DNA of 64,000 nt from Betaproteobacteria bacterium (GTDB lineage Bacteria > Pseudomonadota > Gammaproteobacteria > Burkholderiales > Casimicrobiaceae), in assembly GCA_027492485.1 (NCBI GenBank), contig JAPUER010000022.1:1-64000 (forward strand). Direction: 5' to 3'. Positions 1 to 64,000 of the stretch are shown piece after piece (positions within the stretch are counted from its first letter, which is position 1; each line of letters opens with the position of its first letter). The notes under the pieces are model-generated. The model was not told the origin of the DNA. It made no database searches and saw nothing but the letters and a program-made list of their open reading frames with translations. The translations under genes and the position numbers were made by a program.

Positions 1-88
1 CGTAACTACTTCCTATCCTCCGGATACGTTAACTTCTAATTCGAAAACGCTCTAGGCAATCGACGCTCCGGTGGACGGCGTTTGGCTG

Positions 89-119
89 AAAAAAAAGCCC
101 GCATAAGCGGGCTTTTTTT
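89..119. terminator. Bidirectional rho-independent terminator
   Basis: A perfect stem AAAAGCCCGC / GCGGGCTTTT closes a 4-nt ATAA loop. It is flanked by an A-run on one side and a T-run on the other, so it can act on both strands. It lies about 60 bp beyond the end of the desaturase gene and probably ends that transcript and whatever converges from the left of the window. Confidence 0.85.
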
Positions 120-179
120 GCCAGTAGTTCCTGGCCAGCGTATCGTCGGCAAGAGGAACGGCCGGCAGCGGCCGTTCGC

Positions 180-1376
180 TCATCCGTAGTGCGCCAACCG
201 CAGCGAGAACGCCTGCAGCGGCGCGATATTGGAGCCCTCGGCGTTGGCACGCCACTGCTTCCAGCGGGTGACCAGTTGCTCTTTCGATTCCGTTGAACGG
301 CCCCACAGCGCCGCCAGTTCCTGCCGCATCTGATAGAGCTTCTTCAGTGCGTCGCTATGGGCAAAGGCTGCCGCCAGTCGCACGCGCTGGGCGTCGGCCA
401 GGGTCGTAGCGTCGGCGCGGAAATCCTTCATCAGTTGCCGGAAATTCGGCAACTCGATCTCGCCGCGCTCGGCGCGTGCCCTGAGTGCCGCAAATTCGGT
501 GCGGCCGGTGGTTTTCACCATCCGCGCGTATTCCTGCATCACGCGATAGCGGTGGGTGATGATCGCCTGCAGGGTCTCGTCGACTTCGCCTTCGGTGGTG
601 CGGATCTTCAGCGCCGGCGCCACCTTGCGCACGTGCGCGAGGCCGACCGCCGACAGCATGCGGATATAGATCCAGCCAATGTCGAACTCATACCAGCGAT
701 GCGCAAACTTGGCCGAGGCGCCGAAGGCATGGTGGTTATTGTGCAGTTCCTCGCCGCCGATGATGATGCCGATCGGGACGATGTTGGTCGAGGTGTCCTC
801 GGTGGAGTAGTTGCGGTAGCCCCAGAAGTGGCCGGTGCCGTTGATGATGCCGGCGGCGGTGATCGGAATCCAGGCCAGCTGGATCGCCCACATGGCGAGC
901 CCGGCGAAGCCGAACAGCGCGACGAAGATGATCATCGAAACGCCCATGCCCTGCCAGGTGTACTTGCCGTAGACGTTGCGCTCCACCCAGTCGTCCGGCG
1001 TGCCGTAGCCGTAGCGCTGGATCGTTTCCTTGTTCTTCGCCTCCTTGCGGTAGAGGTCGACGCCGAAGCGCAGCACGCCCCAGTGGCCATAGACCATCGG
1101 GCTGTGCGGATCCTCGGCGGTTTCGCACTTGGCGTGGTGTTTGCGGTGGATGGCGACCCACTCGCGCGTCACCATCCCGGTGGTCAGCCACAGCCACAGG
1201 CGGAAAAAGTGAGAAACGATCGGGTGCAGGTCGAGCGCGCGATGCGCCTGCGCACGATGCAAAAAGATGGTGACGGCGGCAATGGTCACATGAGTCGTGG
1301 CCAGCAGCACCAGCACGTAGCCCCACCAGGGCAGGTCGATGGCGCCCTGGGCGGCGGACAAAATGGAATCGATCAA
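180..1376 (-). CDS. Acyl-CoA (delta-9 type) fatty acid desaturase
   Basis: Integral-membrane di-iron desaturase that introduces a cis double bond into acyl chains, so it is expected to tune membrane fluidity. The three histidine boxes of the family are all present: HRAQAHR at residues 40-46, HRKHH at 77-81 and HNNHH at 212-216. Hydrophobic segments flank them at about 18-40, 145-180 and 195-207. The protein has 398 residues. The last 120 or so are a charged helical tail that many homologues lack or have shorter. It is transcribed alone, divergently from the 2TM/LytS genes, with repeat copy 1 between them. The exact regiospecificity cannot be read from the sequence. Confidence 0.9.
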   Translation of the reverse strand: MIDSILSAAQGAIDLPWWGYVLVLLATTHVTIAAVTIFLHRAQAHRALDLHPIVSHFFRLWLWLTTGMVTREWVAIHRKHHAKCETAEDPHSPMVYGHWGVLRFGVDLYRKEAKNKETIQRYGYGTPDDWVERNVYGKYTWQGMGVSMIIFVALFGFAGLAMWAIQLAWIPITAAGIINGTGHFWGYRNYSTEDTSTNIVPIGIIIGGEELHNNHHAFGASAKFAHRWYEFDIGWIYIRMLSAVGLAHVRKVAPALKIRTTEGEVDETLQAIITHRYRVMQEYARMVKTTGRTEFAALRARAERGEIELPNFRQLMKDFRADATTLADAQRVRLAAAFAHSDALKKLYQMRQELAALWGRSTESKEQLVTRWKQWRANAEGSNIAPLQAFSLRLAHYG

Positions 1377-1913
1377 GAAAGTCTCTCCCTCGGGTCGGTC
1401 GGATGTCGCGACATATTGGAAACGGCAGTCTCAAACGCAGCGCGATTCGCGCCGCCTTGCAAAGACCCTGTTTGCCAGCCGGACATTTCTAGTCTCCATT
1501 TTAGGTTCGAAAGCTGTCTTTCCAGCCATCGAAGCACTCCAAACGGCGGCCGAAACTGCCTGCAAGCCGGCAAAACTTGATCTGGCGCAAGCGGCGCCCG
1601 ATTCGTCGCTCGCCCGGACGCAGTACAGCATTTTCACGGAAGCCCCATTGCATATAGGCAAAGCGGCGAATTATCGACAAGTCGACTTTATGTCGAATTG
1701 GCCTCTGTGCCCGTTTGGATAGGCGTTTCTAACAAAAAGCTGCTGTCCAACCAACCGCATCACGCGCGCCCACCACTGGCGAAAGCCGGCGGACACTGGC
1801 GGTGCCGCGCCGGCAGTTCGTCGACCGGGCTTGGCGCCGGCCCCGGCCAGCGCCATAGACTGCACCCATCGCAATCCACCGCTTCAGCGCATCAGCGCCG
1901 AGCACCGAACCGC
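1377..1913. other. Intergenic region between divergent genes
   Basis: This 537-bp stretch lies between the desaturase and the 2TM gene. Positions 1626-1744 hold repeat copy 1. The part next to the desaturase (1377-1625) and the part next to the 2TM gene (1745-1913) show no convincing ORF, RNA gene or operator. An open frame upstream of 1914 exists in the 2TM frame but runs through the repeat and does not look like protein. Confidence 0.6.
1626..1744. repeat. GTCGAC-centred palindromic repeat, copy 1
   Basis: The GTCGAC hexamer sits at 1681-1686, within 2 bp of the element's midpoint. The left end is CAGCATTTT and the right end AAAAAGCTG. Inner motifs GCCCCATTGCATATAGGC (left) and GCCCGTTTGGATAGGC (right) are the degenerate hairpin arms seen in the other copies. 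It lies between two divergent genes. Confidence 0.85.
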
Positions 1914-2237
1914 ATGGACGACGAACTGATCCTCCCCGGCATGTCCGAACGCGAAATCGCCATCCGCCGCCGCGTGCACCGGCTGGCCGAGTTCTATCGG
2001 CACCTGTTTTTCTACGTCATCGTCAACGTCATGCTCTGGTGCCTCAACCTCTGGATGCTGTGGGGCACGGCGGCGGCCGGGCGCTTCTGGTCGTACTGGG
2101 CGATCTGGCCGACGCTGTGGTGGGGCATTGGCGTCTTCGTGCACGGCCTGTCGGTGCTGCCGCTCTGGGGCTTCTTCTCGCAGGACTGGGAGGACCGCAA
2201 GGTGAAAGAGCTTTTGCAGAAGGAGCAACGGCCATGA
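1914..2237 (+). CDS. 2TM-domain membrane protein
   Basis: A 107-residue protein of the 2TM type: a short charged N-terminus, membrane segments at about 23-45 and 56-78, and a charged C-terminal tail ending near QDWEDRKVKELLQKEQ. The start at 1914 is chosen because residues encoded further upstream come from repeat DNA. Its stop overlaps the start of the next gene (ATGA), so the two are probably translationally coupled. The same 2TM domain forms the N-terminus of the downstream kinase, which suggests the proteins associate in the membrane or arose by duplication. Biochemical role unknown. Confidence 0.85.
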   Translation: MDDELILPGMSEREIAIRRRVHRLAEFYRHLFFYVIVNVMLWCLNLWMLWGTAAAGRFWSYWAIWPTLWWGIGVFVHGLSVLPLWGFFSQDWEDRKVKELLQKEQRP

Positions 2238-3157
2238 ACGCGGCCCCGCCCGGCACCGCACAGCCGCTGTCTTACGCCGACGCCCGCTATCAGGAGTCGC
2301 TGCGCGTCGCCCGCAAGCGGGTGAAGGAAATCCGCGGCTTCTACATCTCGATCTCGTTGTACGCCGTGATCATCCCGATCCTCTGGGTCATCAACCTCAG
2401 CACCGGCACTCGGCTGTGGGCGCACTGGCCGATGATCGGCTGGGGCATGGGTCTCTTCGCGCAGGGCTTGACCGTGTTTGCCGGGCGCTCCTTCTTTGGC
2501 CCCGAGTGGGAGGCCAGGAAGGTCGACGAGATCATGGCCCGCGAAAAGCTCAAGGTGGTGGCGAGCGAGAAGCAGCTGGTGCAGGCACAGATGCGCATGC
2601 TGCAGGCGCAGATCGAGCCGCACTTCCTATTCAACACGCTGGCCACCATCCAGAGCCTGATCGGCCGCTCGCCCGAGCGCGCCAGCCTGATGCTGGACAA
2701 CTTCATCGCCTACCTGCGGCAAAGTCTCTCCGCCAGCCGCGCGCAGGACGGCACCGTGCAGCAGGAGGTCACGCTGCTGCAACACTATCTCGAACTGATC
2801 AGGATTCGCATGGGCGAGCGCCTGCAATACGGCTTCGATGTCGATCCCGCGCTCGCATCGGCGCCGCTGGCGCCGATGCTGCTGCAGCCGCTGGTCGAAA
2901 ACGCCATCAAGCACGGCCTGGAACCGAAGGTCGAAGGCGGCCGCGTCGACGTCGCGATCGGTCGCGACGGCGATTCGATGACGCTCCGCGTCCGCGACAA
3001 CGGCCTCGGCTTCGGCGAACATGCCGACAGCGCCGGCACCGGCGTCGGCCTCGCCAATCTGCGCGAACGGCTCAACGTCCTCTATGATGGCCGCGCCACG
3101 CTGACCGTCGCCGACGCCAATCCCGGCACCGACATCACGATCCGCGTGCCACTGTAG
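2234..3157 (+). CDS. LytS-type sensor histidine kinase with 2TM sensor domain
   Basis: A 307-residue membrane kinase. Residues 17-100 form a 2TM domain (segments about 36-56 and 65-83). Residues 120-190 are the His_kinase domain of the LytS/YehU class with motif QIEPHFLFNTL and phospho-acceptor His130. The ATPase domain follows with N-box LQPLVENAIKHG (217-228), DNGLGF (255-260) and GTGVGLANL (268-276). There is no periplasmic sensor domain, so the signal is probably read in the membrane. The partner regulator is the LytTR gene downstream. The TAG stop lies inside the GTAGGAGCGG repeat. Confidence 0.92.
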   Translation: MNAAPPGTAQPLSYADARYQESLRVARKRVKEIRGFYISISLYAVIIPILWVINLSTGTRLWAHWPMIGWGMGLFAQGLTVFAGRSFFGPEWEARKVDEIMAREKLKVVASEKQLVQAQMRMLQAQIEPHFLFNTLATIQSLIGRSPERASLMLDNFIAYLRQSLSASRAQDGTVQQEVTLLQHYLELIRIRMGERLQYGFDVDPALASAPLAPMLLQPLVENAIKHGLEPKVEGGRVDVAIGRDGDSMTLRVRDNGLGFGEHADSAGTGVGLANLRERLNVLYDGRATLTVADANPGTDITIRVPL

Positions 3158-3269
3158 GAGCGGCTTGCCGCGACCGCCGCGAAGGCGATTTCGATGACGG
3201 GGTGCATTGCGCTCAAGTTAACGGACACCTTGCGTCAGCCGTGTGCGGTCGCGGCAAGCCGCTCCTACA
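3154..3269. repeat. Inverted repeat, GTAGGAGCGGCTTGCCGCGACC family
   Basis: Two nearly perfect inverted arms, about 3154-3176 and 3245-3269, are separated by roughly 70 bp. This resembles the widespread REP-like GTAGGAGCGGCTTGCC sequences of proteobacteria. The left arm supplies the TAG stop of the kinase gene. The element separates the kinase and response-regulator genes without an obvious terminator. Confidence 0.85.
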
Positions 3270-3297
3270 GAAACTTTTCTACGCCTTACCCACTGCC

Positions 3298-4107
3298 ATG
3301 ACCACCGCCCTCATCGCCGACGACGAACCGCTGCTGCGCGACGACCTGCGCGACAAGCTCACGGCACTGTGGCCCGAGCTTGAGATCGTCGCCGAGGCCG
3401 GCAACGGCAACGAAGCCGCGGCGCTGATCGGCGAGCACGAACCCGACATCGCCTTCCTCGACATCAAGATGCCCGGCCAGACCGGCATCGAAGTCGCCGC
3501 CGACCTGGCCCGCAGTCGCGCGCAGGGCGCCGCCGGCGGCACCCGCATCGTGTTCGTCACCGCCTTCGACCAGTACGCGGTCGACGCCTTCGAGCGCGAG
3601 GCGATCGACTACCTGCTGAAGCCGGTCACCCGCGAGCGGCTGGCGCAAACCGTCGCCCGTCTGAAAAGCGCGCTGGCACAGCCGGCGAGCGCCGCGCCGG
3701 CGCCCGAACTGGCGCAACTGCTCAACCTGTTGTCGCGCGCCGGCGCGGGCAACGCGGCAAGCGGCGGCGGCGCGGCGAAAGTCCCGCTGCGCTGGATTCG
3801 CGCCAGCCGCGGCGACACCACCTACCAGATCGCGGTCGACGAAGTGCTGTACTTCCAGAGCGACGACAAATACACCATCGTGTTCACCGGCAACGGCGAA
3901 CACGTGATCCGCATGCCGCTCGCCGAACTGGTCGCCGCGCTCGACGCCGAATACTTCTGGCAGGTGCATCGCGGCACCATCGTCAACATCCGCAACGTGC
4001 TTTCCAGCAAGCGCGACGGCGATGGCCGCGTCTGGCTCAACGTCAGGGACGTCGATAAACCGCTCACCGTATCGCGCGCCTACCAGCATCTGTTCAAGCA
4101 GATGTAG
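3298..4107 (+). CDS. LytTR-family response regulator
   Basis: A 269-residue regulator with an N-terminal receiver domain (acidic pair Asp8-Asp9, phospho-acceptor Asp55 in FLDIKMPG, switch residue Thr88, Lys108 in LLKP). A C-terminal LytTR DNA-binding domain spans about 165-269, with the motifs VDEVLYFQSDDKYT and HRGTIVNI. The start ATG at 3298 matches the family's usual N-terminus; upstream residues would be encoded by the repeat. With the 2TM kinase it forms a complete two-component system of the LytS/LytR (BtsS/BtsR-like) class. The target genes are not evident. Confidence 0.92.
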   Translation: MTTALIADDEPLLRDDLRDKLTALWPELEIVAEAGNGNEAAALIGEHEPDIAFLDIKMPGQTGIEVAADLARSRAQGAAGGTRIVFVTAFDQYAVDAFEREAIDYLLKPVTRERLAQTVARLKSALAQPASAAPAPELAQLLNLLSRAGAGNAASGGGAAKVPLRWIRASRGDTTYQIAVDEVLYFQSDDKYTIVFTGNGEHVIRMPLAELVAALDAEYFWQVHRGTIVNIRNVLSSKRDGDGRVWLNVRDVDKPLTVSRAYQHLFKQM

Positions 4108-4130
4108 CGCCGGCGGGCGTTGCCGGCGCG

Positions 4131-4640
4131 TCAGGCCGCTTGCCGGCGCTCCGGCTCGGCGGTGTGCAGGTAGCGCGTGTACAGGTCGCGCGGCGGCGGA
4201 TTGCCGAGTTGCGCCATGATGCGGCCGACCGCGCCGCGGTGATAGGCGCCATGCGCCGTGATGTGGGCAAGCATCTCCCCGCGCGTCATGCGGCCGGCGT
4301 CGCCGTCGGTGAACGTGAACGCAATCGTCTCCGCCAGATCGGCGTCCGACAGCGTCGTCACGTAGTCCGCGTACCAGCGATCCGAGGCCGCGACCGCCGC
4401 GCGCAGTTCCTCCAGCGTGGGCGTCGCGGTCGTGTTGGTGCCGGTGTAGCCATGCGCGACGCCGGTCAGATGTCCGGCGAAGATGCGATCGACCACGTAG
4501 ATGTGGTTCATGAGCCGGATCGCTGTGTGCCGCTCGCTCGCGTGCTTGTCGCTGTCGAGTCTGGCGAGTGCTACGAACAGTTCGGCATTGGTCCAGGCCT
4601 TGTAGTCGAACAGCGATTTGTGGAGGGTTGATGCGCTCAA
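4131..4640 (-). CDS. DinB-family protein, putative metal-dependent
   Basis: A 169-residue four-helix protein of the DinB superfamily. The three histidines that usually bind the metal are visible as His46 (LMNHIYVVDRIF), His130 and His134 (HITAHGAYHRG). There is no ATG near the expected N-terminus. A TTG at 4640, preceded by GGAG seven bases upstream, gives the right length. A longer frame starts at 4757, but its first 39 residues do not look like the family. Substrate unknown; relatives include thiol-dependent S-transferases. Confidence 0.8.
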   Translation of the reverse strand: MSASTLHKSLFDYKAWTNAELFVALARLDSDKHASERHTAIRLMNHIYVVDRIFAGHLTGVAHGYTGTNTTATPTLEELRAAVAASDRWYADYVTTLSDADLAETIAFTFTDGDAGRMTRGEMLAHITAHGAYHRGAVGRIMAQLGNPPPRDLYTRYLHTAEPERRQAA

Positions 4641-4835
4641 GCAATTGCTCCGATGTTTGGGCCAAGCATGGCAGCTTATCGCAAGCGGCGGTTGCGCTAC
4701 TGCGGCAACGCAGTCCTCGTCGGCGGCGACCGCGACGAACTTCCACCTGGGCGACATGCCGTTTTACATTCCGCCAATCATGCGCGCCCTTGTGCACTCG
4801 ATCTCACCAGCGGGAAGTTGCGTCAACGGAGCCGA

Positions 4836-4864
4836 TTGCCACAAGGCCGAATAAAGACCATAAT
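4836..4864 (+). promoter_or_regulatory. Putative sigma-70 promoter of the Phd/ParE operon
   Basis: TTGCCA at 4836-4841 and CATAAT at 4859-4864 are separated by 17 bp. The predicted start near 4871 leaves a 20-nt leader with a weak GGAA ribosome site before the antitoxin ATG. Inferred from sequence only. Confidence 0.55.
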
Positions 4865-4890
4865 AAGCCCACAGCCTGCTGGAAATCGCA

Positions 4891-5154
4891 ATGCGCCTGT
4901 CCACCCACATCAAACCGATCAGCTACCTCAAGAACCATGCGGCGGAGGTTGTCGCAACACTCACCGAACAGCGCGAGCCGCTGTTGATCACCCAGAACGG
5001 CGAAGCCAAGCTGGTGGTGATGGACGTGAAGACCTATGAAGAACAGGAAGAGGCGCTGGCGCTGCTCAAGATTCTCGCCCTGGGCAATCGGGAGATCGAG
5101 CAGGGTCGCTACCGTTCCGTCGATCAGGTGTTTGCCGATCTCGACAAGGCGTGA
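4891..5154 (+). CDS. Type II antitoxin, Phd/YefM (RelB-like) family
   Basis: An 87-residue protein. The N-terminal part (STHIKPISYLKNHAAEVVA) is the Phd/YefM dimerisation and DNA-binding fold, followed by PLLITQNGEAKLVVMD typical of this family. The C-terminal helix-rich tail (about 50-87) should wrap the toxin. It overlaps the next gene by four bases (GTGA), the usual translational coupling of antitoxin and toxin. It is expected to repress its own promoter together with the toxin. Confidence 0.9.
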   Translation: MRLSTHIKPISYLKNHAAEVVATLTEQREPLLITQNGEAKLVVMDVKTYEEQEEALALLKILALGNREIEQGRYRSVDQVFADLDKA

Positions 5155-5492
5155 GCGCGCGCCCATCAATGAAGGTTGTCTTCCTGCATTCCGCAGAGCA
5201 AGACTTGCTTGAGTTGAAAAGCTACGTTCTTAAAAACTTCGGTGCGGCCGCGTGGCGGGCAAGCTACCGCAAGATCCGCGATGCAGTTTCACGTCTGAAG
5301 AAGTTCCCGAACGGGGGCCATGTCCCTGACGAATTGGTGCGCCTGAACATCGGACACTACCGTCAGGTCATTGCCGGCATGTATCGCATCATCTATGAGG
5401 TTCGCGACGAAACGCTATTCATTCACCTTGTGTGCGATACGCGCAAAGAGATGCGGGCGCTGCTTGTGCAGCGGTTGCTGCGAGTGAGCTAG
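5151..5492 (+). CDS. Type II toxin, ParE/RelE family
   Basis: A 113-residue basic protein with the ParE/RelE fold pattern: MKVVFLHSAEQDLLELKSYV, a central KKFPNGGHVPDEL segment and a final strand FIHLVCDTRKEM. The GTG at 5151 overlaps the antitoxin stop. ATG 5169 is an alternative start that gives a more typical N-terminus. Family members act either on gyrase (ParE) or on ribosome-bound mRNA (RelE), and the sequence alone does not decide which. It forms a two-gene operon with the upstream antitoxin. Confidence 0.88.
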   Translation: MSARPSMKVVFLHSAEQDLLELKSYVLKNFGAAAWRASYRKIRDAVSRLKKFPNGGHVPDELVRLNIGHYRQVIAGMYRIIYEVRDETLFIHLVCDTRKEMRALLVQRLLRVS

Positions 5493-5544
5493 CGAAGCAG
5501 CATGCCTTGATGCAGCCGTGTCACCGGCCGCGTGCAACACGGCA

Positions 5545-6774
5545 CTACCCGGCCCGCTCGAACACCGCCGCAAAGAACCCATCACAGCCATCCCGCTGCG
5601 GCAGCAACTGGGTAAAGCGCGAGTCGCCCGCGTCGTCACCGCGCAACGACGACGGCACCACGGTCCAGCCTTCATTCGTTGCCAGAAAATCGTCGGCGAT
5701 CTTTTCGTTCTCTTCCGTCAGCACGCTACAGGTCGCATACACCAGCCGCCCGCCCGGCCGCACCAGGCGTGACGCGGCGGCGAGGATGCTGCTTTGCTTG
5801 ACGAGCAGTTCCTTCACGCTGGCCGGCGATTGCCGCCATTTGAGGTCGGGGTTGCGCCGCAGCGTGCCCAGGCCGGAGCACGGCGCGTCGACCAGCACGC
5901 GGTCGACCTTGGCGATGAATTTGTCGAGCCGTTTGTCGTGCTCGCTCTCGATGCGCATGGTCTGCACGTTGCTGGCGCCGCTGCGCGCCAGGCGCGGGCC
6001 GAGGTTGTCGAGCCGTTTCTCGTTGACGTCGAGCGCGTAGAGCCGGCCGGTGCCGGCCATCGTCGCGGCCAGCGCGAGCGTCTTGCCGCCGGCGCCGGCG
6101 CAGAAATCGACGACCATCTCGCCGCGGCGGGCGCCGACGATTTGCGCCAGCAACTGGCTGCCCTCGTCCTGCACTTCCAGCGTGCCGTCCTCGAACAGCG
6201 AATGGCGCGAGATGTCGACCCGATGCGGCAGGCGGATGCCCACCGGCGACAGCGGCGTGGCGCGCGCATCCGGGAACCCTTCTTTCTGCAAACGGCCGAG
6301 AACGGCGTCGCGCCTGGCCTTCAGCGTGTTGACGCGGAGATCGAAGGGGGCCGGCGCCAGCAGCGCATCGGCCAGCGCCAGACGCTCGTCGTTGCCGTAC
6401 TGCACGCCGAGCCGGTCCCACAACCAGGTCGGCAACTCGCGGCGCGGATGCGGGCCGAGCGCTTCCTCGGCCTTCAGGAACTTGGCGTAGCGGTCTTCTT
6501 CGCCGGGCGGCACCTTGACGCGGCGGCGGAACTGGCGGGCCAGCGCGGCCAGCGCGATGGCGTCGAATTTGGCGCCGTCGCCGGCCATCGCCTCGACCGA
6601 GAGCCGATGGCGAAGCCAGGCGTAATAGCCCTCGGCGACCACGACGCGGTCCTGCGAGCCGACGCGCTTTTCGCGCAGCACATAGGACAGCGTGCGGTCG
6701 GCCGGATAGTCGAATTTGGCGGCGGACTGGATGGCGAAGGCGAGCGCGCTGAGCGCGGAAGGTCGGGCAAGCAT
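5545..6774 (-). CDS. RsmB/NOP-family RNA (cytosine-5) methyltransferase
   Basis: A 409-residue SAM-dependent methyltransferase. The SAM-binding motif VDFCAGAGGKT is at 222-232 and the acidic loop ALDVNEKRLDNL follows. The two catalytic cysteines of RNA m5C enzymes are Cys299 (DAPCSGLG) and Cys349 (YATCSVL). The N-terminal 150 residues are helical and may bind RNA. Its length fits RsmB-like enzymes, but assignment to 16S C967 rather than another rRNA site is uncertain. It is a single gene, divergent from the delta-60 pair, with repeat copy 2 in between. Confidence 0.9.
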   Translation of the reverse strand: MLARPSALSALAFAIQSAAKFDYPADRTLSYVLREKRVGSQDRVVVAEGYYAWLRHRLSVEAMAGDGAKFDAIALAALARQFRRRVKVPPGEEDRYAKFLKAEEALGPHPRRELPTWLWDRLGVQYGNDERLALADALLAPAPFDLRVNTLKARRDAVLGRLQKEGFPDARATPLSPVGIRLPHRVDISRHSLFEDGTLEVQDEGSQLLAQIVGARRGEMVVDFCAGAGGKTLALAATMAGTGRLYALDVNEKRLDNLGPRLARSGASNVQTMRIESEHDKRLDKFIAKVDRVLVDAPCSGLGTLRRNPDLKWRQSPASVKELLVKQSSILAAASRLVRPGGRLVYATCSVLTEENEKIADDFLATNEGWTVVPSSLRGDDAGDSRFTQLLPQRDGCDGFFAAVFERAG

Positions 6775-6798
6775 CGCGGCATTGTAGGCGGCGACAAA

Positions 6799-6916
6799 TC
6801 AGCTTTTTACGCTAACGCCCATTCAATATGGGCTCATGGCGCGTTTTAATCGAAAGTCGACTATGCGGTAAATCAACGTCCAGCCCCGATACAACAATCG
6901 TTTCACCGAAAAGCCA
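6799..6916. repeat. GTCGAC-centred palindromic repeat, copy 2
   Basis: GTCGAC is at 6856-6861, at the element's centre to within 1 bp. The left end ATCAGCTTTTTACGC and right end CGAAAAGC mirror each other. The left half carries the best inner hairpin of all copies, GCCCATTCAATATGGGC. It sits between two divergent genes. Confidence 0.88.
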
Positions 6917-7067
6917 TACGACTTTCCGCACTCGCTTGCGGCCGTTGGCGGTCAGCGCTGGCAGTCATTTGCGATCGTTCTCCGCCACGCCGCGACTGCC
7001 GTGCGATGAGCCAGTTTCTCCGGTACGCCGCTATCGTGCAATGACCGGCAACGAATCCTTCGCCATC

Positions 7068-8582
7068 ATGAATTGCACAATCTCCCCAGCCGACGCCGCG
7101 CGCCGGCTTGCCCGCCGTCTCGGCATGCTGCTCGCGCTGGCCGGCGCGACGCCGCTGTTCGCCGCGCCCGGCCTCTACGACACCAGCTTCAACGGCACCG
7201 GTATCGCGCGCATCGATTTCGGCACCAATTACGACATCGTCCGCGCCGTCGCCGTGCAGCCGGACGGCAAGATCGTCAGCGTCGGCAGTTGCGGCAAAAC
7301 GGCCGGCGCCGCCGCAGCGCGCAACATCTGCATCGCCCGCACGAACGCGAGCGGCTCGCTCGACACCGGTTTCGCCGGCAGCGGCGTCGTCCAGATTACA
7401 AACAGCGGTGATAACTACGCCTCGGGCGTGGCCATCACGCCGGGCGGCGACATCCTGGTCAGCGGCACCTGCCAGAGCAGCTTTTGCGCCTACAAGCTGA
7501 GCGCCAGCGGCGGGCTTTATACCAACTTCGGCACCTACAGCCCCTCCGGCGGGCGCGTGATGTTCGCCCCGAGCGGGCTGGTCATGGCCGCGCGCAGCCT
7601 GCTCCTGCAGGCGGACGGCGCCTTCGTGATCGGCGGCTCCTGCTTCAACAGCACCGGCGCGGAATCGATCTGCCTGGCGCGCTTCGACGGCAACGGCAAT
7701 CTCGACAACGGTTTCGGCGCGGCGGGCGCGGGCGTTCAGCTCGGCTTCTTCACCGGGCAGATCCTGCGCCTCGGCGGCCTCGCGCTGCAGGGCGACGGTA
7801 AAATCGTCTACGGCGGCTCGCTCAACCCCGGCTCGCGGTTCTACGTCATCCGCGGGCGCGTCAACGCCAACGGCAGCTTCGACGGCGGCTTTTCGACCGC
7901 GACGATCGCGCCGACCGGCGCCAGCAACGCGCTCGGCACCGGCGTCGCCCTGCAGGCCGACGGCAAGCTGCTGATCGGCGGCTATTGCACGGTGACCTCG
8001 ATGCAGCGCTTCTGCGTCACCCGCGTGCTGGGCAGCGACGGTTCGGTCGATACCGGTTACGGCAGCGGCGGCTTCTACATTGCGCCGACCACCGTGCTCG
8101 GCGGCGGCACCGGCGAAGCGATCGTCGCGCAGCCGGATGGCAAAGCCATCCTGAGCGGCACCTGGAACGGCAATTTCGCGGCGATCCGCCTCAACGACGA
8201 CGGCACGCTGGACCCGATGTGGGCCGGCAGCGGCTACACCTACGGCGCCACCAGCGGCGGCGACCAGCTCTACGCCTCGGCGCTGCAGCGCGACGGCAAG
8301 CTGGTCTGGGCCGGGCAGTGCACCCCCAGCGGGCTGGACCCGGCGTTCTGCCTGCAGCGGCTCGACGGCGGCCCTTATGACGCCTCGCAATGCGTGCCCG
8401 ATATCGACGACGACGGCCGCGTGCTCGGGCCGACCGACATGCTGATCCTGTCGCGCGTGCAGCAGGGCTTGAGCGGCAGCGCCGTGCTCGGCGGCATCAA
8501 CTTTGCGCCCACCGCCACGCGAACGACGTGGCCGGCGATCCGGCAATATCTGGTCGTTCATTGCGGCTTGACGGTACAGTGA
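7068..8582 (+). CDS. Secreted delta-60-repeat protein (first of tandem pair)
   Basis: A 504-residue exported protein. A signal peptide (residues 1-31, cleavage near PLFA-APG) is followed by repeated segments of about 55-60 residues, each with a core like VQPDGKIVSVGSC and a following LDTGF or LDNGF, which is the delta-60 repeat predicted to build a beta-propeller. The last 65 residues contain DIDDDG, then a helical stretch and RTTWPAIR. ATG 7041 is an alternative start adding nine residues. The stop overlaps the next ATG (TGATG). Function unknown; a surface or extracellular role is inferred from the signal peptide. Confidence 0.8.
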   Translation: MNCTISPADAARRLARRLGMLLALAGATPLFAAPGLYDTSFNGTGIARIDFGTNYDIVRAVAVQPDGKIVSVGSCGKTAGAAAARNICIARTNASGSLDTGFAGSGVVQITNSGDNYASGVAITPGGDILVSGTCQSSFCAYKLSASGGLYTNFGTYSPSGGRVMFAPSGLVMAARSLLLQADGAFVIGGSCFNSTGAESICLARFDGNGNLDNGFGAAGAGVQLGFFTGQILRLGGLALQGDGKIVYGGSLNPGSRFYVIRGRVNANGSFDGGFSTATIAPTGASNALGTGVALQADGKLLIGGYCTVTSMQRFCVTRVLGSDGSVDTGYGSGGFYIAPTTVLGGGTGEAIVAQPDGKAILSGTWNGNFAAIRLNDDGTLDPMWAGSGYTYGATSGGDQLYASALQRDGKLVWAGQCTPSGLDPAFCLQRLDGGPYDASQCVPDIDDDGRVLGPTDMLILSRVQQGLSGSAVLGGINFAPTATRTTWPAIRQYLVVHCGLTVQ

Positions 8583-10132
8583 TGAATAGTTTCCCCGCTC
8601 CTTTCCTGCCCCGCGGCCGCGCTTGCGCTGCGCTGCTTTGCGGCGCCGTGCTGGCGCTCGCGAGCCTTGCGGCCGGCGCCCAGGTCAACGCGGCGCTCGA
8701 CTCCAGCTTCGACGGCGACGGCCGCCTCGACATCAAGTTCGTGGCCGGCGGCAGTGACGACGCCACCCTGATGGTCAACTATCCAGGACGCCGTTATCTG
8801 ACCATCGGCCAATGCAGCGGCAGTGGCGGCGCGATCCCCTGTCTGGCCCGCCTGAACGAAGACGGCAGCGCCGACAGCAGCTTCGGCAGCAACGGCCTGG
8901 TCAGCACGCAGTTCAGCGCCGGCTACACCATGTCGACCACCGCCGGGGCCGTGCAGTCCGACGGCAAGACCCGCGGGGCCGGCACCTGTCCGGCCACGGC
9001 GACCGGCGCCGTTCGCGCCTGTCACGTGCGGCTGCTGGCCAGCGGCCAACTCGATACCAGCTATGCCAGCTCCGGCGGCGCGGTGGTGCCGGTCGGCGCC
9101 AATTCGGCAAGTTATGGCAACGCCATCGCCGTGCAGTCCGACGGCAAGATCGTGCTCGGCGGTGCCTGCCTCGACTCCAGTTTCGCCTTTTGCACATGGC
9201 GCTACAACGCGAGCGGCGCACTGGAAACCGGGTATGGCGGCACCGGTAGCGCCCGCGTGGGCGTGACGGCGGGCGGCGTCAGCGTCGCCGGCATGTTGAT
9301 GGCGGCGGACAACACCGTAATCCTGTACGGTTCCTGCAGCAACGCCGGCATCTACAACGCATGTCTGGTGCGCCTCTCCATCGGCGGATCGCGCGACATC
9401 CTGTACGTCGGCGGCACCGGCGCGCCGATCCTGGCGCACTACACGAGCGGCTCGGGAATCTACGAAGGCGTGCGCCAGGCCGTGCTGCGGCCCGACGGCA
9501 GCGTGGTACTCGCCGCGTACTGCGTTTCCGGCACCACGTTGCGCGTTTGCGCTGCCCGCGTCACCGCGGCCGGCGCCCTCGACACCAGCTTCGCCGGCAG
9601 CGGCTGGTCGGTGCCGACGCACAACGCGCTCGGTGCGCAAAGCATGGGCGCCGGCATCGCGCTGCAACGCGACGGCAAAGTGGTGCTGACCGTGGGCTGC
9701 GTCAACCGCTATAACGTCTGCACGCTGCGGCTCAACAACGACGGCAGCCTCGACAGCGGCTACGGCCAGGGCGGCGTGATGACGGTCACCGGCCCTGGCG
9801 GTTACGCCACCAATGTCGGCGGCGCCCTGCTCGACAGCGACGAGCGGCTGTTGATCGCCGGTGGCTGCTACGGCAACGACGGCGGCGGCATCACCGATAG
9901 CTGCTACTGGCGCCTGCAGCGCTACGCCGGCCGCCTCTGCTCGCTCGATATCGACGACGACGGCACGCCGCTCGCGGCAAACGACGTGCTGCTGCTGGCC
10001 CGCGCCGCGCTCGGCTTCAGCGGCAGCAACGCGCTCGCCGGCATCACCTTCGGCAGCAACGCCCAGCGCACCACCTGGCCCGCGATCCGCAACTACCTGT
10101 TCAGCCAGTGCGGCATGACCGGCGTGCGCTGA
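8582..10132 (+). CDS. Secreted delta-60-repeat protein (second of tandem pair)
   Basis: A 516-residue paralogue of the preceding protein with the same layout: signal peptide (about 1-33, cleavage near AAGA-QVN), delta-60 repeats with cores such as VQSDGKIVLGGAC and LQRDGKVVLTVGC, and a C-terminal module DIDDDG...RTTWPAIRNYL. Several repeats carry a Cys at the end of the core, so disulfides across blades are possible. It is translationally coupled to the first gene by a one-base TGATG overlap, so the two are made together. No enzymatic motif is visible. Confidence 0.82.
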   Translation: MNSFPAPFLPRGRACAALLCGAVLALASLAAGAQVNAALDSSFDGDGRLDIKFVAGGSDDATLMVNYPGRRYLTIGQCSGSGGAIPCLARLNEDGSADSSFGSNGLVSTQFSAGYTMSTTAGAVQSDGKTRGAGTCPATATGAVRACHVRLLASGQLDTSYASSGGAVVPVGANSASYGNAIAVQSDGKIVLGGACLDSSFAFCTWRYNASGALETGYGGTGSARVGVTAGGVSVAGMLMAADNTVILYGSCSNAGIYNACLVRLSIGGSRDILYVGGTGAPILAHYTSGSGIYEGVRQAVLRPDGSVVLAAYCVSGTTLRVCAARVTAAGALDTSFAGSGWSVPTHNALGAQSMGAGIALQRDGKVVLTVGCVNRYNVCTLRLNNDGSLDSGYGQGGVMTVTGPGGYATNVGGALLDSDERLLIAGGCYGNDGGGITDSCYWRLQRYAGRLCSLDIDDDGTPLAANDVLLLARAALGFSGSNALAGITFGSNAQRTTWPAIRNYLFSQCGMTGVR

Positions 10133-10522
10133 GCGGGGCGCCGGCGCGACGACTATCGCGCCTTGAATAACACGTCGCGACGCGCTGCTCCCGGTCGCGG
10201 CGAAACTCAAAACGCCGCTCCGGTGGCGGCAGGCATCAGTCAACCAATCAGTGCACTGCACCAATGAGTCATTGCCGGATTGGCATCGCACGATGCCGGG
10301 GCGATGAGTTATTTCACCATTGCCTAGATAGCCGGTTATTTTGGTTGTTATCAGGGGTTTGGCTTGATGAATGTAGGTAAGTATCCCCACGCTCGGGCCG
10401 ACTCGCGTCGGCGAGCCGCTGCTCGCGGCTTAACTTCAACGTTCGACCTCATGGGTTTGGCCTTAATCGCGCCTGCAATTTAATAACTTGATTTCCTGTC
10501 ATAATGCATCTACAATTTGATT
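10133..10522. other. 390-bp intergenic region upstream of brnT
   Basis: No ORF or RNA gene is supported. A GGCATCG / CGATGCC mini-palindrome lies near 10283-10298 and a CGGGCCGAC...GTCGGCGAGCCG hairpin near 10394-10418. The AT-richer last 60 bp carry the brnT promoter. The base composition is lower in GC than the flanking genes, as is common next to mobile toxin-antitoxin loci. Confidence 0.5.
10488..10516 (+). promoter_or_regulatory. Putative brnT promoter, possibly giving a leaderless mRNA
   Basis: TTGATT at 10488-10493 and TACAAT at 10511-10516 have 17-bp spacing. A start 7 bp after the -10 box would fall at the brnT ATG (10523) itself. A second -10-like CATAAT lies at 10500-10505. No Shine-Dalgarno sequence precedes the ATG. 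Confidence 0.5.
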
Positions 10523-10795
10523 ATGATCACTTTCGATGAAACCAAGCGCCAAGCGAACATTGCCAAACACGGTATTGATCTGGCAGCGCTGTCAGGTTTC
10601 TTTGATGGCGACTTACTGACCCGCGAAGATGCGCGCGAAGCTTATGGCGAATTGCGCTTTCAAAGTATCGGTTGGCAGGCGGAAGAACTGCTGTTCGTTG
10701 TCTGGACGCCGGGTGATGACGAATGGCCTCATATTATTTCGGCGCGAAAGGCGGAAAAACATGAGCGCGAAGCGTGGACACGTTTCTGTAAGTGA
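10523..10795 (+). CDS. brnT: BrnT-family type II toxin
   Basis: A 90-residue protein with the BrnT pattern: FDETKRQANIAKHGIDL at the start, an acidic-aromatic middle, and ISARKAEKHEREAW at the end. BrnT is a RelE-like ribonuclease fold. The gene order toxin-then-antitoxin is the one known for brnTA. The frame also opens at a TTG (10517), but the ATG at 10523 fits the family. It overlaps the antitoxin gene by 35 bp. Confidence 0.9.
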   Translation: MITFDETKRQANIAKHGIDLAALSGFFDGDLLTREDAREAYGELRFQSIGWQAEELLFVVWTPGDDEWPHIISARKAEKHEREAWTRFCK

Positions 10796-11036
10796 TGCTC
10801 CGGCTACCAAACCGGACGATTGGAATAGTGCGTTTGTCACTCATTCGGCAGACGAACTGCGTAAAGAGGTCGCCGCGCGGCGTACCCGCGGACCAAACAA
10901 ACTCCCAACCAAGGAGCAAGTTGCAGTGCGCTACAGCCCCGAAGTGCTTGCCTATTTCCGGGCCACCGGCGCAGGCTGGCAAACCCGCATGGACGAGGCG
11001 TTGCGCGAGTACGTGTCTCAACACAAGGCAGCGTAG
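10761..11036 (+). CDS. brnA: BrnA-family antitoxin
   Basis: A 91-residue protein ending in a ribbon-helix-helix region typical of BrnA (VAVRYSPEVLAYFRATGAGW followed by an amphipathic helix, residues about 56-88). It should neutralise BrnT and autorepress the operon. The start at 10761 lies inside the end of brnT in another frame, the usual overlap in this system. An open frame upstream to 10629 is the shadow of brnT. Confidence 0.9.
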   Translation: MSAKRGHVSVSDAPATKPDDWNSAFVTHSADELRKEVAARRTRGPNKLPTKEQVAVRYSPEVLAYFRATGAGWQTRMDEALREYVSQHKAA

Positions 11037-11258
11037 TGGCTACGTGACCGGGGCGCTTGGAACCACTATCACCTGGGGTTGACAGGGAAGGATCTGAATC
11101 GCATTGAGGTCGGCGTCCATCCAGACAACTCCGCCTCGCTCAAGCTGCTTCAGCGTCTCGGATTCCAGCAGCAAGGGTTGGCGCGTCGGCGGGGTTTCTG
11201 GCGGGGCGAGTTCCAAGACATGTGTCAGTTGGCCCTTTTGCGGAAGGACTGGTTTGCC
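11037..11258 (+). pseudogene. C-terminal remnant of a GNAT acetyltransferase
   Basis: Directly after the brnA stop an open frame encodes about 74 residues resembling the C-terminal half of RimJ/RimL-type N-acetyltransferases: NRIEVGVHPDNSASLKLLQR, then LGFQQQGLARRRGFWRGEF and QDMCQLALL. The N-terminal half, including the acetyl-CoA binding region, is absent, and the frame starts immediately after a stop codon. The remnant suggests that the TA locus, or a deletion next to it, replaced the front of the gene. Confidence 0.7.
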
Positions 11259-11306
11259 GAAAACGCTGCCCGCCCCTCGATCCGACCCGCTACGCCTAGC
11301 GACCCG

Positions 11307-12473
11307 CTACGCCGCCAGCGCCCGCATCTCCGCGATCAAATCGCCCTTGCCTTCAAAGCCGATGCCCGGCAGCGACGGCAGCGTGACATAGCCGTTCTCG
11401 ACGCGCACGCCGTCCGGGAAGCCGCCGTAGGGCTGAAATAGATCCGGGTAGCTCTCGTTGCCGCCGAGGCCGAGGCCCGCCGCAATGGCGAGCGACATCT
11501 GGTGACCGCCATGCGGTATGCAGCGCGTCCACGACCAGCCGTAGTCCTTGAGCATGGCAAGCGTGCGCAGGTATTCGACGAGGCCGTAGCTCAATGCGCA
11601 GTCGAATTGCAGCCAGTCGCGATCCTTGCGCATGCCACCGTGACGGATCAGGTTGCGTGCGTCCTGCATCGAGAACAGATTCTCGCCGGTAGCGAGCGGG
11701 CCGGCATAGCTCTCGCCGAGCTTCGCCTGCAATTCAAAGTCGAGCGGATCGCCCGCCTCTTCGTACCAGAACAGCGGGTACTGCGCCATCGCGCGGCCGT
11801 ATTCGACGGCAGTCTTCAGGTCGAAGCGGCCGTTGGCGTCGACCGCGAGCTGCTGGCCGGGTTTCAGCATCTTGAGCACGGCCTCGATGCGTTCGAGATC
11901 GTCCTTGAGCGGTGCGCCGCCGATCTTCATCTTGACCACCGAATAGCCGCGGTCGAGATAGCCCTGCATCTCGCCGCGCAGGCCGTCGAGGCCCTTGCCG
12001 GGGTGGTAGTAGCCGCCGGCGGCGTAGACGAACACCTTCGGGTTGGCCTTGCCGCTGCCGTACTTCTGCGCGAGCAGTTCATGCAACGGCAGTCCCGCGA
12101 TCTTGGCGGTTGCGTCCCAGATCGCCATGTCGATGGTGCCGACGGCGACCGAGCGCTCGCCGTGACCGCCGGGTTTTTCGTTGGTCATCATGCAGGCCCA
12201 GATCTTGTGCGGATCGAGGTTGTCACCGGCGGCGTTGAGCAGCGAGGCCGAATCGGCATCCAGCACGCGCGGGATGAAGCGCTCGCGCATCAGATTGCCC
12301 TGGCCGTAGCGACCGTTGGAATTGAAGCCATAGCCGATCACCGGCTTGCCATCGCGGATGACGTCGGTGACGACCGCGACCAGGCTCAGCGTCATCTTGC
12401 TGAAGTCGATGTACGCGTTGCGGATGTTCGATTTGATCGGCCGCGTGGATTCGAGGATTTGGGTGATTTTCAT
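11307..12473 (-). CDS. tarD: D(-)-tartrate dehydratase (enolase superfamily)
   Basis: A 388-residue enzyme expected to convert D-tartrate to oxaloacetate. It closely resembles the characterised Bradyrhizobium japonicum TarD as I remember it, including the N-terminal RNAYIDF segment, YGFNSNGRYGQG, NEKPGGHGERSVAVGTIDMA and CIPHGGHQMS. Catalytic features are visible: the KMK motif (Lys181, Lys183), metal ligands Asp212, Glu238 and Glu264, and the Asp291/His321 dyad. It is the last gene of a minus-strand set with an SDR, a Bug protein and a DapA-like aldolase. An inverted repeat separates it from the SDR. Confidence 0.9.
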   Translation of the reverse strand: MKITQILESTRPIKSNIRNAYIDFSKMTLSLVAVVTDVIRDGKPVIGYGFNSNGRYGQGNLMRERFIPRVLDADSASLLNAAGDNLDPHKIWACMMTNEKPGGHGERSVAVGTIDMAIWDATAKIAGLPLHELLAQKYGSGKANPKVFVYAAGGYYHPGKGLDGLRGEMQGYLDRGYSVVKMKIGGAPLKDDLERIEAVLKMLKPGQQLAVDANGRFDLKTAVEYGRAMAQYPLFWYEEAGDPLDFELQAKLGESYAGPLATGENLFSMQDARNLIRHGGMRKDRDWLQFDCALSYGLVEYLRTLAMLKDYGWSWTRCIPHGGHQMSLAIAAGLGLGGNESYPDLFQPYGGFPDGVRVENGYVTLPSLPGIGFEGKGDLIAEMRALAA

Positions 12474-12533
12474 GATGTTGTTTTCAGGGGCTGACTACGG
12501 GCGGGGCGCATCGCACCATCGCTGAACTCTCAT

Positions 12534-12632
12534 GGCGTCATTCCGGCGAACGCCGGAATCCAGGACGTGGCGTGCGCAGCAATCGGCGCACCACGCAACC
12601 TTCTGGATCCCGGCGTTCGCCGGGATGACGCC
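12534..12632. repeat. Inverted repeat, CGTCATTCCGGCGAACGCCGGAATCC family
   Basis: Arms at about 12536-12562 and 12602-12629 read GTCATTCCGGCGAACGCC and its complement with a few mismatches. Each arm is itself a hairpin. This is the common REP-like ATTCCCGCGNNNGCGGGAAT type of many proteobacteria. It lies between the SDR and tarD genes. Confidence 0.88.
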
Positions 12633-12645
12633 GGTGGGAACATGA

Positions 12646-13332
12646 CTATCTGGCAAGCGACGACCCACCGCAAATCTGGATGTCCTGCCCGGTGATCGCT
12701 GCAGCGGATGGCGACAGCAGAAAGGTGACAAGGGCAGCCACTTCGGCCGGCTCGATCAGGCGACCGATCGGCGGCAACACCGGCGCTTCGCTCGCACGCT
12801 TCGGGTCGGCGAGCATGCTGGTGGCAGTGGCGGCGGGTGAGACGACGTTGACGGTGACGCCCCGCGCCGCGACTTCGGCGGCCCAGCTTTTTGCCAGCGC
12901 GATCAGCGCCGCTTTGGTCGCGGCGTACTGGCTGCGCCCGGCCTTGCCGGCGGCGACGCGGCTGCCGATCAGCACCACGCGGCCCCTGCCACGCGCGGCC
13001 ATCGCCGGGATCAGCACGTCGGCGAGCCGGATAGCGGCATCGACATGCAGCCGCCACATCAGTTCGCCGCCGGCGTGATCGAGCGCGCCGACGTTGCCGA
13101 CGCGCAGTACGCCGGCCGCATGCACCAGCGCATCGGCATCCGCGTGCGCCTGCACGGCCGCCGTCAGCGCCGCGCTGTCGGCGAGGTCGACCGCGCGATG
13201 GCTGTAGCCTGCATGCGCGATTGCGGCATCGGCGCGGTCGCAACCGATCACCTGCCAGCCGGCATCCAGCAACGCCGTCGCAATCGCATGGCCGATGCCG
13301 GAACTGCTGCCGGTAACGAGAGCGCGTTGCAT
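12646..13332 (-). CDS. Short-chain dehydrogenase/reductase (SDR)
   Basis: A 228-residue classical SDR. The NAD(P)-binding motif TGSSSGIG is at 7-14, the HAAG segment at 71-74, catalytic Ser124, Tyr136 and Lys140 (YAATK), and the C-terminal ITGQDIQICGG typical of the FabG-like group. The ATG at 13332 gives the normal N-terminus MQRALVTG. It follows the Bug gene by 13 bp and so is in the same transcript. By context it probably oxidises a sugar-acid or hydroxy-acid intermediate; the substrate is inferred only. Confidence 0.88.
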   Translation of the reverse strand: MQRALVTGSSSGIGHAIATALLDAGWQVIGCDRADAAIAHAGYSHRAVDLADSAALTAAVQAHADADALVHAAGVLRVGNVGALDHAGGELMWRLHVDAAIRLADVLIPAMAARGRGRVVLIGSRVAAGKAGRSQYAATKAALIALAKSWAAEVAARGVTVNVVSPAATATSMLADPKRASEAPVLPPIGRLIEPAEVAALVTFLLSPSAAAITGQDIQICGGSSLAR

Positions 13333-13345
13333 GGTGCGGCTGCGA

Positions 13346-14314
13346 CTATTCGAACTTGATGCCGGCATCGTGGATGATCTTCATCGACCGTGCCGTATCG
13401 TCCTTCTGGAATTTGGCGAAGTCCTCCGGGCTGCCGGTTTCGATCAGCAAACCGTTGCCAAGCAGGCGGTCCTTCATGTCGCCGGCGAGCGCCTTGTTGG
13501 TCTCGGCGTTGAGCTTCTTGATGATCTCCGGCGCGGTCTTCGCCGGTGCCCACAGGCCGTACCAGCTATAGGCTTCGTAGCCGGGCACCGTTTCGCCGAC
13601 CGTCGGCACATCCGGCATCGACGGCACGCGCTTCGCCGAAGTCACCGCGATCACGCGCAGCTGCCCGGCCTTGGCGTAGCCCTGCGAGCCGAGAATCGGG
13701 TCGATGAAGCCGGCGATGCGGCTGCCGAGCAAGTCCTGATAGGCCGGCGTCGAGCCCTTGTAGGGCACGATGAACAGCTCCATGCCGGCCGCGCGCCGCA
13801 ATTGTTCGGTGGCGAGATGGCCGGCCGATGCCGACGAGCCGATAGCGAACGAGAGCTTGCCGGGATTGGCCTTGGCGTGCGCGATCAGCGATTTCACGTC
13901 GGTCACCGGCAGTTCTTTCGCGGTGGCGACCGCGAGCGGCGCCTTGGCCACCAGCGCGATCGGCGCGAAATCTTTCACGATGTCATACGGCGGCGTTTTC
14001 AGCGGCAGCGTCGAGGTGGTGAAGGTGGACGCGTTGAACAGCAGCGTGTAGCCATCGGCCGGCGACTTCGCGACCGCGTCGGCGCCGATGGTGCCGTTGC
14101 CGCCGGGACGGTTCTCGACGACGAACACCTGCCCGGTCTGCTCGCCGAGCTTCTGCGCCAGCAGACGGCCGACCGTATCAAGCGTGCCACCCGGCGGGAA
14201 CGGGATGATGACGCGGACTTGTTTGTTGGGGTAACCCTGTGCACTGGCTGCGGAAGCCAGGGCGGCCAGCAGACCGGCAGTCAGCAGTTTGCCGAATAGT
14301 GATTTGTATTGCAT
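13346..14314 (-). CDS. Bug (TctC-type) extracytoplasmic solute-binding protein
   Basis: A 322-residue periplasmic binding protein of the tripartite tricarboxylate transporter (Bug) family. The signal peptide spans residues 1-25 (cleavage ASA-QGYP). Family landmarks are VRVIIPFPPGGTLDTVGR, ENRPGGNGTIGADAVAKSPA and IVPYKGSTPAYQDLL. The ATG at 14314 has a strong GGAGG site. No TctA/TctB membrane genes accompany it, which is common for Bug genes. Clustering with TarD suggests a hydroxylated dicarboxylate such as tartrate as ligand, but this is not shown by sequence. Confidence 0.92.
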   Translation of the reverse strand: MQYKSLFGKLLTAGLLAALASAASAQGYPNKQVRVIIPFPPGGTLDTVGRLLAQKLGEQTGQVFVVENRPGGNGTIGADAVAKSPADGYTLLFNASTFTTSTLPLKTPPYDIVKDFAPIALVAKAPLAVATAKELPVTDVKSLIAHAKANPGKLSFAIGSSASAGHLATEQLRRAAGMELFIVPYKGSTPAYQDLLGSRIAGFIDPILGSQGYAKAGQLRVIAVTSAKRVPSMPDVPTVGETVPGYEAYSWYGLWAPAKTAPEIIKKLNAETNKALAGDMKDRLLGNGLLIETGSPEDFAKFQKDDTARSMKIIHDAGIKFE

Positions 14315-14343
14315 CGATCCTCCTGAATTACTTTCATCCTGGC

Positions 14344-14441
14344 GTAGGGTGGGCAACTTGTTGCCCACGCGTTAGCCGCATGGTTTTCGTATCAAACTGT
14401 TTCGCGGTGGTGCCGCGTGGGCAACAAGTTGCCCACCCTAC
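14344..14441. repeat. Inverted repeat, GTAGGGTGGGCAACTTGTTGCCCACGC family
   Basis: Arms at 14344-14370 and 14414-14441 are inverted copies of GTAGGGTGGGCAACTTGTTG plus flanking bases. Each arm contains its own hairpin GGGCAACTTGTTGCCC. It lies between the aldolase and Bug genes of one minus-strand cluster and could attenuate or stabilise the mRNA. Confidence 0.88.
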
Positions 14442-14449
14442 ATTTGCGC

Positions 14450-15385
14450 CTACGCCTTAAGCAACCCCGCCTGCGCCAGCGCGGCGCGGATCGCGTCGAG
14501 CTCCTGCGCGTTCGGCTCGTGGGTCGGCGGGCGCACGTGGTCGTTGGCGATCACGCCGGCGAGACGCATCGCGGCCTTCATGCGGGCATGCGCTTCGCCG
14601 GTCGGCTCGCCGGCGCCGTACACGGCCTCCTTGATCGGCGTGATCTTCGCCTGCACCGCCATCGCGCGATGCAGATCGCCGGCCTTGACGGCATTCCACA
14701 GATCGATGATGAGCTGCGGAATGGCGCTCGCGAAGCCGACCAGCGCGCCGTCGACGCCCTGCACCATCGAGGCGAGCAGGTATTCGTCGTGGCAGGTCAG
14801 GATCGCCTTGGTCGCATCGGCGTCGCGGATGGCCTTGATGTCGCGGGCGTACTTGCTCATGTCGCGCTGGCCGACCTTGAACGCCTGCACGTAAGGCAGC
14901 CGCGCGAGATCGGCGAGCAGCGCCGACGAGTACGAGGCGCGGGTCCACGCCGGGTAGACATGGCAGATCAGATCGAGCCCGGTGGCGTCGTAGATGTTCT
15001 GGAAATAGGTCGTGGCGTGATCGGCGTGAAAACCGAAGCGCAACCAATGATGCGGCGGCATCACGTCGATGCCGACGGCACCGGCCTGCTTGGCGAGCTT
15101 GGCGTGATGCGCGGCGTCGGTCAGGCCTTCGCAGACGACCGAGGAAATCACCGGCAGCTTGCCCTTGAGTTCGTCGGCGACGATGCGCGTGACCTCGGCG
15201 CGTTCCTCGGGGTCGAGCGCGAACACTTCGCCGGTGTGGCCGTTGGTCATCACGGCGACGATGCCGTCGTGGCCGGCGAGCCAGGCGGCGAGCTTGCGCA
15301 GCGCCGGCTCGTCGATGCGGTTGTCGTCGCGGAACGGGGTGGAGATTGCGGGGATAATGCCGCGATAGTTGGCGATGGTGGGCAT
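14450..15385 (-). CDS. DapA (dihydrodipicolinate synthase)-family aldolase/lyase
   Basis: A 311-residue TIM-barrel class I lyase. The Schiff-base lysine is Lys170 (AFKVGQRD), the partner Tyr144 (CHVYPAW), and the substrate-carboxylate loop NGHTGE is at 48-53. DapA itself usually has a GTTGE-type loop, so this is probably one of the many catabolic keto-acid aldolases or dehydratases rather than lysine biosynthesis. Start 15385 is preferred; 15406 adds seven residues. It clusters with TarD, the SDR and a Bug protein, under a divergent LysR regulator. Confidence 0.88.
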   Translation of the reverse strand: MPTIANYRGIIPAISTPFRDDNRIDEPALRKLAAWLAGHDGIVAVMTNGHTGEVFALDPEERAEVTRIVADELKGKLPVISSVVCEGLTDAAHHAKLAKQAGAVGIDVMPPHHWLRFGFHADHATTYFQNIYDATGLDLICHVYPAWTRASYSSALLADLARLPYVQAFKVGQRDMSKYARDIKAIRDADATKAILTCHDEYLLASMVQGVDGALVGFASAIPQLIIDLWNAVKAGDLHRAMAVQAKITPIKEAVYGAGEPTGEAHARMKAAMRLAGVIANDHVRPPTHEPNAQELDAIRAALAQAGLLKA

Positions 15386-15529
15386 GCGTGCTCGGGTGAA
15401 CGTCATCGAAAGGGTGACGAATTGTGGTCCGGCCCTGCCCCGTCGTCCAATACCCGAAACAGATAGAACTATTCAAAAACAAGAGGAGGCGCGTCGGCAG
15501 CGATGGGACCGGGAAACAGACCGCTCGAC

Positions 15530-16462
15530 ATGGACTGGCTGGAGGATTTCATCGTCCTCGCCGAAAGCGGCAATTTCTCGCGCGCCGCGCAGGCGCGGCA
15601 CATCGCGCAGCCGGCATTCAGCCGCCACATCAAATCGCTCGAAGAATGGGTCGGCGTCGATCTGTTCGACCGCACCACGCATCCGGTTGCGCTGACCGCC
15701 GCCGGCAAGCGTCTACTGCCCGAGGTCGAGGACGTGTTGCAGCGGCTGGAGGCGGCCCGCTCGCAGGCGCGCGCGGCGCACGAGCAGGCGGCGGTGAGCC
15801 TGCAATTCGCGGCGACGCATGCGCTGTCGCTGACCTTCTTTCCGGCCTGGCTGGGCAAGCTCGAGGCGCAGCTGCCGGTGGGCCGCAAGATGGGGCCGAT
15901 CCAGATGCTGTCGGACAGTTTCGCGGCCTGCGAGGACGTGATGCTGCAGCGGCGCGCGCAGTTCCTGCTCTGTCACGGTCATCCCGACGTGGCGAACCGG
16001 CTCGACCCGGCACAGTTTGAATTTGCGGTGGTCGGTGGCGATCGCCTGTTGCCGGTGTCCGCCGCGACTGCCGGCGGCACGCCGCTGCATGCCATCGTGG
16101 ACGAAACGGGCAGCAAGGCCCGCGCGGCGGCGCTGCCGGTGCTGGCCTATGGCGAGGCGTCGGGCATCGGGCAGATCATGCGCGCCGTGATGGCGGGCCG
16201 GCTCGGCGACGGCAGCGCGCTGGCAACGCGCACCGTGTTCACCGCGCATCACGCCGTGCTGCTGAAGACGATGGCAATGGAAGGCCGCGGCGTGGCCTGG
16301 TTGCCGCAGAGCCTGATCGCGCCGGAGCTGGCCGGCGGTGCGCTAGTGCTGGCCGGCGACGACGCCTGGACGGTGCCGATCGAGGTGCGGCTGTTCCGGC
16401 CGCGGGTGCCGTTGTCGGAGACGGCAGAGGCGTTGTGGCGGGTGGCGAGCAACGCCCGGTGA
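15530..16462 (+). CDS. LysR-family transcriptional regulator
   Basis: A 310-residue regulator. The N-terminal winged helix-turn-helix (residues 1-60: SFSRAAQARHI-type helix, AFSRHIKSLEEWVG, LFDRTTHPVALTAAG) is followed by a linker helix and a periplasmic-binding-like effector domain. ATG 15530 is the typical LysR start (MDWLEDFIVLAESGNFSRAA); ATG 15503 would add nine residues and is nearer to the GAGGAGG site. It is divergent from the aldolase/Bug/SDR/tarD cluster and is the likely activator of that cluster. Confidence 0.9.
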   Translation: MDWLEDFIVLAESGNFSRAAQARHIAQPAFSRHIKSLEEWVGVDLFDRTTHPVALTAAGKRLLPEVEDVLQRLEAARSQARAAHEQAAVSLQFAATHALSLTFFPAWLGKLEAQLPVGRKMGPIQMLSDSFAACEDVMLQRRAQFLLCHGHPDVANRLDPAQFEFAVVGGDRLLPVSAATAGGTPLHAIVDETGSKARAAALPVLAYGEASGIGQIMRAVMAGRLGDGSALATRTVFTAHHAVLLKTMAMEGRGVAWLPQSLIAPELAGGALVLAGDDAWTVPIEVRLFRPRVPLSETAEALWRVASNAR

Positions 16463-16498
16463 TCGCCGATCGTCGCCTGCGGCCCCGTCGCAACCGTC

Positions 16499-16622
16499 GA
16501 TACATCTTTACGATGAATGCCGCATCGGATAAGGGCTCCGGCCGCAAATTGGCTGAAAGTCGACTTCATGCGAAATATCGCGCCATGCCTAGCGCAGATA
16601 CCGCATAAGCAAAAAAGCTGAT
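16499..16622. repeat. GTCGAC-centred palindromic repeat, copy 3
   Basis: GTCGAC at 16558-16563 lies at the element's centre. The right end AAAAAAGCTGAT is intact; the left end (ACATCTTTACG) is the most decayed of all copies. It lies between two convergent genes and ends 3 bp from the stop codon of the DUF3108 gene. Confidence 0.78.
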
Positions 16623-16624
16623 GG

Positions 16625-17797
16625 CTACTCGGTGCTGATCGCCGTCAGTTCGAACGAGGCACTGCGGCCCTGCCCGTTCACCACTTTCAGCCGCAGCGGG
16701 ATGTAGTGAAACTCGGGTGACAGCCAGAAGGTGGCGTTGCCGTTCGGCTTGCCGTCGGCGTCGGGTTTGCGGCTGCCCTTCCAGACCTGGGTGGCGACCT
16801 TTTTCAGCTGGCGCTGGCCGGTGACCGGGTCGGCATCGCCGGTCGGCACCTCGATCGTTTCCTCGCCCGCGCGGTCGAGCGTATAGACATCCATACGCCG
16901 CGTGGTGCCGACGCTGAGCGTCACGCGGTCGGTCTTCGGCGTCGAAAAATAGAACTGCACGATCCAGGTCAGCGCATCGTGCGGCTGCCCCTCGAACGGC
17001 ACCGGCTCCTTGTCCGGCAGGCGCAGCACGCCTTTGTCGTAGTCGAAGACCACTTCGCGCCGCTTGTCGGGGTTGCCGCGTTCCTCGACGAATTTTTCCG
17101 GGCGCAGGCCGTCGGCGGTGATCTGCCCTTCCGATTCGCCGGTGAAGGTGCCGGGATAGAGCAGCGCTGCGATACCGCGACCGCGGCCGACGATGCGCAG
17201 CTTGTAGCGGCCGTTGTCGTGGCTGAATTGCAGCACCACCGGGCCGACCTCGAACTTCTGCTCGCCGAGAAACGCGGTGTAGCCGAGGTTGATCTTCTTC
17301 GGCGGCATGCGCGCCGGCGGCGGTGGCGGCTCGGGGGCGGGTGGTGGCGGCGCCGGTTCCGGCGGCGGCGGTGCGGCAGCGACTGCTGGCTCGGGCGCCG
17401 CGGCGCTGTCCGGCGCGGCGGGCGCAACCGGGGTCAGGTCCGGCACCGGGTCGGCAACGATGGCAACCGGCGCTTCGGCGGCGACGACCGGCTTCGGCCG
17501 CTTCGGTTTCGGTTTCGGCTTCGGCGCCGGCGGCGGCGTTGCGACCGGCAGCGGCGGGGGCGGCAGCGGCATCAGCTTCGCCGCCAGCGTGATGCGCTGG
17601 TCCTCCGGCGGCTCCACATCGGCGGTGGCGCCGATCAGCAGATGCAGCAGGATCGAGGCCGCCAGCGCCAGCGTCAGCTTGCGGCGCGGCGTCGCCAGCA
17701 GGCCGCGACGGCTGGCCAGGCCACGCGCCAGGTCAAAGCGGGCCGCATCGTGGGCCGCCGGGTTCACATTCACGCGGGAGGAGACAGCATCGGCCAT
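16625..17797 (-). CDS. DUF3108-domain protein with TonB-like N-terminus
   Basis: A 390-residue protein. A single membrane segment lies at about 41-57. It is followed by a proline/lysine/alanine-rich periplasmic spacer (about 75-165, with PKPKPKPKRPKP) like that of TonB, and a DUF3108 beta-rich domain from about 168 (KINLGYTAFLGEQKFEV) to the end. DUF3108 proteins resemble LolA/LolB-type lipid-binding folds, but no function is established here. It lies 40 bp downstream of purN on the same strand and may be cotranscribed. Its 3' end abuts repeat copy 3. Confidence 0.85.
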   Translation of the reverse strand: MADAVSSRVNVNPAAHDAARFDLARGLASRRGLLATPRRKLTLALAASILLHLLIGATADVEPPEDQRITLAAKLMPLPPPPLPVATPPPAPKPKPKPKRPKPVVAAEAPVAIVADPVPDLTPVAPAAPDSAAAPEPAVAAAPPPPEPAPPPPAPEPPPPPARMPPKKINLGYTAFLGEQKFEVGPVVLQFSHDNGRYKLRIVGRGRGIAALLYPGTFTGESEGQITADGLRPEKFVEERGNPDKRREVVFDYDKGVLRLPDKEPVPFEGQPHDALTWIVQFYFSTPKTDRVTLSVGTTRRMDVYTLDRAGEETIEVPTGDADPVTGQRQLKKVATQVWKGSRKPDADGKPNGNATFWLSPEFHYIPLRLKVVNGQGRSASFELTAISTE

Positions 17798-17839
17798 GGC
17801 GGCGGCTAAACGCTGGCGCCGATGGCCGCGATGACAGGG

Positions 17840-18430
17840 TTATCCGCCACGCGCCGGCCCGGTACGCACCCGCAAACCCTCGACCGCCAGTCGCCCCTCG
17901 CAAAACAGGCGCACCGCGTAAGGCAGGATCTGATGCTCCTGTAGCAGCACTTTCGCGGCCAGCGTGTCGGGCGTGTCGTCGTCCTCCACCTGCACTGCGG
18001 CCTGCGCGATGATCGGGCCGCGGTCGAGCTCGGGGGTGACGAAATGCACTGTGCAGCCGTGCAGCTTGACGCCGTCGGCCAGCGCGCGCTGGTGGGTGTC
18101 GAGCCCCGGAAAGCTCGGCAGCAGCGAGGGGTGGATATTGATCAGCCGACCGGCAAAAGCGTTGACGAACACCGGTGTGAGAATGCGCATGAAACCGGCC
18201 AGTACGACCAGATCGGGCCGGTATTCGTTCAATGCGGCCACCAGCGCGCCGTCGAAGGCTTCGCGGCTGGCGTAGTCCTTGTGGCCGATGGCGAAAGTGG
18301 CGATGCCGGCGTCGCGCGCAATGGCAAGCCCACCGGCGTCGGCCTTGTTGCTGCCGACCACCACCACGTCGCCGCCGCAGTCGTTGCGCAGCAGCGCCGC
18401 CATGTTCGAGCCGCGCCCCGAGATGAGCAC
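17840..18430 (-). CDS. purN: Phosphoribosylglycinamide formyltransferase
   Basis: A 196-residue enzyme of purine synthesis that formylates GAR with 10-formyl-THF. The motif ISGRGSNM starts at residue 3. Catalytic residues are Asn98 and His100 (INIHPSLLPSFPG) and Asp136 (TPELDRGP). The only usable start is GTG 18430, because a TGA lies about 60 bp upstream in this frame and no ATG or TTG intervenes. This makes the N-terminus about four residues shorter than usual. The purM frame overlaps the first 200 nt. Confidence 0.92.
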   Translation of the reverse strand: MLISGRGSNMAALLRNDCGGDVVVVGSNKADAGGLAIARDAGIATFAIGHKDYASREAFDGALVAALNEYRPDLVVLAGFMRILTPVFVNAFAGRLINIHPSLLPSFPGLDTHQRALADGVKLHGCTVHFVTPELDRGPIIAQAAVQVEDDDTPDTLAAKVLLQEHQILPYAVRLFCEGRLAVEGLRVRTGPARGG

Positions 18431-19593
18431 GGCGATGGGTTGGCGCGGCGGTCCGGGCGGTTCAAGCGCCCATCCCGGGCGGCGGCGTCATCGGTGCCGC
18501 CGCGCGGCTCGATGATCGCACGCTTGCGGCCGGCCTCGACGCTGCCGGCGACCCAGGCCTCGATGCCGCATTGTTTGGCGATGGCCACGGTCTCCGCTGC
18601 CTGATCGGGGCGCACGAAGAACGCGAAGCCGGCGCCCATGTTGAGCGTGCCGTAGGCCTCGGCGGCGTCGAGCTTCGCCTCGCGCTGCATGAAGGCGAGC
18701 ACCGGCGGCACCGGCGGCACCGTGTGCATGCGGTAGGTCAGCTCGCTGGTGTGGCGCAGCAGTTTGCGCCAGCCGTGGCCGGTAATGTTGACGCAGTAGT
18801 GCACGTCCACACCTGCCTTGGCGAGCGCTTCGGTGACCGGCGCGTAGAGCACGGTTGGTGCGAGGATCGCCTCGCCGAAGCGTTGTCCGTTGCCTATGTC
18901 GGCCTGATAGCCGCCCGCCACGCGCTCGGCCAGCTTGCGCGCGAGCGAGACGCCGTTGGCATGGATACCGCTCGACGCCAGCAGCACGATGGCGTCGCCC
19001 GCGCCCAGCTTGTCGCCCAGCGACAGCCGCGACTTCGGCTGCACCAGCCCGACGCAACTGGCGCCGAGGTCGATGGTGCCGCCCTCGACAACGCCGGCCA
19101 GCGCCGGCGTTTCGCCGCCGCCCCAGGACACGCCACAGACCTCGCAGGCCGCCTGCCAGCCGGCGATCAGATCGGCGGCGCGTCGCCGATCGGCAAACCA
19201 GTCGCTGCCGCCCGCCGCCCAGTACGCCTGCACGATCAGCGGCGTGGCGCCGACGGTGATCAGGTCGTTGACCGCCATGGCGATGGTGTCCTGCGCAATC
19301 GCCGCGTAGAAACTTTTGCCGGTTTCGCGGTACACGGCGTCGGCCACGAGGATCTTGGTGCCGAGGCATTCCACGATGGAGGCCAGATAAAACGGCCCGG
19401 CATCGAGCACGTAAGCCGATTCGCCGCGCGAGGCCGCGACTTCGCCGAGACCGTGCCGCGCGAGCTGCGCCGCCGTGGCGCGCGCCGATTGCTGCGCCAG
19501 CAGCTTGATCGGGTCGACCTGATCGTAGTTGACGCCGGCCTGCTCGTAGGTCAGGGCGTCGGGGTTTGGAGCGGGCGCGGACGGGGCGGACAT
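18229..19593 (-). CDS. purM: Phosphoribosylformylglycinamidine cyclo-ligase (AIR synthase)
   Basis: An AIR synthase of the longer PurM subtype. Landmarks: LTYEQAGVNYDQVDPIKLLA, the nucleotide loop GLGEVAASRGESAYV, NDLITVGATP, GGGETPALAG and NITGHGWRKLLRHTSE. Recognisable homology ends near residue 366 (KRAIIEPRGGTDD). The frame then stays open for about 88 more residues, which are out-of-frame purN sequence, to a stop at 18229. Either purM has lost its stop or a frameshift is present. Without the tail the length is normal. It is divergent from the AI-2E permease gene. Confidence 0.88.
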   Translation of the reverse strand: MSAPSAPAPNPDALTYEQAGVNYDQVDPIKLLAQQSARATAAQLARHGLGEVAASRGESAYVLDAGPFYLASIVECLGTKILVADAVYRETGKSFYAAIAQDTIAMAVNDLITVGATPLIVQAYWAAGGSDWFADRRRAADLIAGWQAACEVCGVSWGGGETPALAGVVEGGTIDLGASCVGLVQPKSRLSLGDKLGAGDAIVLLASSGIHANGVSLARKLAERVAGGYQADIGNGQRFGEAILAPTVLYAPVTEALAKAGVDVHYCVNITGHGWRKLLRHTSELTYRMHTVPPVPPVLAFMQREAKLDAAEAYGTLNMGAGFAFFVRPDQAAETVAIAKQCGIEAWVAGSVEAGRKRAIIEPRGGTDDAAARDGRLNRPDRRANPSPCSSRGAARTWRRCCATTAAATWWWSAATRPTPVGLPLRATPASPLSPSATRTTPAAKPSTARWWPH

Positions 19594-19619
19594 AATGGTT
19601 CTTGCATGAACGTGTTGTA

Positions 19620-20936
19620 ATGCCGCCCACCATGAACGCAGACGCGAACAACAAGAAAGACGGAGGCGAGGCCGGCGCCGGCACGGCTGCCGGTGCCGCC
19701 GGCGACAGTGGCCGGGCGAGCGAAAATTCTAGCCCGCCGGCAGGCGCCTCGCCGGCACCACTGGCGCCCACGACGGCGACCGCCGCCGGGCCGATCGTGC
19801 CGCTCGCCAGCGCCGTCGCCCGCACCAACTGGTGGAGCGCGCTGGCGCCCGGCCACCGTGCGCTGGCGATCATCGCCGTGCTGGTGGCAATCGGCTATCT
19901 GCTCGGCGCGCTGGCGCCGGTGCTGACCCCGTTCATGTTCGGCGCCGTGCTTTCCTACGTTGGCACGCCGGTGGTGGCGGCGCTGGAAGCGCGGCGGGTG
20001 CCGCGGGCAGCCGGCGCCGTATTGGTAATATTGGCGATCGCCGCCTTTGCTGCCGGCATGGTGCTGGTGGTGGCGCCGCTGGTGTCTTCGGAAATCGCGC
20101 GCATCGGCGAAAAGCTGCCGGAACTGCTCACCAGGGCGCAGGAGCAATGGCTGCCGTGGATCAACCAGACGCTGGGTACGGCATTCTCGTTCGACCTGTC
20201 GCAGTTGAAGACGCTGGCCAAGGACAACGCCGGCGCGGTGAGCGGGCTGTCGGCCAAGCTCGCCGGGTCGCTGCAATTCGGCGGCCAGGTGGTGATCGGC
20301 CTCGTCATCAATGTGACGCTGGTGCCGGTGGTGATGTTCTACTTCCTGCGCGACTGGCCGCAGATGATCGCCGGCATCGACCGCATGCTGCCGCGCCCGG
20401 CGCGGCCGATGGTGCGCGACATTGCCCGCGAGATCGACGCCGTGCTCTCGGAATTCCTGCGCGGTCAGGGCATGGTGATGCTGGCGCTCGCCGCCTACTA
20501 CAGCATCGCACTGAAGATCGCCGGGCTCGAATTCGCGCTGCCGGTCGGGCTGGTGACCGGCTTGCTGGTGTTCATCCCGTATGTCGGCTTCGGCCTCGGC
20601 ATGACGCTTGGCATGCTGGCGGCGCTGACCCAGTTCAGCACTCCTGGCCCGATCGTGGCCGTCGCCGCCGTGTTCATGGTCGGTCAGGTGCTGGAGGGTT
20701 TCGTGCTGGTGCCCTATCTGGTCGGCGACCGCATCGGGCTGCATCCGCTGGCGGTGATCTTCGCGTTGATGGCGTTCGGTCAATTGTTCGGCTTCGTCGG
20801 CGTGCTGCTGGCGCTGCCCGCCAGCGCGGCACTGCTGGTGGCGTTGCGCGTGATGCAACGGCGGCTGGCGGAGGCCGACGCGCAGGAGGCGGGCGCCGCC
20901 GCGCCGCCGGCAAACCCGCCTGCCGCGCAACGTTGA
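19620..20936 (+). CDS. AI-2E family (PerM-like) membrane permease
   Basis: A 438-residue integral membrane protein of the AI-2E exporter/PerM family. The first 80 residues are a low-complexity Ala/Gly/Pro tail. About eight hydrophobic segments follow, with the family signature regions LAPVLTPFMFGAVLSYVGTP and QVLEGFVLVPYLVGDRIGLH. The ATG at 19620 is used; 19632 is also possible. This gene regularly precedes hda and is divergent from purM in betaproteobacteria. Transport of the autoinducer is established for only some members, so the substrate is open. Confidence 0.88.
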   Translation: MPPTMNADANNKKDGGEAGAGTAAGAAGDSGRASENSSPPAGASPAPLAPTTATAAGPIVPLASAVARTNWWSALAPGHRALAIIAVLVAIGYLLGALAPVLTPFMFGAVLSYVGTPVVAALEARRVPRAAGAVLVILAIAAFAAGMVLVVAPLVSSEIARIGEKLPELLTRAQEQWLPWINQTLGTAFSFDLSQLKTLAKDNAGAVSGLSAKLAGSLQFGGQVVIGLVINVTLVPVVMFYFLRDWPQMIAGIDRMLPRPARPMVRDIAREIDAVLSEFLRGQGMVMLALAAYYSIALKIAGLEFALPVGLVTGLLVFIPYVGFGLGMTLGMLAALTQFSTPGPIVAVAAVFMVGQVLEGFVLVPYLVGDRIGLHPLAVIFALMAFGQLFGFVGVLLALPASAALLVALRVMQRRLAEADAQEAGAAAPPANPPAAQR

Positions 20937-20953
20937 GCGCGATTGCCACGGCG

Positions 20954-21676
20954 ATGGCCCAGAGCGCCCAGATTCCGTTCGATTTTTTTGCGCCGGCGCC
21001 GCCCGGCTTCGACAACTTCGTGGTCGGCGACAATGCGGAGGCGGTGAGCTGTCTGTACGGATTGACCCAGCCGCGGACGGCGGGCGTCGCGATGCCGCCG
21101 GTGGTGGCGTTGTGGGGCGGCCCCGGCGTCGGCAAGAGCCACCTGATCGCGGCGCTGGCCGCCAGCGCCGATGCCGCGTCCGGCGCCGTGCTGCGCCTGG
21201 CTGCCGGGCAGGCTTTTCCGGCCGACCCCTTCGTCGCGGCGCGCCTGCTATGCGTCGACGATGCCGACCGGTTGACGGCGGCGCAGCAGGCCTGGCTGTT
21301 CACGGCCTTCAACCACGTCGTGCCAGCCGCCGGCACTGTCGTTGTGAGTGGGCACACACCGCCCGCACAGTGGCCGCTGCGCGACGACTTGCGCACCCGG
21401 CTTGGCAGCGGTTTGACGTTCGAGATCGTCGCCATCCCGCAGGACGCGCTGCCCTCGGCGCTGGCGGAGCACGCGGCACGGCGCGGCTTCGGTCTCAGCA
21501 ACGAAGTGCTCACTTACATCCTGAGCCGCAGCCAGCGGGACATCGCGTCGCTCTGGCAAATCGTCGCCGGGGTCGACGCGCTGTCCCTCGCACTGAAGCG
21601 GCCAGTCACGGTGCCGCTGCTGCGTGAATTTCTCGCCCGCAACGCCGGCAGCGGTCATCGCTCGCCAGAAGTCTGA
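20954..21676 (+). CDS. hda: DnaA regulatory inactivator Hda
   Basis: A 240-residue AAA+ protein homologous to DnaA domain III. The N-terminal clamp-binding-like motif QIPFDFF is at 7-13, followed by FDNFVVGDNAEAV, P-loop GGPGVGKSH (55-63), Walker B LLCVDDADRL and a C-terminal lid. Hda with the beta clamp stimulates ATP hydrolysis by DnaA and so limits re-initiation. It starts 17 bp after the permease gene in an apparent operon. A TTG overlapping the permease stop is an alternative start. Confidence 0.9.
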   Translation: MAQSAQIPFDFFAPAPPGFDNFVVGDNAEAVSCLYGLTQPRTAGVAMPPVVALWGGPGVGKSHLIAALAASADAASGAVLRLAAGQAFPADPFVAARLLCVDDADRLTAAQQAWLFTAFNHVVPAAGTVVVSGHTPPAQWPLRDDLRTRLGSGLTFEIVAIPQDALPSALAEHAARRGFGLSNEVLTYILSRSQRDIASLWQIVAGVDALSLALKRPVTVPLLREFLARNAGSGHRSPEV

Positions 21677-21903
21677 AGAGTCAGGCACCGCGGCCGCAGT
21701 AAGCGTTTTCCCTAAAAACAACGCTAAAATTACAGGTTGAGCTAGAAAAAGAACTTCCGCAGGAAGATAAGCGCAAGCAGGGGAGCTCCGGTTTGTGTTT
21801 TTGTTACTTTCTGTGTCAACCGACCGGAAAGTGTCTTCGTTATCGGCTCAAGCTCGCAGCAATGTGAGCCGCGCAAAAAACCAACTCTATAGAGGATTTG
21901 AAA

Positions 21904-22125
21904 ATGAGCAAACTGTTGACCGCCCTCATCGCTACGGCTTTCGCCGCTGTTTCTTTCGCACAAGCTCCGGCCGCCCCGGCAGCTCCGGCCGCTCCGGCCG
22001 CTGCTCCGGCAGCTGCTCCGGCCAAGGCCGCGGAAGCCAAGAAGGAAGCCGCTCCTGCCAAGGCTGAAAAGAAGGCCAAGAAGGCCAAGAAAAAGGCCAA
22101 GAAAGCTGAAAAGAAAGCTGCTTAA
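21904..22125 (+). CDS. Small exported Ala/Pro/Lys-rich protein
   Basis: A 73-residue protein: a signal peptide ([19 protein letters not shown], cleavage before QAP), then alternating APAAPA runs and a lysine-rich tail made of EKKAKKAKK-type repeats. It has no recognised domain, and resembles acid-shock-like or histone-H1-like tails in composition only. The ribosome site AGAGGATTTG precedes the ATG. A strong terminator follows, so it is a single-gene transcript. The upstream 227 bp hold no other gene; an AT-rich stretch around 21700-21735 probably contains the promoter. Confidence 0.78.
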
Positions 22126-22156
22126 TTCGACGGCGCTCCACGAGCGCTTCGGATGG

Positions 22157-22182
22157 AAAGGGCACCTTCGGGTGCCTTTTTC
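22157..22182 (+). terminator. Rho-independent terminator
   Basis: The stem AAGGGCACC / GGTGCCTTT with a TTCG tetraloop is followed by a T-rich run. It lies 30 bp after the Ala/Pro/Lys-rich gene and before mnmA. Confidence 0.9.
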
Positions 22183-22273
22183 TTTTGCTGCTTCGCCCCC
22201 AATTCGTTCTCGTCCACGTTTCCGGTTCCCCGTTGCGCCGATACTGCGCGCCGCGTCAGCGAAAATCCCCACC

Positions 22274-23380
22274 ATGAAAGTGATTGTCGGTCTCTCCGGC
22301 GGCGTCGATTCCGCCGTTTCCGCCTGGCTGCTCAAGGCGCAGGGCCATGAGGTGCTCGGCATCTTCATGAAGAACTGGGAGGACGACGACAACAGCGAAT
22401 ACTGCTCCTCGCGCGAGGATCTGGTCGACGCGGTCAGCGTGGCCGACCACATCGGCATCGACATCGAGGTGGTGAACTTCGCCACCGAGTACAAGGACCG
22501 CGTGTTTTCGTACTTTCTGGCCGAATACCAGGCCGGCCGCACGCCGAACCCGGACGTGCTGTGCAACACCGAGATCAAGTTTGCCGCCTTTCTCGACCAC
22601 GCGATGCGGCTGGGCGCCGACAAGATCGCCACCGGCCATTACGCCGGCGTGCGCGAGGCGACCGATGGCTCGGGCCGCGTCGAACTGCTCAAGGGCGACG
22701 ACGACAGCAAGGATCAGTCGTACTTTCTGCACCGGCTGAATCAGGCGCAGCTGTCGAAGGCGATGTTTCCGCTGGCGAACATTCCCAAGCGCGAGGTGCG
22801 CGCGATCGCCGAACGCGAGCGCATCCCGAACTTCGCCAAGAAGGATTCGACCGGCATCTGCTTCATCGGCGAGCGGCCGTTCCGCGAATTCCTCGAACGC
22901 TATCTGCCGAAGACGCCGGGCCGCATGGTCACGCCCGAGGGCGAGGACGTCGGCGCCCATCAGGGGCTCGCGTACTACACGCTGGGCCAGCGCGGCGGCC
23001 TGCACATCGGCGGCTCACGGGCAGGCTCGGGCGAGCCGTGGTACGTGGCCGGCAAGGACATGGCGAACAACCGACTGATCGTGGTGCAGGGCCGCGAGCA
23101 CCCGGCGCTGCGCCGCAACGACGTGCCGCTGGTCAACACGCACTGGATCGCCGGCAGCGAGCCGGTTGCCGGCAACGGCCGAGGCGCGGTCGCCGAAGGC
23201 GGCTACGGCGGCAAGACGCGCTACCGGCAACCGGATGCCGCCTGCGAATACCGGCCGCATGGCGGCGTCGATGGCCAGCCGCTGCTGCACTTCCAAGAGG
23301 GCCAGTGGGCACCGACGCCGGGACAGTACGCGGTGCTGTATCGCGGCAACGTCTGCCTGGGCGGCGGGGTGATCGCCTGA
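22274..23380 (+). CDS. mnmA: tRNA-specific 2-thiouridylase
   Basis: A 368-residue enzyme that thiolates U34 of tRNA-Lys, -Glu and -Gln using sulfur relayed from a cysteine desulfurase. The PP-loop [11 protein letters not shown] is at 6-16. The catalytic cysteines are Cys97 ([12 protein letters not shown]) and Cys196 (STGICFIGE). [11 protein letters not shown] and [14 protein letters not shown] are further landmarks. ATG 22274 matches the family N-terminus [10 protein letters not shown]. It is monocistronic as far as can be seen, with repeat copy 4 downstream. Confidence 0.95.
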
Positions 23381-23410
23381 GCAGTCCGACCGCAGGACGG
23401 CACCCGGCCT

Positions 23411-23532
23411 ATCAGCTTTTCGATGCTGTGCGCTGTGCATATGGGCTGGACACGCTTTTCAAGCAAAAGTCGACTTAATGCGATTTACCGCGTCGAACCC
23501 ATTACGGCAAAGGCTGCAATACAAAAGCTGCT
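23411..23532. repeat. GTCGAC-centred palindromic repeat, copy 4
   Basis: GTCGAC is at 23469-23474. The ends ATCAGCTTTTCG and AAAAGCTG are equidistant from it to the base. The core AAAAGTCGACTT is nearly perfectly symmetric. It lies between mnmA and the next gene on the same strand. Confidence 0.9.
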
Positions 23533-23592
23533 TCACGGCATGCGTGGCCGACGGGCTCGCCATGCCGGTGGCATCGTGATAGCGTTGCGACC

Positions 23593-24090
23593 ATGACACC
23601 ACGCACCGCGCTTCGCCATTCGCTGATCTACGTCCTGGTCGTCGCGCTCGCCGCGCCGGCCCCGATGACGCTGGCGCAGCAGTCGATGGCCCCGGCCACC
23701 GTGCCGGCGCCGGCTGCCAGCACGGCGACCAACGAAGCGACGGCGAAGAAACAGATCGCGGCGGCGCAGGCCAATCAGGCCGCCCTACGCATCACGCGCA
23801 AGGCGGCGGACGAGTATGCGGTGCTCAACGTCGGCAACGGCAGCATCGTGATCAAGACCAAGTACTGCCACGAGTACGTGCGCGACGAAGAAGCCCTGCT
23901 GCAGACCAGCGAAGACGGCGCCGAAAACGCGCTGCTGTTCGCCACCGGCGCCTATTGCGAAGTGGTCGGCGTCAACAAGGAAAACGACCGCAGCTACGGC
24001 CTGTTCGACTTCCTGATCGACCTCGGCCTGATGCTGCTGAACAGGGCCACCGGCGGCGTGACGCCGAAACCGATGCCGAAGCGCAATTAG
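23593..24090 (+). CDS. Exported protein of unknown function
   Basis: A 165-residue protein with a signal peptide (residues 1-28, cleavage near TLA-QQS), a short Pro/Ala-rich linker, and a compact domain with two cysteines (TKYCHEYV and GAYCEVVG) that could form a disulfide. The last third has a hydrophobic stretch FDFLIDLGLMLLN. I do not recognise the family. It converges on the deacetylase gene 17 bp away. Confidence 0.7.
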   Translation: MTPRTALRHSLIYVLVVALAAPAPMTLAQQSMAPATVPAPAASTATNEATAKKQIAAAQANQAALRITRKAADEYAVLNVGNGSIVIKTKYCHEYVRDEEALLQTSEDGAENALLFATGAYCEVVGVNKENDRSYGLFDFLIDLGLMLLNRATGGVTPKPMPKRN

Positions 24091-24106
24091 GGCCCGGTAG
24101 CCCCGG

Positions 24107-25138
24107 TCAGCGCGACGCAAAGCCGGTCAGCACGCCGGCGACGTTGTCGCCGATTTCGGCCACCGCGTAGCCGCCTTCCATCACGAACAGCGTCGGCGTT
24201 CCGAGCGTCGCGATGCGTTCGCCCATGCGCGGATAGTCCGGTGTTTTCAGCTTGAAGTGCGAAATCGGGTCGCCCTCGAAGGTATCGACGCCGAGCGAGA
24301 CCACCAGCGCATCCGGCCGGAACGCCTTGATGCGCGCCAGCGCCTGGTCGAGCGCGGCAAACCAGCCCTCGACCGAGGTACCGGCCGGCAGCGGCAGATT
24401 GCAGTTGAAGCCGAGTCCGTCACCGCGCCCCGCCTCATCGGCGTGACCGAGGAAGAACGGATACTCGGTCAGCGGATCGCCATGAACGCTGACGAACAGC
24501 ACGTCGGCGCGGTCGTAAAAGATGTCCTGGGTGCCGTTGCCGTGGTGATAGTCGACGTCGAGAATCGCCACCCGCGCCGATCCGGCGTCGCGCAGCGCCT
24601 GGGCGGCGATGGCGGCCTGATTGAGGAAGCAGTAACCGCCGAAGAAATCGCGTCCGGCATGATGGCCGGGCGGGCGCGACAGCACGAAAGCGCCGGGTTC
24701 GCCGGCTGTCAGCAACGCCACGCCGGTCAGCGCGCAGTCGGCGCCGGCCCGCGTCGCCGCCCAGGTGCCGGCCGTGAGCGGCGAACCGGCATCGAACGAA
24801 TAGCGGCCCATGCGGGCGGCGAAGTTCTGCGGCTCGAGGTCGCAACGCATGCCGCGAATCGGCCACACCGAGGGAAACGCATCGCCGGCTCCGCCCAGCG
24901 CCACGTACTCGGCGTGCGCACCACGCAGAAAATTGACGTAGGACTCGCTATGCACCTTCAGGATGACGGCGTCGTCGTGTGGCGTCGGCGGCAGCACCTC
25001 GCCCAGATGCGCGGCCTGCACCGCGGCGAGCACCCAGTCGGCGCGCTCCGGCTTCTCGAACGCCGGCACTTTTTCGCCGCGGAAAAATTCGTAGGCGGCC
25101 CGATGCTGCCCATGCGCGGCGTTGTAGATGGTCTTCAT
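24107..25138 (-). CDS. Histone deacetylase-family amidohydrolase (acetylpolyamine amidohydrolase-like)
   Basis: A 343-residue zinc hydrolase of the arginase/deacetylase superfamily. The catalytic His pair His159-His160 is in RPPGHHA, zinc ligands Asp196 and His198 in DVDYHHGNGTQDIFY, a third Asp in SLGVDTFEGDP, and the active-site Tyr in EGGYAV. Bacterial relatives deacetylate acetylpolyamines or acetoin-linked proteins; N-acetylated polyamine is the likeliest substrate class. ATG 25138 gives the family N-terminus. It is the last gene behind the TRAP/5-oxoprolinase set, separated by an inverted repeat. Confidence 0.88.
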   Translation of the reverse strand: MKTIYNAAHGQHRAAYEFFRGEKVPAFEKPERADWVLAAVQAAHLGEVLPPTPHDDAVILKVHSESYVNFLRGAHAEYVALGGAGDAFPSVWPIRGMRCDLEPQNFAARMGRYSFDAGSPLTAGTWAATRAGADCALTGVALLTAGEPGAFVLSRPPGHHAGRDFFGGYCFLNQAAIAAQALRDAGSARVAILDVDYHHGNGTQDIFYDRADVLFVSVHGDPLTEYPFFLGHADEAGRGDGLGFNCNLPLPAGTSVEGWFAALDQALARIKAFRPDALVVSLGVDTFEGDPISHFKLKTPDYPRMGERIATLGTPTLFVMEGGYAVAEIGDNVAGVLTGFASR

Positions 25139-25270
25139 CGCCCTATTTTGCCGTCTGCCCCCTCGCCACCGCTTCGTCCGGCAGACCGCCATAGGCGCCC
25201 ATTTCCCGCATCGCCGAGAGCATCGTGATGCTGCTCGATGAGCGGTTGCCGGAAAAATGGCGGTGCAATC

Positions 25271-25357
25271 GTAGCCGTGATGGAGCGCAGCGGAATCGAG
25301 GGCCACTGTGGTTCGATGAACAAATGCCTCGATTCCGCTGCGCTGCATCGTGGCTAC
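25271..25357. repeat. Inverted repeat, GTAGCCGTGATGGAGCGCAGCGG family
   Basis: Arms 25271-25301 and 25327-25357 are inverted copies with about three mismatches, enclosing a 25-bp spacer. The right arm contains the TAG stop of the 5-oxoprolinase gene, so the repeat defines that protein's C-terminus. Confidence 0.88.
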
Positions 25358-28300
25358 GTCGCCTTGCCGAAGCCTCCGCCGCCCGGCGTCTGGATGACGA
25401 ATACATCACCTTTATTCATTGCAACCTCGCAGATGTGACCGAAATCCTCGCGGCCGCCGTCCGCACGCTCGACCCAGTTCTTTGCCGGCACGCCCGGTTC
25501 GCCGCCGGCCATGCCGTGCGGCCGATTGACGCGGTTGTTGCCGAGGATCGCGGCCGTCATCGGCGCCAGAAAGCGGATGCGGCGATCGGCGCCGTCGCCG
25601 CCGCGATGCGCGCCCGCGCCGCCCGTACCATGATTGATGGTGTGGGAATCGACGCGAACCGGGTAGCGGAACTCGAGCACCTCGGGGTCGGTCAGCCGCG
25701 AGTTGGTCATGTGGCACTGCACGACGCTGGTGCCGTCGAAGGTCGGGCCGGCGCCGGAGCCGCCGGAAATCGTCTCGTAGTACTGATAAGTCTCGTTGCC
25801 GAACGTGAAGTTGGTCATCGTGCCGTAGGCGCCCGCGAGCACGCCGAGCGCGCCGTACAGGCAGTTGGTTGCGGCCTGCGAGACTTCGACGTTGCCAGCG
25901 ACGACGGCGGCCGGATACACCGGCGACAGCATGCTGCCGTCCGGGATCACGATCTCGATCGGCTTCAGGCAGCCCGCATTCATCGGAATCTCGTCGTCGA
26001 CCAGCGTGCGGAACACATAAAGCACAACGGCGCGGCTGACGCTGCGCGGCGCGTTGAAGTTACTGGGCCGCTGTGCCGAAGTGCCGGTGAAATCCACCTT
26101 CGCCGAGCGCGAGGCGCGGTCGATCGACACCTTGACGTGAATATGGCTGCCATCGTCCAGGTCGACGCCGAATTCGCCATCGGTGAGCTTGTGGATGACG
26201 CGGCGCACGCTTTCCTCGGCGTTGTCCTGCACGTACTTCATGTAAGCGACGACGACCTCGCGGCCGAAGTGCCCGACCATCTTCGCCAGCTCGGTCGCCC
26301 CCTTGTTGCAACTGGCGACCTGCGCCCGCAGGTCGGCGATGTTCTGCGTGACGTTGCGCACGGGGTACGCGTCGCGGGTGAGGATCGCGGTCAGCTCGTC
26401 TTCGAGGAAGATGCCTTCGCGAACGAGCTGCACGTTGTCGAGCAGCACACCCTCTTCGCTGATGTGCCTCGAGAACGGCGGCATCGAGCCGGGCGTGATG
26501 CCGCCGATGTCGGCGTGGTGGCCGCGGGCGGCGGTGTAGAACAGCGGCCTGCTCTCACCTTTCAGGAACACCGGCGTCACCACCGTCACGTCAGGGATAT
26601 GGGTGCCACCGGCATACGGCGCATTGAGCACGAAGGCGTCGCCCGGCTTCATCGTGCCGGCGCGCTTTTCGAGGATCACGCGCACGCTCTCGCCCATCGA
26701 GCCGAGATGCACCGGCATGTGCGGCGCGTTGGCGACGAGGTTGCCCTCGGGATCGAAGATCGCGCAGGAGAAATCGAGGCGCTCCTTGATGTTGACCGAG
26801 TAGCTCGTGTTGGCGAGCGTCACGCCCATTTGCTCGGCAATGGCCATGAACAGGTTGTTGAAGACTTCGAGCAGCACCGGGTCGGCGGTGGTGCCGATCG
26901 CGTGCGCGCGCTCTTTCACCTTGGTGCGCTCCAGCACCAAGTGATTGAGCGGCGTCACCAGCGCGCGCCATTCGGGCTCGACGACCGTGGTGGCGATCGG
27001 CTCCTTGATGATGGCCGGACCGGTGACCACGTCGCCGGGGCGCAGATCCTCCCGGTAATAGACGCCGGTCTCGCGGTCGGCGTCGTCCATATAGGCACGC
27101 ACGCTGGCGCGCGACTGCAGTGCCGTGTCGCGCGCCGTCAGTACCGGCGGCGCTTCGTTGGCCGATTGCGTCTGACCTATCGCTTCTGCAGCGATCGCCT
27201 CGACGACGAGCGCGCGGCCGGGCATCAAAAAGCCGTAGCGCTGACGATAGGTGGACTCAAAAGCAGTGACCAGTGATGAGCAACCGGTGGCCGGCGTGAC
27301 CGGAAGCTCGATCGCCGTGTCGGTACCGTCGTACTTGAGCGCGACCGAGTGGACGACGCGGACCTGCTCCGACGCGAGCCCCTGCGCTTCGACGTCGCCA
27401 CGAGCGCCGTTGCCCAGCGCATCGAACTCGCCACGCAACGCCGCGAGCAGTTCATCGCTCAAGGGCTTCTCGACGGCCGCCTGGCGAAGCGTTCGCACAT
27501 CGGCGAGACCCATGCCGTAGGCCGAGAGCACGCCCGCGAACGGGTGGATGTAGACGCGCTGCATGCCGAGCGCATCGGCAACCAGACAGGCGTGCTGGCC
27601 GCCGGCTCCGCCGAAGCAGGTCAGCGTGTATTCGGTGACGTCGTAGCCGCGCTGCACGCTGATGTGCTTGATCGCGTTCGCCATGTTCTCGACCGCGATG
27701 CGCAGGAAACCCGCCGCGATCGCCTCGGGCGTCTTCCTCTGGCCCGTTGCACGCTCGACCTCATCGGCGAGCTGCGCGAACTTGGCGACGACTGCGCCGG
27801 TGTCGAGCGGCTGGTCGCCGTTGGGACCGAACACTGCGGGGAACAACTCGGGGCGCAACTTGCCAACCATGACATTGCAGTCGGTCACGGTCAGTGGGCC
27901 ACCACGACGGTATGCGGCAGGGCCGGGATTGGCGCCGGCGCTCTCGGGTCCGACGCGGAACTTGCTGCCGTCGAAGGTGCAGATCGAACCGCCGCCCGCC
28001 GCCACCGTGTGGATCTGCATGATCGGCGCACGCAGACGCACCCCGGCCACCTCGGTCTCGAACGCGCGTTCGTACTCGCCGGCAAAGTGCGTCACGTCGG
28101 TCGACGTGCCGCCCATGTCGAAGCCGATCATCTTGTCGAAGCCCGCGAGTTGGGTGACGGCAGCCGCGCCGACGATGCCGCCAGCCGGTCCGGACAGGAT
28201 GGCGTCCTTGCCCTGGAAGCGATGCGCGTCGGTCAGTCCGCCCGCGCTTTGCATGAACTGCAGGCGCACGTCACCGAGCGAGGATTGCACCTGCTCGACG

Positions 28301-28986
28301 TAGCGACGCAGGATGGGCGACAAGTACGCGTCGACGACGGTGGTGTCGCCGCGCGACACGAATTTCATCAACGGCGACACCTCGTGCGACACGCTGATCT
28401 GCGTGAAGCCGATCTGCTGCGCAATGGCTTTCAGCGCATTTTCATGCGCGGCGTAGCGATAGCCATGCATCAGGCAGATGGCAACGGCGCTGAACCCCTT
28501 GTCGTATGCGGCCTGCAGGTCGGCGCGTGCGGCGGCCTCGTGCAGCTGCGCGACGACGTCACCGTGCGCGCCGATCCGTTCGTCCACCTCGACCACTGCC
28601 TCATAGAGCAGCTCGGGCAATTCGATCTTGCGCACAAACAGTTTGGGCCGCGCCTGATAGGCGATGCGAAGCTGGTCGCGAAAGCCACGGGTAACGACCA
28701 GCAACGTGCGCTCGCCCTTGCGTTCCAGCAGCGCATTGGTCGCGACCGTGGTGCCCATCTTGACCGCTTCGATCTGCTCCGCCGGAATTGCCGCGCCCGG
28801 CTTGACGTCGAGCAGTTCGCGTACCCCCTGGACGGCGGCGTCCGCGTAGCGCTCGGGATTTTCAGACAACAGCTTGTGGGTGACCAGGCTGCCGTCGGGT
28901 CGGCGGGCGACGATGTCGGTAAAGGTGCCTCCGCGGTCGATCCAGAATTGCCAGCGCGGAATGTCGGGTTGAATTGGAGTGGTCAT
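25354..28986 (-). CDS. 5-oxoprolinase (HyuA-HyuB fusion), ATP-hydrolysing
   Basis: A 1210-residue single-chain enzyme expected to open 5-oxoproline (pyroglutamate) to glutamate with ATP. The HyuA-like half (about 1-690) has the N-terminal [19 protein letters not shown] and [11 protein letters not shown] actin-fold motifs. The HyuB-like half (about 700-1200) has [10 protein letters not shown] and the C-terminal GGGGFGKAT end. Fusion of both halves distinguishes eukaryotic-type 5-oxoprolinase from two-subunit hydantoinases, though a hydantoinase role cannot be excluded. The start at 28986 lies 9 bp after dctM, so it is in the TRAP operon. Confidence 0.9.
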
Positions 28987-28995
28987 CAACGGCAA

Positions 28996-30306
28996 CTACT
29001 TTTCCTTGCCCATCACCACGTCGGGGAGCCACGTCACGATCTCCGGAAACACTGTCAGCATGATGATGCAGGCGATCAGGCAAACAAAGAACGGAATCGA
29101 CGCCCGCGCGATGGTGTTCGAGTCCTTGCCTGTCATGTTCTGCAACACGAACAGATTGAAGCCGACCGGCGGCGTGATTTCGGCAATCTCGACCATCAGG
29201 ACAATGAAGATACCGAACCAGATCAGATCGAAACCGGCCTTCTGGATCATCGGCAGCACGACCGCCGACGTCAGCACGATCATGGAGATGCCGTCGAGCG
29301 CCGTACCGAGCAGGATGTAGACCACCGAGAGCACCGTGATCAGCATGTACGGACTCAGGTTCAGCGAAGCCACCCATTCGGCCAGCGCGATCGGAATGCC
29401 CGTGAACGCCATCGTCAGGCTGAGGTATTTGGCGCCGGCGAGAATGAACATGATCATGCAGGAGACCCGCGTCGAGCTCATCAGCCCGGCCCAGAAGTTC
29501 TCCCAGGTCAGCATCTTGCTCCACCACGCAATGGCCAGCGACCCCAGCACGCCATACGCCGCACACTCGGTCGCGGTGGCGATTCCGGCAATCAGCACCC
29601 AGGTGATGAAGACAATCAGCAGCGACACCGGGATCAGCCGTCGCGAGGCATACATCTTCTGGCGAAAGCTCATCGCCGGTTCGACCGGGGGCATCTTGTC
29701 GCTATTGCGCGCCGCCCAGATGCCGATGTAGAGCGAAAAGATCCCCATCAGCAGGAAACCGGGCAGGAAGCCTGCGAGGAAGATGCGGATGATCGAGGCG
29801 TCAGCGGCGACGGCGTAGACCACCATCGTGATCGATGGCGGAATCAGGATGCCCAGGCCACCGGCTGTTGCCAGCGAGCCGATCGCGACGCGCTCGTCAT
29901 AGCCGCGTCGCAGCAGTTCCGGCAGCGCCACTTTGGCGACGGTCGCGGTGGTCGCGGCCGAGGAGCCCGACACCGAACCGAACAGGCCGCAGGCCAGGAT
30001 GTTCACATGCAGCAGGCGCCCCGGGATACGTCGCAGCCAGGGCGACAGGCCTTCGAACATCTCCTCCGAAAGCTTGGTGCGAAACAGGATCTCGCCCATC
30101 CAGATAAACATCGGCAGCGCCGCCAGCTCCCACGATGCCGTGGCATTCCAGAAGGCTGTGAACAGATTTTTGTCCGGCGGACTGGTGCCGAAGACGGCCA
30201 GGCCGAACCAGCCAACGATAGCCAGCGCCACGCCGATCCAGACGCCGAAACAAAGCAGGACCAGCAACAAACCGAGCAGTAGTGCCGCGATTTCGATGAG
30301 TCCCAT
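28996..30306 (-). CDS. TRAP transporter large permease (DctM family)
   Basis: A 436-residue membrane protein with about 12 hydrophobic segments. Family signatures: ALPMFIWMGEILFRTKL, GLFGSVSGSSAATTATVAKVALPELLRRGY, GGLGILIPPSI and EIAEITPPVGFNLFVLQ. It forms the sodium-coupled translocation channel with the small permease. It starts directly at the end of the small-permease gene and precedes 5-oxoprolinase by 9 bp. Confidence 0.95.
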   Translation of the reverse strand: MGLIEIAALLLGLLLVLLCFGVWIGVALAIVGWFGLAVFGTSPPDKNLFTAFWNATASWELAALPMFIWMGEILFRTKLSEEMFEGLSPWLRRIPGRLLHVNILACGLFGSVSGSSAATTATVAKVALPELLRRGYDERVAIGSLATAGGLGILIPPSITMVVYAVAADASIIRIFLAGFLPGFLLMGIFSLYIGIWAARNSDKMPPVEPAMSFRQKMYASRRLIPVSLLIVFITWVLIAGIATATECAAYGVLGSLAIAWWSKMLTWENFWAGLMSSTRVSCMIMFILAGAKYLSLTMAFTGIPIALAEWVASLNLSPYMLITVLSVVYILLGTALDGISMIVLTSAVVLPMIQKAGFDLIWFGIFIVLMVEIAEITPPVGFNLFVLQNMTGKDSNTIARASIPFFVCLIACIIMLTVFPEIVTWLPDVVMGKEK

Positions 30307-30840
30307 TTAGACGTCCTCGCTGAAATCGCCACGCGCATGGCGCTCGCGCACGGCAACCACGTAGTCGGGCTCATTGCCGCGAAGGACATGCCAGGCCTGA
30401 TCGGTGACGGCGAGAAACAGCAGCACAGCACCCAACGCAAACGGTGCCTGCGGGATCCATAGCGGAATCGCCACCAGCCCGTTCGCGTAGTCGTTAAATT
30501 CCCACGACTCGTAGACAAAACGGCAAATTGCCCATGCAATGTAGCCGGTGAACAATGTCGCAAGCACCAGACACAGGATTTCCATGCGTCGCTGCCAGTG
30601 CCCGGACAACTTCTCGGTGATCAGCGACATGCGCACGAAGTCGCCATGCCGGAAGGTGGCGGCCAACCCGAGAAAGGCGGCCGAGGCGGTGAGCCAGGCG
30701 GTGATGTCGTCGCTGCCCCCGGTCTTCACCCCGATCTCGCGCATGATGGTCGTCGCAATCATCAGCGCAAAGATCGACAACACGCAGAACGCCGCCAGCA
30801 CGCCGGCGGCCTCGAAAAGCCAAAGCAGTTTCTTTCGCAT
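30307..30840 (-). CDS. TRAP transporter small permease (DctQ family)
   Basis: A 177-residue protein with four hydrophobic segments (about 8-33, 46-64, 86-110 and 130-152) and the DctQ pattern TIMREIGVKTGGSDDITAW and RHGDFVRMSLI. ATG 30840 has GGGGA a few bases upstream; a longer frame to 30930 is not needed. It is directly followed by dctM. It lies 112 bp downstream of the binding-protein gene, a gap with no visible terminator. Confidence 0.9.
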   Translation of the reverse strand: MRKKLLWLFEAAGVLAAFCVLSIFALMIATTIMREIGVKTGGSDDITAWLTASAAFLGLAATFRHGDFVRMSLITEKLSGHWQRRMEILCLVLATLFTGYIAWAICRFVYESWEFNDYANGLVAIPLWIPQAPFALGAVLLFLAVTDQAWHVLRGNEPDYVVAVRERHARGDFSEDV

Positions 30841-30952
30841 GCGTTCCCCGAGCGCTATGTGAGATGGCAGAAGCCGAAACGCCCTTGTGGGCCAGTGCGT
30901 GAACGCCTGCCGGATCGCCGCCGCCGGCAACGATCCGTGCCCGCGTCAGGCG

Positions 30953-31933
30953 TTACTTGTTGCGATACGCCGCGATCACGGCGCGGCCTTCGTCACCGGC
31001 CTTGCGCTGCCATTCGGCCAGCATGACGTTGCCGGCCTTGCGCAGATCGGCGACCAGTTGTTCGCTCGGCACGGCGATGTTCATGCCTTTGGCCTTGAGC
31101 TGATCCTTGTACCAGTTGTTCTTGTCTTCGGAGAGCTTCCAGCCGCGCGCCTCGGCTTCTTTCGCCGCCTTCAGCACGGCAGTCTGAGTCGGCTTGTCGA
31201 GTGCCTCAAAGGCCTTCTTGTTCACGATCACCGCATTCTTCGGCAGCCAGGCTTGCGTGTCGTACCAGTTCTTGATGCTTTCGTACGTCTTGGTGTCGTA
31301 ACCGGTCGAGCCCGACGACATATAGCTTTCGACCACGCCCGTCGAGAGCGCCTGGCTCAGTTCCGCCGCCTGCACGGTGACGGGTTGTGCGCCGAGCAAC
31401 TCGGCGAGCTTCGCGGTAGCCGGGCTGTAAGCGCGCCACTTGCTGCCCTTCAGATCATCGCCTCGGGCCAGCGGTTTCTTGCTGTAGATCCCCTGCGGCG
31501 GCCACGGCACGGTGTAGAGCAGCATCATGCCCTGCTTGCCGAGGGTGGTGTCGAGCGCAGCTTTCGACGCGTCGTACAGCTTTTTCGATTCGGCGTAGCT
31601 GCTGGCGAGGAACGGGATGCCGTCGAGACCGTAGAGCGGGTTCTCGTTCTCGAAATTGACCAGCAACACTTCACCCGCCTGCACCTGCTGCCCCTGCACG
31701 GCACGTTTGATTTCCGGCGCCTTGATCAGCGAAGCGTTGGCGTGAACCGTGATTTTCAGTTTGCCGGCCGATGCTTTCTCGACGTCGCCTGCGAATTGCA
31801 GCAGGTTCTCGGTGTGGAAGTTCGTCGTCGGATACGCCGAAGCCAAGTCCCACTTGGTCTGTGCCGAAGCGGGGATTGATGCCATCGTGCCGGCCATTAC
31901 CGCCGCGGCAAGGAGAGTCTTGTGCAGTTTCAT
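30953..31933 (-). CDS. TRAP transporter solute-binding protein (DctP family)
   Basis: A 326-residue periplasmic protein. Signal peptide 1-25 (cleavage near ASA-QTKWD), then DLASAYPTTNFHTENLLQFA and the ligand-domain segment GSKWRAYSPATAKLAELLG, where the Arg is expected to bind the substrate carboxylate. SSGSTGYDTKTYES and WLPKNAVIVNKKAFEAL are further landmarks. ATG 31933 has a GGAG site. The linked 5-oxoprolinase suggests pyroglutamate as ligand; two Bordetella pertussis DctP proteins are known to bind that compound. Confidence 0.92.
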   Translation of the reverse strand: MKLHKTLLAAAVMAGTMASIPASAQTKWDLASAYPTTNFHTENLLQFAGDVEKASAGKLKITVHANASLIKAPEIKRAVQGQQVQAGEVLLVNFENENPLYGLDGIPFLASSYAESKKLYDASKAALDTTLGKQGMMLLYTVPWPPQGIYSKKPLARGDDLKGSKWRAYSPATAKLAELLGAQPVTVQAAELSQALSTGVVESYMSSGSTGYDTKTYESIKNWYDTQAWLPKNAVIVNKKAFEALDKPTQTAVLKAAKEAEARGWKLSEDKNNWYKDQLKAKGMNIAVPSEQLVADLRKAGNVMLAEWQRKAGDEGRAVIAAYRNK

Positions 31934-32067
31934 CGTAGGGTCTCCGGTTAGTGTTGGTTGCGCCAGAATCGAGCGCCAGCCTTGGAGGGCACAAGCGCGG
32001 AACAGCCCATTTTGACGGATCGCGGCAGTCGGTTTGCCGTCGTCGTTCGATTCATGCGGTTGAAAGC

Positions 32068-32096
32068 AATATTTCATTTCAATTGCAAATTGTCAA
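32068..32096 (-). promoter_or_regulatory. Putative promoter of the TRAP/5-oxoprolinase operon
   Basis: On the minus strand TTGACA (32096-32091) and AATATT (32073-32068) are 17 bp apart. The spacer includes ATTTGCAATTGAAATGA, whose CAATTTGCAATTG-like symmetry could be an operator. The predicted leader before dctP is about 130 nt. Confidence 0.55.
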
Positions 32097-32170
32097 AAGC
32101 ACCACGAACGATGACGTCGACAGGCGATAGCCGTCGGGTTTCGTCGCGTGGTTTCGGCTAATCTATCGCC

Positions 32171-32878
32171 ATGCCGGCGCCTGCCCCTGTGAACCTGACG
32201 CCCGGGCCGCCACGCGCGCTCGGCATCCTCATGCTGGACACCCAGTTTGACCGGCCGCCGGGCGACGCCGGCAATCCGGCGTCCTGGCCGTTCCCGGTGC
32301 AGATCGAGCGGGTATCGGGCGCCCATGCGCGCCCCGTCGTTAGCGGACAGTACGCCGCTGCTGGCGAATTCATCGCCGCCGGTCAGCGTCTTGCCGGCAA
32401 CGGCGTAGCGGCGATCATCACAACCTGCGGTTTCCTGGTTCGTCATCAGGATGAGCTGGCGGGCGCGCTTCCGGTGCCAGTCGAAACCTCGACACTGCTG
32501 CACTACGCCGCGCTGCAACGAGGCCTCGGCGACGACAAACGGGTGGCGATTCTCACCATCGATGCCGCCGCCCTTGGGCCGGATGTGCGCGCAGCCGCGG
32601 GCATCGATCGCGACGCGCTGGTGTTTTCGTTGCCGGCGACATCGCACTTTGTGTCGGCCATTCTGGACGCCAGATGCGCACTCGACGTGCAACGTGCCGA
32701 GGCGGAATGGGTCAAGCTCGCGCTCGACGTCCAGCGCCACCATCCGCAGCTGGGTATGTGGCTGTTCGAATGCGCCAATATGCCTCTCTATGCGGACGCC
32801 GTCCGTCGGGCTACCGGTTTGCCGGTGTTCGACGCATTGAGCATGGGGCGCAGGCTGTACGCCAGGAGCGGCCGATGA
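32171..32878 (+). CDS. Aspartate/glutamate racemase-family protein
   Basis: A 235-residue protein of the Asp/Glu/hydantoin racemase fold. Two cysteines lie in the expected positions, in ITTCGFLVRHQDELA (about residue 85) and in WLFECANMPLY (about 203), matching the two-base catalytic mechanism. The central SQYAAAGEFIAAGQRLA region is similar to uncharacterised members. It is divergent from the TRAP/5-oxoprolinase operon, so it may epimerise an amino acid or cyclic amide handled there. It overlaps xerD by four bases. Confidence 0.8.
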   Translation: MPAPAPVNLTPGPPRALGILMLDTQFDRPPGDAGNPASWPFPVQIERVSGAHARPVVSGQYAAAGEFIAAGQRLAGNGVAAIITTCGFLVRHQDELAGALPVPVETSTLLHYAALQRGLGDDKRVAILTIDAAALGPDVRAAAGIDRDALVFSLPATSHFVSAILDARCALDVQRAEAEWVKLALDVQRHHPQLGMWLFECANMPLYADAVRRATGLPVFDALSMGRRLYARSGR

Positions 32879-33789
32879 TCGCGGCCAGCGCCGCCACCGG
32901 CGAATTGATCGACCGCTTTTGCGACCATCTCTGGCTGGGCGATGGCCTCGCCACGACCACGCTGGACAACTACCGTCAGGACATGCTCCGCTACGACGCG
33001 TGGTGCACGGACAGCGGCATCGCGGCATCGACTGCCACCCGCAGCGACATCGAGCGCTATCTGGCGGCGCAGTTTGCCGCCGGTGCCCGCCCCGCGTCGA
33101 TCAACCGGCGCCTGTCGACGCTGCGGCGTTTCTACCGCTGGCAACTGGAGAGCGGCGCCGTCACCGTCAATCCCTGCGATCTCATCGAGGCGCCGCGTGC
33201 CGTCCGTTATCTGCCAAAAACGCTGTCCGAACAACAGGTCGAGGCGCTGCTGCAATCCCCTGAAGTACATACGCCGCTCGGCGAGCGCGACGCCGCCATG
33301 CTGGAGACGCTTTACGCGACCGGGCTGCGCGTCAGCGAACTGGTTGGCCTGAAAGTGCAGCAGGTCAATCTGGAGCTTGGTCTGGTCAAGGTCATTGGCA
33401 AGGGCTCGAAAGAACGACTGGTGCCGCTGGGCGAGCCCGCAGTGGCGGCTATACGGCGCCACACCGCCGGCGCGCGGCTAGGCTGGTTGCCACCGCCGAA
33501 GCGAAGCGATTACCTGTTCCTGACCTCGCGCGGCGAACCGATGACCAGGCAAGCCTTCTGGCATCTGATCAAACGCCACGCGCTGAACATCGGCATCGAT
33601 CCCGCGAGCCTGTCGCCGCATACCCTTCGTCACGCTTTCGCGACCCACCTGCTGAATCACGGCGCCGATTTGCGCGTGGTGCAAATGTTGCTCGGGCACA
33701 GCGACATCACCACCACCCAGATCTACACCCACGTCGCGCGTGAACGGTTGAAGCAGTTGCACCAGCAGCATCACCCACGCGGGAAATAA
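32875..33789 (+). CDS. xerD: Site-specific tyrosine recombinase XerD
   Basis: A 304-residue recombinase that with XerC resolves chromosome dimers at dif. The N-terminal core-binding domain spans about 5-95 (NYRQDMLRYDAWC, SINRRLSTLRRFYRW). The catalytic set is complete: Arg152, Lys176, His249, Arg252, His275 and Tyr284 (HTLRHAFATHLLNHGADLRV, LGHSDITTTQIYTHV). Size and motifs match XerD rather than a phage integrase. It overlaps the racemase-like gene by ATGA, an unusual upstream partner. Confidence 0.93.
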   Translation: MIAASAATGELIDRFCDHLWLGDGLATTTLDNYRQDMLRYDAWCTDSGIAASTATRSDIERYLAAQFAAGARPASINRRLSTLRRFYRWQLESGAVTVNPCDLIEAPRAVRYLPKTLSEQQVEALLQSPEVHTPLGERDAAMLETLYATGLRVSELVGLKVQQVNLELGLVKVIGKGSKERLVPLGEPAVAAIRRHTAGARLGWLPPPKRSDYLFLTSRGEPMTRQAFWHLIKRHALNIGIDPASLSPHTLRHAFATHLLNHGADLRVVQMLLGHSDITTTQIYTHVARERLKQLHQQHHPRGK

Positions 33790-33795
33790 TCCACC

Positions 33796-34281
33796 ATGCC
33801 GAAAAACGAAGACTTCCCCGTCACTCAGGCCATTCGCGCACTGCGCAGCGCAAAGGCCGAATTCACGCCGCATCTGTACGACTACGTGGAGCATGGCGGC
33901 ACCGCCCATTCCGCCGCCAGCCTTGGCGTCGATGAGCACGCCGTCATCAAGACCATCGTCCTCGAAGACGAGCGCAGACAAGCGCTGATTTGCCTGCAAC
34001 ATGGCGATCGCGAGGTCTCGACCAAAAACCTGGCGCGAACGATTGGCTGCAAAACCATCACTCCTTGTGCGCCCGACGTGGCCAACCGCCACACCGGCTA
34101 TCTGGTCGGCGGCACCTCACCGTTCGGCACCCGCAAGCCGATCCCGATCTACATGCAGGAAAGCATTGCCGCGTTGCCGCGCATCTACATCAACGGCGGC
34201 AAACGCGGGTTTCTGGTTAGCATGCCCCCTGCCAATCTGCTTCGCGTGCTGAAACCGACATTGGTGGACGCCGCCGCCTGA
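33796..34281 (+). CDS. ybaK: YbaK-family aminoacyl-tRNA deacylase
   Basis: A 161-residue protein of the YbaK/ProX editing family, which hydrolyses Cys-tRNA-Pro. Landmarks are the catalytic-lysine region HAVIKTIVLEDE, the GYLVGGTSPFGTRKPIPIYM loop and YINGGKRGFLVSM. It begins 6 bp after xerD and is probably cotranscribed. Length is normal for the family. Confidence 0.92.
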   Translation: MPKNEDFPVTQAIRALRSAKAEFTPHLYDYVEHGGTAHSAASLGVDEHAVIKTIVLEDERRQALICLQHGDREVSTKNLARTIGCKTITPCAPDVANRHTGYLVGGTSPFGTRKPIPIYMQESIAALPRIYINGGKRGFLVSMPPANLLRVLKPTLVDAAA

Positions 34282-34325
34282 CTGTAACGATCACAGTCGC
34301 AACCCAGCGACAGCTTTAGTACATT

Positions 34326-35201
34326 ATGCGGATGTCATCGTCACGCCCTTCGCCGAACCCGAAAGCCAGGGGGACCGTTACCCGTCCCTGGGGATTCGCG
34401 GGCGGCACCGATGTCGGCCGTGAACGGGCGCACAACGAAGACGCCATCCTGGTCGACACCGAACGCAAGCTGGTCGTACTGGCCGATGGCATGGGCGGCT
34501 ATCAGGCCGGCGAGGTGGCGAGCCGCCTGGCGGTTGACGTCGTCCGCGAAGAGTCGGCCGACCTCAGCGTCTCGGATAGCGAACTGGGCCGGATTGACCC
34601 CGATACCGGGATGTCGGTCGCCATGCGCCAGTTGCGCAGCGCCATCGAGAAAGCCAACAACCGCATCTGCAGCGTGGCCCGCGGCAAAGACGAATTGAAC
34701 GGCATGGGCACCACCATTGTCGCCGCGCGTTTCTATGACGGCCGGGTCGGTATCGCGCATGTCGGCGATTCCCGCTGCTACCGATTCCGCGAACATGTTC
34801 TTGAGCAGTTGACGCGCGATCATTCCTACGTTCAGGACCAACTTGAGAAAGGCCTGATCTCCGAGGAAGATGCCAAAAATTCGCCGCAGAAGAACCTGAT
34901 CACCCGCGCGCTCGGCATCGATGCCATCGCCGAGGCCGATGTGCAGGAGTTTCGCACCCGTCCAGGCGATGTCTATTTGTTATGTTCCGACGGGCTGTCC
35001 GATCTGGTCAGCACGGAAGCCTTGCAAACGCATCTGGCGACCGACCGACCGCCCGGCGACTACGTCAAACGACTCATCGATGCGGCCAACACGAACGGCG
35101 GCCGCGACAACATTTCGGTCATCATCGTGCGCGTAGGAGATCCGCCCCTGGCCGATCTGTGGTGGCAAAAATTCCTCAAGAAGCCCGGCGACAAGCAATA
35201 G
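34326..35201 (+). CDS. PP2C-family Ser/Thr protein phosphatase (Stp1-like)
   Basis: A 291-residue metal-dependent phosphatase. The PP2C motifs are in order: GRERAHNEDAIL, VLADGMGGYQAGEVAS, GMGTTIVAARF, IAHVGDSRCYRFR, LLCSDGLSDLVS and GGRDNISVIIV, containing the acidic metal ligands. A 22-residue N-terminal tail precedes the domain. No membrane segment is present, so it is cytoplasmic. It is followed 9 bp later by an FHA-domain gene. No partner kinase lies in the window. Confidence 0.92.
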   Translation: MRMSSSRPSPNPKARGTVTRPWGFAGGTDVGRERAHNEDAILVDTERKLVVLADGMGGYQAGEVASRLAVDVVREESADLSVSDSELGRIDPDTGMSVAMRQLRSAIEKANNRICSVARGKDELNGMGTTIVAARFYDGRVGIAHVGDSRCYRFREHVLEQLTRDHSYVQDQLEKGLISEEDAKNSPQKNLITRALGIDAIAEADVQEFRTRPGDVYLLCSDGLSDLVSTEALQTHLATDRPPGDYVKRLIDAANTNGGRDNISVIIVRVGDPPLADLWWQKFLKKPGDKQ

Positions 35202-35210
35202 CGCACGACC

Positions 35211-36164
35211 ATGGCAAAGCTCTTCTGGTTGCAACCGGACAACACGATCGTCGAGTTCCCGCTCAAGGCGGAACAGAATTTGATCGGGCGCAGCAGCCGC
35301 TGCGATGTACGCATCAAACACCCCGGCATCAGTGCCGAACACGCCTTGATACGGGTGTTGTCCGGGGCCGCAACCGTTGAAGACCTGAACAGCACCAACG
35401 GCACGCGGGTGAACGGTCGCCGCATCGAAAGCCACACGTTGCGCCACGGCGACCAGATCGGCGTCGGCCGCGAACGCCTCATGTACTTCGCCGAACTGGA
35501 CGAGGCGTCGCGATTCGCGCAACCGGAGTCGATTGAACCATTCGCACAACCAGCGCCGGGCGGCGAAACGGTCAACACCGGGGCACCGTCCGCAGTATCG
35601 GGCGTCGAAGGTGAAACGGCCTTACCGTCGCGGACACCGGCGACACGACCGGCTGCGCTAAACGTCGCGCTCGAGCTGCCGCCGCCCACTACCGGCGCGG
35701 CCGGTGTGCCGACAGTGAAGGCGGGGCGCAAAGCGGCGAATCCGGCCATACGCGGCGGTGGCATGCCCGAGCTGGATCCCGCCTTGCTCGCCTCGCTGCC
35801 GCGCGGCACGACCCTGACGTCGCCGCCGGCCGTGCCGCGCGCGGCGACGGTGCCGCGCGTGCATGCACTGACAGCCAGCATCGCCGTGTTGTCCGGGCCC
35901 GCTGTCGGCAAACGTTATCCGCTGGACCAAGCGTCCGTCACACTCGGCAAGGAAGGCAAGCAGGTGATCGAGCTTGTTCGCGGCAGCCCGACGCGCTGGC
36001 AGCTTCGGCAGCGCGAAGGCGTCACGCCGGCCTATGTCAATGGCGACGCGCTCGCCGGCGCTCGCGATCTCGTGGCCGGTGATGTCATCGAACTGGTCGG
36101 CGTCCGCCTGCGCTTCGAGATTGCGCTGGCGGATGAGCCCGAGGCCGACCCGCTGACCAGTTAG
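35211..36164 (+). CDS. FHA-domain protein
   Basis: A 317-residue protein. The N-terminal FHA domain (about 15-95) has the phosphothreonine-binding signature: IGRSSRCDVRI, HPGISAEHALI and DLNSTNGTRVNGRRI. A low-complexity Pro/Ala linker (about 105-215) leads to a second FHA-like beta domain (about 220-310: VLSGPAVGKRYPLDQASVTLG). It is cotranscribed with the PP2C phosphatase, so it probably recognises or recruits phosphorylated targets of the missing kinase. A terminator follows. Confidence 0.85.
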   Translation: MAKLFWLQPDNTIVEFPLKAEQNLIGRSSRCDVRIKHPGISAEHALIRVLSGAATVEDLNSTNGTRVNGRRIESHTLRHGDQIGVGRERLMYFAELDEASRFAQPESIEPFAQPAPGGETVNTGAPSAVSGVEGETALPSRTPATRPAALNVALELPPPTTGAAGVPTVKAGRKAANPAIRGGGMPELDPALLASLPRGTTLTSPPAVPRAATVPRVHALTASIAVLSGPAVGKRYPLDQASVTLGKEGKQVIELVRGSPTRWQLRQREGVTPAYVNGDALAGARDLVAGDVIELVGVRLRFEIALADEPEADPLTS

Positions 36165-36213
36165 CGTCGCGTTGCCCCGGGTGTCTCGGCAGGGGCCGCC
36201 GCCCGGCAAAAAA

Positions 36214-36243
36214 AGAAAAGGCCGGAATATCCCGGCCTTTTCG
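36214..36243. terminator. Bidirectional rho-independent terminator
   Basis: The stem AAAAGGCCGG / CCCGGCCTTTT with an AATAT-type loop has an A-run before and T-run after. It separates the convergent FHA gene and the small membrane-protein gene. Confidence 0.9.
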
Positions 36244-36265
36244 TTCACGGTCCGTACACCGTTAC

Positions 36266-36406
36266 TTACTTGTGTGCTTTCTCGCCGGATTGAGTGGCGG
36301 GCACTTCGTGCTTCTCACCACTCATGTCGATGTCCCCCCCGCCCTTCATCAGCAGCCAGAGTGCGAGCGCGGCGAATACCACGAATGCAACGATGTACTT
36401 CCACAT
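36266..36406 (-). CDS. Small single-pass membrane protein (46 residues)
   Basis: A short ORF starting MWKYIVAFVVFAALALWLLM encodes one membrane helix (residues 4-20). It is followed by GGGDIDMSGEKHE and a polar tail ending EKAHK. The start is 3 bp after the MFS permease stop and the stop lies just before a terminator, so it is clearly the last gene of that transcript. A role as a small accessory subunit of the permease is inferred from position only. Confidence 0.72.
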   Translation of the reverse strand: MWKYIVAFVVFAALALWLLMKGGGDIDMSGEKHEVPATQSGEKAHK

Positions 36407-36409
36407 GAT

Positions 36410-38089
36410 TTAGTCCTTTGCGTAGATGTCCACGTCCTTGGTTTCGCGAATGAACAGCATGCCGATGACAAACGTCATCGCCGCCACGATCACCGGATAC
36501 CAGAGGCCGTAGTAGATGTCGCCGGTTGCCGCAACCATCGCGAATGCGGTGGTCGGCAGCAGGCCGCCGAACCAGCCGTTACCGATGTGGTAGGGCAAGC
36601 TCATCGACGTGTAGCGGATGCGGGTCGGGAACAGTTCGACCAGCATCGCTGCGATCGGACCGTACACCATGGTCACCAGGATCACCAGGTAGACCAGGAT
36701 GGCCAGCACCATCGGTGTGTTCATCGCCTTGTCGTCGGCCTTGGTGCTCAGACCGGCGGCGGCCACGGCAGCGCCCACATCCTTCTTGAACGTGGCGATG
36801 GCGGCGGCGCTGTCCTTGTCGAACCCGTGCCCCTGTTCGTTGAGCTTGGCGGTCGGCGCCGTGATTTCCTTGTCGCCGATCTTGATCACCGCCGGCGCGC
36901 CGGCAGCCGCATTCGCATTCACATAGGGAACGAACGACTGCGCCATGGTGCGCTTGGCGATGTCGCAGGAGGTACGGAAGTCGATCTCGCGGGCGATCGG
37001 GCTGCCCTGGAATGAGCAGGTTGCCGGATCGGCGGTGATCGTGACCGTTGCCTTCGCCTGCGCCGCAGCCAGCGCCGGGTTGGCATACTTGAGCATCGCC
37101 GGGAACACGTAGAAATAGGTCAACACTGCGAGCAGGCAGCCGGCCATGATGATGATCTTGCGACCGATCTTGTCCGACAGCCAGCCGAAGAAGATGAAGC
37201 CCGGCGTGCCGATCACCAGCGAGGCGGCGATCAGCAGGTTGGCCGTCTTGCCGTCAACCTTGGCGAGGGCGGTCAGGAAGAACAGCGCGTAGAACTGGCC
37301 CGAATACCACACCACCGCCTGACCGGCTGTGAGGCCGAGCAGCGCGAGGATCACGACCTTCAGGTTTTTCCACTGGCCGAACGATTCCGACAGCGGAGCC
37401 TTGGAGACTTTGCCCTCTTCCTTCATTTTCTGGAAGGCGGGGGATTCGTTCATCGACAGGCGGATCCACACCGAGACGGCGAGCAGGAAGATCGAGACCA
37501 GGAACGGAATCCGCCAGCCCCATTCGTCGAATTCCTTGCCGGTGAATTCGCGGGTCAGCAGGATCACGATCAGCGACAGGAACAGGCCGAGCGTTGCCGT
37601 GGTCTGGATCCAGCTGGTGTAGAGACCGCGACGGCCCTGCGGCGCATGTTCGGCAACGTAGGTTGCTGCGCCACCGTATTCACCGCCGAGCGCAAGGCCC
37701 TGCAGCATGCGCAATACGATCAGGATGATCGGCGCGGCGACGCCGATCGAGTTGTAGTTCGGCAAACAGCCCACGATGAAGGTGGCCGAACCCATGATGA
37801 GAATAGTCACCAGGAAGGTGTATTTGCGACCGATCATGTCGCCGAGGCGACCGAATACCAGCGCGCCGAACGGGCGCACCAGGAAGCCGGCGGCAAAAGC
37901 GAGCAGCGCGAAGATGTATGCCGACGTCGGGTCGAGACCGGCAAAGAATTGCTTCGCGATAACAGCTGCGAGGGAGCCGTAGAGATAAAAGTCGTACCAC
38001 TCGAACACGGTGCCGAGCGACGACGCAAAGATGACCTTCTTCTCCTCGGCGGTCATCGGACGCGTTGCGCCCGCAGTTGCAGTTGCCAT
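36410..38089 (-). CDS. MFS transporter, metabolite:H+ symporter (MHS) family
   Basis: A 559-residue permease. The MHS signatures are FEWYDFYLYGSLAAVIA, RPFGALVFGRLGDMIGRKY (loop 2-3) and MLQGLALGGEYGGAATYVAEH. There are 12 predicted membrane helices. Residues 335-458, between helices 8 and 9, form an unusually long external loop with Cys358 and Cys375. The start at 38089 matches the family; an upstream open frame overlaps the kinase gene in antiphase and is spurious. Substrates of MHS members are mostly organic acids. It is cotranscribed with the 46-residue membrane protein. Confidence 0.9.
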   Translation of the reverse strand: MATATAGATRPMTAEEKKVIFASSLGTVFEWYDFYLYGSLAAVIAKQFFAGLDPTSAYIFALLAFAAGFLVRPFGALVFGRLGDMIGRKYTFLVTILIMGSATFIVGCLPNYNSIGVAAPIILIVLRMLQGLALGGEYGGAATYVAEHAPQGRRGLYTSWIQTTATLGLFLSLIVILLTREFTGKEFDEWGWRIPFLVSIFLLAVSVWIRLSMNESPAFQKMKEEGKVSKAPLSESFGQWKNLKVVILALLGLTAGQAVVWYSGQFYALFFLTALAKVDGKTANLLIAASLVIGTPGFIFFGWLSDKIGRKIIIMAGCLLAVLTYFYVFPAMLKYANPALAAAQAKATVTITADPATCSFQGSPIAREIDFRTSCDIAKRTMAQSFVPYVNANAAAGAPAVIKIGDKEITAPTAKLNEQGHGFDKDSAAAIATFKKDVGAAVAAAGLSTKADDKAMNTPMVLAILVYLVILVTMVYGPIAAMLVELFPTRIRYTSMSLPYHIGNGWFGGLLPTTAFAMVAATGDIYYGLWYPVIVAAMTFVIGMLFIRETKDVDIYAKD

Positions 38090-38187
38090 AAAAAATCCCC
38101 TTCGGTGAATAACGCACGCTCGAACCTGGCGTGGCGATAGCGGAGTGAAAGTTAGAGAGCGGGGCTTACGGCGCTCTGACAGCCGCC

Positions 38188-39594
38188 TTACGCGAAACTG
38201 ACAACGAATCGCGCGCCGTTCATGGCGGAAGTTTCGACGCGCACGCTGCCGCCATGCGCTTGCGCGACCTCGCGAACGATGGCGAGACCGAGGCCGGTGC
38301 CGGGGATTGGCGCGCCCGACTCGGTGTCGAGTTGCGCGACCCTGGCGAACGGCGCGAACACCCGTTCGCGATCGGCCTCGGCGATGCCCGGCCCGGAGTC
38401 GTCGACGACGATGCGCGACGGCTCGGCGCGCACGGCAAGCACCACGGTGCCGCCGCGCGGCGCGTATTTGAAGGCGTTGTCGACCAGATTGCGCACCAGT
38501 TCGCCGATCAGCGTGGCGTCGCCCATGATCGCGACCTGCGTCGCCGACGGTTCGAACGCGAAATCGATTTCGCGTTCGATGGCCTGCGGCAACACGTCGT
38601 GCGCGACGCCTTCGCACAGCGCATTCAGCACCACCGGCTGCCGGGCACCGGTGGTGCCGGCGCTTTCGGCGCGGGCCAGCGCCAGCAACTGATTGGCCAG
38701 CCGGCTGGCGCGGCGCCCGGTCGCCACCAGTCGCTGTACGGCGTTGTCGCGCTCGCTGCCTTCGGGCAAGCGCTGCACCAGTTCGCTTTGTGTGCGCAGC
38801 GCTGCCAGCGGCGTGCGCAACTGGTGCGCGGCGTTGGCGATGAACCGCTTCTGCGCGGCCAGCGAGGCCTGCAGGCGCTCGATCAGCGCGTTCATCGAGG
38901 CGATCAGCGGTGCGATTTCGTGCGGGGCCAGTTGCTCGGGCAGCGGCGTCCAATCGTCGGCGGAACGCGCGTCGAGGTGTTGCTGCAATTCCTTCATCGG
39001 GCGCGCGACATAGGTAAGCCCGTACCAGAGCAGGTAGAACGCCACCAACAGCACAGCCGTCTGCGCCAGCGCCTCGTGCAGCATGCCGGTCCTGAGCAAT
39101 GCCGCCTGGCGTTCGCGCGATTGCGCCACGGCCAGCGTGAAATCGCGGGCGCCCGCCGTGAAGCGCAGTCGCACCACGCGCATCACGGCGTCGTCCATCA
39201 CCGTGTTGAAGCCCTGTACGTGGCGGAATTCGCGCGGAACAACCGGCGCCGCTTCCGGGCTGTCGGCGTCGGCCGTCGCGCGCAAAAACGGCTGCAGGGA
39301 ATCGTCACCCGCCACCGGCACGCCGCCGGCGTCGACGATCAGGTAAAGCACCGGGAACTCCGGCACCAGATTCATCCACTGCTTGGTCGCCTCCGACGGG
39401 ATCGGCAGATCGGGGCGCGTCGTCGCCCGCTGCTCCCACTCCGACATCAGCATCGCCGAGACTGCGCTCAGGCCATCGTCGAGCGCGGTGTCGACGGTGG
39501 TACGGGCGCTCATGAACGAGATGCCCAGGCTGACCAGCCAGATCGAAAGCAGCGGCGCCAGCAGCCATTCCAGCAGCCGCGCGGCAAGACTCAT
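38188..39594 (-). CDS. Sensor histidine kinase, TctE/QseC-like
   Basis: A 468-residue membrane kinase. Helices at about 10-29 and 175-197 flank a periplasmic sensor of about 145 residues. HAMP linker, then H-box with His257 (FIANAAHQLRTPLAAL), N-box NLVDNAFKYAPRGG, G1 DDSGPGI and G2 GTGLGLAIVREVA. The response regulator gene overlaps it by ATGA. Similarity to TctE and the nearby divergent Bug gene suggest it senses a carboxylate. The MFS gene lies 98 bp downstream. Confidence 0.92.
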   Translation of the reverse strand: MSLAARLLEWLLAPLLSIWLVSLGISFMSARTTVDTALDDGLSAVSAMLMSEWEQRATTRPDLPIPSEATKQWMNLVPEFPVLYLIVDAGGVPVAGDDSLQPFLRATADADSPEAAPVVPREFRHVQGFNTVMDDAVMRVVRLRFTAGARDFTLAVAQSRERQAALLRTGMLHEALAQTAVLLVAFYLLWYGLTYVARPMKELQQHLDARSADDWTPLPEQLAPHEIAPLIASMNALIERLQASLAAQKRFIANAAHQLRTPLAALRTQSELVQRLPEGSERDNAVQRLVATGRRASRLANQLLALARAESAGTTGARQPVVLNALCEGVAHDVLPQAIEREIDFAFEPSATQVAIMGDATLIGELVRNLVDNAFKYAPRGGTVVLAVRAEPSRIVVDDSGPGIAEADRERVFAPFARVAQLDTESGAPIPGTGLGLAIVREVAQAHGGSVRVETSAMNGARFVVSFA

Positions 39595-40334
39595 TGCGTG
39601 CGGGCTGCGGCGCGCGACGCCTCGTCGTGTCCGTTAATGGCCTTGTCGCTGCCGTTGAGGGCGGGCTTGTCGATGCAGTAGCCAAGACCGCGGAAGGTGC
39701 GCACCTGGATGCCGGCCGGCTCCAGCTTCTTGCGCAGGCGGTGCACGTACACCTCGATGGCGTTCAGCGAAATATCGCTGTCCCAGGCGCAGAGGCCTTC
39801 CATCAGTTGTTCCTTGGTCACCGCGCGACCGGCGCGCAGCAGCAGCACTTCGAGAATGCCTGCCTCGCGCACCGAGAGTTCCAGCGGTGTGCCGTCGGAC
39901 GAGGCCTGCCGGGAGGCGATGTCGAAGGTCAGGCGGCCATGTGCCAGCAGATTGCTGGTGGCGGCGTTGCGGCGACGGATCAGCGCGCGCACCCGGGCAT
40001 GCAATTCGTCGAGCGCGAAGGGCTTCACCAGATAGTCGTCGGCGCCGGCGTCCAGCCCCTCGACGCGATCGGTGACGGAGTCCATCGCCGTGGTGATCAG
40101 CACCGGCACCGATTTCTGCGCTTCGCCGCGCGAGCGCAACTGGCGCAGCACCTGCAACCCGGACATCTTGGGCAGCCCGAGATCGAGAATCACCAGATCG
40201 TATTGCGCCGTGCTCAGTGCCGTCGACGCCGAGGGGCCGTCGGTCACCCAGTCCACCGCGTAATGCTCGCGTTTCAGGCTCGCGCAGACGCCACTGCCCA
40301 GCTCGGCGTCATCCTCCACCAGCAGAATTCGCAC
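39591..40334 (-). CDS. OmpR-family response regulator, TctD-like
   Basis: A 247-residue regulator: receiver domain with Asp51 (LVILDLGLPKMSG) and Lys in LVKPF, and a C-terminal winged helix (about 125-225, NAIEVYVHRLRKKLEP, RTFRGLGYCID). The start is GTG 40334 with GGAGG eight bases upstream; the frame extends upstream into the repeat and is not used. It is divergent from the Bug gene at 40599, with repeat copy 5 between them. Confidence 0.93.
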   Translation of the reverse strand: MRILLVEDDAELGSGVCASLKREHYAVDWVTDGPSASTALSTAQYDLVILDLGLPKMSGLQVLRQLRSRGEAQKSVPVLITTAMDSVTDRVEGLDAGADDYLVKPFALDELHARVRALIRRRNAATSNLLAHGRLTFDIASRQASSDGTPLELSVREAGILEVLLLRAGRAVTKEQLMEGLCAWDSDISLNAIEVYVHRLRKKLEPAGIQVRTFRGLGYCIDKPALNGSDKAINGHDEASRAAARTQ

Positions 40335-40379
40335 GATGTTTCCTCCTGCCGCAAGTGTAGTGTTTTGGCACAACGGACG

Positions 40380-40513
40380 TATCAGCTTTATGTCGAATGC
40401 GCCATTTGGCAAGGGTGTGGCCGATCATTTGTCAACAAGTCGACTTTCGATGTTTTCTCTTCATGCGCCCAATGGATACGGCGCTTGCAGCGATGAATTT
40501 CACAAAGCTGATA
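40380..40513. repeat. GTCGAC-centred palindromic repeat, copy 5
   Basis: GTCGAC is at 40439-40444. Both ends are the longest and best preserved: TATCAGCTTTA and its mirror AAAGCTGATA. Right-half arm GCGCCCAATGGATACGGCGC. The centre is off the midpoint by 5 bp, so the right half has a small insertion. It lies between divergent TctD-like and Bug genes. Confidence 0.87.
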
Positions 40514-40598
40514 ACGTCGGTGTCCGCAACAAAATTGCGAACCGACCGGTCGTTGGCCGCGACAACACGGTGCTATCGTTGCCGTACTGGAGGAAATC

Positions 40599-41609
40599 AT
40601 GCTGTTGTCACGTCCATCATCCTGCCGTCCACATACGGCGTTGCGTGGTCTGCTGCGCATCTGCGTTGCCGGCGCCGCGCTTGCCTTGCCCGCACTGGTA
40701 GCGGCGCAGCCGTTCCCGTCGAAACCGGTGAAACTGGTGGTGCCCTACCCCGCCGGCGGCTTCCCGGACACCGTGGCGCGGGTGCTGGCCAAGGCGTTGA
40801 CCGAAAAGTGGAACCAGCAGGTCATCATCGACAACCGCCCCGGCGGCAACGGCGCCGTCGCCGCGCAAACCATCAAGTCGGCGGGCGCCGACGGCTACAC
40901 GCTGCTGGTCACCGACGGGTCGATGTTCACCATCAACCCTGCGCTCTACAGCAAGCTCGAATACGACCACAAAAAGGATTTCGTGCCGGTCTCCGCGCTC
41001 GGCAAGGCGCCGCTGTTCGTCACCGTGCACCCGAGCGTGCCGGCGAACACGCTCGCCGAGTTCATCGCCTACGTCAAGGCCAACCCCGGCAAGGTGAACT
41101 ACGGCACCTCCGGCATCGGCAGCACCCACCATCTGACCGGCGAATCGTTCTCCGCAGCACTAGGCCTGAACATGGTGCACGTGCCGTTCAAGGGCATGGG
41201 CCAGGCCACACCGGCGCTGGTCGGCGGCCAGGTGCAGATGATCTTCTCGGCGCTGCCGGCGATCGCCGGTTTCGTCAAGGATAACCGCGTCAAGCTGCTG
41301 GCGCAGAACTCCAGCAAGCGTTTCTCGCAGGCGCCGACCATCCCGACCATCGCCGAGGTCGCCATCCCCGGTTTCGACTTCGCGCCCACCACCATCGTGA
41401 TGGCGCCGGCGGGCACGCCGCCCGCCGTGCTCAAGCAGTTGTCGACCGACGTCGCGGCCGCCATCCGCACGCCCGCCGTCGCCGAAACGCTGCTCAACTC
41501 CGGCGTCGAAGTGATCGGCAGCAGCAGCGACGAGCTGGCCCGCGTGCTCGCCGAGGAAGCCGAACGCTTCGCCAAGATCATCAAGAGCATCAACATCAAG
41601 GCGGACTGA
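40599..41609 (+). CDS. Bug (TctC-type) extracytoplasmic solute-binding protein
   Basis: A 336-residue periplasmic binding protein. Signal peptide 1-37 (cleavage near VAA-QPFPS), then VKLVVPYPAGGFPDTVARVL, IDNRPGGNGAVAAQTIKSA and MVHVPFKGMGQATPALVGGQ. GGAGG precedes the ATG. A CGACCGGTCG palindrome at 40543-40552 could be a regulator site. It is followed by the class II aldolase gene 7 bp on, and is divergent from a TctD/TctE-like pair, the usual control of such proteins. The ligand is unknown. Confidence 0.92.
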   Translation: MLLSRPSSCRPHTALRGLLRICVAGAALALPALVAAQPFPSKPVKLVVPYPAGGFPDTVARVLAKALTEKWNQQVIIDNRPGGNGAVAAQTIKSAGADGYTLLVTDGSMFTINPALYSKLEYDHKKDFVPVSALGKAPLFVTVHPSVPANTLAEFIAYVKANPGKVNYGTSGIGSTHHLTGESFSAALGLNMVHVPFKGMGQATPALVGGQVQMIFSALPAIAGFVKDNRVKLLAQNSSKRFSQAPTIPTIAEVAIPGFDFAPTTIVMAPAGTPPAVLKQLSTDVAAAIRTPAVAETLLNSGVEVIGSSSDELARVLAEEAERFAKIIKSINIKAD

Positions 41610-41616
41610 GCACGCC

Positions 41617-42357
41617 GTGACGAGTGCATCGCCAGCGCTGGTCGACGATCTGGTCAGCGCCAATCACATCCTGTTCGTCGAAGGCGTGGTCGATGGCTTC
41701 GGCCACGTCAGCGTCCGCCACGACGGCCGCGACGACCGCTTCCTGCTTGCCTGCGGCGTGGCGCCGGCCACCGTCACGGCGGACGACATCGTCGAAGTCG
41801 ACTACGACGGAACCGTGCACGACATCGCCGGCCGCCGCAGCTACCTCGAACGCTTCATCCACAGCGAAATCTACAAGGCGCGGCCGGACGTGGTGGCCGT
41901 CGTGCACAGCCATTCGCCGGCGATCATTCCGTTCGGCGTCACCCGCGCCACGCTGCGGCCGGTGTGCCACATGAGCGGTTTTCTCGGCTTTTCGACGCCG
42001 GTGTTCGAGATTCGCGACAGCGCCGGCGAAAACAACGACATGCTGGTCAAGAACGCGGCGCTCGGCCGTGCGCTGGCGGCGTCGCTCGGCGGCAACCTGT
42101 TCGCGCTGATGCGCGGACACGGCTCGGTCACCGTCGCGCATTCGCTGACGCTGGCGGTGGCGCGCGCCATCTGGGCCGAAATGAATGCCAAATTGCAAAC
42201 CGAGGCGATGCGAATTGCCGGTGGCGACGATGGCGTCAATTACCTGACGCCGGGCGAAGCCGCCGGCTCGATGACGATCAACGAAACCGTGGTCGACCGG
42301 CCGTGGGATTTCTGGAAAGCCCGCGCCCGGGTGGCGCTGGCCGGGCTTAGTCGCTAG
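41617..42357 (+). CDS. Class II aldolase/adducin-family protein
   Basis: A 246-residue protein with the FucA/RhaD fold. The zinc-binding histidines are in VVHSHSPAII (about 94-96) and in LMRGHGSVTV (about 168). The phosphate or carboxylate loop FGHVSVRH is near 29-35. Start GTG 41617, 7 bp after the Bug gene. Members cleave sugar phosphates or decarboxylate; here the context suggests a sugar-acid. Repeat copy 6 starts 12 bp after its stop. Confidence 0.88.
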   Translation: MTSASPALVDDLVSANHILFVEGVVDGFGHVSVRHDGRDDRFLLACGVAPATVTADDIVEVDYDGTVHDIAGRRSYLERFIHSEIYKARPDVVAVVHSHSPAIIPFGVTRATLRPVCHMSGFLGFSTPVFEIRDSAGENNDMLVKNAALGRALAASLGGNLFALMRGHGSVTVAHSLTLAVARAIWAEMNAKLQTEAMRIAGGDDGVNYLTPGEAAGSMTINETVVDRPWDFWKARARVALAGLSR

Positions 42358-42368
42358 TCCAGCCAGGG

Positions 42369-42492
42369 TATCAACTTTTTCCCCGTAAACGGCATTGGCG
42401 CTGGACTCAGGGTTCGGAAATGGTAAAAGTCGACTTTTGCTGATTTTCCGCTTTCAACCCCGATCGAATGCGCGTTTCATGCTAAAGCTGAT
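42369..42492. repeat. GTCGAC-centred palindromic repeat, copy 6
   Basis: GTCGAC is at 42429-42434 within the fully symmetric 14-mer AAAAGTCGACTTTT. Ends are TATCAACTTTTT and AAAGCTGATT. It lies between convergent genes, and its right 16 bp include the stop and last codons of tcdA. Confidence 0.88.
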
Positions 42493-43268
42493 TCGCCGCA
42501 ATGGCTGATCTCATCCAGCGCACACCCCGCCGCCAGCAGGCCCATGCTCGCGGTCATGTGCATCGCCGAGCCGTAGCCGGCGCAGGCGAGCCCGGCGCCG
42601 CCGTCCGCCGGCGCCGATGCCTGCGGCTCGGTGCTGTAGATCGCGGTGATGCGAAACTTTTTGTCGCCGCGCGGGAAGGCGTAGTCGCGCCGCAAGGTCG
42701 CGCGCAACTTCGACAGCAGCGCGTCGTGCGCCGTCAGCGCCAGATCGCCGGTGGTCAGGCGCGAGGCATCGGTCTTGCCGCCGGCGCCACCGCAGACGTA
42801 CACCGGCAATCGGTGTGTCACGCAATGCGCCACCAGCGCGGCCTTGGCGCGCACCTGATCGATGGCGTCGATGACGAAGCTGGCAGCGACCGGGATCAGT
42901 GCGGCCAGGTTGTCCGGCGTCACGAAATCGTCGACGACGTCGACCTGACAATCCGGCGCGAAGCTGGCAATGCGTTCGCGCATCGCATCCACCTTGTTGC
43001 GCCCGAGATTGGCCAGCGTGGCGTGTGCCTGCCGGTTGAGGTTCGATTCCGCCACCACGTCGAGGTCGATCAGCGTCAGCCGCCCGACGCCGGAGCGCGC
43101 CAGCGCTTCCGCCGCCCACGAGCCGACGCCGCCGATGCCGACCACCACGCCGTGCGCCGCGCGGATGCGGGCGAAACCGGCCGCGCCATAGAGCCGCGCC
43201 ACGCCACCCAGGCGCCGCGCGGCGTCGTCATCGAGGTCGGCGCCGCATGCGCTGGCAGGGGTCGTCAT
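42477..43268 (-). CDS. tcdA: tRNA threonylcarbamoyladenosine dehydratase (cyclises t6A)
   Basis: A 263-residue E1-like enzyme that makes cyclic t6A on ANN-decoding tRNAs. The nucleotide-binding motif VVVGIGGVGSWAAEALARSG is at about 41-60, LIDLDVVAESNLNRQAHA follows, and the later CVTHRLPVYVCGGAGGKTDA is typical. The last residues ESALA and the TGA stop are encoded by the end of repeat copy 6, so the native C-terminus may have been replaced. It lies downstream of the DUF3460 gene. Confidence 0.9.
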   Translation of the reverse strand: MTTPASACGADLDDDAARRLGGVARLYGAAGFARIRAAHGVVVGIGGVGSWAAEALARSGVGRLTLIDLDVVAESNLNRQAHATLANLGRNKVDAMRERIASFAPDCQVDVVDDFVTPDNLAALIPVAASFVIDAIDQVRAKAALVAHCVTHRLPVYVCGGAGGKTDASRLTTGDLALTAHDALLSKLRATLRRDYAFPRGDKKFRITAIYSTEPQASAPADGGAGLACAGYGSAMHMTASMGLLAAGCALDEISHCGESALA

Positions 43269-43334
43269 GGTGTCGCCGCGAGGCGCCGGTCAGGCCAGGC
43301 GCCGCCGCTTGCCGGCGCACGCCGCTGCGCTGCG

Positions 43335-43523
43335 TTACTTCGTTGCGTAGGGATAGGGCTTTTGGGCGACGCGTGCGGCGTCCTGCTCGGCGCGTTCCTT
43401 CACGTCCAGCGGCTGCTTGTCCCACCAGATGGCGCGCCCCCTGCGCTGATCGGCGTCGAGGTGCGGCTTGGCGGCCTTGAGCTCGGTGATGAACTGGGTG
43501 AATTCGGAAACGTAGCCGGCCAT
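43335..43523 (-). CDS. DUF3460 protein
   Basis: A 62-residue protein matching the betaproteobacterial DUF3460 pattern: YVSEFTQFITELKAAKPHL, then a basic-acidic stretch RRGRAIWWDKQPLD and a terminal VAQKPYPYATK. ATG 43523 is used; an upstream ATG (43571) adds 16 residues. It probably shares a transcript with tcdA. Function unknown. Confidence 0.8.
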   Translation of the reverse strand: MAGYVSEFTQFITELKAAKPHLDADQRRGRAIWWDKQPLDVKERAEQDAARVAQKPYPYATK

Positions 43524-43604
43524 GATGGATGCCTTGGGGGCGCACGCAATGCGCCCGGAAATGTCGGTCAATCGGTCATTTTAGGGAAACGTTGAACAAG
43601 CCCC

Positions 43605-43683
43605 CGTTCACCCTGAACGAAGTGAAGGGTTTGACAACTGAGTGAGGGTTGCAGACCCTTCGCCTTTGGCTCAGGGCGAACGG
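43605..43683. repeat. CGTTCGCCCTGAG inverted repeat, copy 1
   Basis: Arms CGTTCACCCTGAACGAAG... and ...GGCTCAGGGCGAACGG enclose AAGGGTTTG / GACCCTTCG inner arms, giving a long hairpin. This is the first of four copies in the window. It ends 2 bp from the stop of the THUMP methyltransferase gene. Confidence 0.88.
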
Positions 43684-43685
43684 CT

Positions 43686-44972
43686 TCACTTGTTCGGCAT
43701 TTCGTTAGACGCATTTGCACCATCCGACGCCGGGGGCCGATCCGTGCGCCGCGACCCGGCATACAGCTCGAACTCGAACAGGCGGCAATCCAGCGCGCCA
43801 TTGAACAGCGGCGTCCGTTTCGACGGCTTGAAACCGATGCCTCCCGGCAGCTCGCGGTCGGCAGTGATGAAGCAGGCGCGCCAGCCCGCCATCGCGCGCT
43901 TCAGCCACGCGCCGACCAACGGATACCAGGCCTTCAGTTCGGCCAATTCGTTGAGCCGTTCGCCGTAAGGCGGGTTGCTCAACAGCAGCCCGGCGGGCGC
44001 CGGCGCCGGCAGCGTTTCCATCGCCGCGCAGGTCAGGGCGACGGCCGCGGCGGTGGCCTCGCCGCCGACGTTCTGCAAATGGCGGCGGGTGACGGCGACC
44101 GCCTCCTCGCTGCGATCGTTGCCGAACAGCAGATCGGGCGGCAACGGCCGCACGCCCTGCGCGGCTTCCTCGCGCATGCGTTTGAACGCGGTTTCGTCGT
44201 AGTTGCGCAGTTTCTCGAAGGCGAACCCGCGCTGCGCGCCGGGGGCGACGTGCATGGCGATCATCGCCGCCTCGGTCAGGATCGTGCCGCTGCCGCACAT
44301 CGGATCGAACAATGGCATCTGCCCCGTCCAGCCCTTCAGCGCCAGCATGCCGGCGGCAAGGTTCTCGCGCAGCGGCGCCGAGAGCCCCTCGCGCCGATAG
44401 CCGCGCTTGAACAGCGCCTCGCCGGCGAGATCGAGGTAAATCGTGGCCTTGTAGGCGGTCAGGAACACATGGATGCGCATGTCCGGCATGCTGGTGTTGA
44501 CCGAAGGGCGCGAGGCCATCGCCGCGCGGAAGCGGTCGACAATCGCGTCCTTGACCCGCAGCGTGACGAATTCGAGGCTGGTCAGCGGCGAGCGGATGGC
44601 GTCGACCTGCACGCGAATGGTCTCCCGCGCGGAGAACAGATGCGGCCAGTCGACATTGCGCGCAAGGCGGTAGATTTCTTCCTCGTGGCGATACTCCGCC
44701 TCGGCCTGTTGCCACAGCACGCGGCTCGCGATACGGCTCCACAGGCAAACGCGATAACCCAGCGTGAACGCGCCCTGAAAGGCAACCCCGCCATCGGTCG
44801 CCGACACCTGTTGCGCGCCCAGCGCCTTAAGCTCATCGGCAAGCGGCTGCTCAAGCCCGCGCGGACAGGGCGCAAAGAACTTCTGCGTCCGCTCCGGCAC
44901 CGGTTTGGCGCGGATCGACAGCGTGCCGCTCCCCGTCGGGCGCGGCTGTGGACGTTGCGGCGGGATAGCCAT
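43686..44972 (-). CDS. THUMP-domain RNA methyltransferase (RlmL N-terminal-like)
   Basis: A 428-residue enzyme. A THUMP RNA-binding domain (about 40-155) precedes a Rossmann methyltransferase with FDPMCGSGTILTEAAMIA and the catalytic LLLSNPPYGERL, which marks N2-guanine or N6-type nucleobase methylation. It corresponds to the front part of RlmKL, which methylates 23S G2445, without the RlmK half. ATG 44972 overlaps the queD stop by one base (TGATG), so it is translationally coupled to the queuosine genes. Confidence 0.9.
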   Translation of the reverse strand: MAIPPQRPQPRPTGSGTLSIRAKPVPERTQKFFAPCPRGLEQPLADELKALGAQQVSATDGGVAFQGAFTLGYRVCLWSRIASRVLWQQAEAEYRHEEEIYRLARNVDWPHLFSARETIRVQVDAIRSPLTSLEFVTLRVKDAIVDRFRAAMASRPSVNTSMPDMRIHVFLTAYKATIYLDLAGEALFKRGYRREGLSAPLRENLAAGMLALKGWTGQMPLFDPMCGSGTILTEAAMIAMHVAPGAQRGFAFEKLRNYDETAFKRMREEAAQGVRPLPPDLLFGNDRSEEAVAVTRRHLQNVGGEATAAAVALTCAAMETLPAPAPAGLLLSNPPYGERLNELAELKAWYPLVGAWLKRAMAGWRACFITADRELPGGIGFKPSKRTPLFNGALDCRLFEFELYAGSRRTDRPPASDGANASNEMPNK

Positions 44973-45337
44973 CACGAACGCGACAGCGAGCAGCCGTCGC
45001 CCACGCCCTCGCGCCACACGCGCACCCGGGCAACGTTGGCGAAGGCCGGTTCCACCGCGTGCCAGACATACGCGCAGAGGTTCTCCAGCGTCGGCGCACC
45101 GAGCCCAGCCACCTCGTCGAGGTAGTGATGGTCGAGCAGGTCACGCACCCGGCCGAGATGCGCCCGCAGATAACCAAGATCGCTCACCATGCCGGTCTTC
45201 GCGTCGGGCGTGCCGGCCAGCGCCACTTCGCAGTAATAGGTATGACCATGAACGCGGCGCGAGCCTTCCGCCTCGATCTTGCGTTTCAACGTGTGCGCAG
45301 CGTCGAAAAAGAAGCGCTGGGTGATTTCGTAGTGCAT
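44972..45337 (-). CDS. queD: 6-carboxytetrahydropterin synthase-like protein (QueD)
   Basis: A 121-residue PTPS-fold protein of the queuosine pathway. The zinc histidines His15 (FDAAHTLKR), His30 and His32 (VHGHTY) are present, as are DHHYLDEV and PTLENLCAYVW with the conserved Glu. The usual catalytic Cys of the CxxxHGH motif is Ser26 here (SRRVHGH). Neighbours queE and queC support the QueD role. It overlaps the THUMP methyltransferase gene. Confidence 0.85.
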   Translation of the reverse strand: MHYEITQRFFFDAAHTLKRKIEAEGSRRVHGHTYYCEVALAGTPDAKTGMVSDLGYLRAHLGRVRDLLDHHYLDEVAGLGAPTLENLCAYVWHAVEPAFANVARVRVWREGVGDGCSLSRS

Positions 45338-45344
45338 GGTGTAA

Positions 45345-46007
45345 TTATCGGATGCCGATGACCTTGTGCGTCTGCACCGAGAGTCGCCATTCGGGATGCC
45401 GCAGGCACCAGTCGATCGCCAATTGCGTGTTGCGCGTGCGGTCGGGGCCGTCCATCGGTTGCACGAAACGGTGGCTGAAGTCGAGCGCGGCGAGTTCGGT
45501 GAAGTCGAGCGGCTGCGGCAGCACCACTTTCAGTTCCTGACCGCGCCGCTGCACGAGGTCGGCACCCGCTTTCGGGCTGACGCAGATCCAGTCGATGCCT
45601 TCCGGCGCGGCGATGGTGCCATTGGTTTCCACCGCGACTTCGAATCCGCGGGCGTGCAAGGCGGCGATCAGCGGCGCGTCGAGTTGCAGGAGCGGCTCGC
45701 CGCCGGTGCACACGATCAGTGGCCTCGCGCCGCGCGGCGACCGTGGTTGGCCTGGCGCCGGGGACGGCAGGGGCCACTCGCTGGCGATCATCTCTGCGAG
45801 CGCCGCCGCATCCGCAAACTTGCCGCCGCGCGTGCCGTCGGTGCCGACAAAATCGGTGTCGCAAAACTGGCAGACTGCGGCCGCACGATCGCGTTCGACG
45901 CCGCTCCACAAATTGCAGCCGGCGAAACGGCAGAACACCGCCGGCCGGCCTGCATTCGCGCCTTCGCCCTGCAACGTGTAGAAAATTTCCTTGACCGAGT
46001 AGGTCAT
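45345..46007 (-). CDS. queE: 7-carboxy-7-deazaguanine synthase (QueE, CX14CX2C type)
   Basis: A 220-residue radical-SAM enzyme that contracts carboxytetrahydropterin to 7-carboxy-7-deazaguanine. The cluster motif is Cys31-X14-Cys46-X2-Cys49, the variant known from the Burkholderia multivorans enzyme. Further landmarks are FYTLQGEGANAGRPAVF, the glycine-rich CTGGEPLLQ and FEVAVETNGT. ATG 46007 is the third of three tandem copies of ATGACCYAYTCG spaced 23 bp apart. It lies between queC and queD. Confidence 0.92.
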   Translation of the reverse strand: MTYSVKEIFYTLQGEGANAGRPAVFCRFAGCNLWSGVERDRAAAVCQFCDTDFVGTDGTRGGKFADAAALAEMIASEWPLPSPAPGQPRSPRGARPLIVCTGGEPLLQLDAPLIAALHARGFEVAVETNGTIAAPEGIDWICVSPKAGADLVQRRGQELKVVLPQPLDFTELAALDFSHRFVQPMDGPDRTRNTQLAIDWCLRHPEWRLSVQTHKVIGIR

Positions 46008-46009
46008 TG

Positions 46010-46030
46010 TTACGTCCGCGAGTAGGTCAT
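46010..46030 (-). other. Mini-ORF 2 in the queC-queE junction
   Basis: A 6-codon frame, MTYSRT, starts at 46030 and stops with TAA 2 bp before the queE ATG. Its first four codons are identical to those of queE, as expected for a duplicated start region. Confidence 0.55.
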
Positions 46031-46053
46031 GGTGAAGTCCGCGAATGGGTCAT
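46027..46053 (-). other. Mini-ORF 1 in the queC-queE junction
   Basis: An 8-codon frame, MTHSRTSP, starts at 46053. Its ATG overlaps the queC stop as ATGA, and its TGA stop overlaps the ATG of mini-ORF 2, again as ATGA. It could pass terminating ribosomes along to queE. Function inferred. Confidence 0.55.
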
Positions 46054-46763
46054 TGCCGACGCCACTTTGCATGACCGGCCTTGCGCAGCGCGCAGGCCGG
46101 GCATTCGCCGCAGCCATAGCCCCAGTCGTGGCGGGCACCGCGCACGCCGTGATAGCAGGTGTGCGTGTGCTCGACGATGAGATCGGTCAACGCGGCACCA
46201 CCAAGCTGGTCGGCCAGCGCCCAGGTCTGCGCCTTGTCGATCCACATCAGCGGGGTTTCCACACGCAGCTTGCGATCCAGTCCGAGCGAAAGTGCCAACT
46301 GCATCGCTTTCATCGTGTTGTCGCGACAATCGGGGTAACCGGAGAAATCAGTCTCGCACATACCGCCGACCAGCACGTCAAGCCCGCGGCGATAGGCAAT
46401 GGTCGCTGCGAAGGTGAGAAACAGCAGGTTGCGGCCCGGCACAAAGGTATTCGGCAGGCCGCTCTGTTCGTAGGCGATCGCCACGTCGCGTGTCAGCGAG
46501 GTCTCGCTGATCTGGCCGAGCACGGCGAGATCGACAACATGATCGTCGCCAAGCCGCGCGCTCCATTGCGGAAATGCGCTGTGCAGCTCACGTAGCGTCT
46601 CCAGCCGCACGTCCATTTCGATGCGGTGACGCTGGCCATAGTCGAAGCCGATGGTTTCGACCTGCGCAAACTGTGACAGCGCCCAGGCGAGGCAGGTGGT
46701 CGAGTCCTGGCCGCCGGAAAACAGCACCAGCGCTTTCGGTGCAAAGGGCGCGGGCACGCCCAT
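46050..46763 (-). CDS. queC: 7-cyano-7-deazaguanine synthase
   Basis: A 237-residue ATP-dependent enzyme that converts the carboxy-deazaguanine to preQ0. The PP-loop [17 protein letters not shown] is at about 13-29. [15 protein letters not shown]-type loop and the four zinc cysteines at the C-terminus ([14 protein letters not shown]) are present. Its start overlaps the hemJ stop by one base, and its stop overlaps mini-ORF 1. Confidence 0.95.
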
Positions 46764-47185
46764 CAGAACGGTTTCAGCACGACGAAGATCACGATGCCGA
46801 ACAGCAGAAACACCGGCAATTCGTTGATGATGCGGAAGTAGCGCTCGGAATGCGTATTACGGTCGTCCCGAAATGCGCGCAGGTGTGACCAGCAGACCCA
46901 GTGAAACACCATCAGCAGCAGCACCAGCGCCAGCTTGGCATGCAGCCAGCCGCCGCCGATGCCGTAGCCGAGCCAGAGCCAGAGACCGAAAACGATGGAC
47001 AGCACTGCACCCGGCGTCATGATGCCGTTGAACAACTTGCGCTCCATGATCTTGAAGCGCTCGCTGCCGCGCGCATCGTTTTCGTTCAGTGCCTGCACGT
47101 GATAGACGAACAGGCGCGGCAGATAGAAGATCGCTGCCATCCAGGTGATGACGAAGATGATGTGCAGGGATTTGATCCAGAGCAT
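46763..47185 (-). CDS. hemJ: Protoporphyrinogen oxidase HemJ
   Basis: A 140-residue membrane protein of the HemJ family with four predicted helices. Key family elements: the N-terminal [27 protein letters not shown], which has the conserved His, Trp and Arg-Leu-Phe-Val-Tyr-His segment, and [18 protein letters not shown]. It carries out the penultimate heme step in species lacking HemY or HemG. It is translationally coupled to queC by TGATG. Confidence 0.88.
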
Positions 47186-47238
47186 GCGTTAGTACCTGTA
47201 CCGCCGAGGGAAGTTTTCGCTCGCGAGACGTTCTCTCC

Positions 47239-47313
47239 CGTTCGCCCTGAGGCGGAGCCGAAGGGTTTGCCAGCGTGAAGCATCAAACCCTTCGCTGCGC
47301 TCAGGGCGAACGG
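47239..47313. repeat. CGTTCGCCCTGAG inverted repeat, copy 2
   Basis: Arms CGTTCGCCCTGAGGCGGAGC and GCTGCGCTCAGGGCGAACGG, with inner GAAGGGTTTG / CAAACCCTTCG, form the most perfect hairpin of the four copies. It separates hemJ from the hydrolase gene. Confidence 0.9.
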
Positions 47314-47331
47314 CTGTTTTCATGGAACGCA

Positions 47332-47946
47332 TCAATCGAAGCGACAATTGCGTTTGACGATGGCTTTCAGCTCCGTCAGACGACCGTGAAAGAAGTGTCC
47401 GGCACCGGGAAACACGGTCACCGGCAAGCCCTGTGGCCGCGCCCAGGCCAGCACGGCGTCGAGCGGCACCACATCGTCCTCTTCGCCGTGAATGACCAGT
47501 GTGTCCTTCGGCACCCCGGCAAGTTGGAAGCGGCTGACCGCCGGCCCGACCAGCACCAGTTGCTGCGGTTGCGCGCGCGGCAATAGACGCGATTGCACGA
47601 AGCAGCCAAACGAAAAACCGGCGGCGATCAACGGCAGCGACGGCGCCACCTGCGCCCGCGCCCAGGCCAGCGCGGCGGCGGCATCCTCGGTTTCGCCGAT
47701 GCCTTCGTCAAATGCGCCGCCACTCTTGCCGACACCGCGAAAGTTGAAGCGCACGCTGGCGAAGCCCAACTCGACGAAAGCCCTGGCCAGTGTTTGCACG
47801 ACCTTGTTGTCCATGCTGCCGCCATGCAGCGGATGCGGGTGGCAAATCAGTGCCAGCGCGGTAGCGGTGGCGTGCGACGGTTGCTGCAAGACCACCTCCA
47901 GCGGTCCTGCCGGGCCATCGATCAGCGTGCTCGTTGCGGCGTTCAT
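47332..47946 (-). CDS. Alpha/beta hydrolase
   Basis: A 204-residue hydrolase. The oxyanion region LICHPHPLHGGSMDNKV is at about 33-49, nucleophile Ser112 in GFSFG, the acid in IHGEEDDVVP and the catalytic His in GAGHFFHG. The CHPHPLHGG motif marks the CocE/YkuD-neighbour group of small serine hydrolases found next to VanZ-like genes. It overlaps the VanZ gene by ATGA. Substrate unknown. Confidence 0.88.
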   Translation of the reverse strand: MNAATSTLIDGPAGPLEVVLQQPSHATATALALICHPHPLHGGSMDNKVVQTLARAFVELGFASVRFNFRGVGKSGGAFDEGIGETEDAAAALAWARAQVAPSLPLIAAGFSFGCFVQSRLLPRAQPQQLVLVGPAVSRFQLAGVPKDTLVIHGEEDDVVPLDAVLAWARPQGLPVTVFPGAGHFFHGRLTELKAIVKRNCRFD

Positions 47947-49058
47947 GACGACATTTTAGGTGCCTCGTCGGCCCCCATTTGCGTAGCGGCGGGCTCGGCG
48001 TCGGGTGATTTGCCGGGTGCACCGAAGCGCCATAGCAGCACCGCGGTGGCGATGAACGGCCAGGCCAGGATCACCGTATGCGTCAGTCCGTTGAGATGCA
48101 GCAGATGCCCGTAGTTCCAGCTAAAGATCGAGAGCGGCGCTCTGGCGGAGATGAAGTCGGGCAGCAGCAAGGTGGTCAATACGCCGGTCAGCAGCGCAAT
48201 CCCGGCGAGTATCGACTTCGCGCGGCGCGGCAACCAGAACAGCAGCATCAGTGCGAAGGCGCCGGTGGCGAGGCCTAGCGAGTTGCCGGGGCGCAGCCAC
48301 TCGTCCCAGGCGACCGGCTTCAGCACTGCCTGCGCGGCCGCCGTCTTCATCAGCACCGCCACGCCGATGACCAGCACCAGCGCCACGCCGCCGAGCCAGC
48401 GTCGGCGCATGGTGAGGTCGGTAAACAGGCCGATGCCGATCAGCGCCGCTGCGGTTTGCGTCAGTTCCACCACCACCACCACCGGCTCGAACGCCGCCTG
48501 CTGTCCGGGGTGGAAGGTGGCGGCAAACAGCGGAATGGCCGGGTTCACCTGGGCCAGCAACCATACCGCCAGCAAGGCAAGCATCAAGTCGCCGGTGGCG
48601 CCGCTGACCACCCAGCGTTCGCGCAGCGCCGACGCCCAGCCGGCGAGGCGTTCGGACGCCGTCAACAGCAGTCCCAGCAGCGCACCAAGCAGGGCACCGA
48701 GCGTGTTAGCCAGCATGTCGACGGTGCTGGCGAAGCGCGTCGGCAGCCACATCTGGGCGGTTTCCAGCAAAAACGACAGCACAACGGCAACGGCCGCCGT
48801 CAAGCCGACGCGGCGACGGCGCGACAGCCGGCGCGGCCATACCAGCACCAGTGCCGCACCGAGCGGCGCATAGGCGCAAACATTGAACACCACATCGTTC
48901 CACAGCACCCGCTGCGGCAGTTGCCAGAGGAAAAACCGCGCGTTCGCCGGCAGCGCAGTCCACCCGGTAAACGGCTGCAAGCTGGCGTAGACGATGACGC
49001 CGACGCAGATGACGGCGACCCAGGCGGCCAGCGTGCCGTGCCGCTGCGGGCGCTGCAT
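47943..49058 (-). CDS. VanZ-family membrane protein
   Basis: A 371-residue membrane protein with about ten hydrophobic segments. The VanZ-like core is near the N-terminus: NDVVFNVCAYAPLGAALVLV and SFLLETAQMWLPTRFASTVD with MLANTLGALLGALLG. The C-terminal half adds further helices of unknown type. The start at 49058 is preferred; 49109 (TTG) is just 3 bp after the preceding stop. VanZ is linked to low-level teicoplanin resistance only in the enterococcal operon, so no resistance role is implied here. Confidence 0.82.
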   Translation of the reverse strand: MQRPQRHGTLAAWVAVICVGVIVYASLQPFTGWTALPANARFFLWQLPQRVLWNDVVFNVCAYAPLGAALVLVWPRRLSRRRRVGLTAAVAVVLSFLLETAQMWLPTRFASTVDMLANTLGALLGALLGLLLTASERLAGWASALRERWVVSGATGDLMLALLAVWLLAQVNPAIPLFAATFHPGQQAAFEPVVVVVELTQTAAALIGIGLFTDLTMRRRWLGGVALVLVIGVAVLMKTAAAQAVLKPVAWDEWLRPGNSLGLATGAFALMLLFWLPRRAKSILAGIALLTGVLTTLLLPDFISARAPLSIFSWNYGHLLHLNGLTHTVILAWPFIATAVLLWRFGAPGKSPDAEPAATQMGADEAPKMSS

Positions 49059-49112
49059 CGACGCGCTCACACCGACACCGGGGCGGTCATCGCGCCGGCG
49101 TTGCGGCAACGC

Positions 49113-50138
49113 TCAGAGATAAGCGTGGTCAACCTTGAAGCCCACCACATTGGACTGGCTGGCGTCGAGATACAGCTTGATTTCGATCTCGGCGCCACCG
49201 TCGAGCCCGCGCGCCAGATTGGCGGTGGCCGGCGCGAACTCGGCGGGGGTGAACACCTTGCGCGCCACCAGCTCGCCACCCAGCCCATCGAGCGAAAGAA
49301 CCAGATGCGGATAGGCAACCGCCTGATTGCCGCTGTTGCGCAGCGTCGCGGTGAACACCAGCAAGCCCTTGTGCGCCGGATCGGCGGCGAGATCGGCGCC
49401 GACAAAGCCGAGCGCATCGGTACCGCGCGGCGGTTCCAGCCGGCAGCCGATTTGCTCGCAGCCGAGCGCGAGTGCCGGCGCCAGCGCGGGCACCCGGCTC
49501 GCCAGCTCATCGCGAAAGAAATAGGCACCTTGTGCCGCGAGCCCGAGCAACGCCAGCAGCGACAGCAGGCCGTAGGCGATGCGCGAGCCCGGCGTCGCCT
49601 TCTGTGGCGCCGGCCGCCAGCGATAGTGGCCCGCCTCGGCGGTGGTGGTCACCGGTGGCGCTGCGGTCGGACTCTCGTCAAAGGCAGTGTCGGGGATTGC
49701 CGCAGCGTCGGTGGCGTCGAGGTTCCTCACCTGCAGATCGTCCGCGCGGGCTTCCGTGTCGGCGCCCGACATCGGTCCGGTGGTGGTCGTCGGGGCGGCG
49801 CCTGCGCCGTCATGTGCGGATGCATTGCCGGCAACCGTGGCCGCCGGCGCAGCCTTTGCCGGATTCTCCGCAGCGACCGCAGGCGCCGGCGGCGCCGGCT
49901 GTTCGACCGCCGGCATGCCCTGAATGATGGTGCGCGGCGCGTCGATGCTCCGGTCGTCGTGGGTGGTGACCGGCGGCAGCGTGCCTTCGATCAGGTGTTC
50001 GACCGCATCGAAAATGCCGCGGCAGGCGCCGCAGCGCACCAGCCCGGCGTGCGGCTTCACCTGCTCCGCGCGCACGCGGAACTTGGCGCCGCAGTGCGGG
50101 CACCGCGTGACTGCTGGAACTTGTGTGATTGCCGTCAT
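49113..50138 (-). CDS. Zinc-ribbon DUF3426 protein
   Basis: A 341-residue protein. The N-terminal MJ0042-type zinc ribbon has Cys13, Cys16, Cys36 and Cys39 (TRCPHCGAKF, VRCGACRGIF). A low-complexity Ala/Pro/Thr stretch runs from about 75 to 170. A single membrane helix (about 186-205) is followed by a DUF3426 domain (about 215-341). This protein regularly follows prmA in betaproteobacteria. Function not established. Confidence 0.88.
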   Translation of the reverse strand: MTAITQVPAVTRCPHCGAKFRVRAEQVKPHAGLVRCGACRGIFDAVEHLIEGTLPPVTTHDDRSIDAPRTIIQGMPAVEQPAPPAPAVAAENPAKAAPAATVAGNASAHDGAGAAPTTTTGPMSGADTEARADDLQVRNLDATDAAAIPDTAFDESPTAAPPVTTTAEAGHYRWRPAPQKATPGSRIAYGLLSLLALLGLAAQGAYFFRDELASRVPALAPALALGCEQIGCRLEPPRGTDALGFVGADLAADPAHKGLLVFTATLRNSGNQAVAYPHLVLSLDGLGGELVARKVFTPAEFAPATANLARGLDGGAEIEIKLYLDASQSNVVGFKVDHAYL

Positions 50139-50198
50139 GCTGCAATCGTAGCGTAGGGGCCGCCGGGCGAAAACCGCGCGAGGGAGTGCGGCAACCCG

Positions 50199-51185
50199 TC
50201 AGGCTGCCCGCGTGCCGCTCATGCGCACCCAGCCGTCGCGCTCGGCGCTGACCGTCATCGCGATCCACGGCGCATACGCGTCCCGGATGCGTTCTATCTG
50301 CGGCGGCAAGATACCGGCGAGCGCGAGTTGTCCTCCCGCTTTCACGTGGGCGCAAATCGCCGGCGCCAGCACGGCGAGCGGACCGGCAAGGATGTTGGCC
50401 ACCACGACATCGAACTGGCGGTCGAGCCGAGTGTCCGACACGGCGTAGCTCGCGCGCAGGCCGTTCGCCTCGGTGTTCAGCCGGGCGGTCGCCACCGCCT
50501 GCGGGTCGATGTCGACGCCGGACACATCGGCGGCGCCCAGCGCCGACGCCGCCATCGCCAGAATGCCCGAGCCGCAGCCGTAGTCCAGCACCGAGCAGCC
50601 GGCGAGCGGCAGGGCACTCAACCACTCCAGGCAAAGCCGCGTGGTGGGGTGGGTGCCGGTGCCGAAGGCAAGGCCGGGATCGACGCGCAGGTTGATGGCC
50701 GCAGGGTCGGGCAGCTCGCACCAGGTCGGCACGATCCACAGCCGTGGCGTGATCTGGATCGGCTCGAACTGCGCCTGCGTCGCGCGCACCCAGTCGGTCT
50801 CAGGCACCACGCGGAATTCGTGCGGGCCGAGCGCGTTTCCCTCGCCATCGCTACCGTCGCGCAGCGCCTGCCAGAGTGCTTCGATGTCCTCGGTCGCCAC
50901 CGCGCTGTCGAACAGCGCGGCGATGCGGCTGTCCGCCCAGCGCTGCGAGAGCGGCATGCCCGGTTCGCCAAAAATCGGCTGCTCGGCATCGCTTTCGGCG
51001 TGCAGATCGGCGACGTCCACCGCGAGGGCGCCCGCTTCCAGCAGGGCGTCGGCAATGGCGTCGGCCGCTTCACCCTTCACCTGGCCCGAGATTTCAATCC
51101 AGGTACGCGCGTCGCGCGAGGACGAACGACCAATGACCAATGACGGATCGGTCTCGCCGGATGCGGGCGTCTCGTCTCTCGTCAT
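50199..51185 (-). CDS. prmA: Ribosomal protein L11 methyltransferase
   Basis: A 328-residue enzyme that trimethylates L11. Substrate domain about 29-130, then DPGLAFGTGTHPTTRLCLEW, the SAM motif VLDYGCGSGILAMAA and DVVVANILAGPL. The first 27 residues (starting MTRDETPASGE) have no counterpart in other PrmA and are encoded by a GACGAATGACC-type repeat. A TTG within this stretch (the L of SLVIG) could be the true start. Conserved neighbours are accC and the zinc-ribbon gene. Confidence 0.93.
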   Translation of the reverse strand: MTRDETPASGETDPSLVIGRSSSRDARTWIEISGQVKGEAADAIADALLEAGALAVDVADLHAESDAEQPIFGEPGMPLSQRWADSRIAALFDSAVATEDIEALWQALRDGSDGEGNALGPHEFRVVPETDWVRATQAQFEPIQITPRLWIVPTWCELPDPAAINLRVDPGLAFGTGTHPTTRLCLEWLSALPLAGCSVLDYGCGSGILAMAASALGAADVSGVDIDPQAVATARLNTEANGLRASYAVSDTRLDRQFDVVVANILAGPLAVLAPAICAHVKAGGQLALAGILPPQIERIRDAYAPWIAMTVSAERDGWVRMSGTRAA

Positions 51186-51216
51186 GGGTCATCCGTCCTG
51201 AGCGCCTGGCGGCGCC

Positions 51217-52575
51217 TTACTTGCGCCGCTCGGCCAGCTTGGCCATGCGCTGCTCGAGGTAGTGGATCGAGAAGCCGCCCTTGATGAACTGGGCATCGTC
51301 CATCAGCTCGCGGTGCAGCGGGATGTTAGTCTTGATGCCCTCGACGATCATCTCGGACAGGGCGATGCGCATGCGGGCGATGGCCTGCTCGCGGGTGGCG
51401 CCGTAGGCGAGCAGCTTGCCGACCATCGAGTCGTAGTTGGGCGGCACGAAATAGCCGTTGTAGGCGTGCGAATCGACGCGGATGCCGGGCCCGCCGGGCG
51501 CATGCCAGCTGGTGATGCGTCCCGGCGATGGCACGAAGCTGTTCGGGTCTTCGGCGTTGATGCGGCACTCGATCGCGTGGCCCTTCTTGACGATGTCCTT
51601 TTGCCGCAACGTCATCTTCTGGTTGGCCGCGATCTTGATCTGCTCCTGCACGATGTCGACGCCGGTGATCAGCTCGGTGACCGGGTGTTCGACCTGCACG
51701 CGGGTGTTCATCTCGATGAAGTAGAACTCGCCGTCTTCATAGAGGAATTCGAAGGTGCCGGCGCCGCGATAGCCGATCTTCTTGCAGGCGTCGGCACAGC
51801 GCTCGCCGATCCTGGCGATCAGGCGCTCCGGGATGCCCGGTGCCGGGCCTTCCTCGATGATTTTCTGGTGCCGGCGCTGCATCGAGCAATCGCGTTCGCC
51901 GAGATAAATCGCGTTTTTGTGCTGGTCGGCCAGCACCTGAATCTCGATGTGGCGCGGATTCTCCAGGAATTTCTCCATGTAGACCGTGCCATTGCCGAAT
52001 GCGGCGAGCGCCTCGCCCTTGGTCAGCGTGACGGCGTTGATCAGCGCCGCTTCGGTCTGCACCACGCGCATGCCGCGGCCACCGCCACCGCCGGATGCCT
52101 TGATGATGACTGGGTAGCCGATGCTACGGGCGATCTTGATGATTTCGCGCGGGTCGTCGGGCAGTGCACCGTCGACGCCGGGCACCACCGGGACGCCGGC
52201 CTTCTTCATGGCCGCTTTCGCCGAGACCTTGTCGCCCATCAGACGGATCGTCTCGGCGCGCGGCCCGATGAAGACGAAACCGGACTTCTCAACTTTTTCC
52301 GAGAAATCGGCGTTTTCCGACAGGAAACCGTAGCCGGGGTGGATCGCCTGGGCGTCGGTCACCTCGGCGGCGGCGATGATCGCCGGCACGTTGAGGTAGC
52401 TCTGGGCGGACGGCGCCGGGCCGATGCACACCGATTCGTCGGCGAGCTTGACGTACTTGGCGTCGGCATCCGCCTCGGAATGCACCACCACCGTCTTGAT
52501 GCCCATTTCGCGGCAGGCGCGCTGGATGCGCAGCGCGATCTCGCCGCGGTTGGCGATCAGGATTTTGTCGAACAT
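51217..52575 (-). CDS. accC: Acetyl-CoA carboxylase, biotin carboxylase subunit
   Basis: A 452-residue ATP-grasp enzyme that carboxylates the biotin on AccB, the first step of fatty acid synthesis. Landmarks: [58 protein letters not shown] and [17 protein letters not shown] 52575 gives the normal N-terminus [12 protein letters not shown]; an in-frame upstream ATG at 52626 would add 17 residues. It is 57 bp after accB. Confidence 0.96.
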
Positions 52576-52632
52576 CTGCGCGCCGGCAGCGGGCAGCTTT
52601 TTCGCCGAAGCAAGAGAGAGCGCCATCGTGAT

Positions 52633-53115
<483 letters not shown>

Positions 53116-53245
53116 GCGACGGGTCTCCTCTGCTGGAAGATTGCGGTTACCGCGGGTGGCGCCGCGGCCGTTGTACGTGTTGGTACGACGTGGTTGATCT
53201 GGTTGGCGGATGCCGGGCCGAGTAGGCGAGTTGCCGGGCGCGCGG

Positions 53246-53755
53246 TCAGCGACCGCCGTACTCGCCGGTCAGGAAGTCGAGCGCGAGGTCATAGCCGCGC
53301 ACCCCCATGCCGACGATGATGCCGCGCGCAATGGCGCTCAGGTAGGAGTGATGGCGGAATTCCTCCCGCGCATGCACGTTGGTGATGTGCACTTCGATGA
53401 ACGGCAGCGAGGCGCCGGCAAAGGCGTCGCGCAGCGCCACACTGGTGTGGGTGAAGGCGCCGGCGTTGATGATGCAGGCGCGGGTGCCATCGGTGCGGCT
53501 GGCGTGGATGCGGTCGAGCAGCACGCCTTCGTGGTTGCTTTGCAGACAATCGAGCTCGAATCCGGCCTTGGCGGCCCGCTCGGCCAGGTGGGTTTCGAGC
53601 TGCGCCAGCGTGGTGGAGCCGTATTTCTCGGGCTCGCGGGTGCCGAGCAGGTTGAGGTTCGGCCCGTGCAGCAGCAACAGGCGCGGCGCCTTGTCGCCGG
53701 TGGTTTTGCGTGACTTGTCGGCCTTTGCAGCGGCCGATTTAGCGTCTTTCGCCAT
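53246..53755 (-). CDS. aroQ: 3-dehydroquinate dehydratase, type II
   Basis: A 169-residue shikimate-pathway enzyme. The active-site loop [11 protein letters not shown] contains Tyr45. [16 protein letters not shown] and the terminal [21 protein letters not shown] have the catalytic Asn and His residues. ATG 53755 yields a lysine/alanine-rich N-terminal tail of about 22 residues not present in most AroQ. Upstream gap holds repeat copy 7; downstream is accB. Confidence 0.94.
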
Positions 53756-53939
53756 CAGGAATGACTCGCATCGAGCGGAAAAATCAATGCGAGTTGAATT
53801 GAGATGGGCGATAGTTTGCCTGAAATCGGGATTTGTTGCCAGATGGCGACAGAATTTTCCGCCCGATCCGAGGGTTGGCGACCGCCTTGCCGGCTGGCAA
53901 ACGGCCGTCAACGACTTGGGACGGGCGGCGCGAAATTCT

Positions 53940-54061
53940 TATGGCTTTTTGCGGAAAACCCCAATTGAATAGGGCTCAGAGCCGCAAAATACCAAAAGTC
54001 GACGAATAGGCATTTGATGCTTTGAGCCCATATCCAATGGCGCGTCCAGCGAAAAGCTATA
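53940..54061. repeat. GTCGAC-centred palindromic repeat, copy 7
   Basis: GTCGAC at 53998-54003 is exactly at the midpoint. Left end ATGGCTTTTTGCG, right end GCGAAAAGCTAT. The halves align over most of their 58 bp, including CCCCAATTGAATAGGGCTC on the left and GAGCCCATATCCAATGGCG on the right. It lies between the TlpA gene and aroQ on the same strand. Confidence 0.92.
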
Positions 54062-54115
54062 CAGCGACTCGTGACGATCGTACGCGGCGCAAACCCTCGC
54101 CGCGAAACAATCGAA

Positions 54116-54655
54116 TTAGCTCAACATCGATGCAATTTCGCCGTATTTGAGCCGACCTACGCGACGAAGCATCACTTCGCCGGCCGGCGAAACAACCAGC
54201 GAGAACGGCAGCACGCCCTGCGGATTGCCCATCGTCTTCAGGGCTTCCAGCCAGGCGACGTCGGCCAGCAGCACCGGATAGTTGACGCCAATCTCTTTCG
54301 CGAAGTGCTCCACCGGTTGCCGACGATCGACGGCGATGCCGACAAATTGCAGGCCTTTGCCGCCAAAATCGGTTTGCGCCTTGACGAAATCCGGCATTTC
54401 TTCGCGGCACGGCCCGCACCAGGTGGCCCAGAAGTTGATCACCAGCGTCTTGCCTTGCCAGGTCGACATCGGCGTTTGCTTGCCGCCGTCGAGCGCCTCG
54501 AAGCTGGCGCCGAGCAGTTTCGCCTCCTCGCCCTTGACTGCGCCGCGCGTCAGCCACCAGTGCCCGCCGAGCACGCCGATCGCGCCGGCCGAGACACCGG
54601 CAGCGCCGATCAGCAGGGCGCGGCGTCCGCCGCTTGTCGATTCACTCATTGCCAT
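54116..54655 (-). CDS. TlpA-family thioredoxin-like protein
   Basis: A 179-residue exported redox protein. The N-terminal GGRRALLIGAAG and hydrophobic stretch resemble a Tat-type signal anchor. The thioredoxin domain has the active site WCGPC with Cys80 and Cys83, preceded by TLVINFWAT. The gene follows the DsbD alpha domain gene by 4 bp, so the two probably act in one periplasmic electron path, for example in reducing cytochrome c or scrambled disulfides. Confidence 0.9.
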   Translation of the reverse strand: MAMSESTSGGRRALLIGAAGVSAGAIGVLGGHWWLTRGAVKGEEAKLLGASFEALDGGKQTPMSTWQGKTLVINFWATWCGPCREEMPDFVKAQTDFGGKGLQFVGIAVDRRQPVEHFAKEIGVNYPVLLADVAWLEALKTMGNPQGVLPFSLVVSPAGEVMLRRVGRLKYGEIASMLS

Positions 54656-54659
54656 CTAC

Positions 54660-55268
54660 TCACTGACTCACGCGCTTGCGAAACTGCTGTTTGAAACTGG
54701 TGGCGACGGTTTCCACGGGCGCCACCGCCTTGCCGTCGGCGGCGGGGCGAAACGTCCGCGTGGTGGGCGGATAGCAGACGCCGGCCTCTTCCGAGCAACC
54801 CTGATAGACGAGCTTCAGTTCGCCCGCCGCGGCGGCCGGGGCGGCCACCGCCAATTGCAACGGCTGGTCGTAGATCTCCACGCGGCCGAAATTCGGGTCC
54901 TGCTTCATCTTGCCCTTCGGCAGCGCCAGGCTGGCGAACGCCCGCCCGCCGGCGGCGAGTTCGAAGCGGTCGCGGTACAGGTAATGCCCCGGCATCACGT
55001 CGATCCGCAGCACATACTTGCCGCGTTCCAGCGCCGCCGTGATCGGAAATGCCTCGTCGACCGGCAACGGCGCCGGCAACGTTGCTGCCGTCGTGGTACC
55101 GACGACCGCCGCGGCGGCGCGCGGCGGCGACGACTGCGCAGCCGCCGTCGCGACCGCCAGCAGCCCGCAAACCACCACGGCAAGCCTTGCGCGCCCACTG
55201 GCGGTCGCGTTCGCCGCACTTTTTTTCATCGCCGCTGTCATACTATGCATTGAGTGCGTCGCGTTCAT
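54660..55268 (-). CDS. Stand-alone DsbD N-terminal (alpha) domain protein
   Basis: A 202-residue protein with an N-terminal signal helix (about 28-44) and a domain matching only the periplasmic alpha domain of DsbD: GHYLYRDRFEL near 95-105 and QGCSEEAGVCYPP with the two redox cysteines. The transmembrane beta domain and C-terminal thioredoxin domain of DsbD are absent. The cysteine spacing is one residue wider than in the E. coli protein. It is cotranscribed with the TlpA-like gene. It may accept electrons from another membrane reductase. Confidence 0.82.
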   Translation of the reverse strand: MNATHSMHSMTAAMKKSAANATASGRARLAVVVCGLLAVATAAAQSSPPRAAAAVVGTTTAATLPAPLPVDEAFPITAALERGKYVLRIDVMPGHYLYRDRFELAAGGRAFASLALPKGKMKQDPNFGRVEIYDQPLQLAVAAPAAAAGELKLVYQGCSEEAGVCYPPTTRTFRPAADGKAVAPVETVATSFKQQFRKRVSQ

Positions 55269-55315
55269 TCCGGTATGCCGGGCACGCTGGCGCCGAAACG
55301 GGTTGGGAGAGATTC

Positions 55316-55699
55316 ATGCCACTGCTAATGCTTGGAATTTTAGTTGCGCTGCCGGTGCTCGACATCTACGCCACGCTTCGATTCGCCGAAGCGCTGAATG
55401 TTCCGGGCTGGGCACTGTTCGTTCCAGGCCTGATCTTCGGCGTCGCCGTGTTCAAGCGGGAAACGCGCAATCTGCGCACCCGCTTCGCCAGCGCCATGCA
55501 GAGCATGACGCTGCGCCCCATCGTATTCGACAGCGGCCGCCGCCTGCTGGCCGCCGTCCTGCTGCTGCTGCCGGGCTTCCTGAGCGACGTGTTCGCCCTG
55601 TTCCTGCTGCTGATCCCCAGCCGCAGCATCGCCCAACCCGCCACCGTCGCCGCCAGCGGGCCGCAGACCATGGATGGCGAGTTTCGGCGGGTGGAGTAA
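55316..55699 (+). CDS. fxsA: FxsA-family membrane protein
   Basis: A 127-residue membrane protein of the FxsA family, whose E. coli member alleviates phage T7 exclusion by the F plasmid when overproduced. Hydrophobic segments lie at about 3-16, 28-42 and 73-100; the RETRNLRTRFASAM stretch is characteristic. ATG 55316 has GGGAGA upstream. It is divergent from the DsbD-alpha gene by 47 bp. Confidence 0.87.
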   Translation: MPLLMLGILVALPVLDIYATLRFAEALNVPGWALFVPGLIFGVAVFKRETRNLRTRFASAMQSMTLRPIVFDSGRRLLAAVLLLLPGFLSDVFALFLLLIPSRSIAQPATVAASGPQTMDGEFRRVE

Positions 55700-55730
55700 A
55701 GCGTCAGCCTGCGCTGCACGGCATCCTCCA

Positions 55731-56990
55731 CTAGCCCGGTTGCTTGCGGCGAAAGCCCAGCGCGGCGAAGTCGCGGTTGCGATACATCGTCACCACCCGG
55801 TCAATCTCCCGATCGACAATCGCCGGGTCCAGTCCGTCGCGCTGAAAGATGTACCGCATCAGACCGGCAAGATCCGATTGGTCACAGCCACCGTAGTCGA
55901 TGCAGAAGTTCCGGAAGTAAGTGTTGTTGGGACCGCAGTCGTAGAGACCCAATGCGCAGGCCGTCAGCGGCGCCAACGCCAGTTCCATCGCCATGTACGG
56001 CATGGTCATCGCGAGGTCGTCGGGCCATAGGTCCGTTGGTGGCCGACCGGTAGCACGAGGTGACAGCAGCAGAAGCCGCGCCCAGGTATCCGGTTGCGCA
56101 TCGAGGAAGGCACGTTCCAGCAGGTCGAAGTCGCGCGGTGCCAAATCGCGATCGTACATCTTGCCCTGCCAGCCTGCCCGCGAGTTGAACAACTGCGCAC
56201 TGGTCACGCCCTGGGCAACCAGTCGGTCAACCGCGCCGCGCCACGCAACTCCGAAATCCGCTGAGATCGTGCCTGCCGCGCACTCGCTAGCCGATTGAGC
56301 AACCACAGCCTCATATGCGGCGCGCTCGCTCGCGCTTAGCGGTGCTGCGTTGCGGACGTAGGCGTCGATCATGCGCTCGGGATCGGGTTGCTGGCCGGCC
56401 GTCCGCTGCTGGCCTGCCGACTGTATGGCGTCTGTCTCACGTGCAATTTGTGCACGTAGCTCGGGGGTGGGAAAAACTCGTTGCGGCCCAATCCTCGCCC
56501 GCGCTTCGTAGACACGCATTAGGTATTCGCTGGAGGGAACGGGCTCACCGGTTTTCGAATCGGAGCTTTGAGCCGTCATAACCTGGCGAACGTCCTTGCC
56601 GTGAAAATGCACGGCGGGAGTCGAGCAGTGGAGCGTCGCGAGAACTGCGCCGTAGACCAGCGCCGGGTCCCCTGAATTGACCGCCTGCATTTGTGCCGAC
56701 AATGGCGCACTAAGCGCATGCAACGCCCGCCATTTGCGCGCCGGATCGACCATCGGGTCAAGCAGCAGCGCCGCCAGAGGGCGCGTTTCAAGCAGGGGCG
56801 AGGCCAACTGCACGCGGCCAGGCGATCGCTGTATTGCATGCGCCTTCGCTGGGTCGATGGAGGATTCAATCGGTCGCGACGTCTGATTTGGCCCTGCTTC
56901 AGGTGCGCTTTCACGCAACGCAAGAACCAGGCACGTCGCAAGGATCAATACCGCCAACGCCAATAGCGTTGCGCGATGCCGGACGGTCAT
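55731..56990 (-). CDS. Exported or membrane-anchored protein of unknown function
   Basis: A 419-residue protein. A hydrophobic N-terminal helix (about 8-27) suggests a signal anchor or signal peptide. The rest is soluble and mostly helical, with several cysteines in the C-terminal third ([27 protein letters not shown]) that could be disulfide-linked. I do not recognise the family. The start at 56990 overlaps the lgt stop by four bases (ATGA), so it is translated with lgt. Confidence 0.72.
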
Positions 56991-57772
56991 CCGGCCGGCC
57001 TGCGTCGCAGCAGCAACCAAACCCCGATCGCCATCAGCGGCACGCAGAGCCACTGCCCCATCGTCAGCCCGAGCGAGAGGAAGCCGAGGAAGCTGTCAGG
57101 TTCGCGGAAGAATTCGGTGCTGAAGCGCAGTGCGCCGTAGCCGAGGGCGAACATGCCGGCGACGCGGCCGTCCGGGCGCGACTTGCGCGAGAACAGCCAG
57201 ACCAGCACGAACAGCACCACGCCCTCGGCGAAGAACTGGTAGAGCTGCGATGGATGACGCGGAATCTGGTCGACATGCGGGAACACCATCGCCCACGGCA
57301 GCGACGGGTCGGCGGCGCGGCCGGGCAGCTCCGCATTGATGAAGTTGCCCATGCGCCCGGCGCCCAGGCCCGGCGGCACCAGCGGCGCGATAAAGTCCAT
57401 CACCCGCCAGAACGGCCGCTCGGTGCGGCGCCCGTAGAGCCACATCGCGAACAGCACGCCGAGCAGACCACCATGAAAGCTCATCCCGCCCTGCCACACC
57501 GCGAAGATTTCCAGCGGATTGGCGAGGTAGTAGCCCGGCTTGTAGAACAGGCAATAGCCAAGGCGTCCGCCAAGCACCACGCCAAGAATGCCGTACAGCA
57601 GCAGGTCGTCGAGATCGGCCGGCTTCCAGCCTTTCAGGATTTGTTGCCGGGCGCGGTAGCGACCGAGCAGCAGGAACATGACGAACGCGGCCAGATACAT
57701 CAGCCCATACCAGCGCACGGCCAGCGGACCAATCTGCACGGCGATCGGGTCGATTTCGGGGTGGATAAGCAT
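56987..57772 (-). CDS. lgt: Prolipoprotein diacylglyceryl transferase
   Basis: A 261-residue membrane enzyme that adds diacylglycerol to the lipobox Cys of prolipoproteins. Signature [21 protein letters not shown] and the [14 protein letters not shown] region with essential Arg and Asn. About seven hydrophobic segments. ATG 57772 is the family start; the open frame further upstream runs through repeat DNA. It is divergent from ilvD across 298 bp of nested repeats. Confidence 0.95.
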
Positions 57773-57782
57773 GGGCTGCGCA

Positions 57783-58066
57783 GGACGATAGACGAAGGAC
57801 GATGTGAGGCCAGGACGAATGACGAAGGACGAATGACGAAATCGGTCGTTCGTATTGCTTTTGTCGCGGGTCGGCTTGGGAGTGTAAGGCGGACCGGGGG
57901 CGGTGAGAGAATATTGCTCCGGCACAATATGGGTGGCCGTTCGCGCTGAGGCTAGGCCGAAGCGTTTGCCAATCAAACCCTTCGCTACGCTCAGGGTGAA
58001 CGGAGTTCATGCTTCACCGTTCCGCGCGACTTTTCGTCATTCGTCCTTCGTCATTCGTCCTTCACC
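57783..58066. repeat. Nested inverted repeats between lgt and ilvD
   Basis: Outer arms consist of GACGAAGGACGAATGACGAA-type units: at 57783-57840 on one side and the complementary CGTCATTCGTCCTT units at 58035-58063 on the other. Inside them, 57938-58003 holds CGTTCGCCCTGAG inverted repeat copy 3 (here CGTTCGCGCTGAG and CTCAGGGTGAACGG). The promoters of both divergent genes must lie in this DNA. Confidence 0.85.
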
Positions 58067-58070
58067 AAAC

Positions 58071-59747
58071 ATGTCCTACAACCGCCGCAGCAAACTCATC
58101 ACCGCGGGCGTTGCCCGCTCTCCCAACCGTGCCATGCTCCGCGCCGTCGGCTTCGGCGATGGCGATTTCGAGAAACCCATCGTTGGCGTCGCCAACGGCC
58201 ACAGCACGCTGAACCCCTGCAACGCCGGCATCCAGCCGCTGGCCGACCGCGCGGTCGAGGCCATCCGGGCCGCCGGCGGCATGCCGCAGATGTATGGCGT
58301 GATCACCGTCACCGACGGCATCAGCATGGGCACCGAGGGGATGAAGTATTCGCTGGTGTCGCGCGAAGTCATCGCCGACGCCATCGAGACCGCCACGCAA
58401 AGCCAGATGATGGACGGCGTGCTGGTGCTCGGCGCCTGCGACAAGAACATGCCGGGCGGCATGATCGCCATGTGCCGGATGAACATCCCGGCGATCTACT
58501 GCTACGGCGGCACCATCAAGCCGGGCGTGTGGAAGGGCGAAAAGCTGACCATCGTGTCGCCGTTCGAAGCGGTCGGCAAGATGGCGGCCGGCACCATCAG
58601 CCAGGAAGATTTCGACGGCATCGAGAAGCACGCCTGCCCGACCAACGGCGCCTGCGGCGGCATGTACACGGCGAACACGATGTCGTCTTCGTTCGAGGCG
58701 CTGGGCATGAGCCTGCTCGGTTCGTCGTCGATGGCGAATCCCGACCCCGAGAAGGCCGACAGCGTGGCCGATTCCAGCCGCGTGCTGGTCGAGGCGATCA
58801 AGAAAGACCTGAAGCCGCTCGACATCATCACCAAAAAGTCCATCGAAAACGCAGTGGCGCTGATCATGGCCACCGGCGGCTCGACCAATGCGGTGCTGCA
58901 CTACCTTGCCATCACCCACGCGGCGGGCATCGACTGGACGATCGACGACTTCGAGCGCATGCGCAAGAAGGTGCCGGTGCTGTGCGATCTGAAGCCGTCG
59001 GGCAAATACGTGATGACCGATCTGCATGAGGTCGGCGGCGTGCCGCAGGTGCTCAAGCTGCTATTGAACAAGGGCCTGCTGCACGGCGACTGCATGACCA
59101 TCACCGGACGCACGATGGCGGAAGAACTGGCCAAGGTGCCCGATCTGCCGCGCAAGGACCAGGACGTCATCCGCCAGCCGGACGATCCGCTCTACGCCCA
59201 GGGCCATCTCGCCATCCTCAAGGGCAATCTGGCGCCCGAGGGCTGCGTGGCCAAGATCACCGGCCTCAAGAACCCGGTGCTGACCGGCCCGGCCCGCGTG
59301 TTCAACAGCGAGCCCGAGTGCATGGACGCCATCATGGCCAACAAGATCAATCACGGCGACGTGCTGGTGCTGCGCTACGAAGGCCCGAAAGGCGGCCCCG
59401 GCATGCGCGAGATGCTGGCACCGACCAGCGCCATCATCGGCAAAGGCATGGGCGAGACCGTGGCCCTGATCACCGACGGCCGCTTCTCCGGCGGCACCTG
59501 GGGCATGGTGGTCGGCCACATCGCGCCGGAAGCGCAGGTGGGCGGTTTGCTGGCGGTGGTGGAAGAAGGCGATTCGATCACCGTGGACGCGCACCAGTTG
59601 CTGATCCAGCTGAACGTGGACGACGCCACCATCGCCGCCCGCCGTGCGAAGTGGACGCCGCCGCCGCCGCGCTACACCAAGGGTGTGATGTACAAGTTCG
59701 CGCTGCTGGCGTCGAGCGCGAGCAAGGGCGCAGTGACGGATCTGTAG
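58071..59747 (+). CDS. ilvD: Dihydroxy-acid dehydratase
   Basis: A 558-residue iron-sulfur enzyme of branched-chain amino acid synthesis. Landmarks: [17 protein letters not shown] with one cluster Cys, [32 protein letters not shown] and [19 protein letters not shown]. The N-terminus [20 protein letters not shown] supports ATG 58071. Monocistronic. The upstream in-frame codons derive from repeat DNA and are not counted. Confidence 0.96.
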
Positions 59748-59786
59748 AGTCGCGTTTTCTCTGCGGTAACAGAGCCGCGGTCAAGC

Positions 59787-59902
59787 CTCTCCCCCCCGTC
59801 GGGGGGAGAGGCTGGGGAGAGGGGCCGCGATGGGAAGAGCCAACGCGACTGCGGAGAGCCACCGTCACCCTCTCCCCAGCCCTCTCCCCTCAAGGGAGAG
59901 GG
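59787..59902. repeat. Inverted repeat, CTCTCCCCAGCCCTCTCCC family
   Basis: Arms at about 59787-59823 and 59866-59902 contain GGGGAGAGG-type blocks and their complements. Each arm also holds a short hairpin (TCTCCCCCCC...GGGGGGAGA; CTCTCCCCTCAAGGGAGAG). This pattern is widespread in GC-rich proteobacteria. It lies 40 bp after ilvD. Confidence 0.85.
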
Positions 59903-59954
59903 AGCGGTCGACATTGACGTCAACAACCCGCGCCGCACTTCGTTATTCAACGCT

Positions 59955-60392
59955 ATGAAGTCCCATTTCCTCTTTTCCGCCCTCGCGCTGGCGAGCCTGC
60001 CCGCTGCGGCCATCGATTCCATCCCGCTCGACCAGTTGCAGCCGGGTCTGTGGAAGGTGGAGCGCAAGATCGAGAAGCTCGACCTGAACCCGGTCGAGTA
60101 CGAAACCCGCAATACCGAATACTGCGCCAGCCCGCGCAAGGAAATCTCGCGCGTGCTCGCGGTCACCAATCTGCTGTGCAAGACCGAGGACAGCAAGATT
60201 GGTGACAATCGCTACAAAGTGCATGCGACTTGTCGCCTGGGACTCATCGCTGGCGAGAACACGACGATCATCACCATCGTCAGCCCGACCGAATACACCG
60301 CCGAAGTCGACACCATTGGCACCAAGTTCGGCGAAAAGCAGCACCGCAAGGAAACGATCCGCGCCGTGCGCGCGGGCGACTGCCAGAGCTGA
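59955..60392 (+). CDS. Exported DUF3617-like protein
   Basis: A 145-residue protein with a signal peptide (residues 1-19, cleavage near AAA-IDSI). The mature part begins LDQLQPGLWKVERKIEKL and has four cysteines (TEYCASP, NLLCKTE, HATCRLG, GDCQS). The PGLW motif and Cys pattern suggest DUF3617, but assignment is tentative. Monocistronic, upstream of pyk by 66 bp. Confidence 0.68.
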   Translation: MKSHFLFSALALASLPAAAIDSIPLDQLQPGLWKVERKIEKLDLNPVEYETRNTEYCASPRKEISRVLAVTNLLCKTEDSKIGDNRYKVHATCRLGLIAGENTTIITIVSPTEYTAEVDTIGTKFGEKQHRKETIRAVRAGDCQS

Positions 60393-60458
60393 ACGCGGGC
60401 GCCGCCGGCCCGACACTACGGCACACTACAGACATCCGGCGGGACTACACTCGCCCGC

Positions 60459-61901
60459 ATGAAAGCCACCAAAATCGTTGCCACGCTCGGGCCTGCGAGC
60501 GATACCGTCGACATCATCGCCGCGATGATCGAGGCCGGAGCCGATGTGTTCCGCCTCAACTTCTCGCACGGCACGCCGGAAGATCACGCCGGCCGCGCCA
60601 ACCGCGTGCGCGAGGCGGCCGTCCGCTGCGGCCGCGAGGTCGGCATCATGGGCGATCTGCAGGGCCCCAAGATTCGCGTCGGCAAATTCGACGGCGGCCG
60701 TGCCCACCTCGAGGCCGGGCAGCCGTTCATCCTCGACGCCGCGCTCGACAACAAGGCGCCGCTGTCCAACGGCGAACGCGCCAGCCTCGACTACAAACAA
60801 CTGCCGCAGGATGTCCGGCCCGGCGACACGCTGCTGCTGGCCGACGGGCTGATCCAGTTGACGGTGACCCGCGTCGACGGCGACGCCGTGCACACCATCG
60901 TCATCCACGGCGGCGAACTGTCCAACAACAAGGGCATCAACAAGCTCGGCGGCGGCCTCACCGCGCCGGCGCTGACCGCGAAAGATCTCGCTGACATCAA
61001 GACGGCGGTGGACATCGACGTCGACTACCTCGCGGTGTCGTTCCCGAAAAGCGCGGCCGACATGCAGACCGCGCGCACGGTGCTGGCGGCGGCGGGCGGC
61101 AAGGCCCGGCTGATCGCCAAGATCGAGCGCGCCGAGGCGATCGTGCCGCAGACGCTCGACGAAATCATCGACGTCAGCGACGGCATCATGGTGGCGCGCG
61201 GCGATCTCGCCGTCGAGGTGGGCAACGCGGCGGTGCCGGCGCTGCAAAAGCGCATGATCGTGCGCGCCCGCGACAAGAACAAGCTGGTGATCACCGCCAC
61301 GCAGATGATGGAGAGCATGATCACCGCGCCGGTGCCGACGCGCGCCGAGGTGAGCGACGTGGCCAACGCCGTGCTCGATGGCACCGATGCCGTGATGCTG
61401 TCGGCCGAGTCCGCCGCCGGCAAGTATCCGGTGGAAACGGTCAAGGCGATGGCCGCCATTGCGCTCGCCGCCGAGCGCTCGCAGGTGTACGAGCTCGACC
61501 GCGACTTCATCAACCAGCAGTTCGTGCGGGTCGACCAGGCCATCGCGATGGCATCGCTGTTCGCCGCGTTCCACCTGAACGCCAAGGCGATCGCCGCGCT
61601 GTCGCAATCCGGCTCCACCGCGCTCTGGATGAGCCGGCACGACAGCGGCGTGCCGATCTACGCGCTGACGCCGGAGGCCGCCGCCGCCCGCCGCGCCGCG
61701 CTGTACCGCGGCGTGCGCCCGGTGGTAGTGCCGTTCGACGCCGATCGCGACCGCGCCCTGCAAGCGGCGGAGGACGCGCTGAAATCGCGCGCCGCCGTGG
61801 CCGACGGCGATCTCGTTGTGCTCAGTTGCGGCGAACCGATGGGCAAGAGCGGCGGCACCAACGCGCTGAAAGTCGTCCGCGTCGGTGAGCATCGGAGCTG
61901 A
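60459..61901 (+). CDS. pyk: Pyruvate kinase
   Basis: A 480-residue glycolytic enzyme. Landmarks: KIVATLGPASDT, VFRLNFSHG, DLQGPKIRVG, the active-site Lys in RLIAKIERAEA, DGIMVARGDLAVEVG and TQMMESMI. The MLSAESAAGKYPVETV segment shows the effector-domain boundary. The C-terminal domain is complete. CGTTCGCCCTGAG repeat copy 4 follows its stop by 22 bp. Confidence 0.96.
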   Translation: MKATKIVATLGPASDTVDIIAAMIEAGADVFRLNFSHGTPEDHAGRANRVREAAVRCGREVGIMGDLQGPKIRVGKFDGGRAHLEAGQPFILDAALDNKAPLSNGERASLDYKQLPQDVRPGDTLLLADGLIQLTVTRVDGDAVHTIVIHGGELSNNKGINKLGGGLTAPALTAKDLADIKTAVDIDVDYLAVSFPKSAADMQTARTVLAAAGGKARLIAKIERAEAIVPQTLDEIIDVSDGIMVARGDLAVEVGNAAVPALQKRMIVRARDKNKLVITATQMMESMITAPVPTRAEVSDVANAVLDGTDAVMLSAESAAGKYPVETVKAMAAIALAAERSQVYELDRDFINQQFVRVDQAIAMASLFAAFHLNAKAIAALSQSGSTALWMSRHDSGVPIYALTPEAAAARRAALYRGVRPVVVPFDADRDRALQAAEDALKSRAAVADGDLVVLSCGEPMGKSGGTNALKVVRVGEHRS

Positions 61902-61923
61902 GCACACACTGATTACAAGCTCC

Positions 61924-62002
61924 CGTTCGCCCTGAACGCAGTGAAGGGTTCGACCATTGGATGCCGATTTCAGACCCTTCGCCTTCGGCTCAGGGCGAAC
62001 GG
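61924..62002. repeat. CGTTCGCCCTGAG inverted repeat, copy 4
   Basis: Arms CGTTCGCCCTGAACGCAG and GGCTCAGGGCGAACGG, inner GTGAAGGGTTCG / GACCCTTCGCC. It is very similar to copy 1 and lies between pyk and repeat copy 8 of the GTCGAC family. Confidence 0.88.
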
Positions 62003-62029
62003 TTCCTACTTGATCATCAGCGTTTTCGT

Positions 62030-62150
62030 AACAGCTTTTCAGGCAAATGGCGTCAGCATTGGGCTAGCGACGCGAAATACTGAATAGTCGACTTTTAGAC
62101 CAATCATGCCATGAGCCCATATTGGATAAGGCTTTCAGCGAAAAGTTGAT
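62030..62150. repeat. GTCGAC-centred palindromic repeat, copy 8
   Basis: GTCGAC at 62087-62092 is within 1 bp of the midpoint. Left end ACAGCTTTTC, right end GCGAAAAGTTGAT. Right half contains GAGCCCATATTGGATAAGGC. It lies between pyk and coaBC on the same strand. Confidence 0.9.
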
Positions 62151-62190
62151 CGCCTCATAGCGCGTCCGCGACGGCGGCTACACTGCGCGC

Positions 62191-63444
62191 ATGGAAGCTC
62201 AAGTCAAACCGACGCAGCGCGTGCTGCTCGGCATCACCGGCGGCATCGCCGCCTACAAAGCGGCCGAATTGACGCGGCTGCTGGTCAAATCCGGCCGCGA
62301 CGTGACCGTGGCGATGACCGCGGCGGCGCGCGAATTCGTCGGCCCGGCCACCTTCCAGGCGCTGTCCGGCCGTCCGGTCTACAGCGATCTGTGGGACACA
62401 CGGCCCGACAACGGCATGGCGCACATCGAGCTCACCCGCAATAACGACGTGATGCTGATCGCGCCGGCGTCGGCCGATTTTCTCGCCCGCCTGGTGCACG
62501 GCCGCAGCGACGATCTGCTGTCGACCACCGTGCTGGCGCGCACCATTCCGCTGATCGTGGCGCCGGCGATGAATCTGCAAATGTGGCAAAACCCGGCCAC
62601 CCAGCGCAACGTCGCCACCCTGCGCGCCGACGGCGTGCACGTCATCGGCCCCGGCAACGGCGATCAGGCCTGCGGTGAAGTGGGCGACGGCCGCATGCTG
62701 GAGCCCGCCGAAATCATGGCCGCGCTCGACGCTTGGGCGCAACCGAAAACCCTGCTCGGCAAGCGCGTGCTGATCACCGCCGGTCCCACGCAGGAAGCGA
62801 TTGATCCGGTGCGAGTAATCACCAACCACTCCAGCGGCAAGATGGGCTATGCCCTCGCCCAGGCCTGCGCCGAGGCCGGCGCCGAGGTCGTGCTGGTCAG
62901 CGGGCCGACGCATCTATCGACGCCCTTCGCAGGCGTTGCGCCTGGCGAACCCGGCAGCGTGCGCCGCGTCAACGTCGTCAGCGCCGGCGAGATGCTCGCC
63001 GCGGTCGAAACCGAAGTGGACGAGAGCGACATCTTCATCGCCGTCGCCGCCGTCGCCGACTACCGCCCGGTCGCCAGCGCCGAACAGAAGATCAAGAAGA
63101 GCGACGCCGGGCTCAACATCCATCTCGAGCCCACGGTCGACATCCTCGCCCGCATCGCCAGACACGCGCGCCGCAGCGCCAATCCGGCGCGAACCGGCAC
63201 GCCACCGTTCTGCGTCGGCTTCGCCGCCGAAAGCGAAAACGTCGAGCAATACGGCGCCGAAAAGCGCGCCCGCAAAGGCATCCCGCTACTCATCGCCAAT
63301 CACGCGCAGAGCACGTTTGGAGCGGATGACAATCAGGTGACGCTGATTGACGAGCGCGGCGCGGAAGGCGCAACGCGGCTACCGCGGATGGGGAAGCTGG
63401 CGCTGGCGCGCGCCCTGGCGGCGGAGATCGCATCACGCATCTGA
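62191..63444 (+). CDS. coaBC: Bifunctional CoaBC (PPC decarboxylase / PPC synthetase)
   Basis: A 417-residue coenzyme A enzyme. The CoaC half has VLLGITGGIAAYKAAEL, catalytic His in MAHIELTRN, the Asn motif VAPAMNLQMW and GDQACGEVGDGRML with the active-site Cys. The CoaB half starts near 185 (KRVLITAGPTQEAIDPVR) and has the Lys-rich KIKKSD. Stop TGA lies in the operator-like repeat upstream of vapB. Confidence 0.95.
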   Translation: MEAQVKPTQRVLLGITGGIAAYKAAELTRLLVKSGRDVTVAMTAAAREFVGPATFQALSGRPVYSDLWDTRPDNGMAHIELTRNNDVMLIAPASADFLARLVHGRSDDLLSTTVLARTIPLIVAPAMNLQMWQNPATQRNVATLRADGVHVIGPGNGDQACGEVGDGRMLEPAEIMAALDAWAQPKTLLGKRVLITAGPTQEAIDPVRVITNHSSGKMGYALAQACAEAGAEVVLVSGPTHLSTPFAGVAPGEPGSVRRVNVVSAGEMLAAVETEVDESDIFIAVAAVADYRPVASAEQKIKKSDAGLNIHLEPTVDILARIARHARRSANPARTGTPPFCVGFAAESENVEQYGAEKRARKGIPLLIANHAQSTFGADDNQVTLIDERGAEGATRLPRMGKLALARALAAEIASRI

Positions 63445-63465
63445 TGCGTTAGAATCAGCGCATCA
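63436..63465. promoter_or_regulatory. Putative VapBC operator (CGCATC palindromes)
   Basis: CGCATCTGATGCG at 63436-63448 is a perfect palindrome, and TGATGCG...CGCATCA (63442-63465) a 7-bp inverted repeat with 10-bp spacer; TAGAAT inside it could be a -10 box. The site overlaps the last codons of coaBC. Ribbon-helix-helix antitoxins commonly bind such sites. Confidence 0.6.
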
Positions 63466-63489
63466 AACCTCCGCATTAATGGAGCTTCG

Positions 63490-63747
63490 ATGCGCACCAC
63501 GCTCGACATCGACGACGACATCCTCAGCGCCAGCAAAGAGCTGGCCAAAGCGGCCGGCAAAACGGCCGGGCAAGTCATTTCCGAGTTGGCGCGCAAAGCG
63601 CTGACGCAGCCGTATCAACGCACGCCGTCGCCAGCATTCCCCGCAGAAGAACCCGAGCCAATCTGCGGCATTCGACCATTGCCACATCGTGGTGGTGTCG
63701 TCACCAGCGAGATGGTGCGGAAATTGATGGACGACGAGGGCGTCTAG
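63490..63747 (+). CDS. VapB-type ribbon-helix-helix antitoxin
   Basis: An 85-residue protein. The N-terminal RHH domain is MRTTLDIDDDILSASKELA followed by GKTAGQVISELARKAL; the C-terminal half (PAEEPEPICGIRPLPH, then VVTSEMVRKLMDDE) should contact the toxin. GGAG lies six bases before the ATG. Its stop overlaps the toxin GTG by one base (TAGTG). Confidence 0.88.
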   Translation: MRTTLDIDDDILSASKELAKAAGKTAGQVISELARKALTQPYQRTPSPAFPAEEPEPICGIRPLPHRGGVVTSEMVRKLMDDEGV

Positions 63748-64000
63748 TGCGAGCGCTTTATGACATCAACGTCCTGATTGCGCTCTTTGATCCACAGCAC
63801 ACCCAGCATGCAAAGGCCACCGCGTGGCATGCCGCGAACCCCGACGGCTGGGCGAGTTGCCCGATCACGCAGAACGGGCTGCTGCGCATCGTCTCACAGC
63901 CTCGCTACCCCAACCCGGCGCCGGTTGGGGTGTTGCGACCGCGCCTCGCGCATGCCACGGCTGGCGCAAACCATCAGTTTTGGCCCGACGATATTTCGCT
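63747..64000 (+). CDS. VapC-type PIN-domain toxin, truncated by window end
   Basis: The first 84 residues are visible. The N-terminal RALYDINVLIALFDPQH carries the first PIN-domain acidic residue. A later WASCPITQNGLLRIV segment with the conserved TxN-like motif fits the VapC group. The remaining acidic residues lie beyond the window. It starts with GTG and is translationally coupled to vapB. VapC enzymes are RNases. Confidence 0.85.
   Translation, partial: MRALYDINVLIALFDPQHTQHAKATAWHAANPDGWASCPITQNGLLRIVSQPRYPNPAPVGVLRPRLAHATAGANHQFWPDDIS

Follow-up and report, generated by a model that had tools for sequence, protein, structure and literature searches.

Eight symmetric elements in the window

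The stretch of DNA analysed here (64 kb; hereafter the window) contains eight copies of a palindromic intergenic element, each with GTCGAC on its dyad axis, and all eight that the initial annotation described were confirmed in place. Their coordinates, axes, scores and neighbours are as follows, with related genomes of the genus denoted by G numbers (this genome, G000).

Copy 1: 1623..1744, no strand, dyad axis 1683/1684, 86.0 bits; between a desaturase/ISL3-like gene at 180-1376(-) and a gene at 1914-2237(+); orthologous copy in G005.
Copy 2: 6798..6919, no strand, axis 6858/6859, 92.0 bits; between a gene resembling the 16S rRNA methyltransferase RsmB at 5545-6774(-), below curated cut-offs, and a DUF5122 gene at 7041-8582(+).
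Copy 3: 16501..16622, no strand, axis 16561/16562, 89.7 bits; between a convergent LysR-type gene at 15503-16462(+) and DUF3108 gene at 16625-17797(-); orthologous copy in G005.
Copy 4: 23411..23532, no strand, axis 23471/23472, 83.6 bits; directly past mnmA (end 23380).
Copy 5: 40380..40513, no strand, axis 40441/40442, 71.4 bits, right arm longer than usual; between a response regulator at 39591-40334(-) and a TctC gene at 40641-41609(+); orthologous copy in G005.
Copy 6: 42371..42492, no strand, axis 42431/42432, 84.5 bits; between a convergent aldolase-II gene at 41617-42357(+) and ThiF gene at 42477-43268(-), overlapping the ThiF gene end by ~16 bases.
Copy 7: 53940..54061, no strand, axis 54000/54001, 113.0 bits; between a type II dehydroquinase at 53246-53755(-) and a redoxin at 54116-54649(-); orthologous copy in G005.
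Copy 8: 62029..62150, no strand, axis 62089/62090, 95.5 bits; between pyruvate kinase at 60459-61901(+) and coaBC at 62191-63444(+); in this gap G007 holds an orthologous copy of another type and none was called in G010.

A matrix built from 35 copies outside the window recovered the same eight at 71-113 bits and scored the rest of the window at 5 bits or less, although these training elements had come from a search that started from the window copies. The same matrix gave no score above 5 bits on the reversed or complemented window, and its best score on ten order-1 Markov windows was -1.9 bits. An nhmmer profile of the half-element, built with the window copies included, returned 16 half-matches of at least 24.9 bits, which were both arms of the eight copies; the next-best match in the window reached only 4.8 bits. 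The claim that no transposase lies nearby should be qualified, since the gene beside copy 1 (180-1376) matches Pfam DDE_Tnp_ISL3 (E 1.4e-7) and also carries a fatty-acid desaturase domain.

Further copies across the genome confirmed a real family, whose copy number we estimate at ~350-380 (about 370), a mean of one per 12 kb. The family is present in 16 of the 17 genomes of the genus; G015 shows no elements and G020 few. When 300 genomes sampled across the order were searched with the model of the first type, matches were confined to that genus; a laxer cut-off added a single weak match elsewhere. In a two-fold hold-out test on each of five genomes, every fold yielded 9-23 elements scoring above 16 bits, versus 0-3 in reversed sequence, the three reversed matches coming from one G006 fold (14 elements). 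Among 107 viral-contig loci from two pattern scans, scored with the element matrices, there was no convincing element, and AT-rich matrices matched viral contigs about equally often reversed and forward.

The element is ~120 bp long and two-fold symmetric, with two ~60-bp arms (half-length ~61 bp) around a central TCGA. Its centre reads AAAGTCGACTTT or TTnTCGAnAA, depending on type, and each arm contains an inner palindrome of its own, with its centre ~33 bp from the axis. Repeats occur beside split elements. The window gave no Rfam match at gathering score, and Rfam covariance models run on 16 loci produced just 11 scattered sub-threshold matches. The initial annotation knew of no described family with this sequence; a word search of the open-access literature likewise found none, as judged by description rather than by comparing the consensus with repeat databases.

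Conservation of positions and even spacing

This genome and G005, whose flanking proteins are 89.8% identical, share 83 orthologous gaps, of which 14 are occupied in both, 69 in neither and none discordantly. In 13 ungapped pairs of the 14 (one unequal-arm pair was left out), identity was 0.87 at columns of at least 1.2 bits, versus 0.42 at columns below 0.25 bits (non-orthologous elements, 0.30) and 0.37 in the flanks. Because motif columns are kept at 87% while uninformative columns are near saturation, these data indicate selection on single sites. Positions are less stable between more distant congeners than between G000 and G005: in these comparisons, all of them between species, discordant gaps numbered 1/26 for G000/G012, 1/14 for G005/G012, 1/14 for G000/G007, 1/6 for G000/G006, 4/44 for G007/G010 and 4/13 for G000/G010, the last pair sharing one occupied gap. 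Downstream of mnmA, an element of some type was found in 13 of the 16 genus genomes scanned (41-112 bits) and was absent from G012, G015 and G020 (below -3 bits); the best reversed score was 16.5.

Spacing along the chromosome is even. After intervals below 400 bp were merged as one split element, 97 intervals had a mean of 12.1 kb, a median of 10.1 kb and a CV of 0.652. Random choice of gaps gave a CV of 0.922 +/- 0.084, with 0 of 4000 simulations as low as observed, and intervals below 4 kb made up 7% of those observed versus 26% in the null. Other genomes gave P values of 0.0005 (G006), 0.001 (G010) and 0.055 (G007).

These observations bear on whether the element moves. The proposal of a MITE mobilised in trans was not sustained: there was no sign of target-site duplications, no recent copies and no gain or loss at the 83 G000/G005 gaps. 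An ancient, decaying MITE family, once moved in trans by a transposase recognising ATCAGCTTTT ends, is improbable. Its size, inverted-repeat ends, intergenic location and copy number do resemble those of bacterial MITEs, as described in passages of PMC2229807, and an ISL3-like domain adjoins copy 1, but motif columns do not decay alongside the others and spacing is over-dispersed. With unequal-arm elements left out, the best of 120 duplication settings gave 2 exact 4-mers against 0.33 expected (101 elements), and maximum pairwise identity was 0.67 in G000, 0.63 in G005, 0.69 in G006, 0.56 in G010 and 0.51 in G007. Even spacing could alternatively come from transposition immunity. A selfish element that moves slowly, shows target immunity and seldom changes its insertions would yield over-dispersed spacing and could account for the discordant gaps in G007/G010 and G000/G010; the absence of discordance between G000 and G005 and the conservation of motif columns at fixed sites make this very improbable. 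The conservation of motif columns at sites that stay put, the sharing of positions and the evenness of the spacing together suggest an architectural function rather than a jumping element.

Some species have a consensus of their own, and this holds even where sites are orthologous. For 29 orthologous elements, the matrix of an element's own genome outscored that of the other genome in 32 of 34 scorings. At two sites orthologous between G000 and G012, the type changed in place at one only; the other G000 element (L169) is fitted better by the G012 matrix (26.6 vs 46.3 bits). On an mnmA tree, element types cluster by lineage, with the types of thinly sampled genomes assigned from 1-8 elements; the number of type changes is uncertain because many forks are unsupported.

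Gene context, hairpins and known repeats

The observation that copies never lie in the body of a gene held for 0 of 104 element axes in 464 kb of this genome and 780 kb of a congener, using a home-made gene caller and with one split element counted twice among the 104. In G007 and G010, 14/37 and 12/39 elements fell inside called genes. Convergent gaps were occupied more often (16/39 vs 81/346, Fisher P 0.020); among divergent gaps 29/108 were occupied.

The initial annotation also suggested that a copy could fold into a cruciform or three-hairpin RNA. As a conserved feature this failed and was rejected: halves are no more alike within an element (0.48) than between elements (0.50), and neither the long hairpin nor the arm hairpin has stem-wide covariation. 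The inner hairpin accordingly survives as a consensus pattern, but not as a conserved base-paired structure. We regard it as distinctly improbable that the element is transcribed into hairpins with a role in mRNA stability or termination. Consistent with such hairpins, the arms contain an inner palindrome, facing 3' ends are close (median 47.5 bp in G000), the four innermost pairs are weakly in excess (375 observed vs ~319 expected in 208 halves from G000 and G005) and axis 60 ranks second among axes in G010 (z 2.4). Yet the arm axis leads in 0 of 7 overlapping sets, with other axes at z 2.3-3.0, and pairs mirrored between the two arms have a mean z of 0.05-0.23; unequal-arm or low-scoring elements were left out of this covariation test and of the AT-period tests below. 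The Rfam results and the elements between divergent genes also argue against structured RNA.

Paired inverted halves, copies in the hundreds and lineage-specific inner palindromes are also shared with REP/REPIN elements, which would be maintained by, and co-evolve with, a RAYT (Y1 tyrosine transposase). A Y1_Tnp gene occurs in 15 of the 17 genomes, missing from G015 and G020, where elements are none or few. This promising match was overruled by the Y1 loci themselves: in G000 the gene sits between inverted copies of a GTAG-type repeat of its own, in a 3.3-kb locus without the element, and a different repeat adjoins the G012 gene. Among 10 of the 32 Y1_Tnp matches, 8 loci had no arm pair above 15 bits; L265 carried a clear element plus a second, weak one, and L264 a single arm. 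REP/REPIN units are defined, in passages of PMC3733652, by a GTAG or CGTC tag and a length of 20-40 bp, whereas the arms here have neither tag and measure ~60 bp. Near-identical copies are absent. Judging by column identities, selection for transposability would not be expected to keep motif columns conserved at fixed sites. A REPIN-type origin thus appears highly improbable. We know of no mobile gene with matching ends; our search for mobile genes covered Y1_Tnp.

Other repeats resemble the element in part. CIR elements exceed 100 bp, and their copy number is much lower than that of the element. As described in passages of PMC2229807, CIRs of Caulobacter and Brucella likewise have two inverted-repeat arms and are intergenic, but contain a GANTC methylation site within the stem-loop. 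Such a site was found in just 8/43 (G000) and 11/61 (G005) elements, with GANTC densities of 1.66 and 1.43 per kb versus 1.98 and 2.24 in the sampled genomes. ERIC/IRU, Correia, RUP and RPE repeats are also ~100-150 bp, palindromic and intergenic in the same source (PMC2229807, in part); the element differs from them in having no duplication signs or recent copies, shared orthologous positions and even spacing. BRE is betaproteobacterial, usually intergenic and about 90 bp, with up to 29 copies that are >70% identical, often tandem and variable in number, according to passages of PMC3110155. Judged by that description, the element is set apart by being dispersed, diverged and mirror-symmetric.

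A putative chromosome-organising binder

With moderate confidence, we favour a reading in which the elements form an array of double-stranded DNA sites through which a large, symmetric protein complex organises the topology of the chromosome. Each copy would be a fixed, two-fold symmetric site recognised as DNA, and the sites would most likely serve as loading, wrapping or anchoring points. From the symmetry, positions, conservation, spacing and genome-specific consensus that we observed, we infer protein binding, an architectural role and a drift of binder and sites together within each lineage. Sites of matS, parS and KOPS are also dispersed, selected and chromosomal, at about 8-20 bp compared with ~120 bp for the element. 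An ordinary, non-architectural transcription regulator with a very large regulon seems unlikely; the inner palindromes resemble dimer operators and vary by lineage, but the 120-bp extent, the convergent-gene location and the even spacing would be unexpected for a regulon.

For the preferred architectural reading, DNA gyrase is the first, tentative candidate binder, in which case the elements would be strong gyrase sites dispersed in an array; the second candidate is some unknown protein of the nucleoid or condensin type. According to passages of PMC6379681, the E. coli gyrase motif is symmetric, highly degenerate and 130 bp long, with a centre, two 47-bp arms and a 10.75-bp period, and it, the Mu SGS and BIME-2 share the ~130-bp, two-fold symmetric layout of a centre and two arms, BIME-2 also being intergenic. 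The element has the ~130-bp scale and two-fold symmetry of strong gyrase sites (half-length ~61 bp vs 64.5 bp in the E. coli motif). It differs in its clear genome-specific consensus, inner palindromes, period and central bases. Of the central preferences given in passages of PMC12324340 (-4G/+8C, -2A/+6T, +1G/+4C), we looked for -4G, -2A and +1G and found only -2A, in the GTCGAC type alone. The 10-11 bp GC period of gyrase arms was not recovered, and 10.75 bp was never the strongest period. Most settings put the strongest AT period at 7.25-7.75 bp and the remainder at 9.25-10 bp: at distances 14-64 it was 7.5 bp in G000, G005, G006, G007 and G010 and 9.25 bp in G019, and at distances 0-64 it was 7.25-7.75 or 9.5-10 bp. 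Size and symmetry thus favour gyrase, whereas its base preferences and helical phase are a poor match and the genome-specific inner palindromes are left unexplained.

The mean AT template correlated with the annotated Mu gyrase cut at r 0.188 (rank 928 of 36590), so that 927 Mu positions fitted better than the known site, and a scan of pSC101 gave no standout site; we set this test aside as weak support for gyrase. A gyrA-type gene is present in both G015 and G020 despite their lack or scarcity of elements, which counts against gyrase. Each of the 17 genus genomes has one gene's worth of PF00521 matches, partial in G014 and in two contig pieces, probably one split gene, in G009, G017 and G019. 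Loss of topoisomerase IV as a cause was rejected because genera without detected elements share the single PF00521 gene, and HU/IHF number (2-4 in all 17 genomes) was equally non-discriminating.

Palindromic repeats between genes are generally regarded as mobile or decaying DNA, but the evidence here points to an architectural function. The genome-specific consensus offers a natural experiment on how one binder and its hundreds of sites evolve together. Should gyrase prove to be that binder, this would show that sequence can place supercoiling input along a chromosome. More speculatively, the elements may form a grid across the whole chromosome, spaced at about 10 kb, of dedicated, selected and two-fold symmetric sites at which gyrase (or condensin) docks, binder and sites shifting specificity together in each lineage; a map of topological domains would then be encoded in bacterial sequence.

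Copies, types and distribution of the element

All eight copies reported for the window by the initial annotation are present. A 35-element matrix, trained on copies from outside the window, recovered exactly these eight elements at 71–113 bits. With the same matrix, no score exceeded 5 bits in the rest of the window or in the reversed or complemented window, and the best score in ten order-1 Markov windows was −1.9 bits. Each element consists of two arms of approximately 60 bp mirrored about TCGA, with an arm consensus of roughly CAGCTTTT..CCgCatT.gAATtGGGC..ATTT..AAAGTCGAC followed by its mirror. Further copies lie beyond the window: 464 kb sampled of this genome (G000) gave 43 calls, one split element being counted twice, which extrapolates to approximately 370 genome-wide. 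The congener G005 held 61 elements in 780 kb (approximately 350 genome-wide, by extrapolation). Allowing at most one mismatch, the G000 genome contains 155 matches to the motif AAAGTCGACTTT, versus 8 to the same pattern read backwards.

Consensuses derived for each genome by expectation-maximisation, seeded from G000, revealed genome-specific types. In held-out halves of G000, G005, G006, G007 and G010, 9–23 elements per fold scored above 16 bits, compared with 0–3 in reversed sequence. The G012 consensus comprises 11 elements, with reversed sequence as its only control (0 matches), and that of G019 comprises 6 elements, checked only by counts from a five-matrix scan of two other genera. In G000 and G005 the inner palindrome ends in GGGC and the centre is AAAGTCGACTTT; G012 and G019 share this centre and have a CGACCG..CGGTCG-like inner palindrome. 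G010 has GCCCAATTnAATTGGGC with the centre TTnTCGAnAA, G007 is similar to it, and G006 has GCCaTATgAAATAaGG with the centre TTTTCGAAAA. At orthologous sites, the leave-one-out matrix of an element's own genome won 32 of 34 scorings (29 elements; 18 of the 34 come from G007 and G010); one exception is the G000 element at locus L169, which fits the G012 matrix better. The type had changed in place at one of two G000/G012 sites and at both G005/G012 sites. On an mnmA tree the types cluster, requiring five changes where four is the minimum (0/200 shuffles were as low), on a tree with many unsupported forks and with some types called from no more than two elements.

The nearest named mnmA relatives of G000 are Burkholderiales, Betaproteobacteria or Proteobacteria MAGs, placing it in a Burkholderiales lineage. 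At E 0.01, R1, a half-element profile from G000-type copies, matched 17 of 64 family genomes: 16 of the 17 genus members and, weakly, a single genome from elsewhere in the family (G033; two matches, best E 0.0045). Among 300 genomes sampled across the order, three matched at E 1e-4, all within the genus. Because R1 derives from one type, and at E 1e-4 overlooks G006, G007 and G010, which are known to carry other types, its negatives outside the genus speak for that type only. Five type matrices gave no score above 15 bits in 180 kb of each of two other genera (reversed control, 1 match).

Fixed positions and selection on single sites

We compared orthologous intergenic gaps of G000 and G005, two species whose flanking proteins are 89.8% identical. 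All 83 gaps agreed, 14 being occupied in both genomes and 69 empty in both. In 13 ungapped orthologous pairs, columns of at least 1.2 bits were 0.87 identical, the family-wide value, whereas columns below 0.25 bits were 0.42 identical (0.30 in non-orthologous pairs) and the immediate flanks 0.37; the column classes were set on the same sequences, which biases identity at high-information columns somewhat upwards. Under neutral decay, identity would fall equally at every column, so the retained identity argues for selection on single sites. Loss of recognisable copies does not account for the contrast, because a decayed partner would appear as a discordant gap and none occurred.

Between more divergent pairs, discordant gaps numbered 1/26 (G000/G012), 1/14 (G005/G012), 1/14 (G000/G007), 1/6 (G000/G006), 4/44 (G007/G010) and 4/13 (G000/G010, with only one gap occupied in both); some discordances in distant pairs are cases in which one genome has no gap at that place. 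An element follows mnmA in 13 of 16 genus genomes scanned (41–112 bits; five scored with matrices containing that very element, eight independently), and none was found there in G012, G015 or G020. The suggestion that the element is a MITE is not supported: G000 and G005 agree at every gap compared, no hint of target-site duplications emerged from 101 elements, and identity between the closest pairs inside one genome reaches only 0.51–0.69. As far as tested, the element is not mobile DNA.

A REPIN-like dependence on a RAYT (Y1) transposase would fit the parallel between Y1_Tnp genes, found in 15 of 17 genomes, and element abundance. Y1_Tnp had no match in G015 (2.6 Mb) and G020 (2.5 Mb); as both genomes are small, shared loss is the simpler account of this parallel. 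The Y1 gene of G000 is flanked by another repeat, not by the element. Transposase-related genes and interrupted elements were located as follows.

G000, C74:26347-26682 (locus L267): single Y1_Tnp (RAYT-like) gene between copies of a 31-nt inverted GTAG-type REP
G012, locus L272: Y1_Tnp gene adjoined by GGGGTCAGGTCTTGCAA-type direct and inverted repeats
Window 180-1376, minus strand: one gene with fatty-acid desaturase and DDE_Tnp_ISL3 Pfam matches; the adjoining gap is orthologous in G005
L171:16050-16390: split element, both arms surviving approximately 198 bp apart
L176 ~5165, L166 ~4432 and L177 ~903: further split or half elements; here and at L171, GC-rich REP-like or TGTCATCCTGAGC-type repeats adjoin one arm

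RNA folding, spacing and gene context

The initial annotation also proposed a cruciform or hairpin RNA, which the arms do not bear out. Within an element, the two halves resemble each other (0.48) no more than halves taken from separate elements do (0.50), mirror pairs spanning the arms have a mean z of 0.05–0.23, and in covariation analyses of seven overlapping sets the arm axis ranked first in none, other axes reaching z 2.3–3.0. In G010, however, the arm axis came second (z 2.4, at sum 60), and the innermost four pairs were in excess in the pooled G000 and G005 set (375 versus approximately 319 expected); both weigh mildly against reading the element as a DNA site. Rfam gave no match at gathering score in the window and only scattered sub-threshold matches in 16 further loci. 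At one orthologous site (L172 ~6117 in G000, L233 ~4539 in G005), the right arm carries a shared terminator-like GC hairpin with T's after it.

None of 104 element axes in G000 and G005 lies within a called gene. Elements occupy gaps of at least 125 bp in every orientation (convergent 16/39, divergent 29/108, tandem 52/238). The 97 intervals average 12.1 kb with a CV of 0.652, compared with 0.922 ± 0.084 for an equal number of randomly chosen gaps and 0.906 for length-weighted gaps (0/4000 as low in each case). Three further genomes showed the same tendency, with spacing CVs of 0.46 in G006 (0.89 random, P 0.0005), 0.58 in G010 (0.84, P 0.001) and 0.68 in G007 (0.85, P 0.055); these genomes are not independent, because orthologous sites are shared. 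Elements fell in called genes at 14/37 in G007, 12/39 in G010 and 3/23 in G006, so some of the G007 and G010 elements may be spurious, or else the genes miscalled. G007 and G010 carry one element per 4.6–4.9 kb, about twice the G000 density.

A putative docking site

To our knowledge, gyrase is the enzyme that has a site of this size and symmetry. Four of the six AT templates, which are related to one another, had their local optimum (±6 bp) at the annotated Mu cut, but the mean template ranks only 928/36590 there. PMC6379681 describes a gyrase site with the element's size and symmetry; however, the element's AT period and central bases depart from published gyrase preferences, and gyrase leaves the changing, genome-specific inner palindromes unexplained. 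Given these mixed tests and the unexplained palindromes, we lean slightly towards a topological or architectural DNA site with a putative binder, and rate gyrase, the leading candidate for that role, as unlikely overall.

In all 17 genus genomes, single-contig G005 among them, matches to gyrA/parC-type PF00521 amount to only one gene's worth (in three genomes as two pieces, in one partial). The genus and several other family genomes may lack topoisomerase IV subunit A.

Word searches of the open-access literature showed no such element array among the matches listed, which is weak evidence of absence; known repeats were compared by description rather than by consensus. By kind, the element resembles other dispersed chromosomal protein sites. 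Its 120 bp two-fold symmetry, the conservation of columns at fixed positions, the evenness of its spacing and its presence between genes of every orientation are consistent with a docking site, at which a large and symmetric complex for DNA wrapping or loading would bind.
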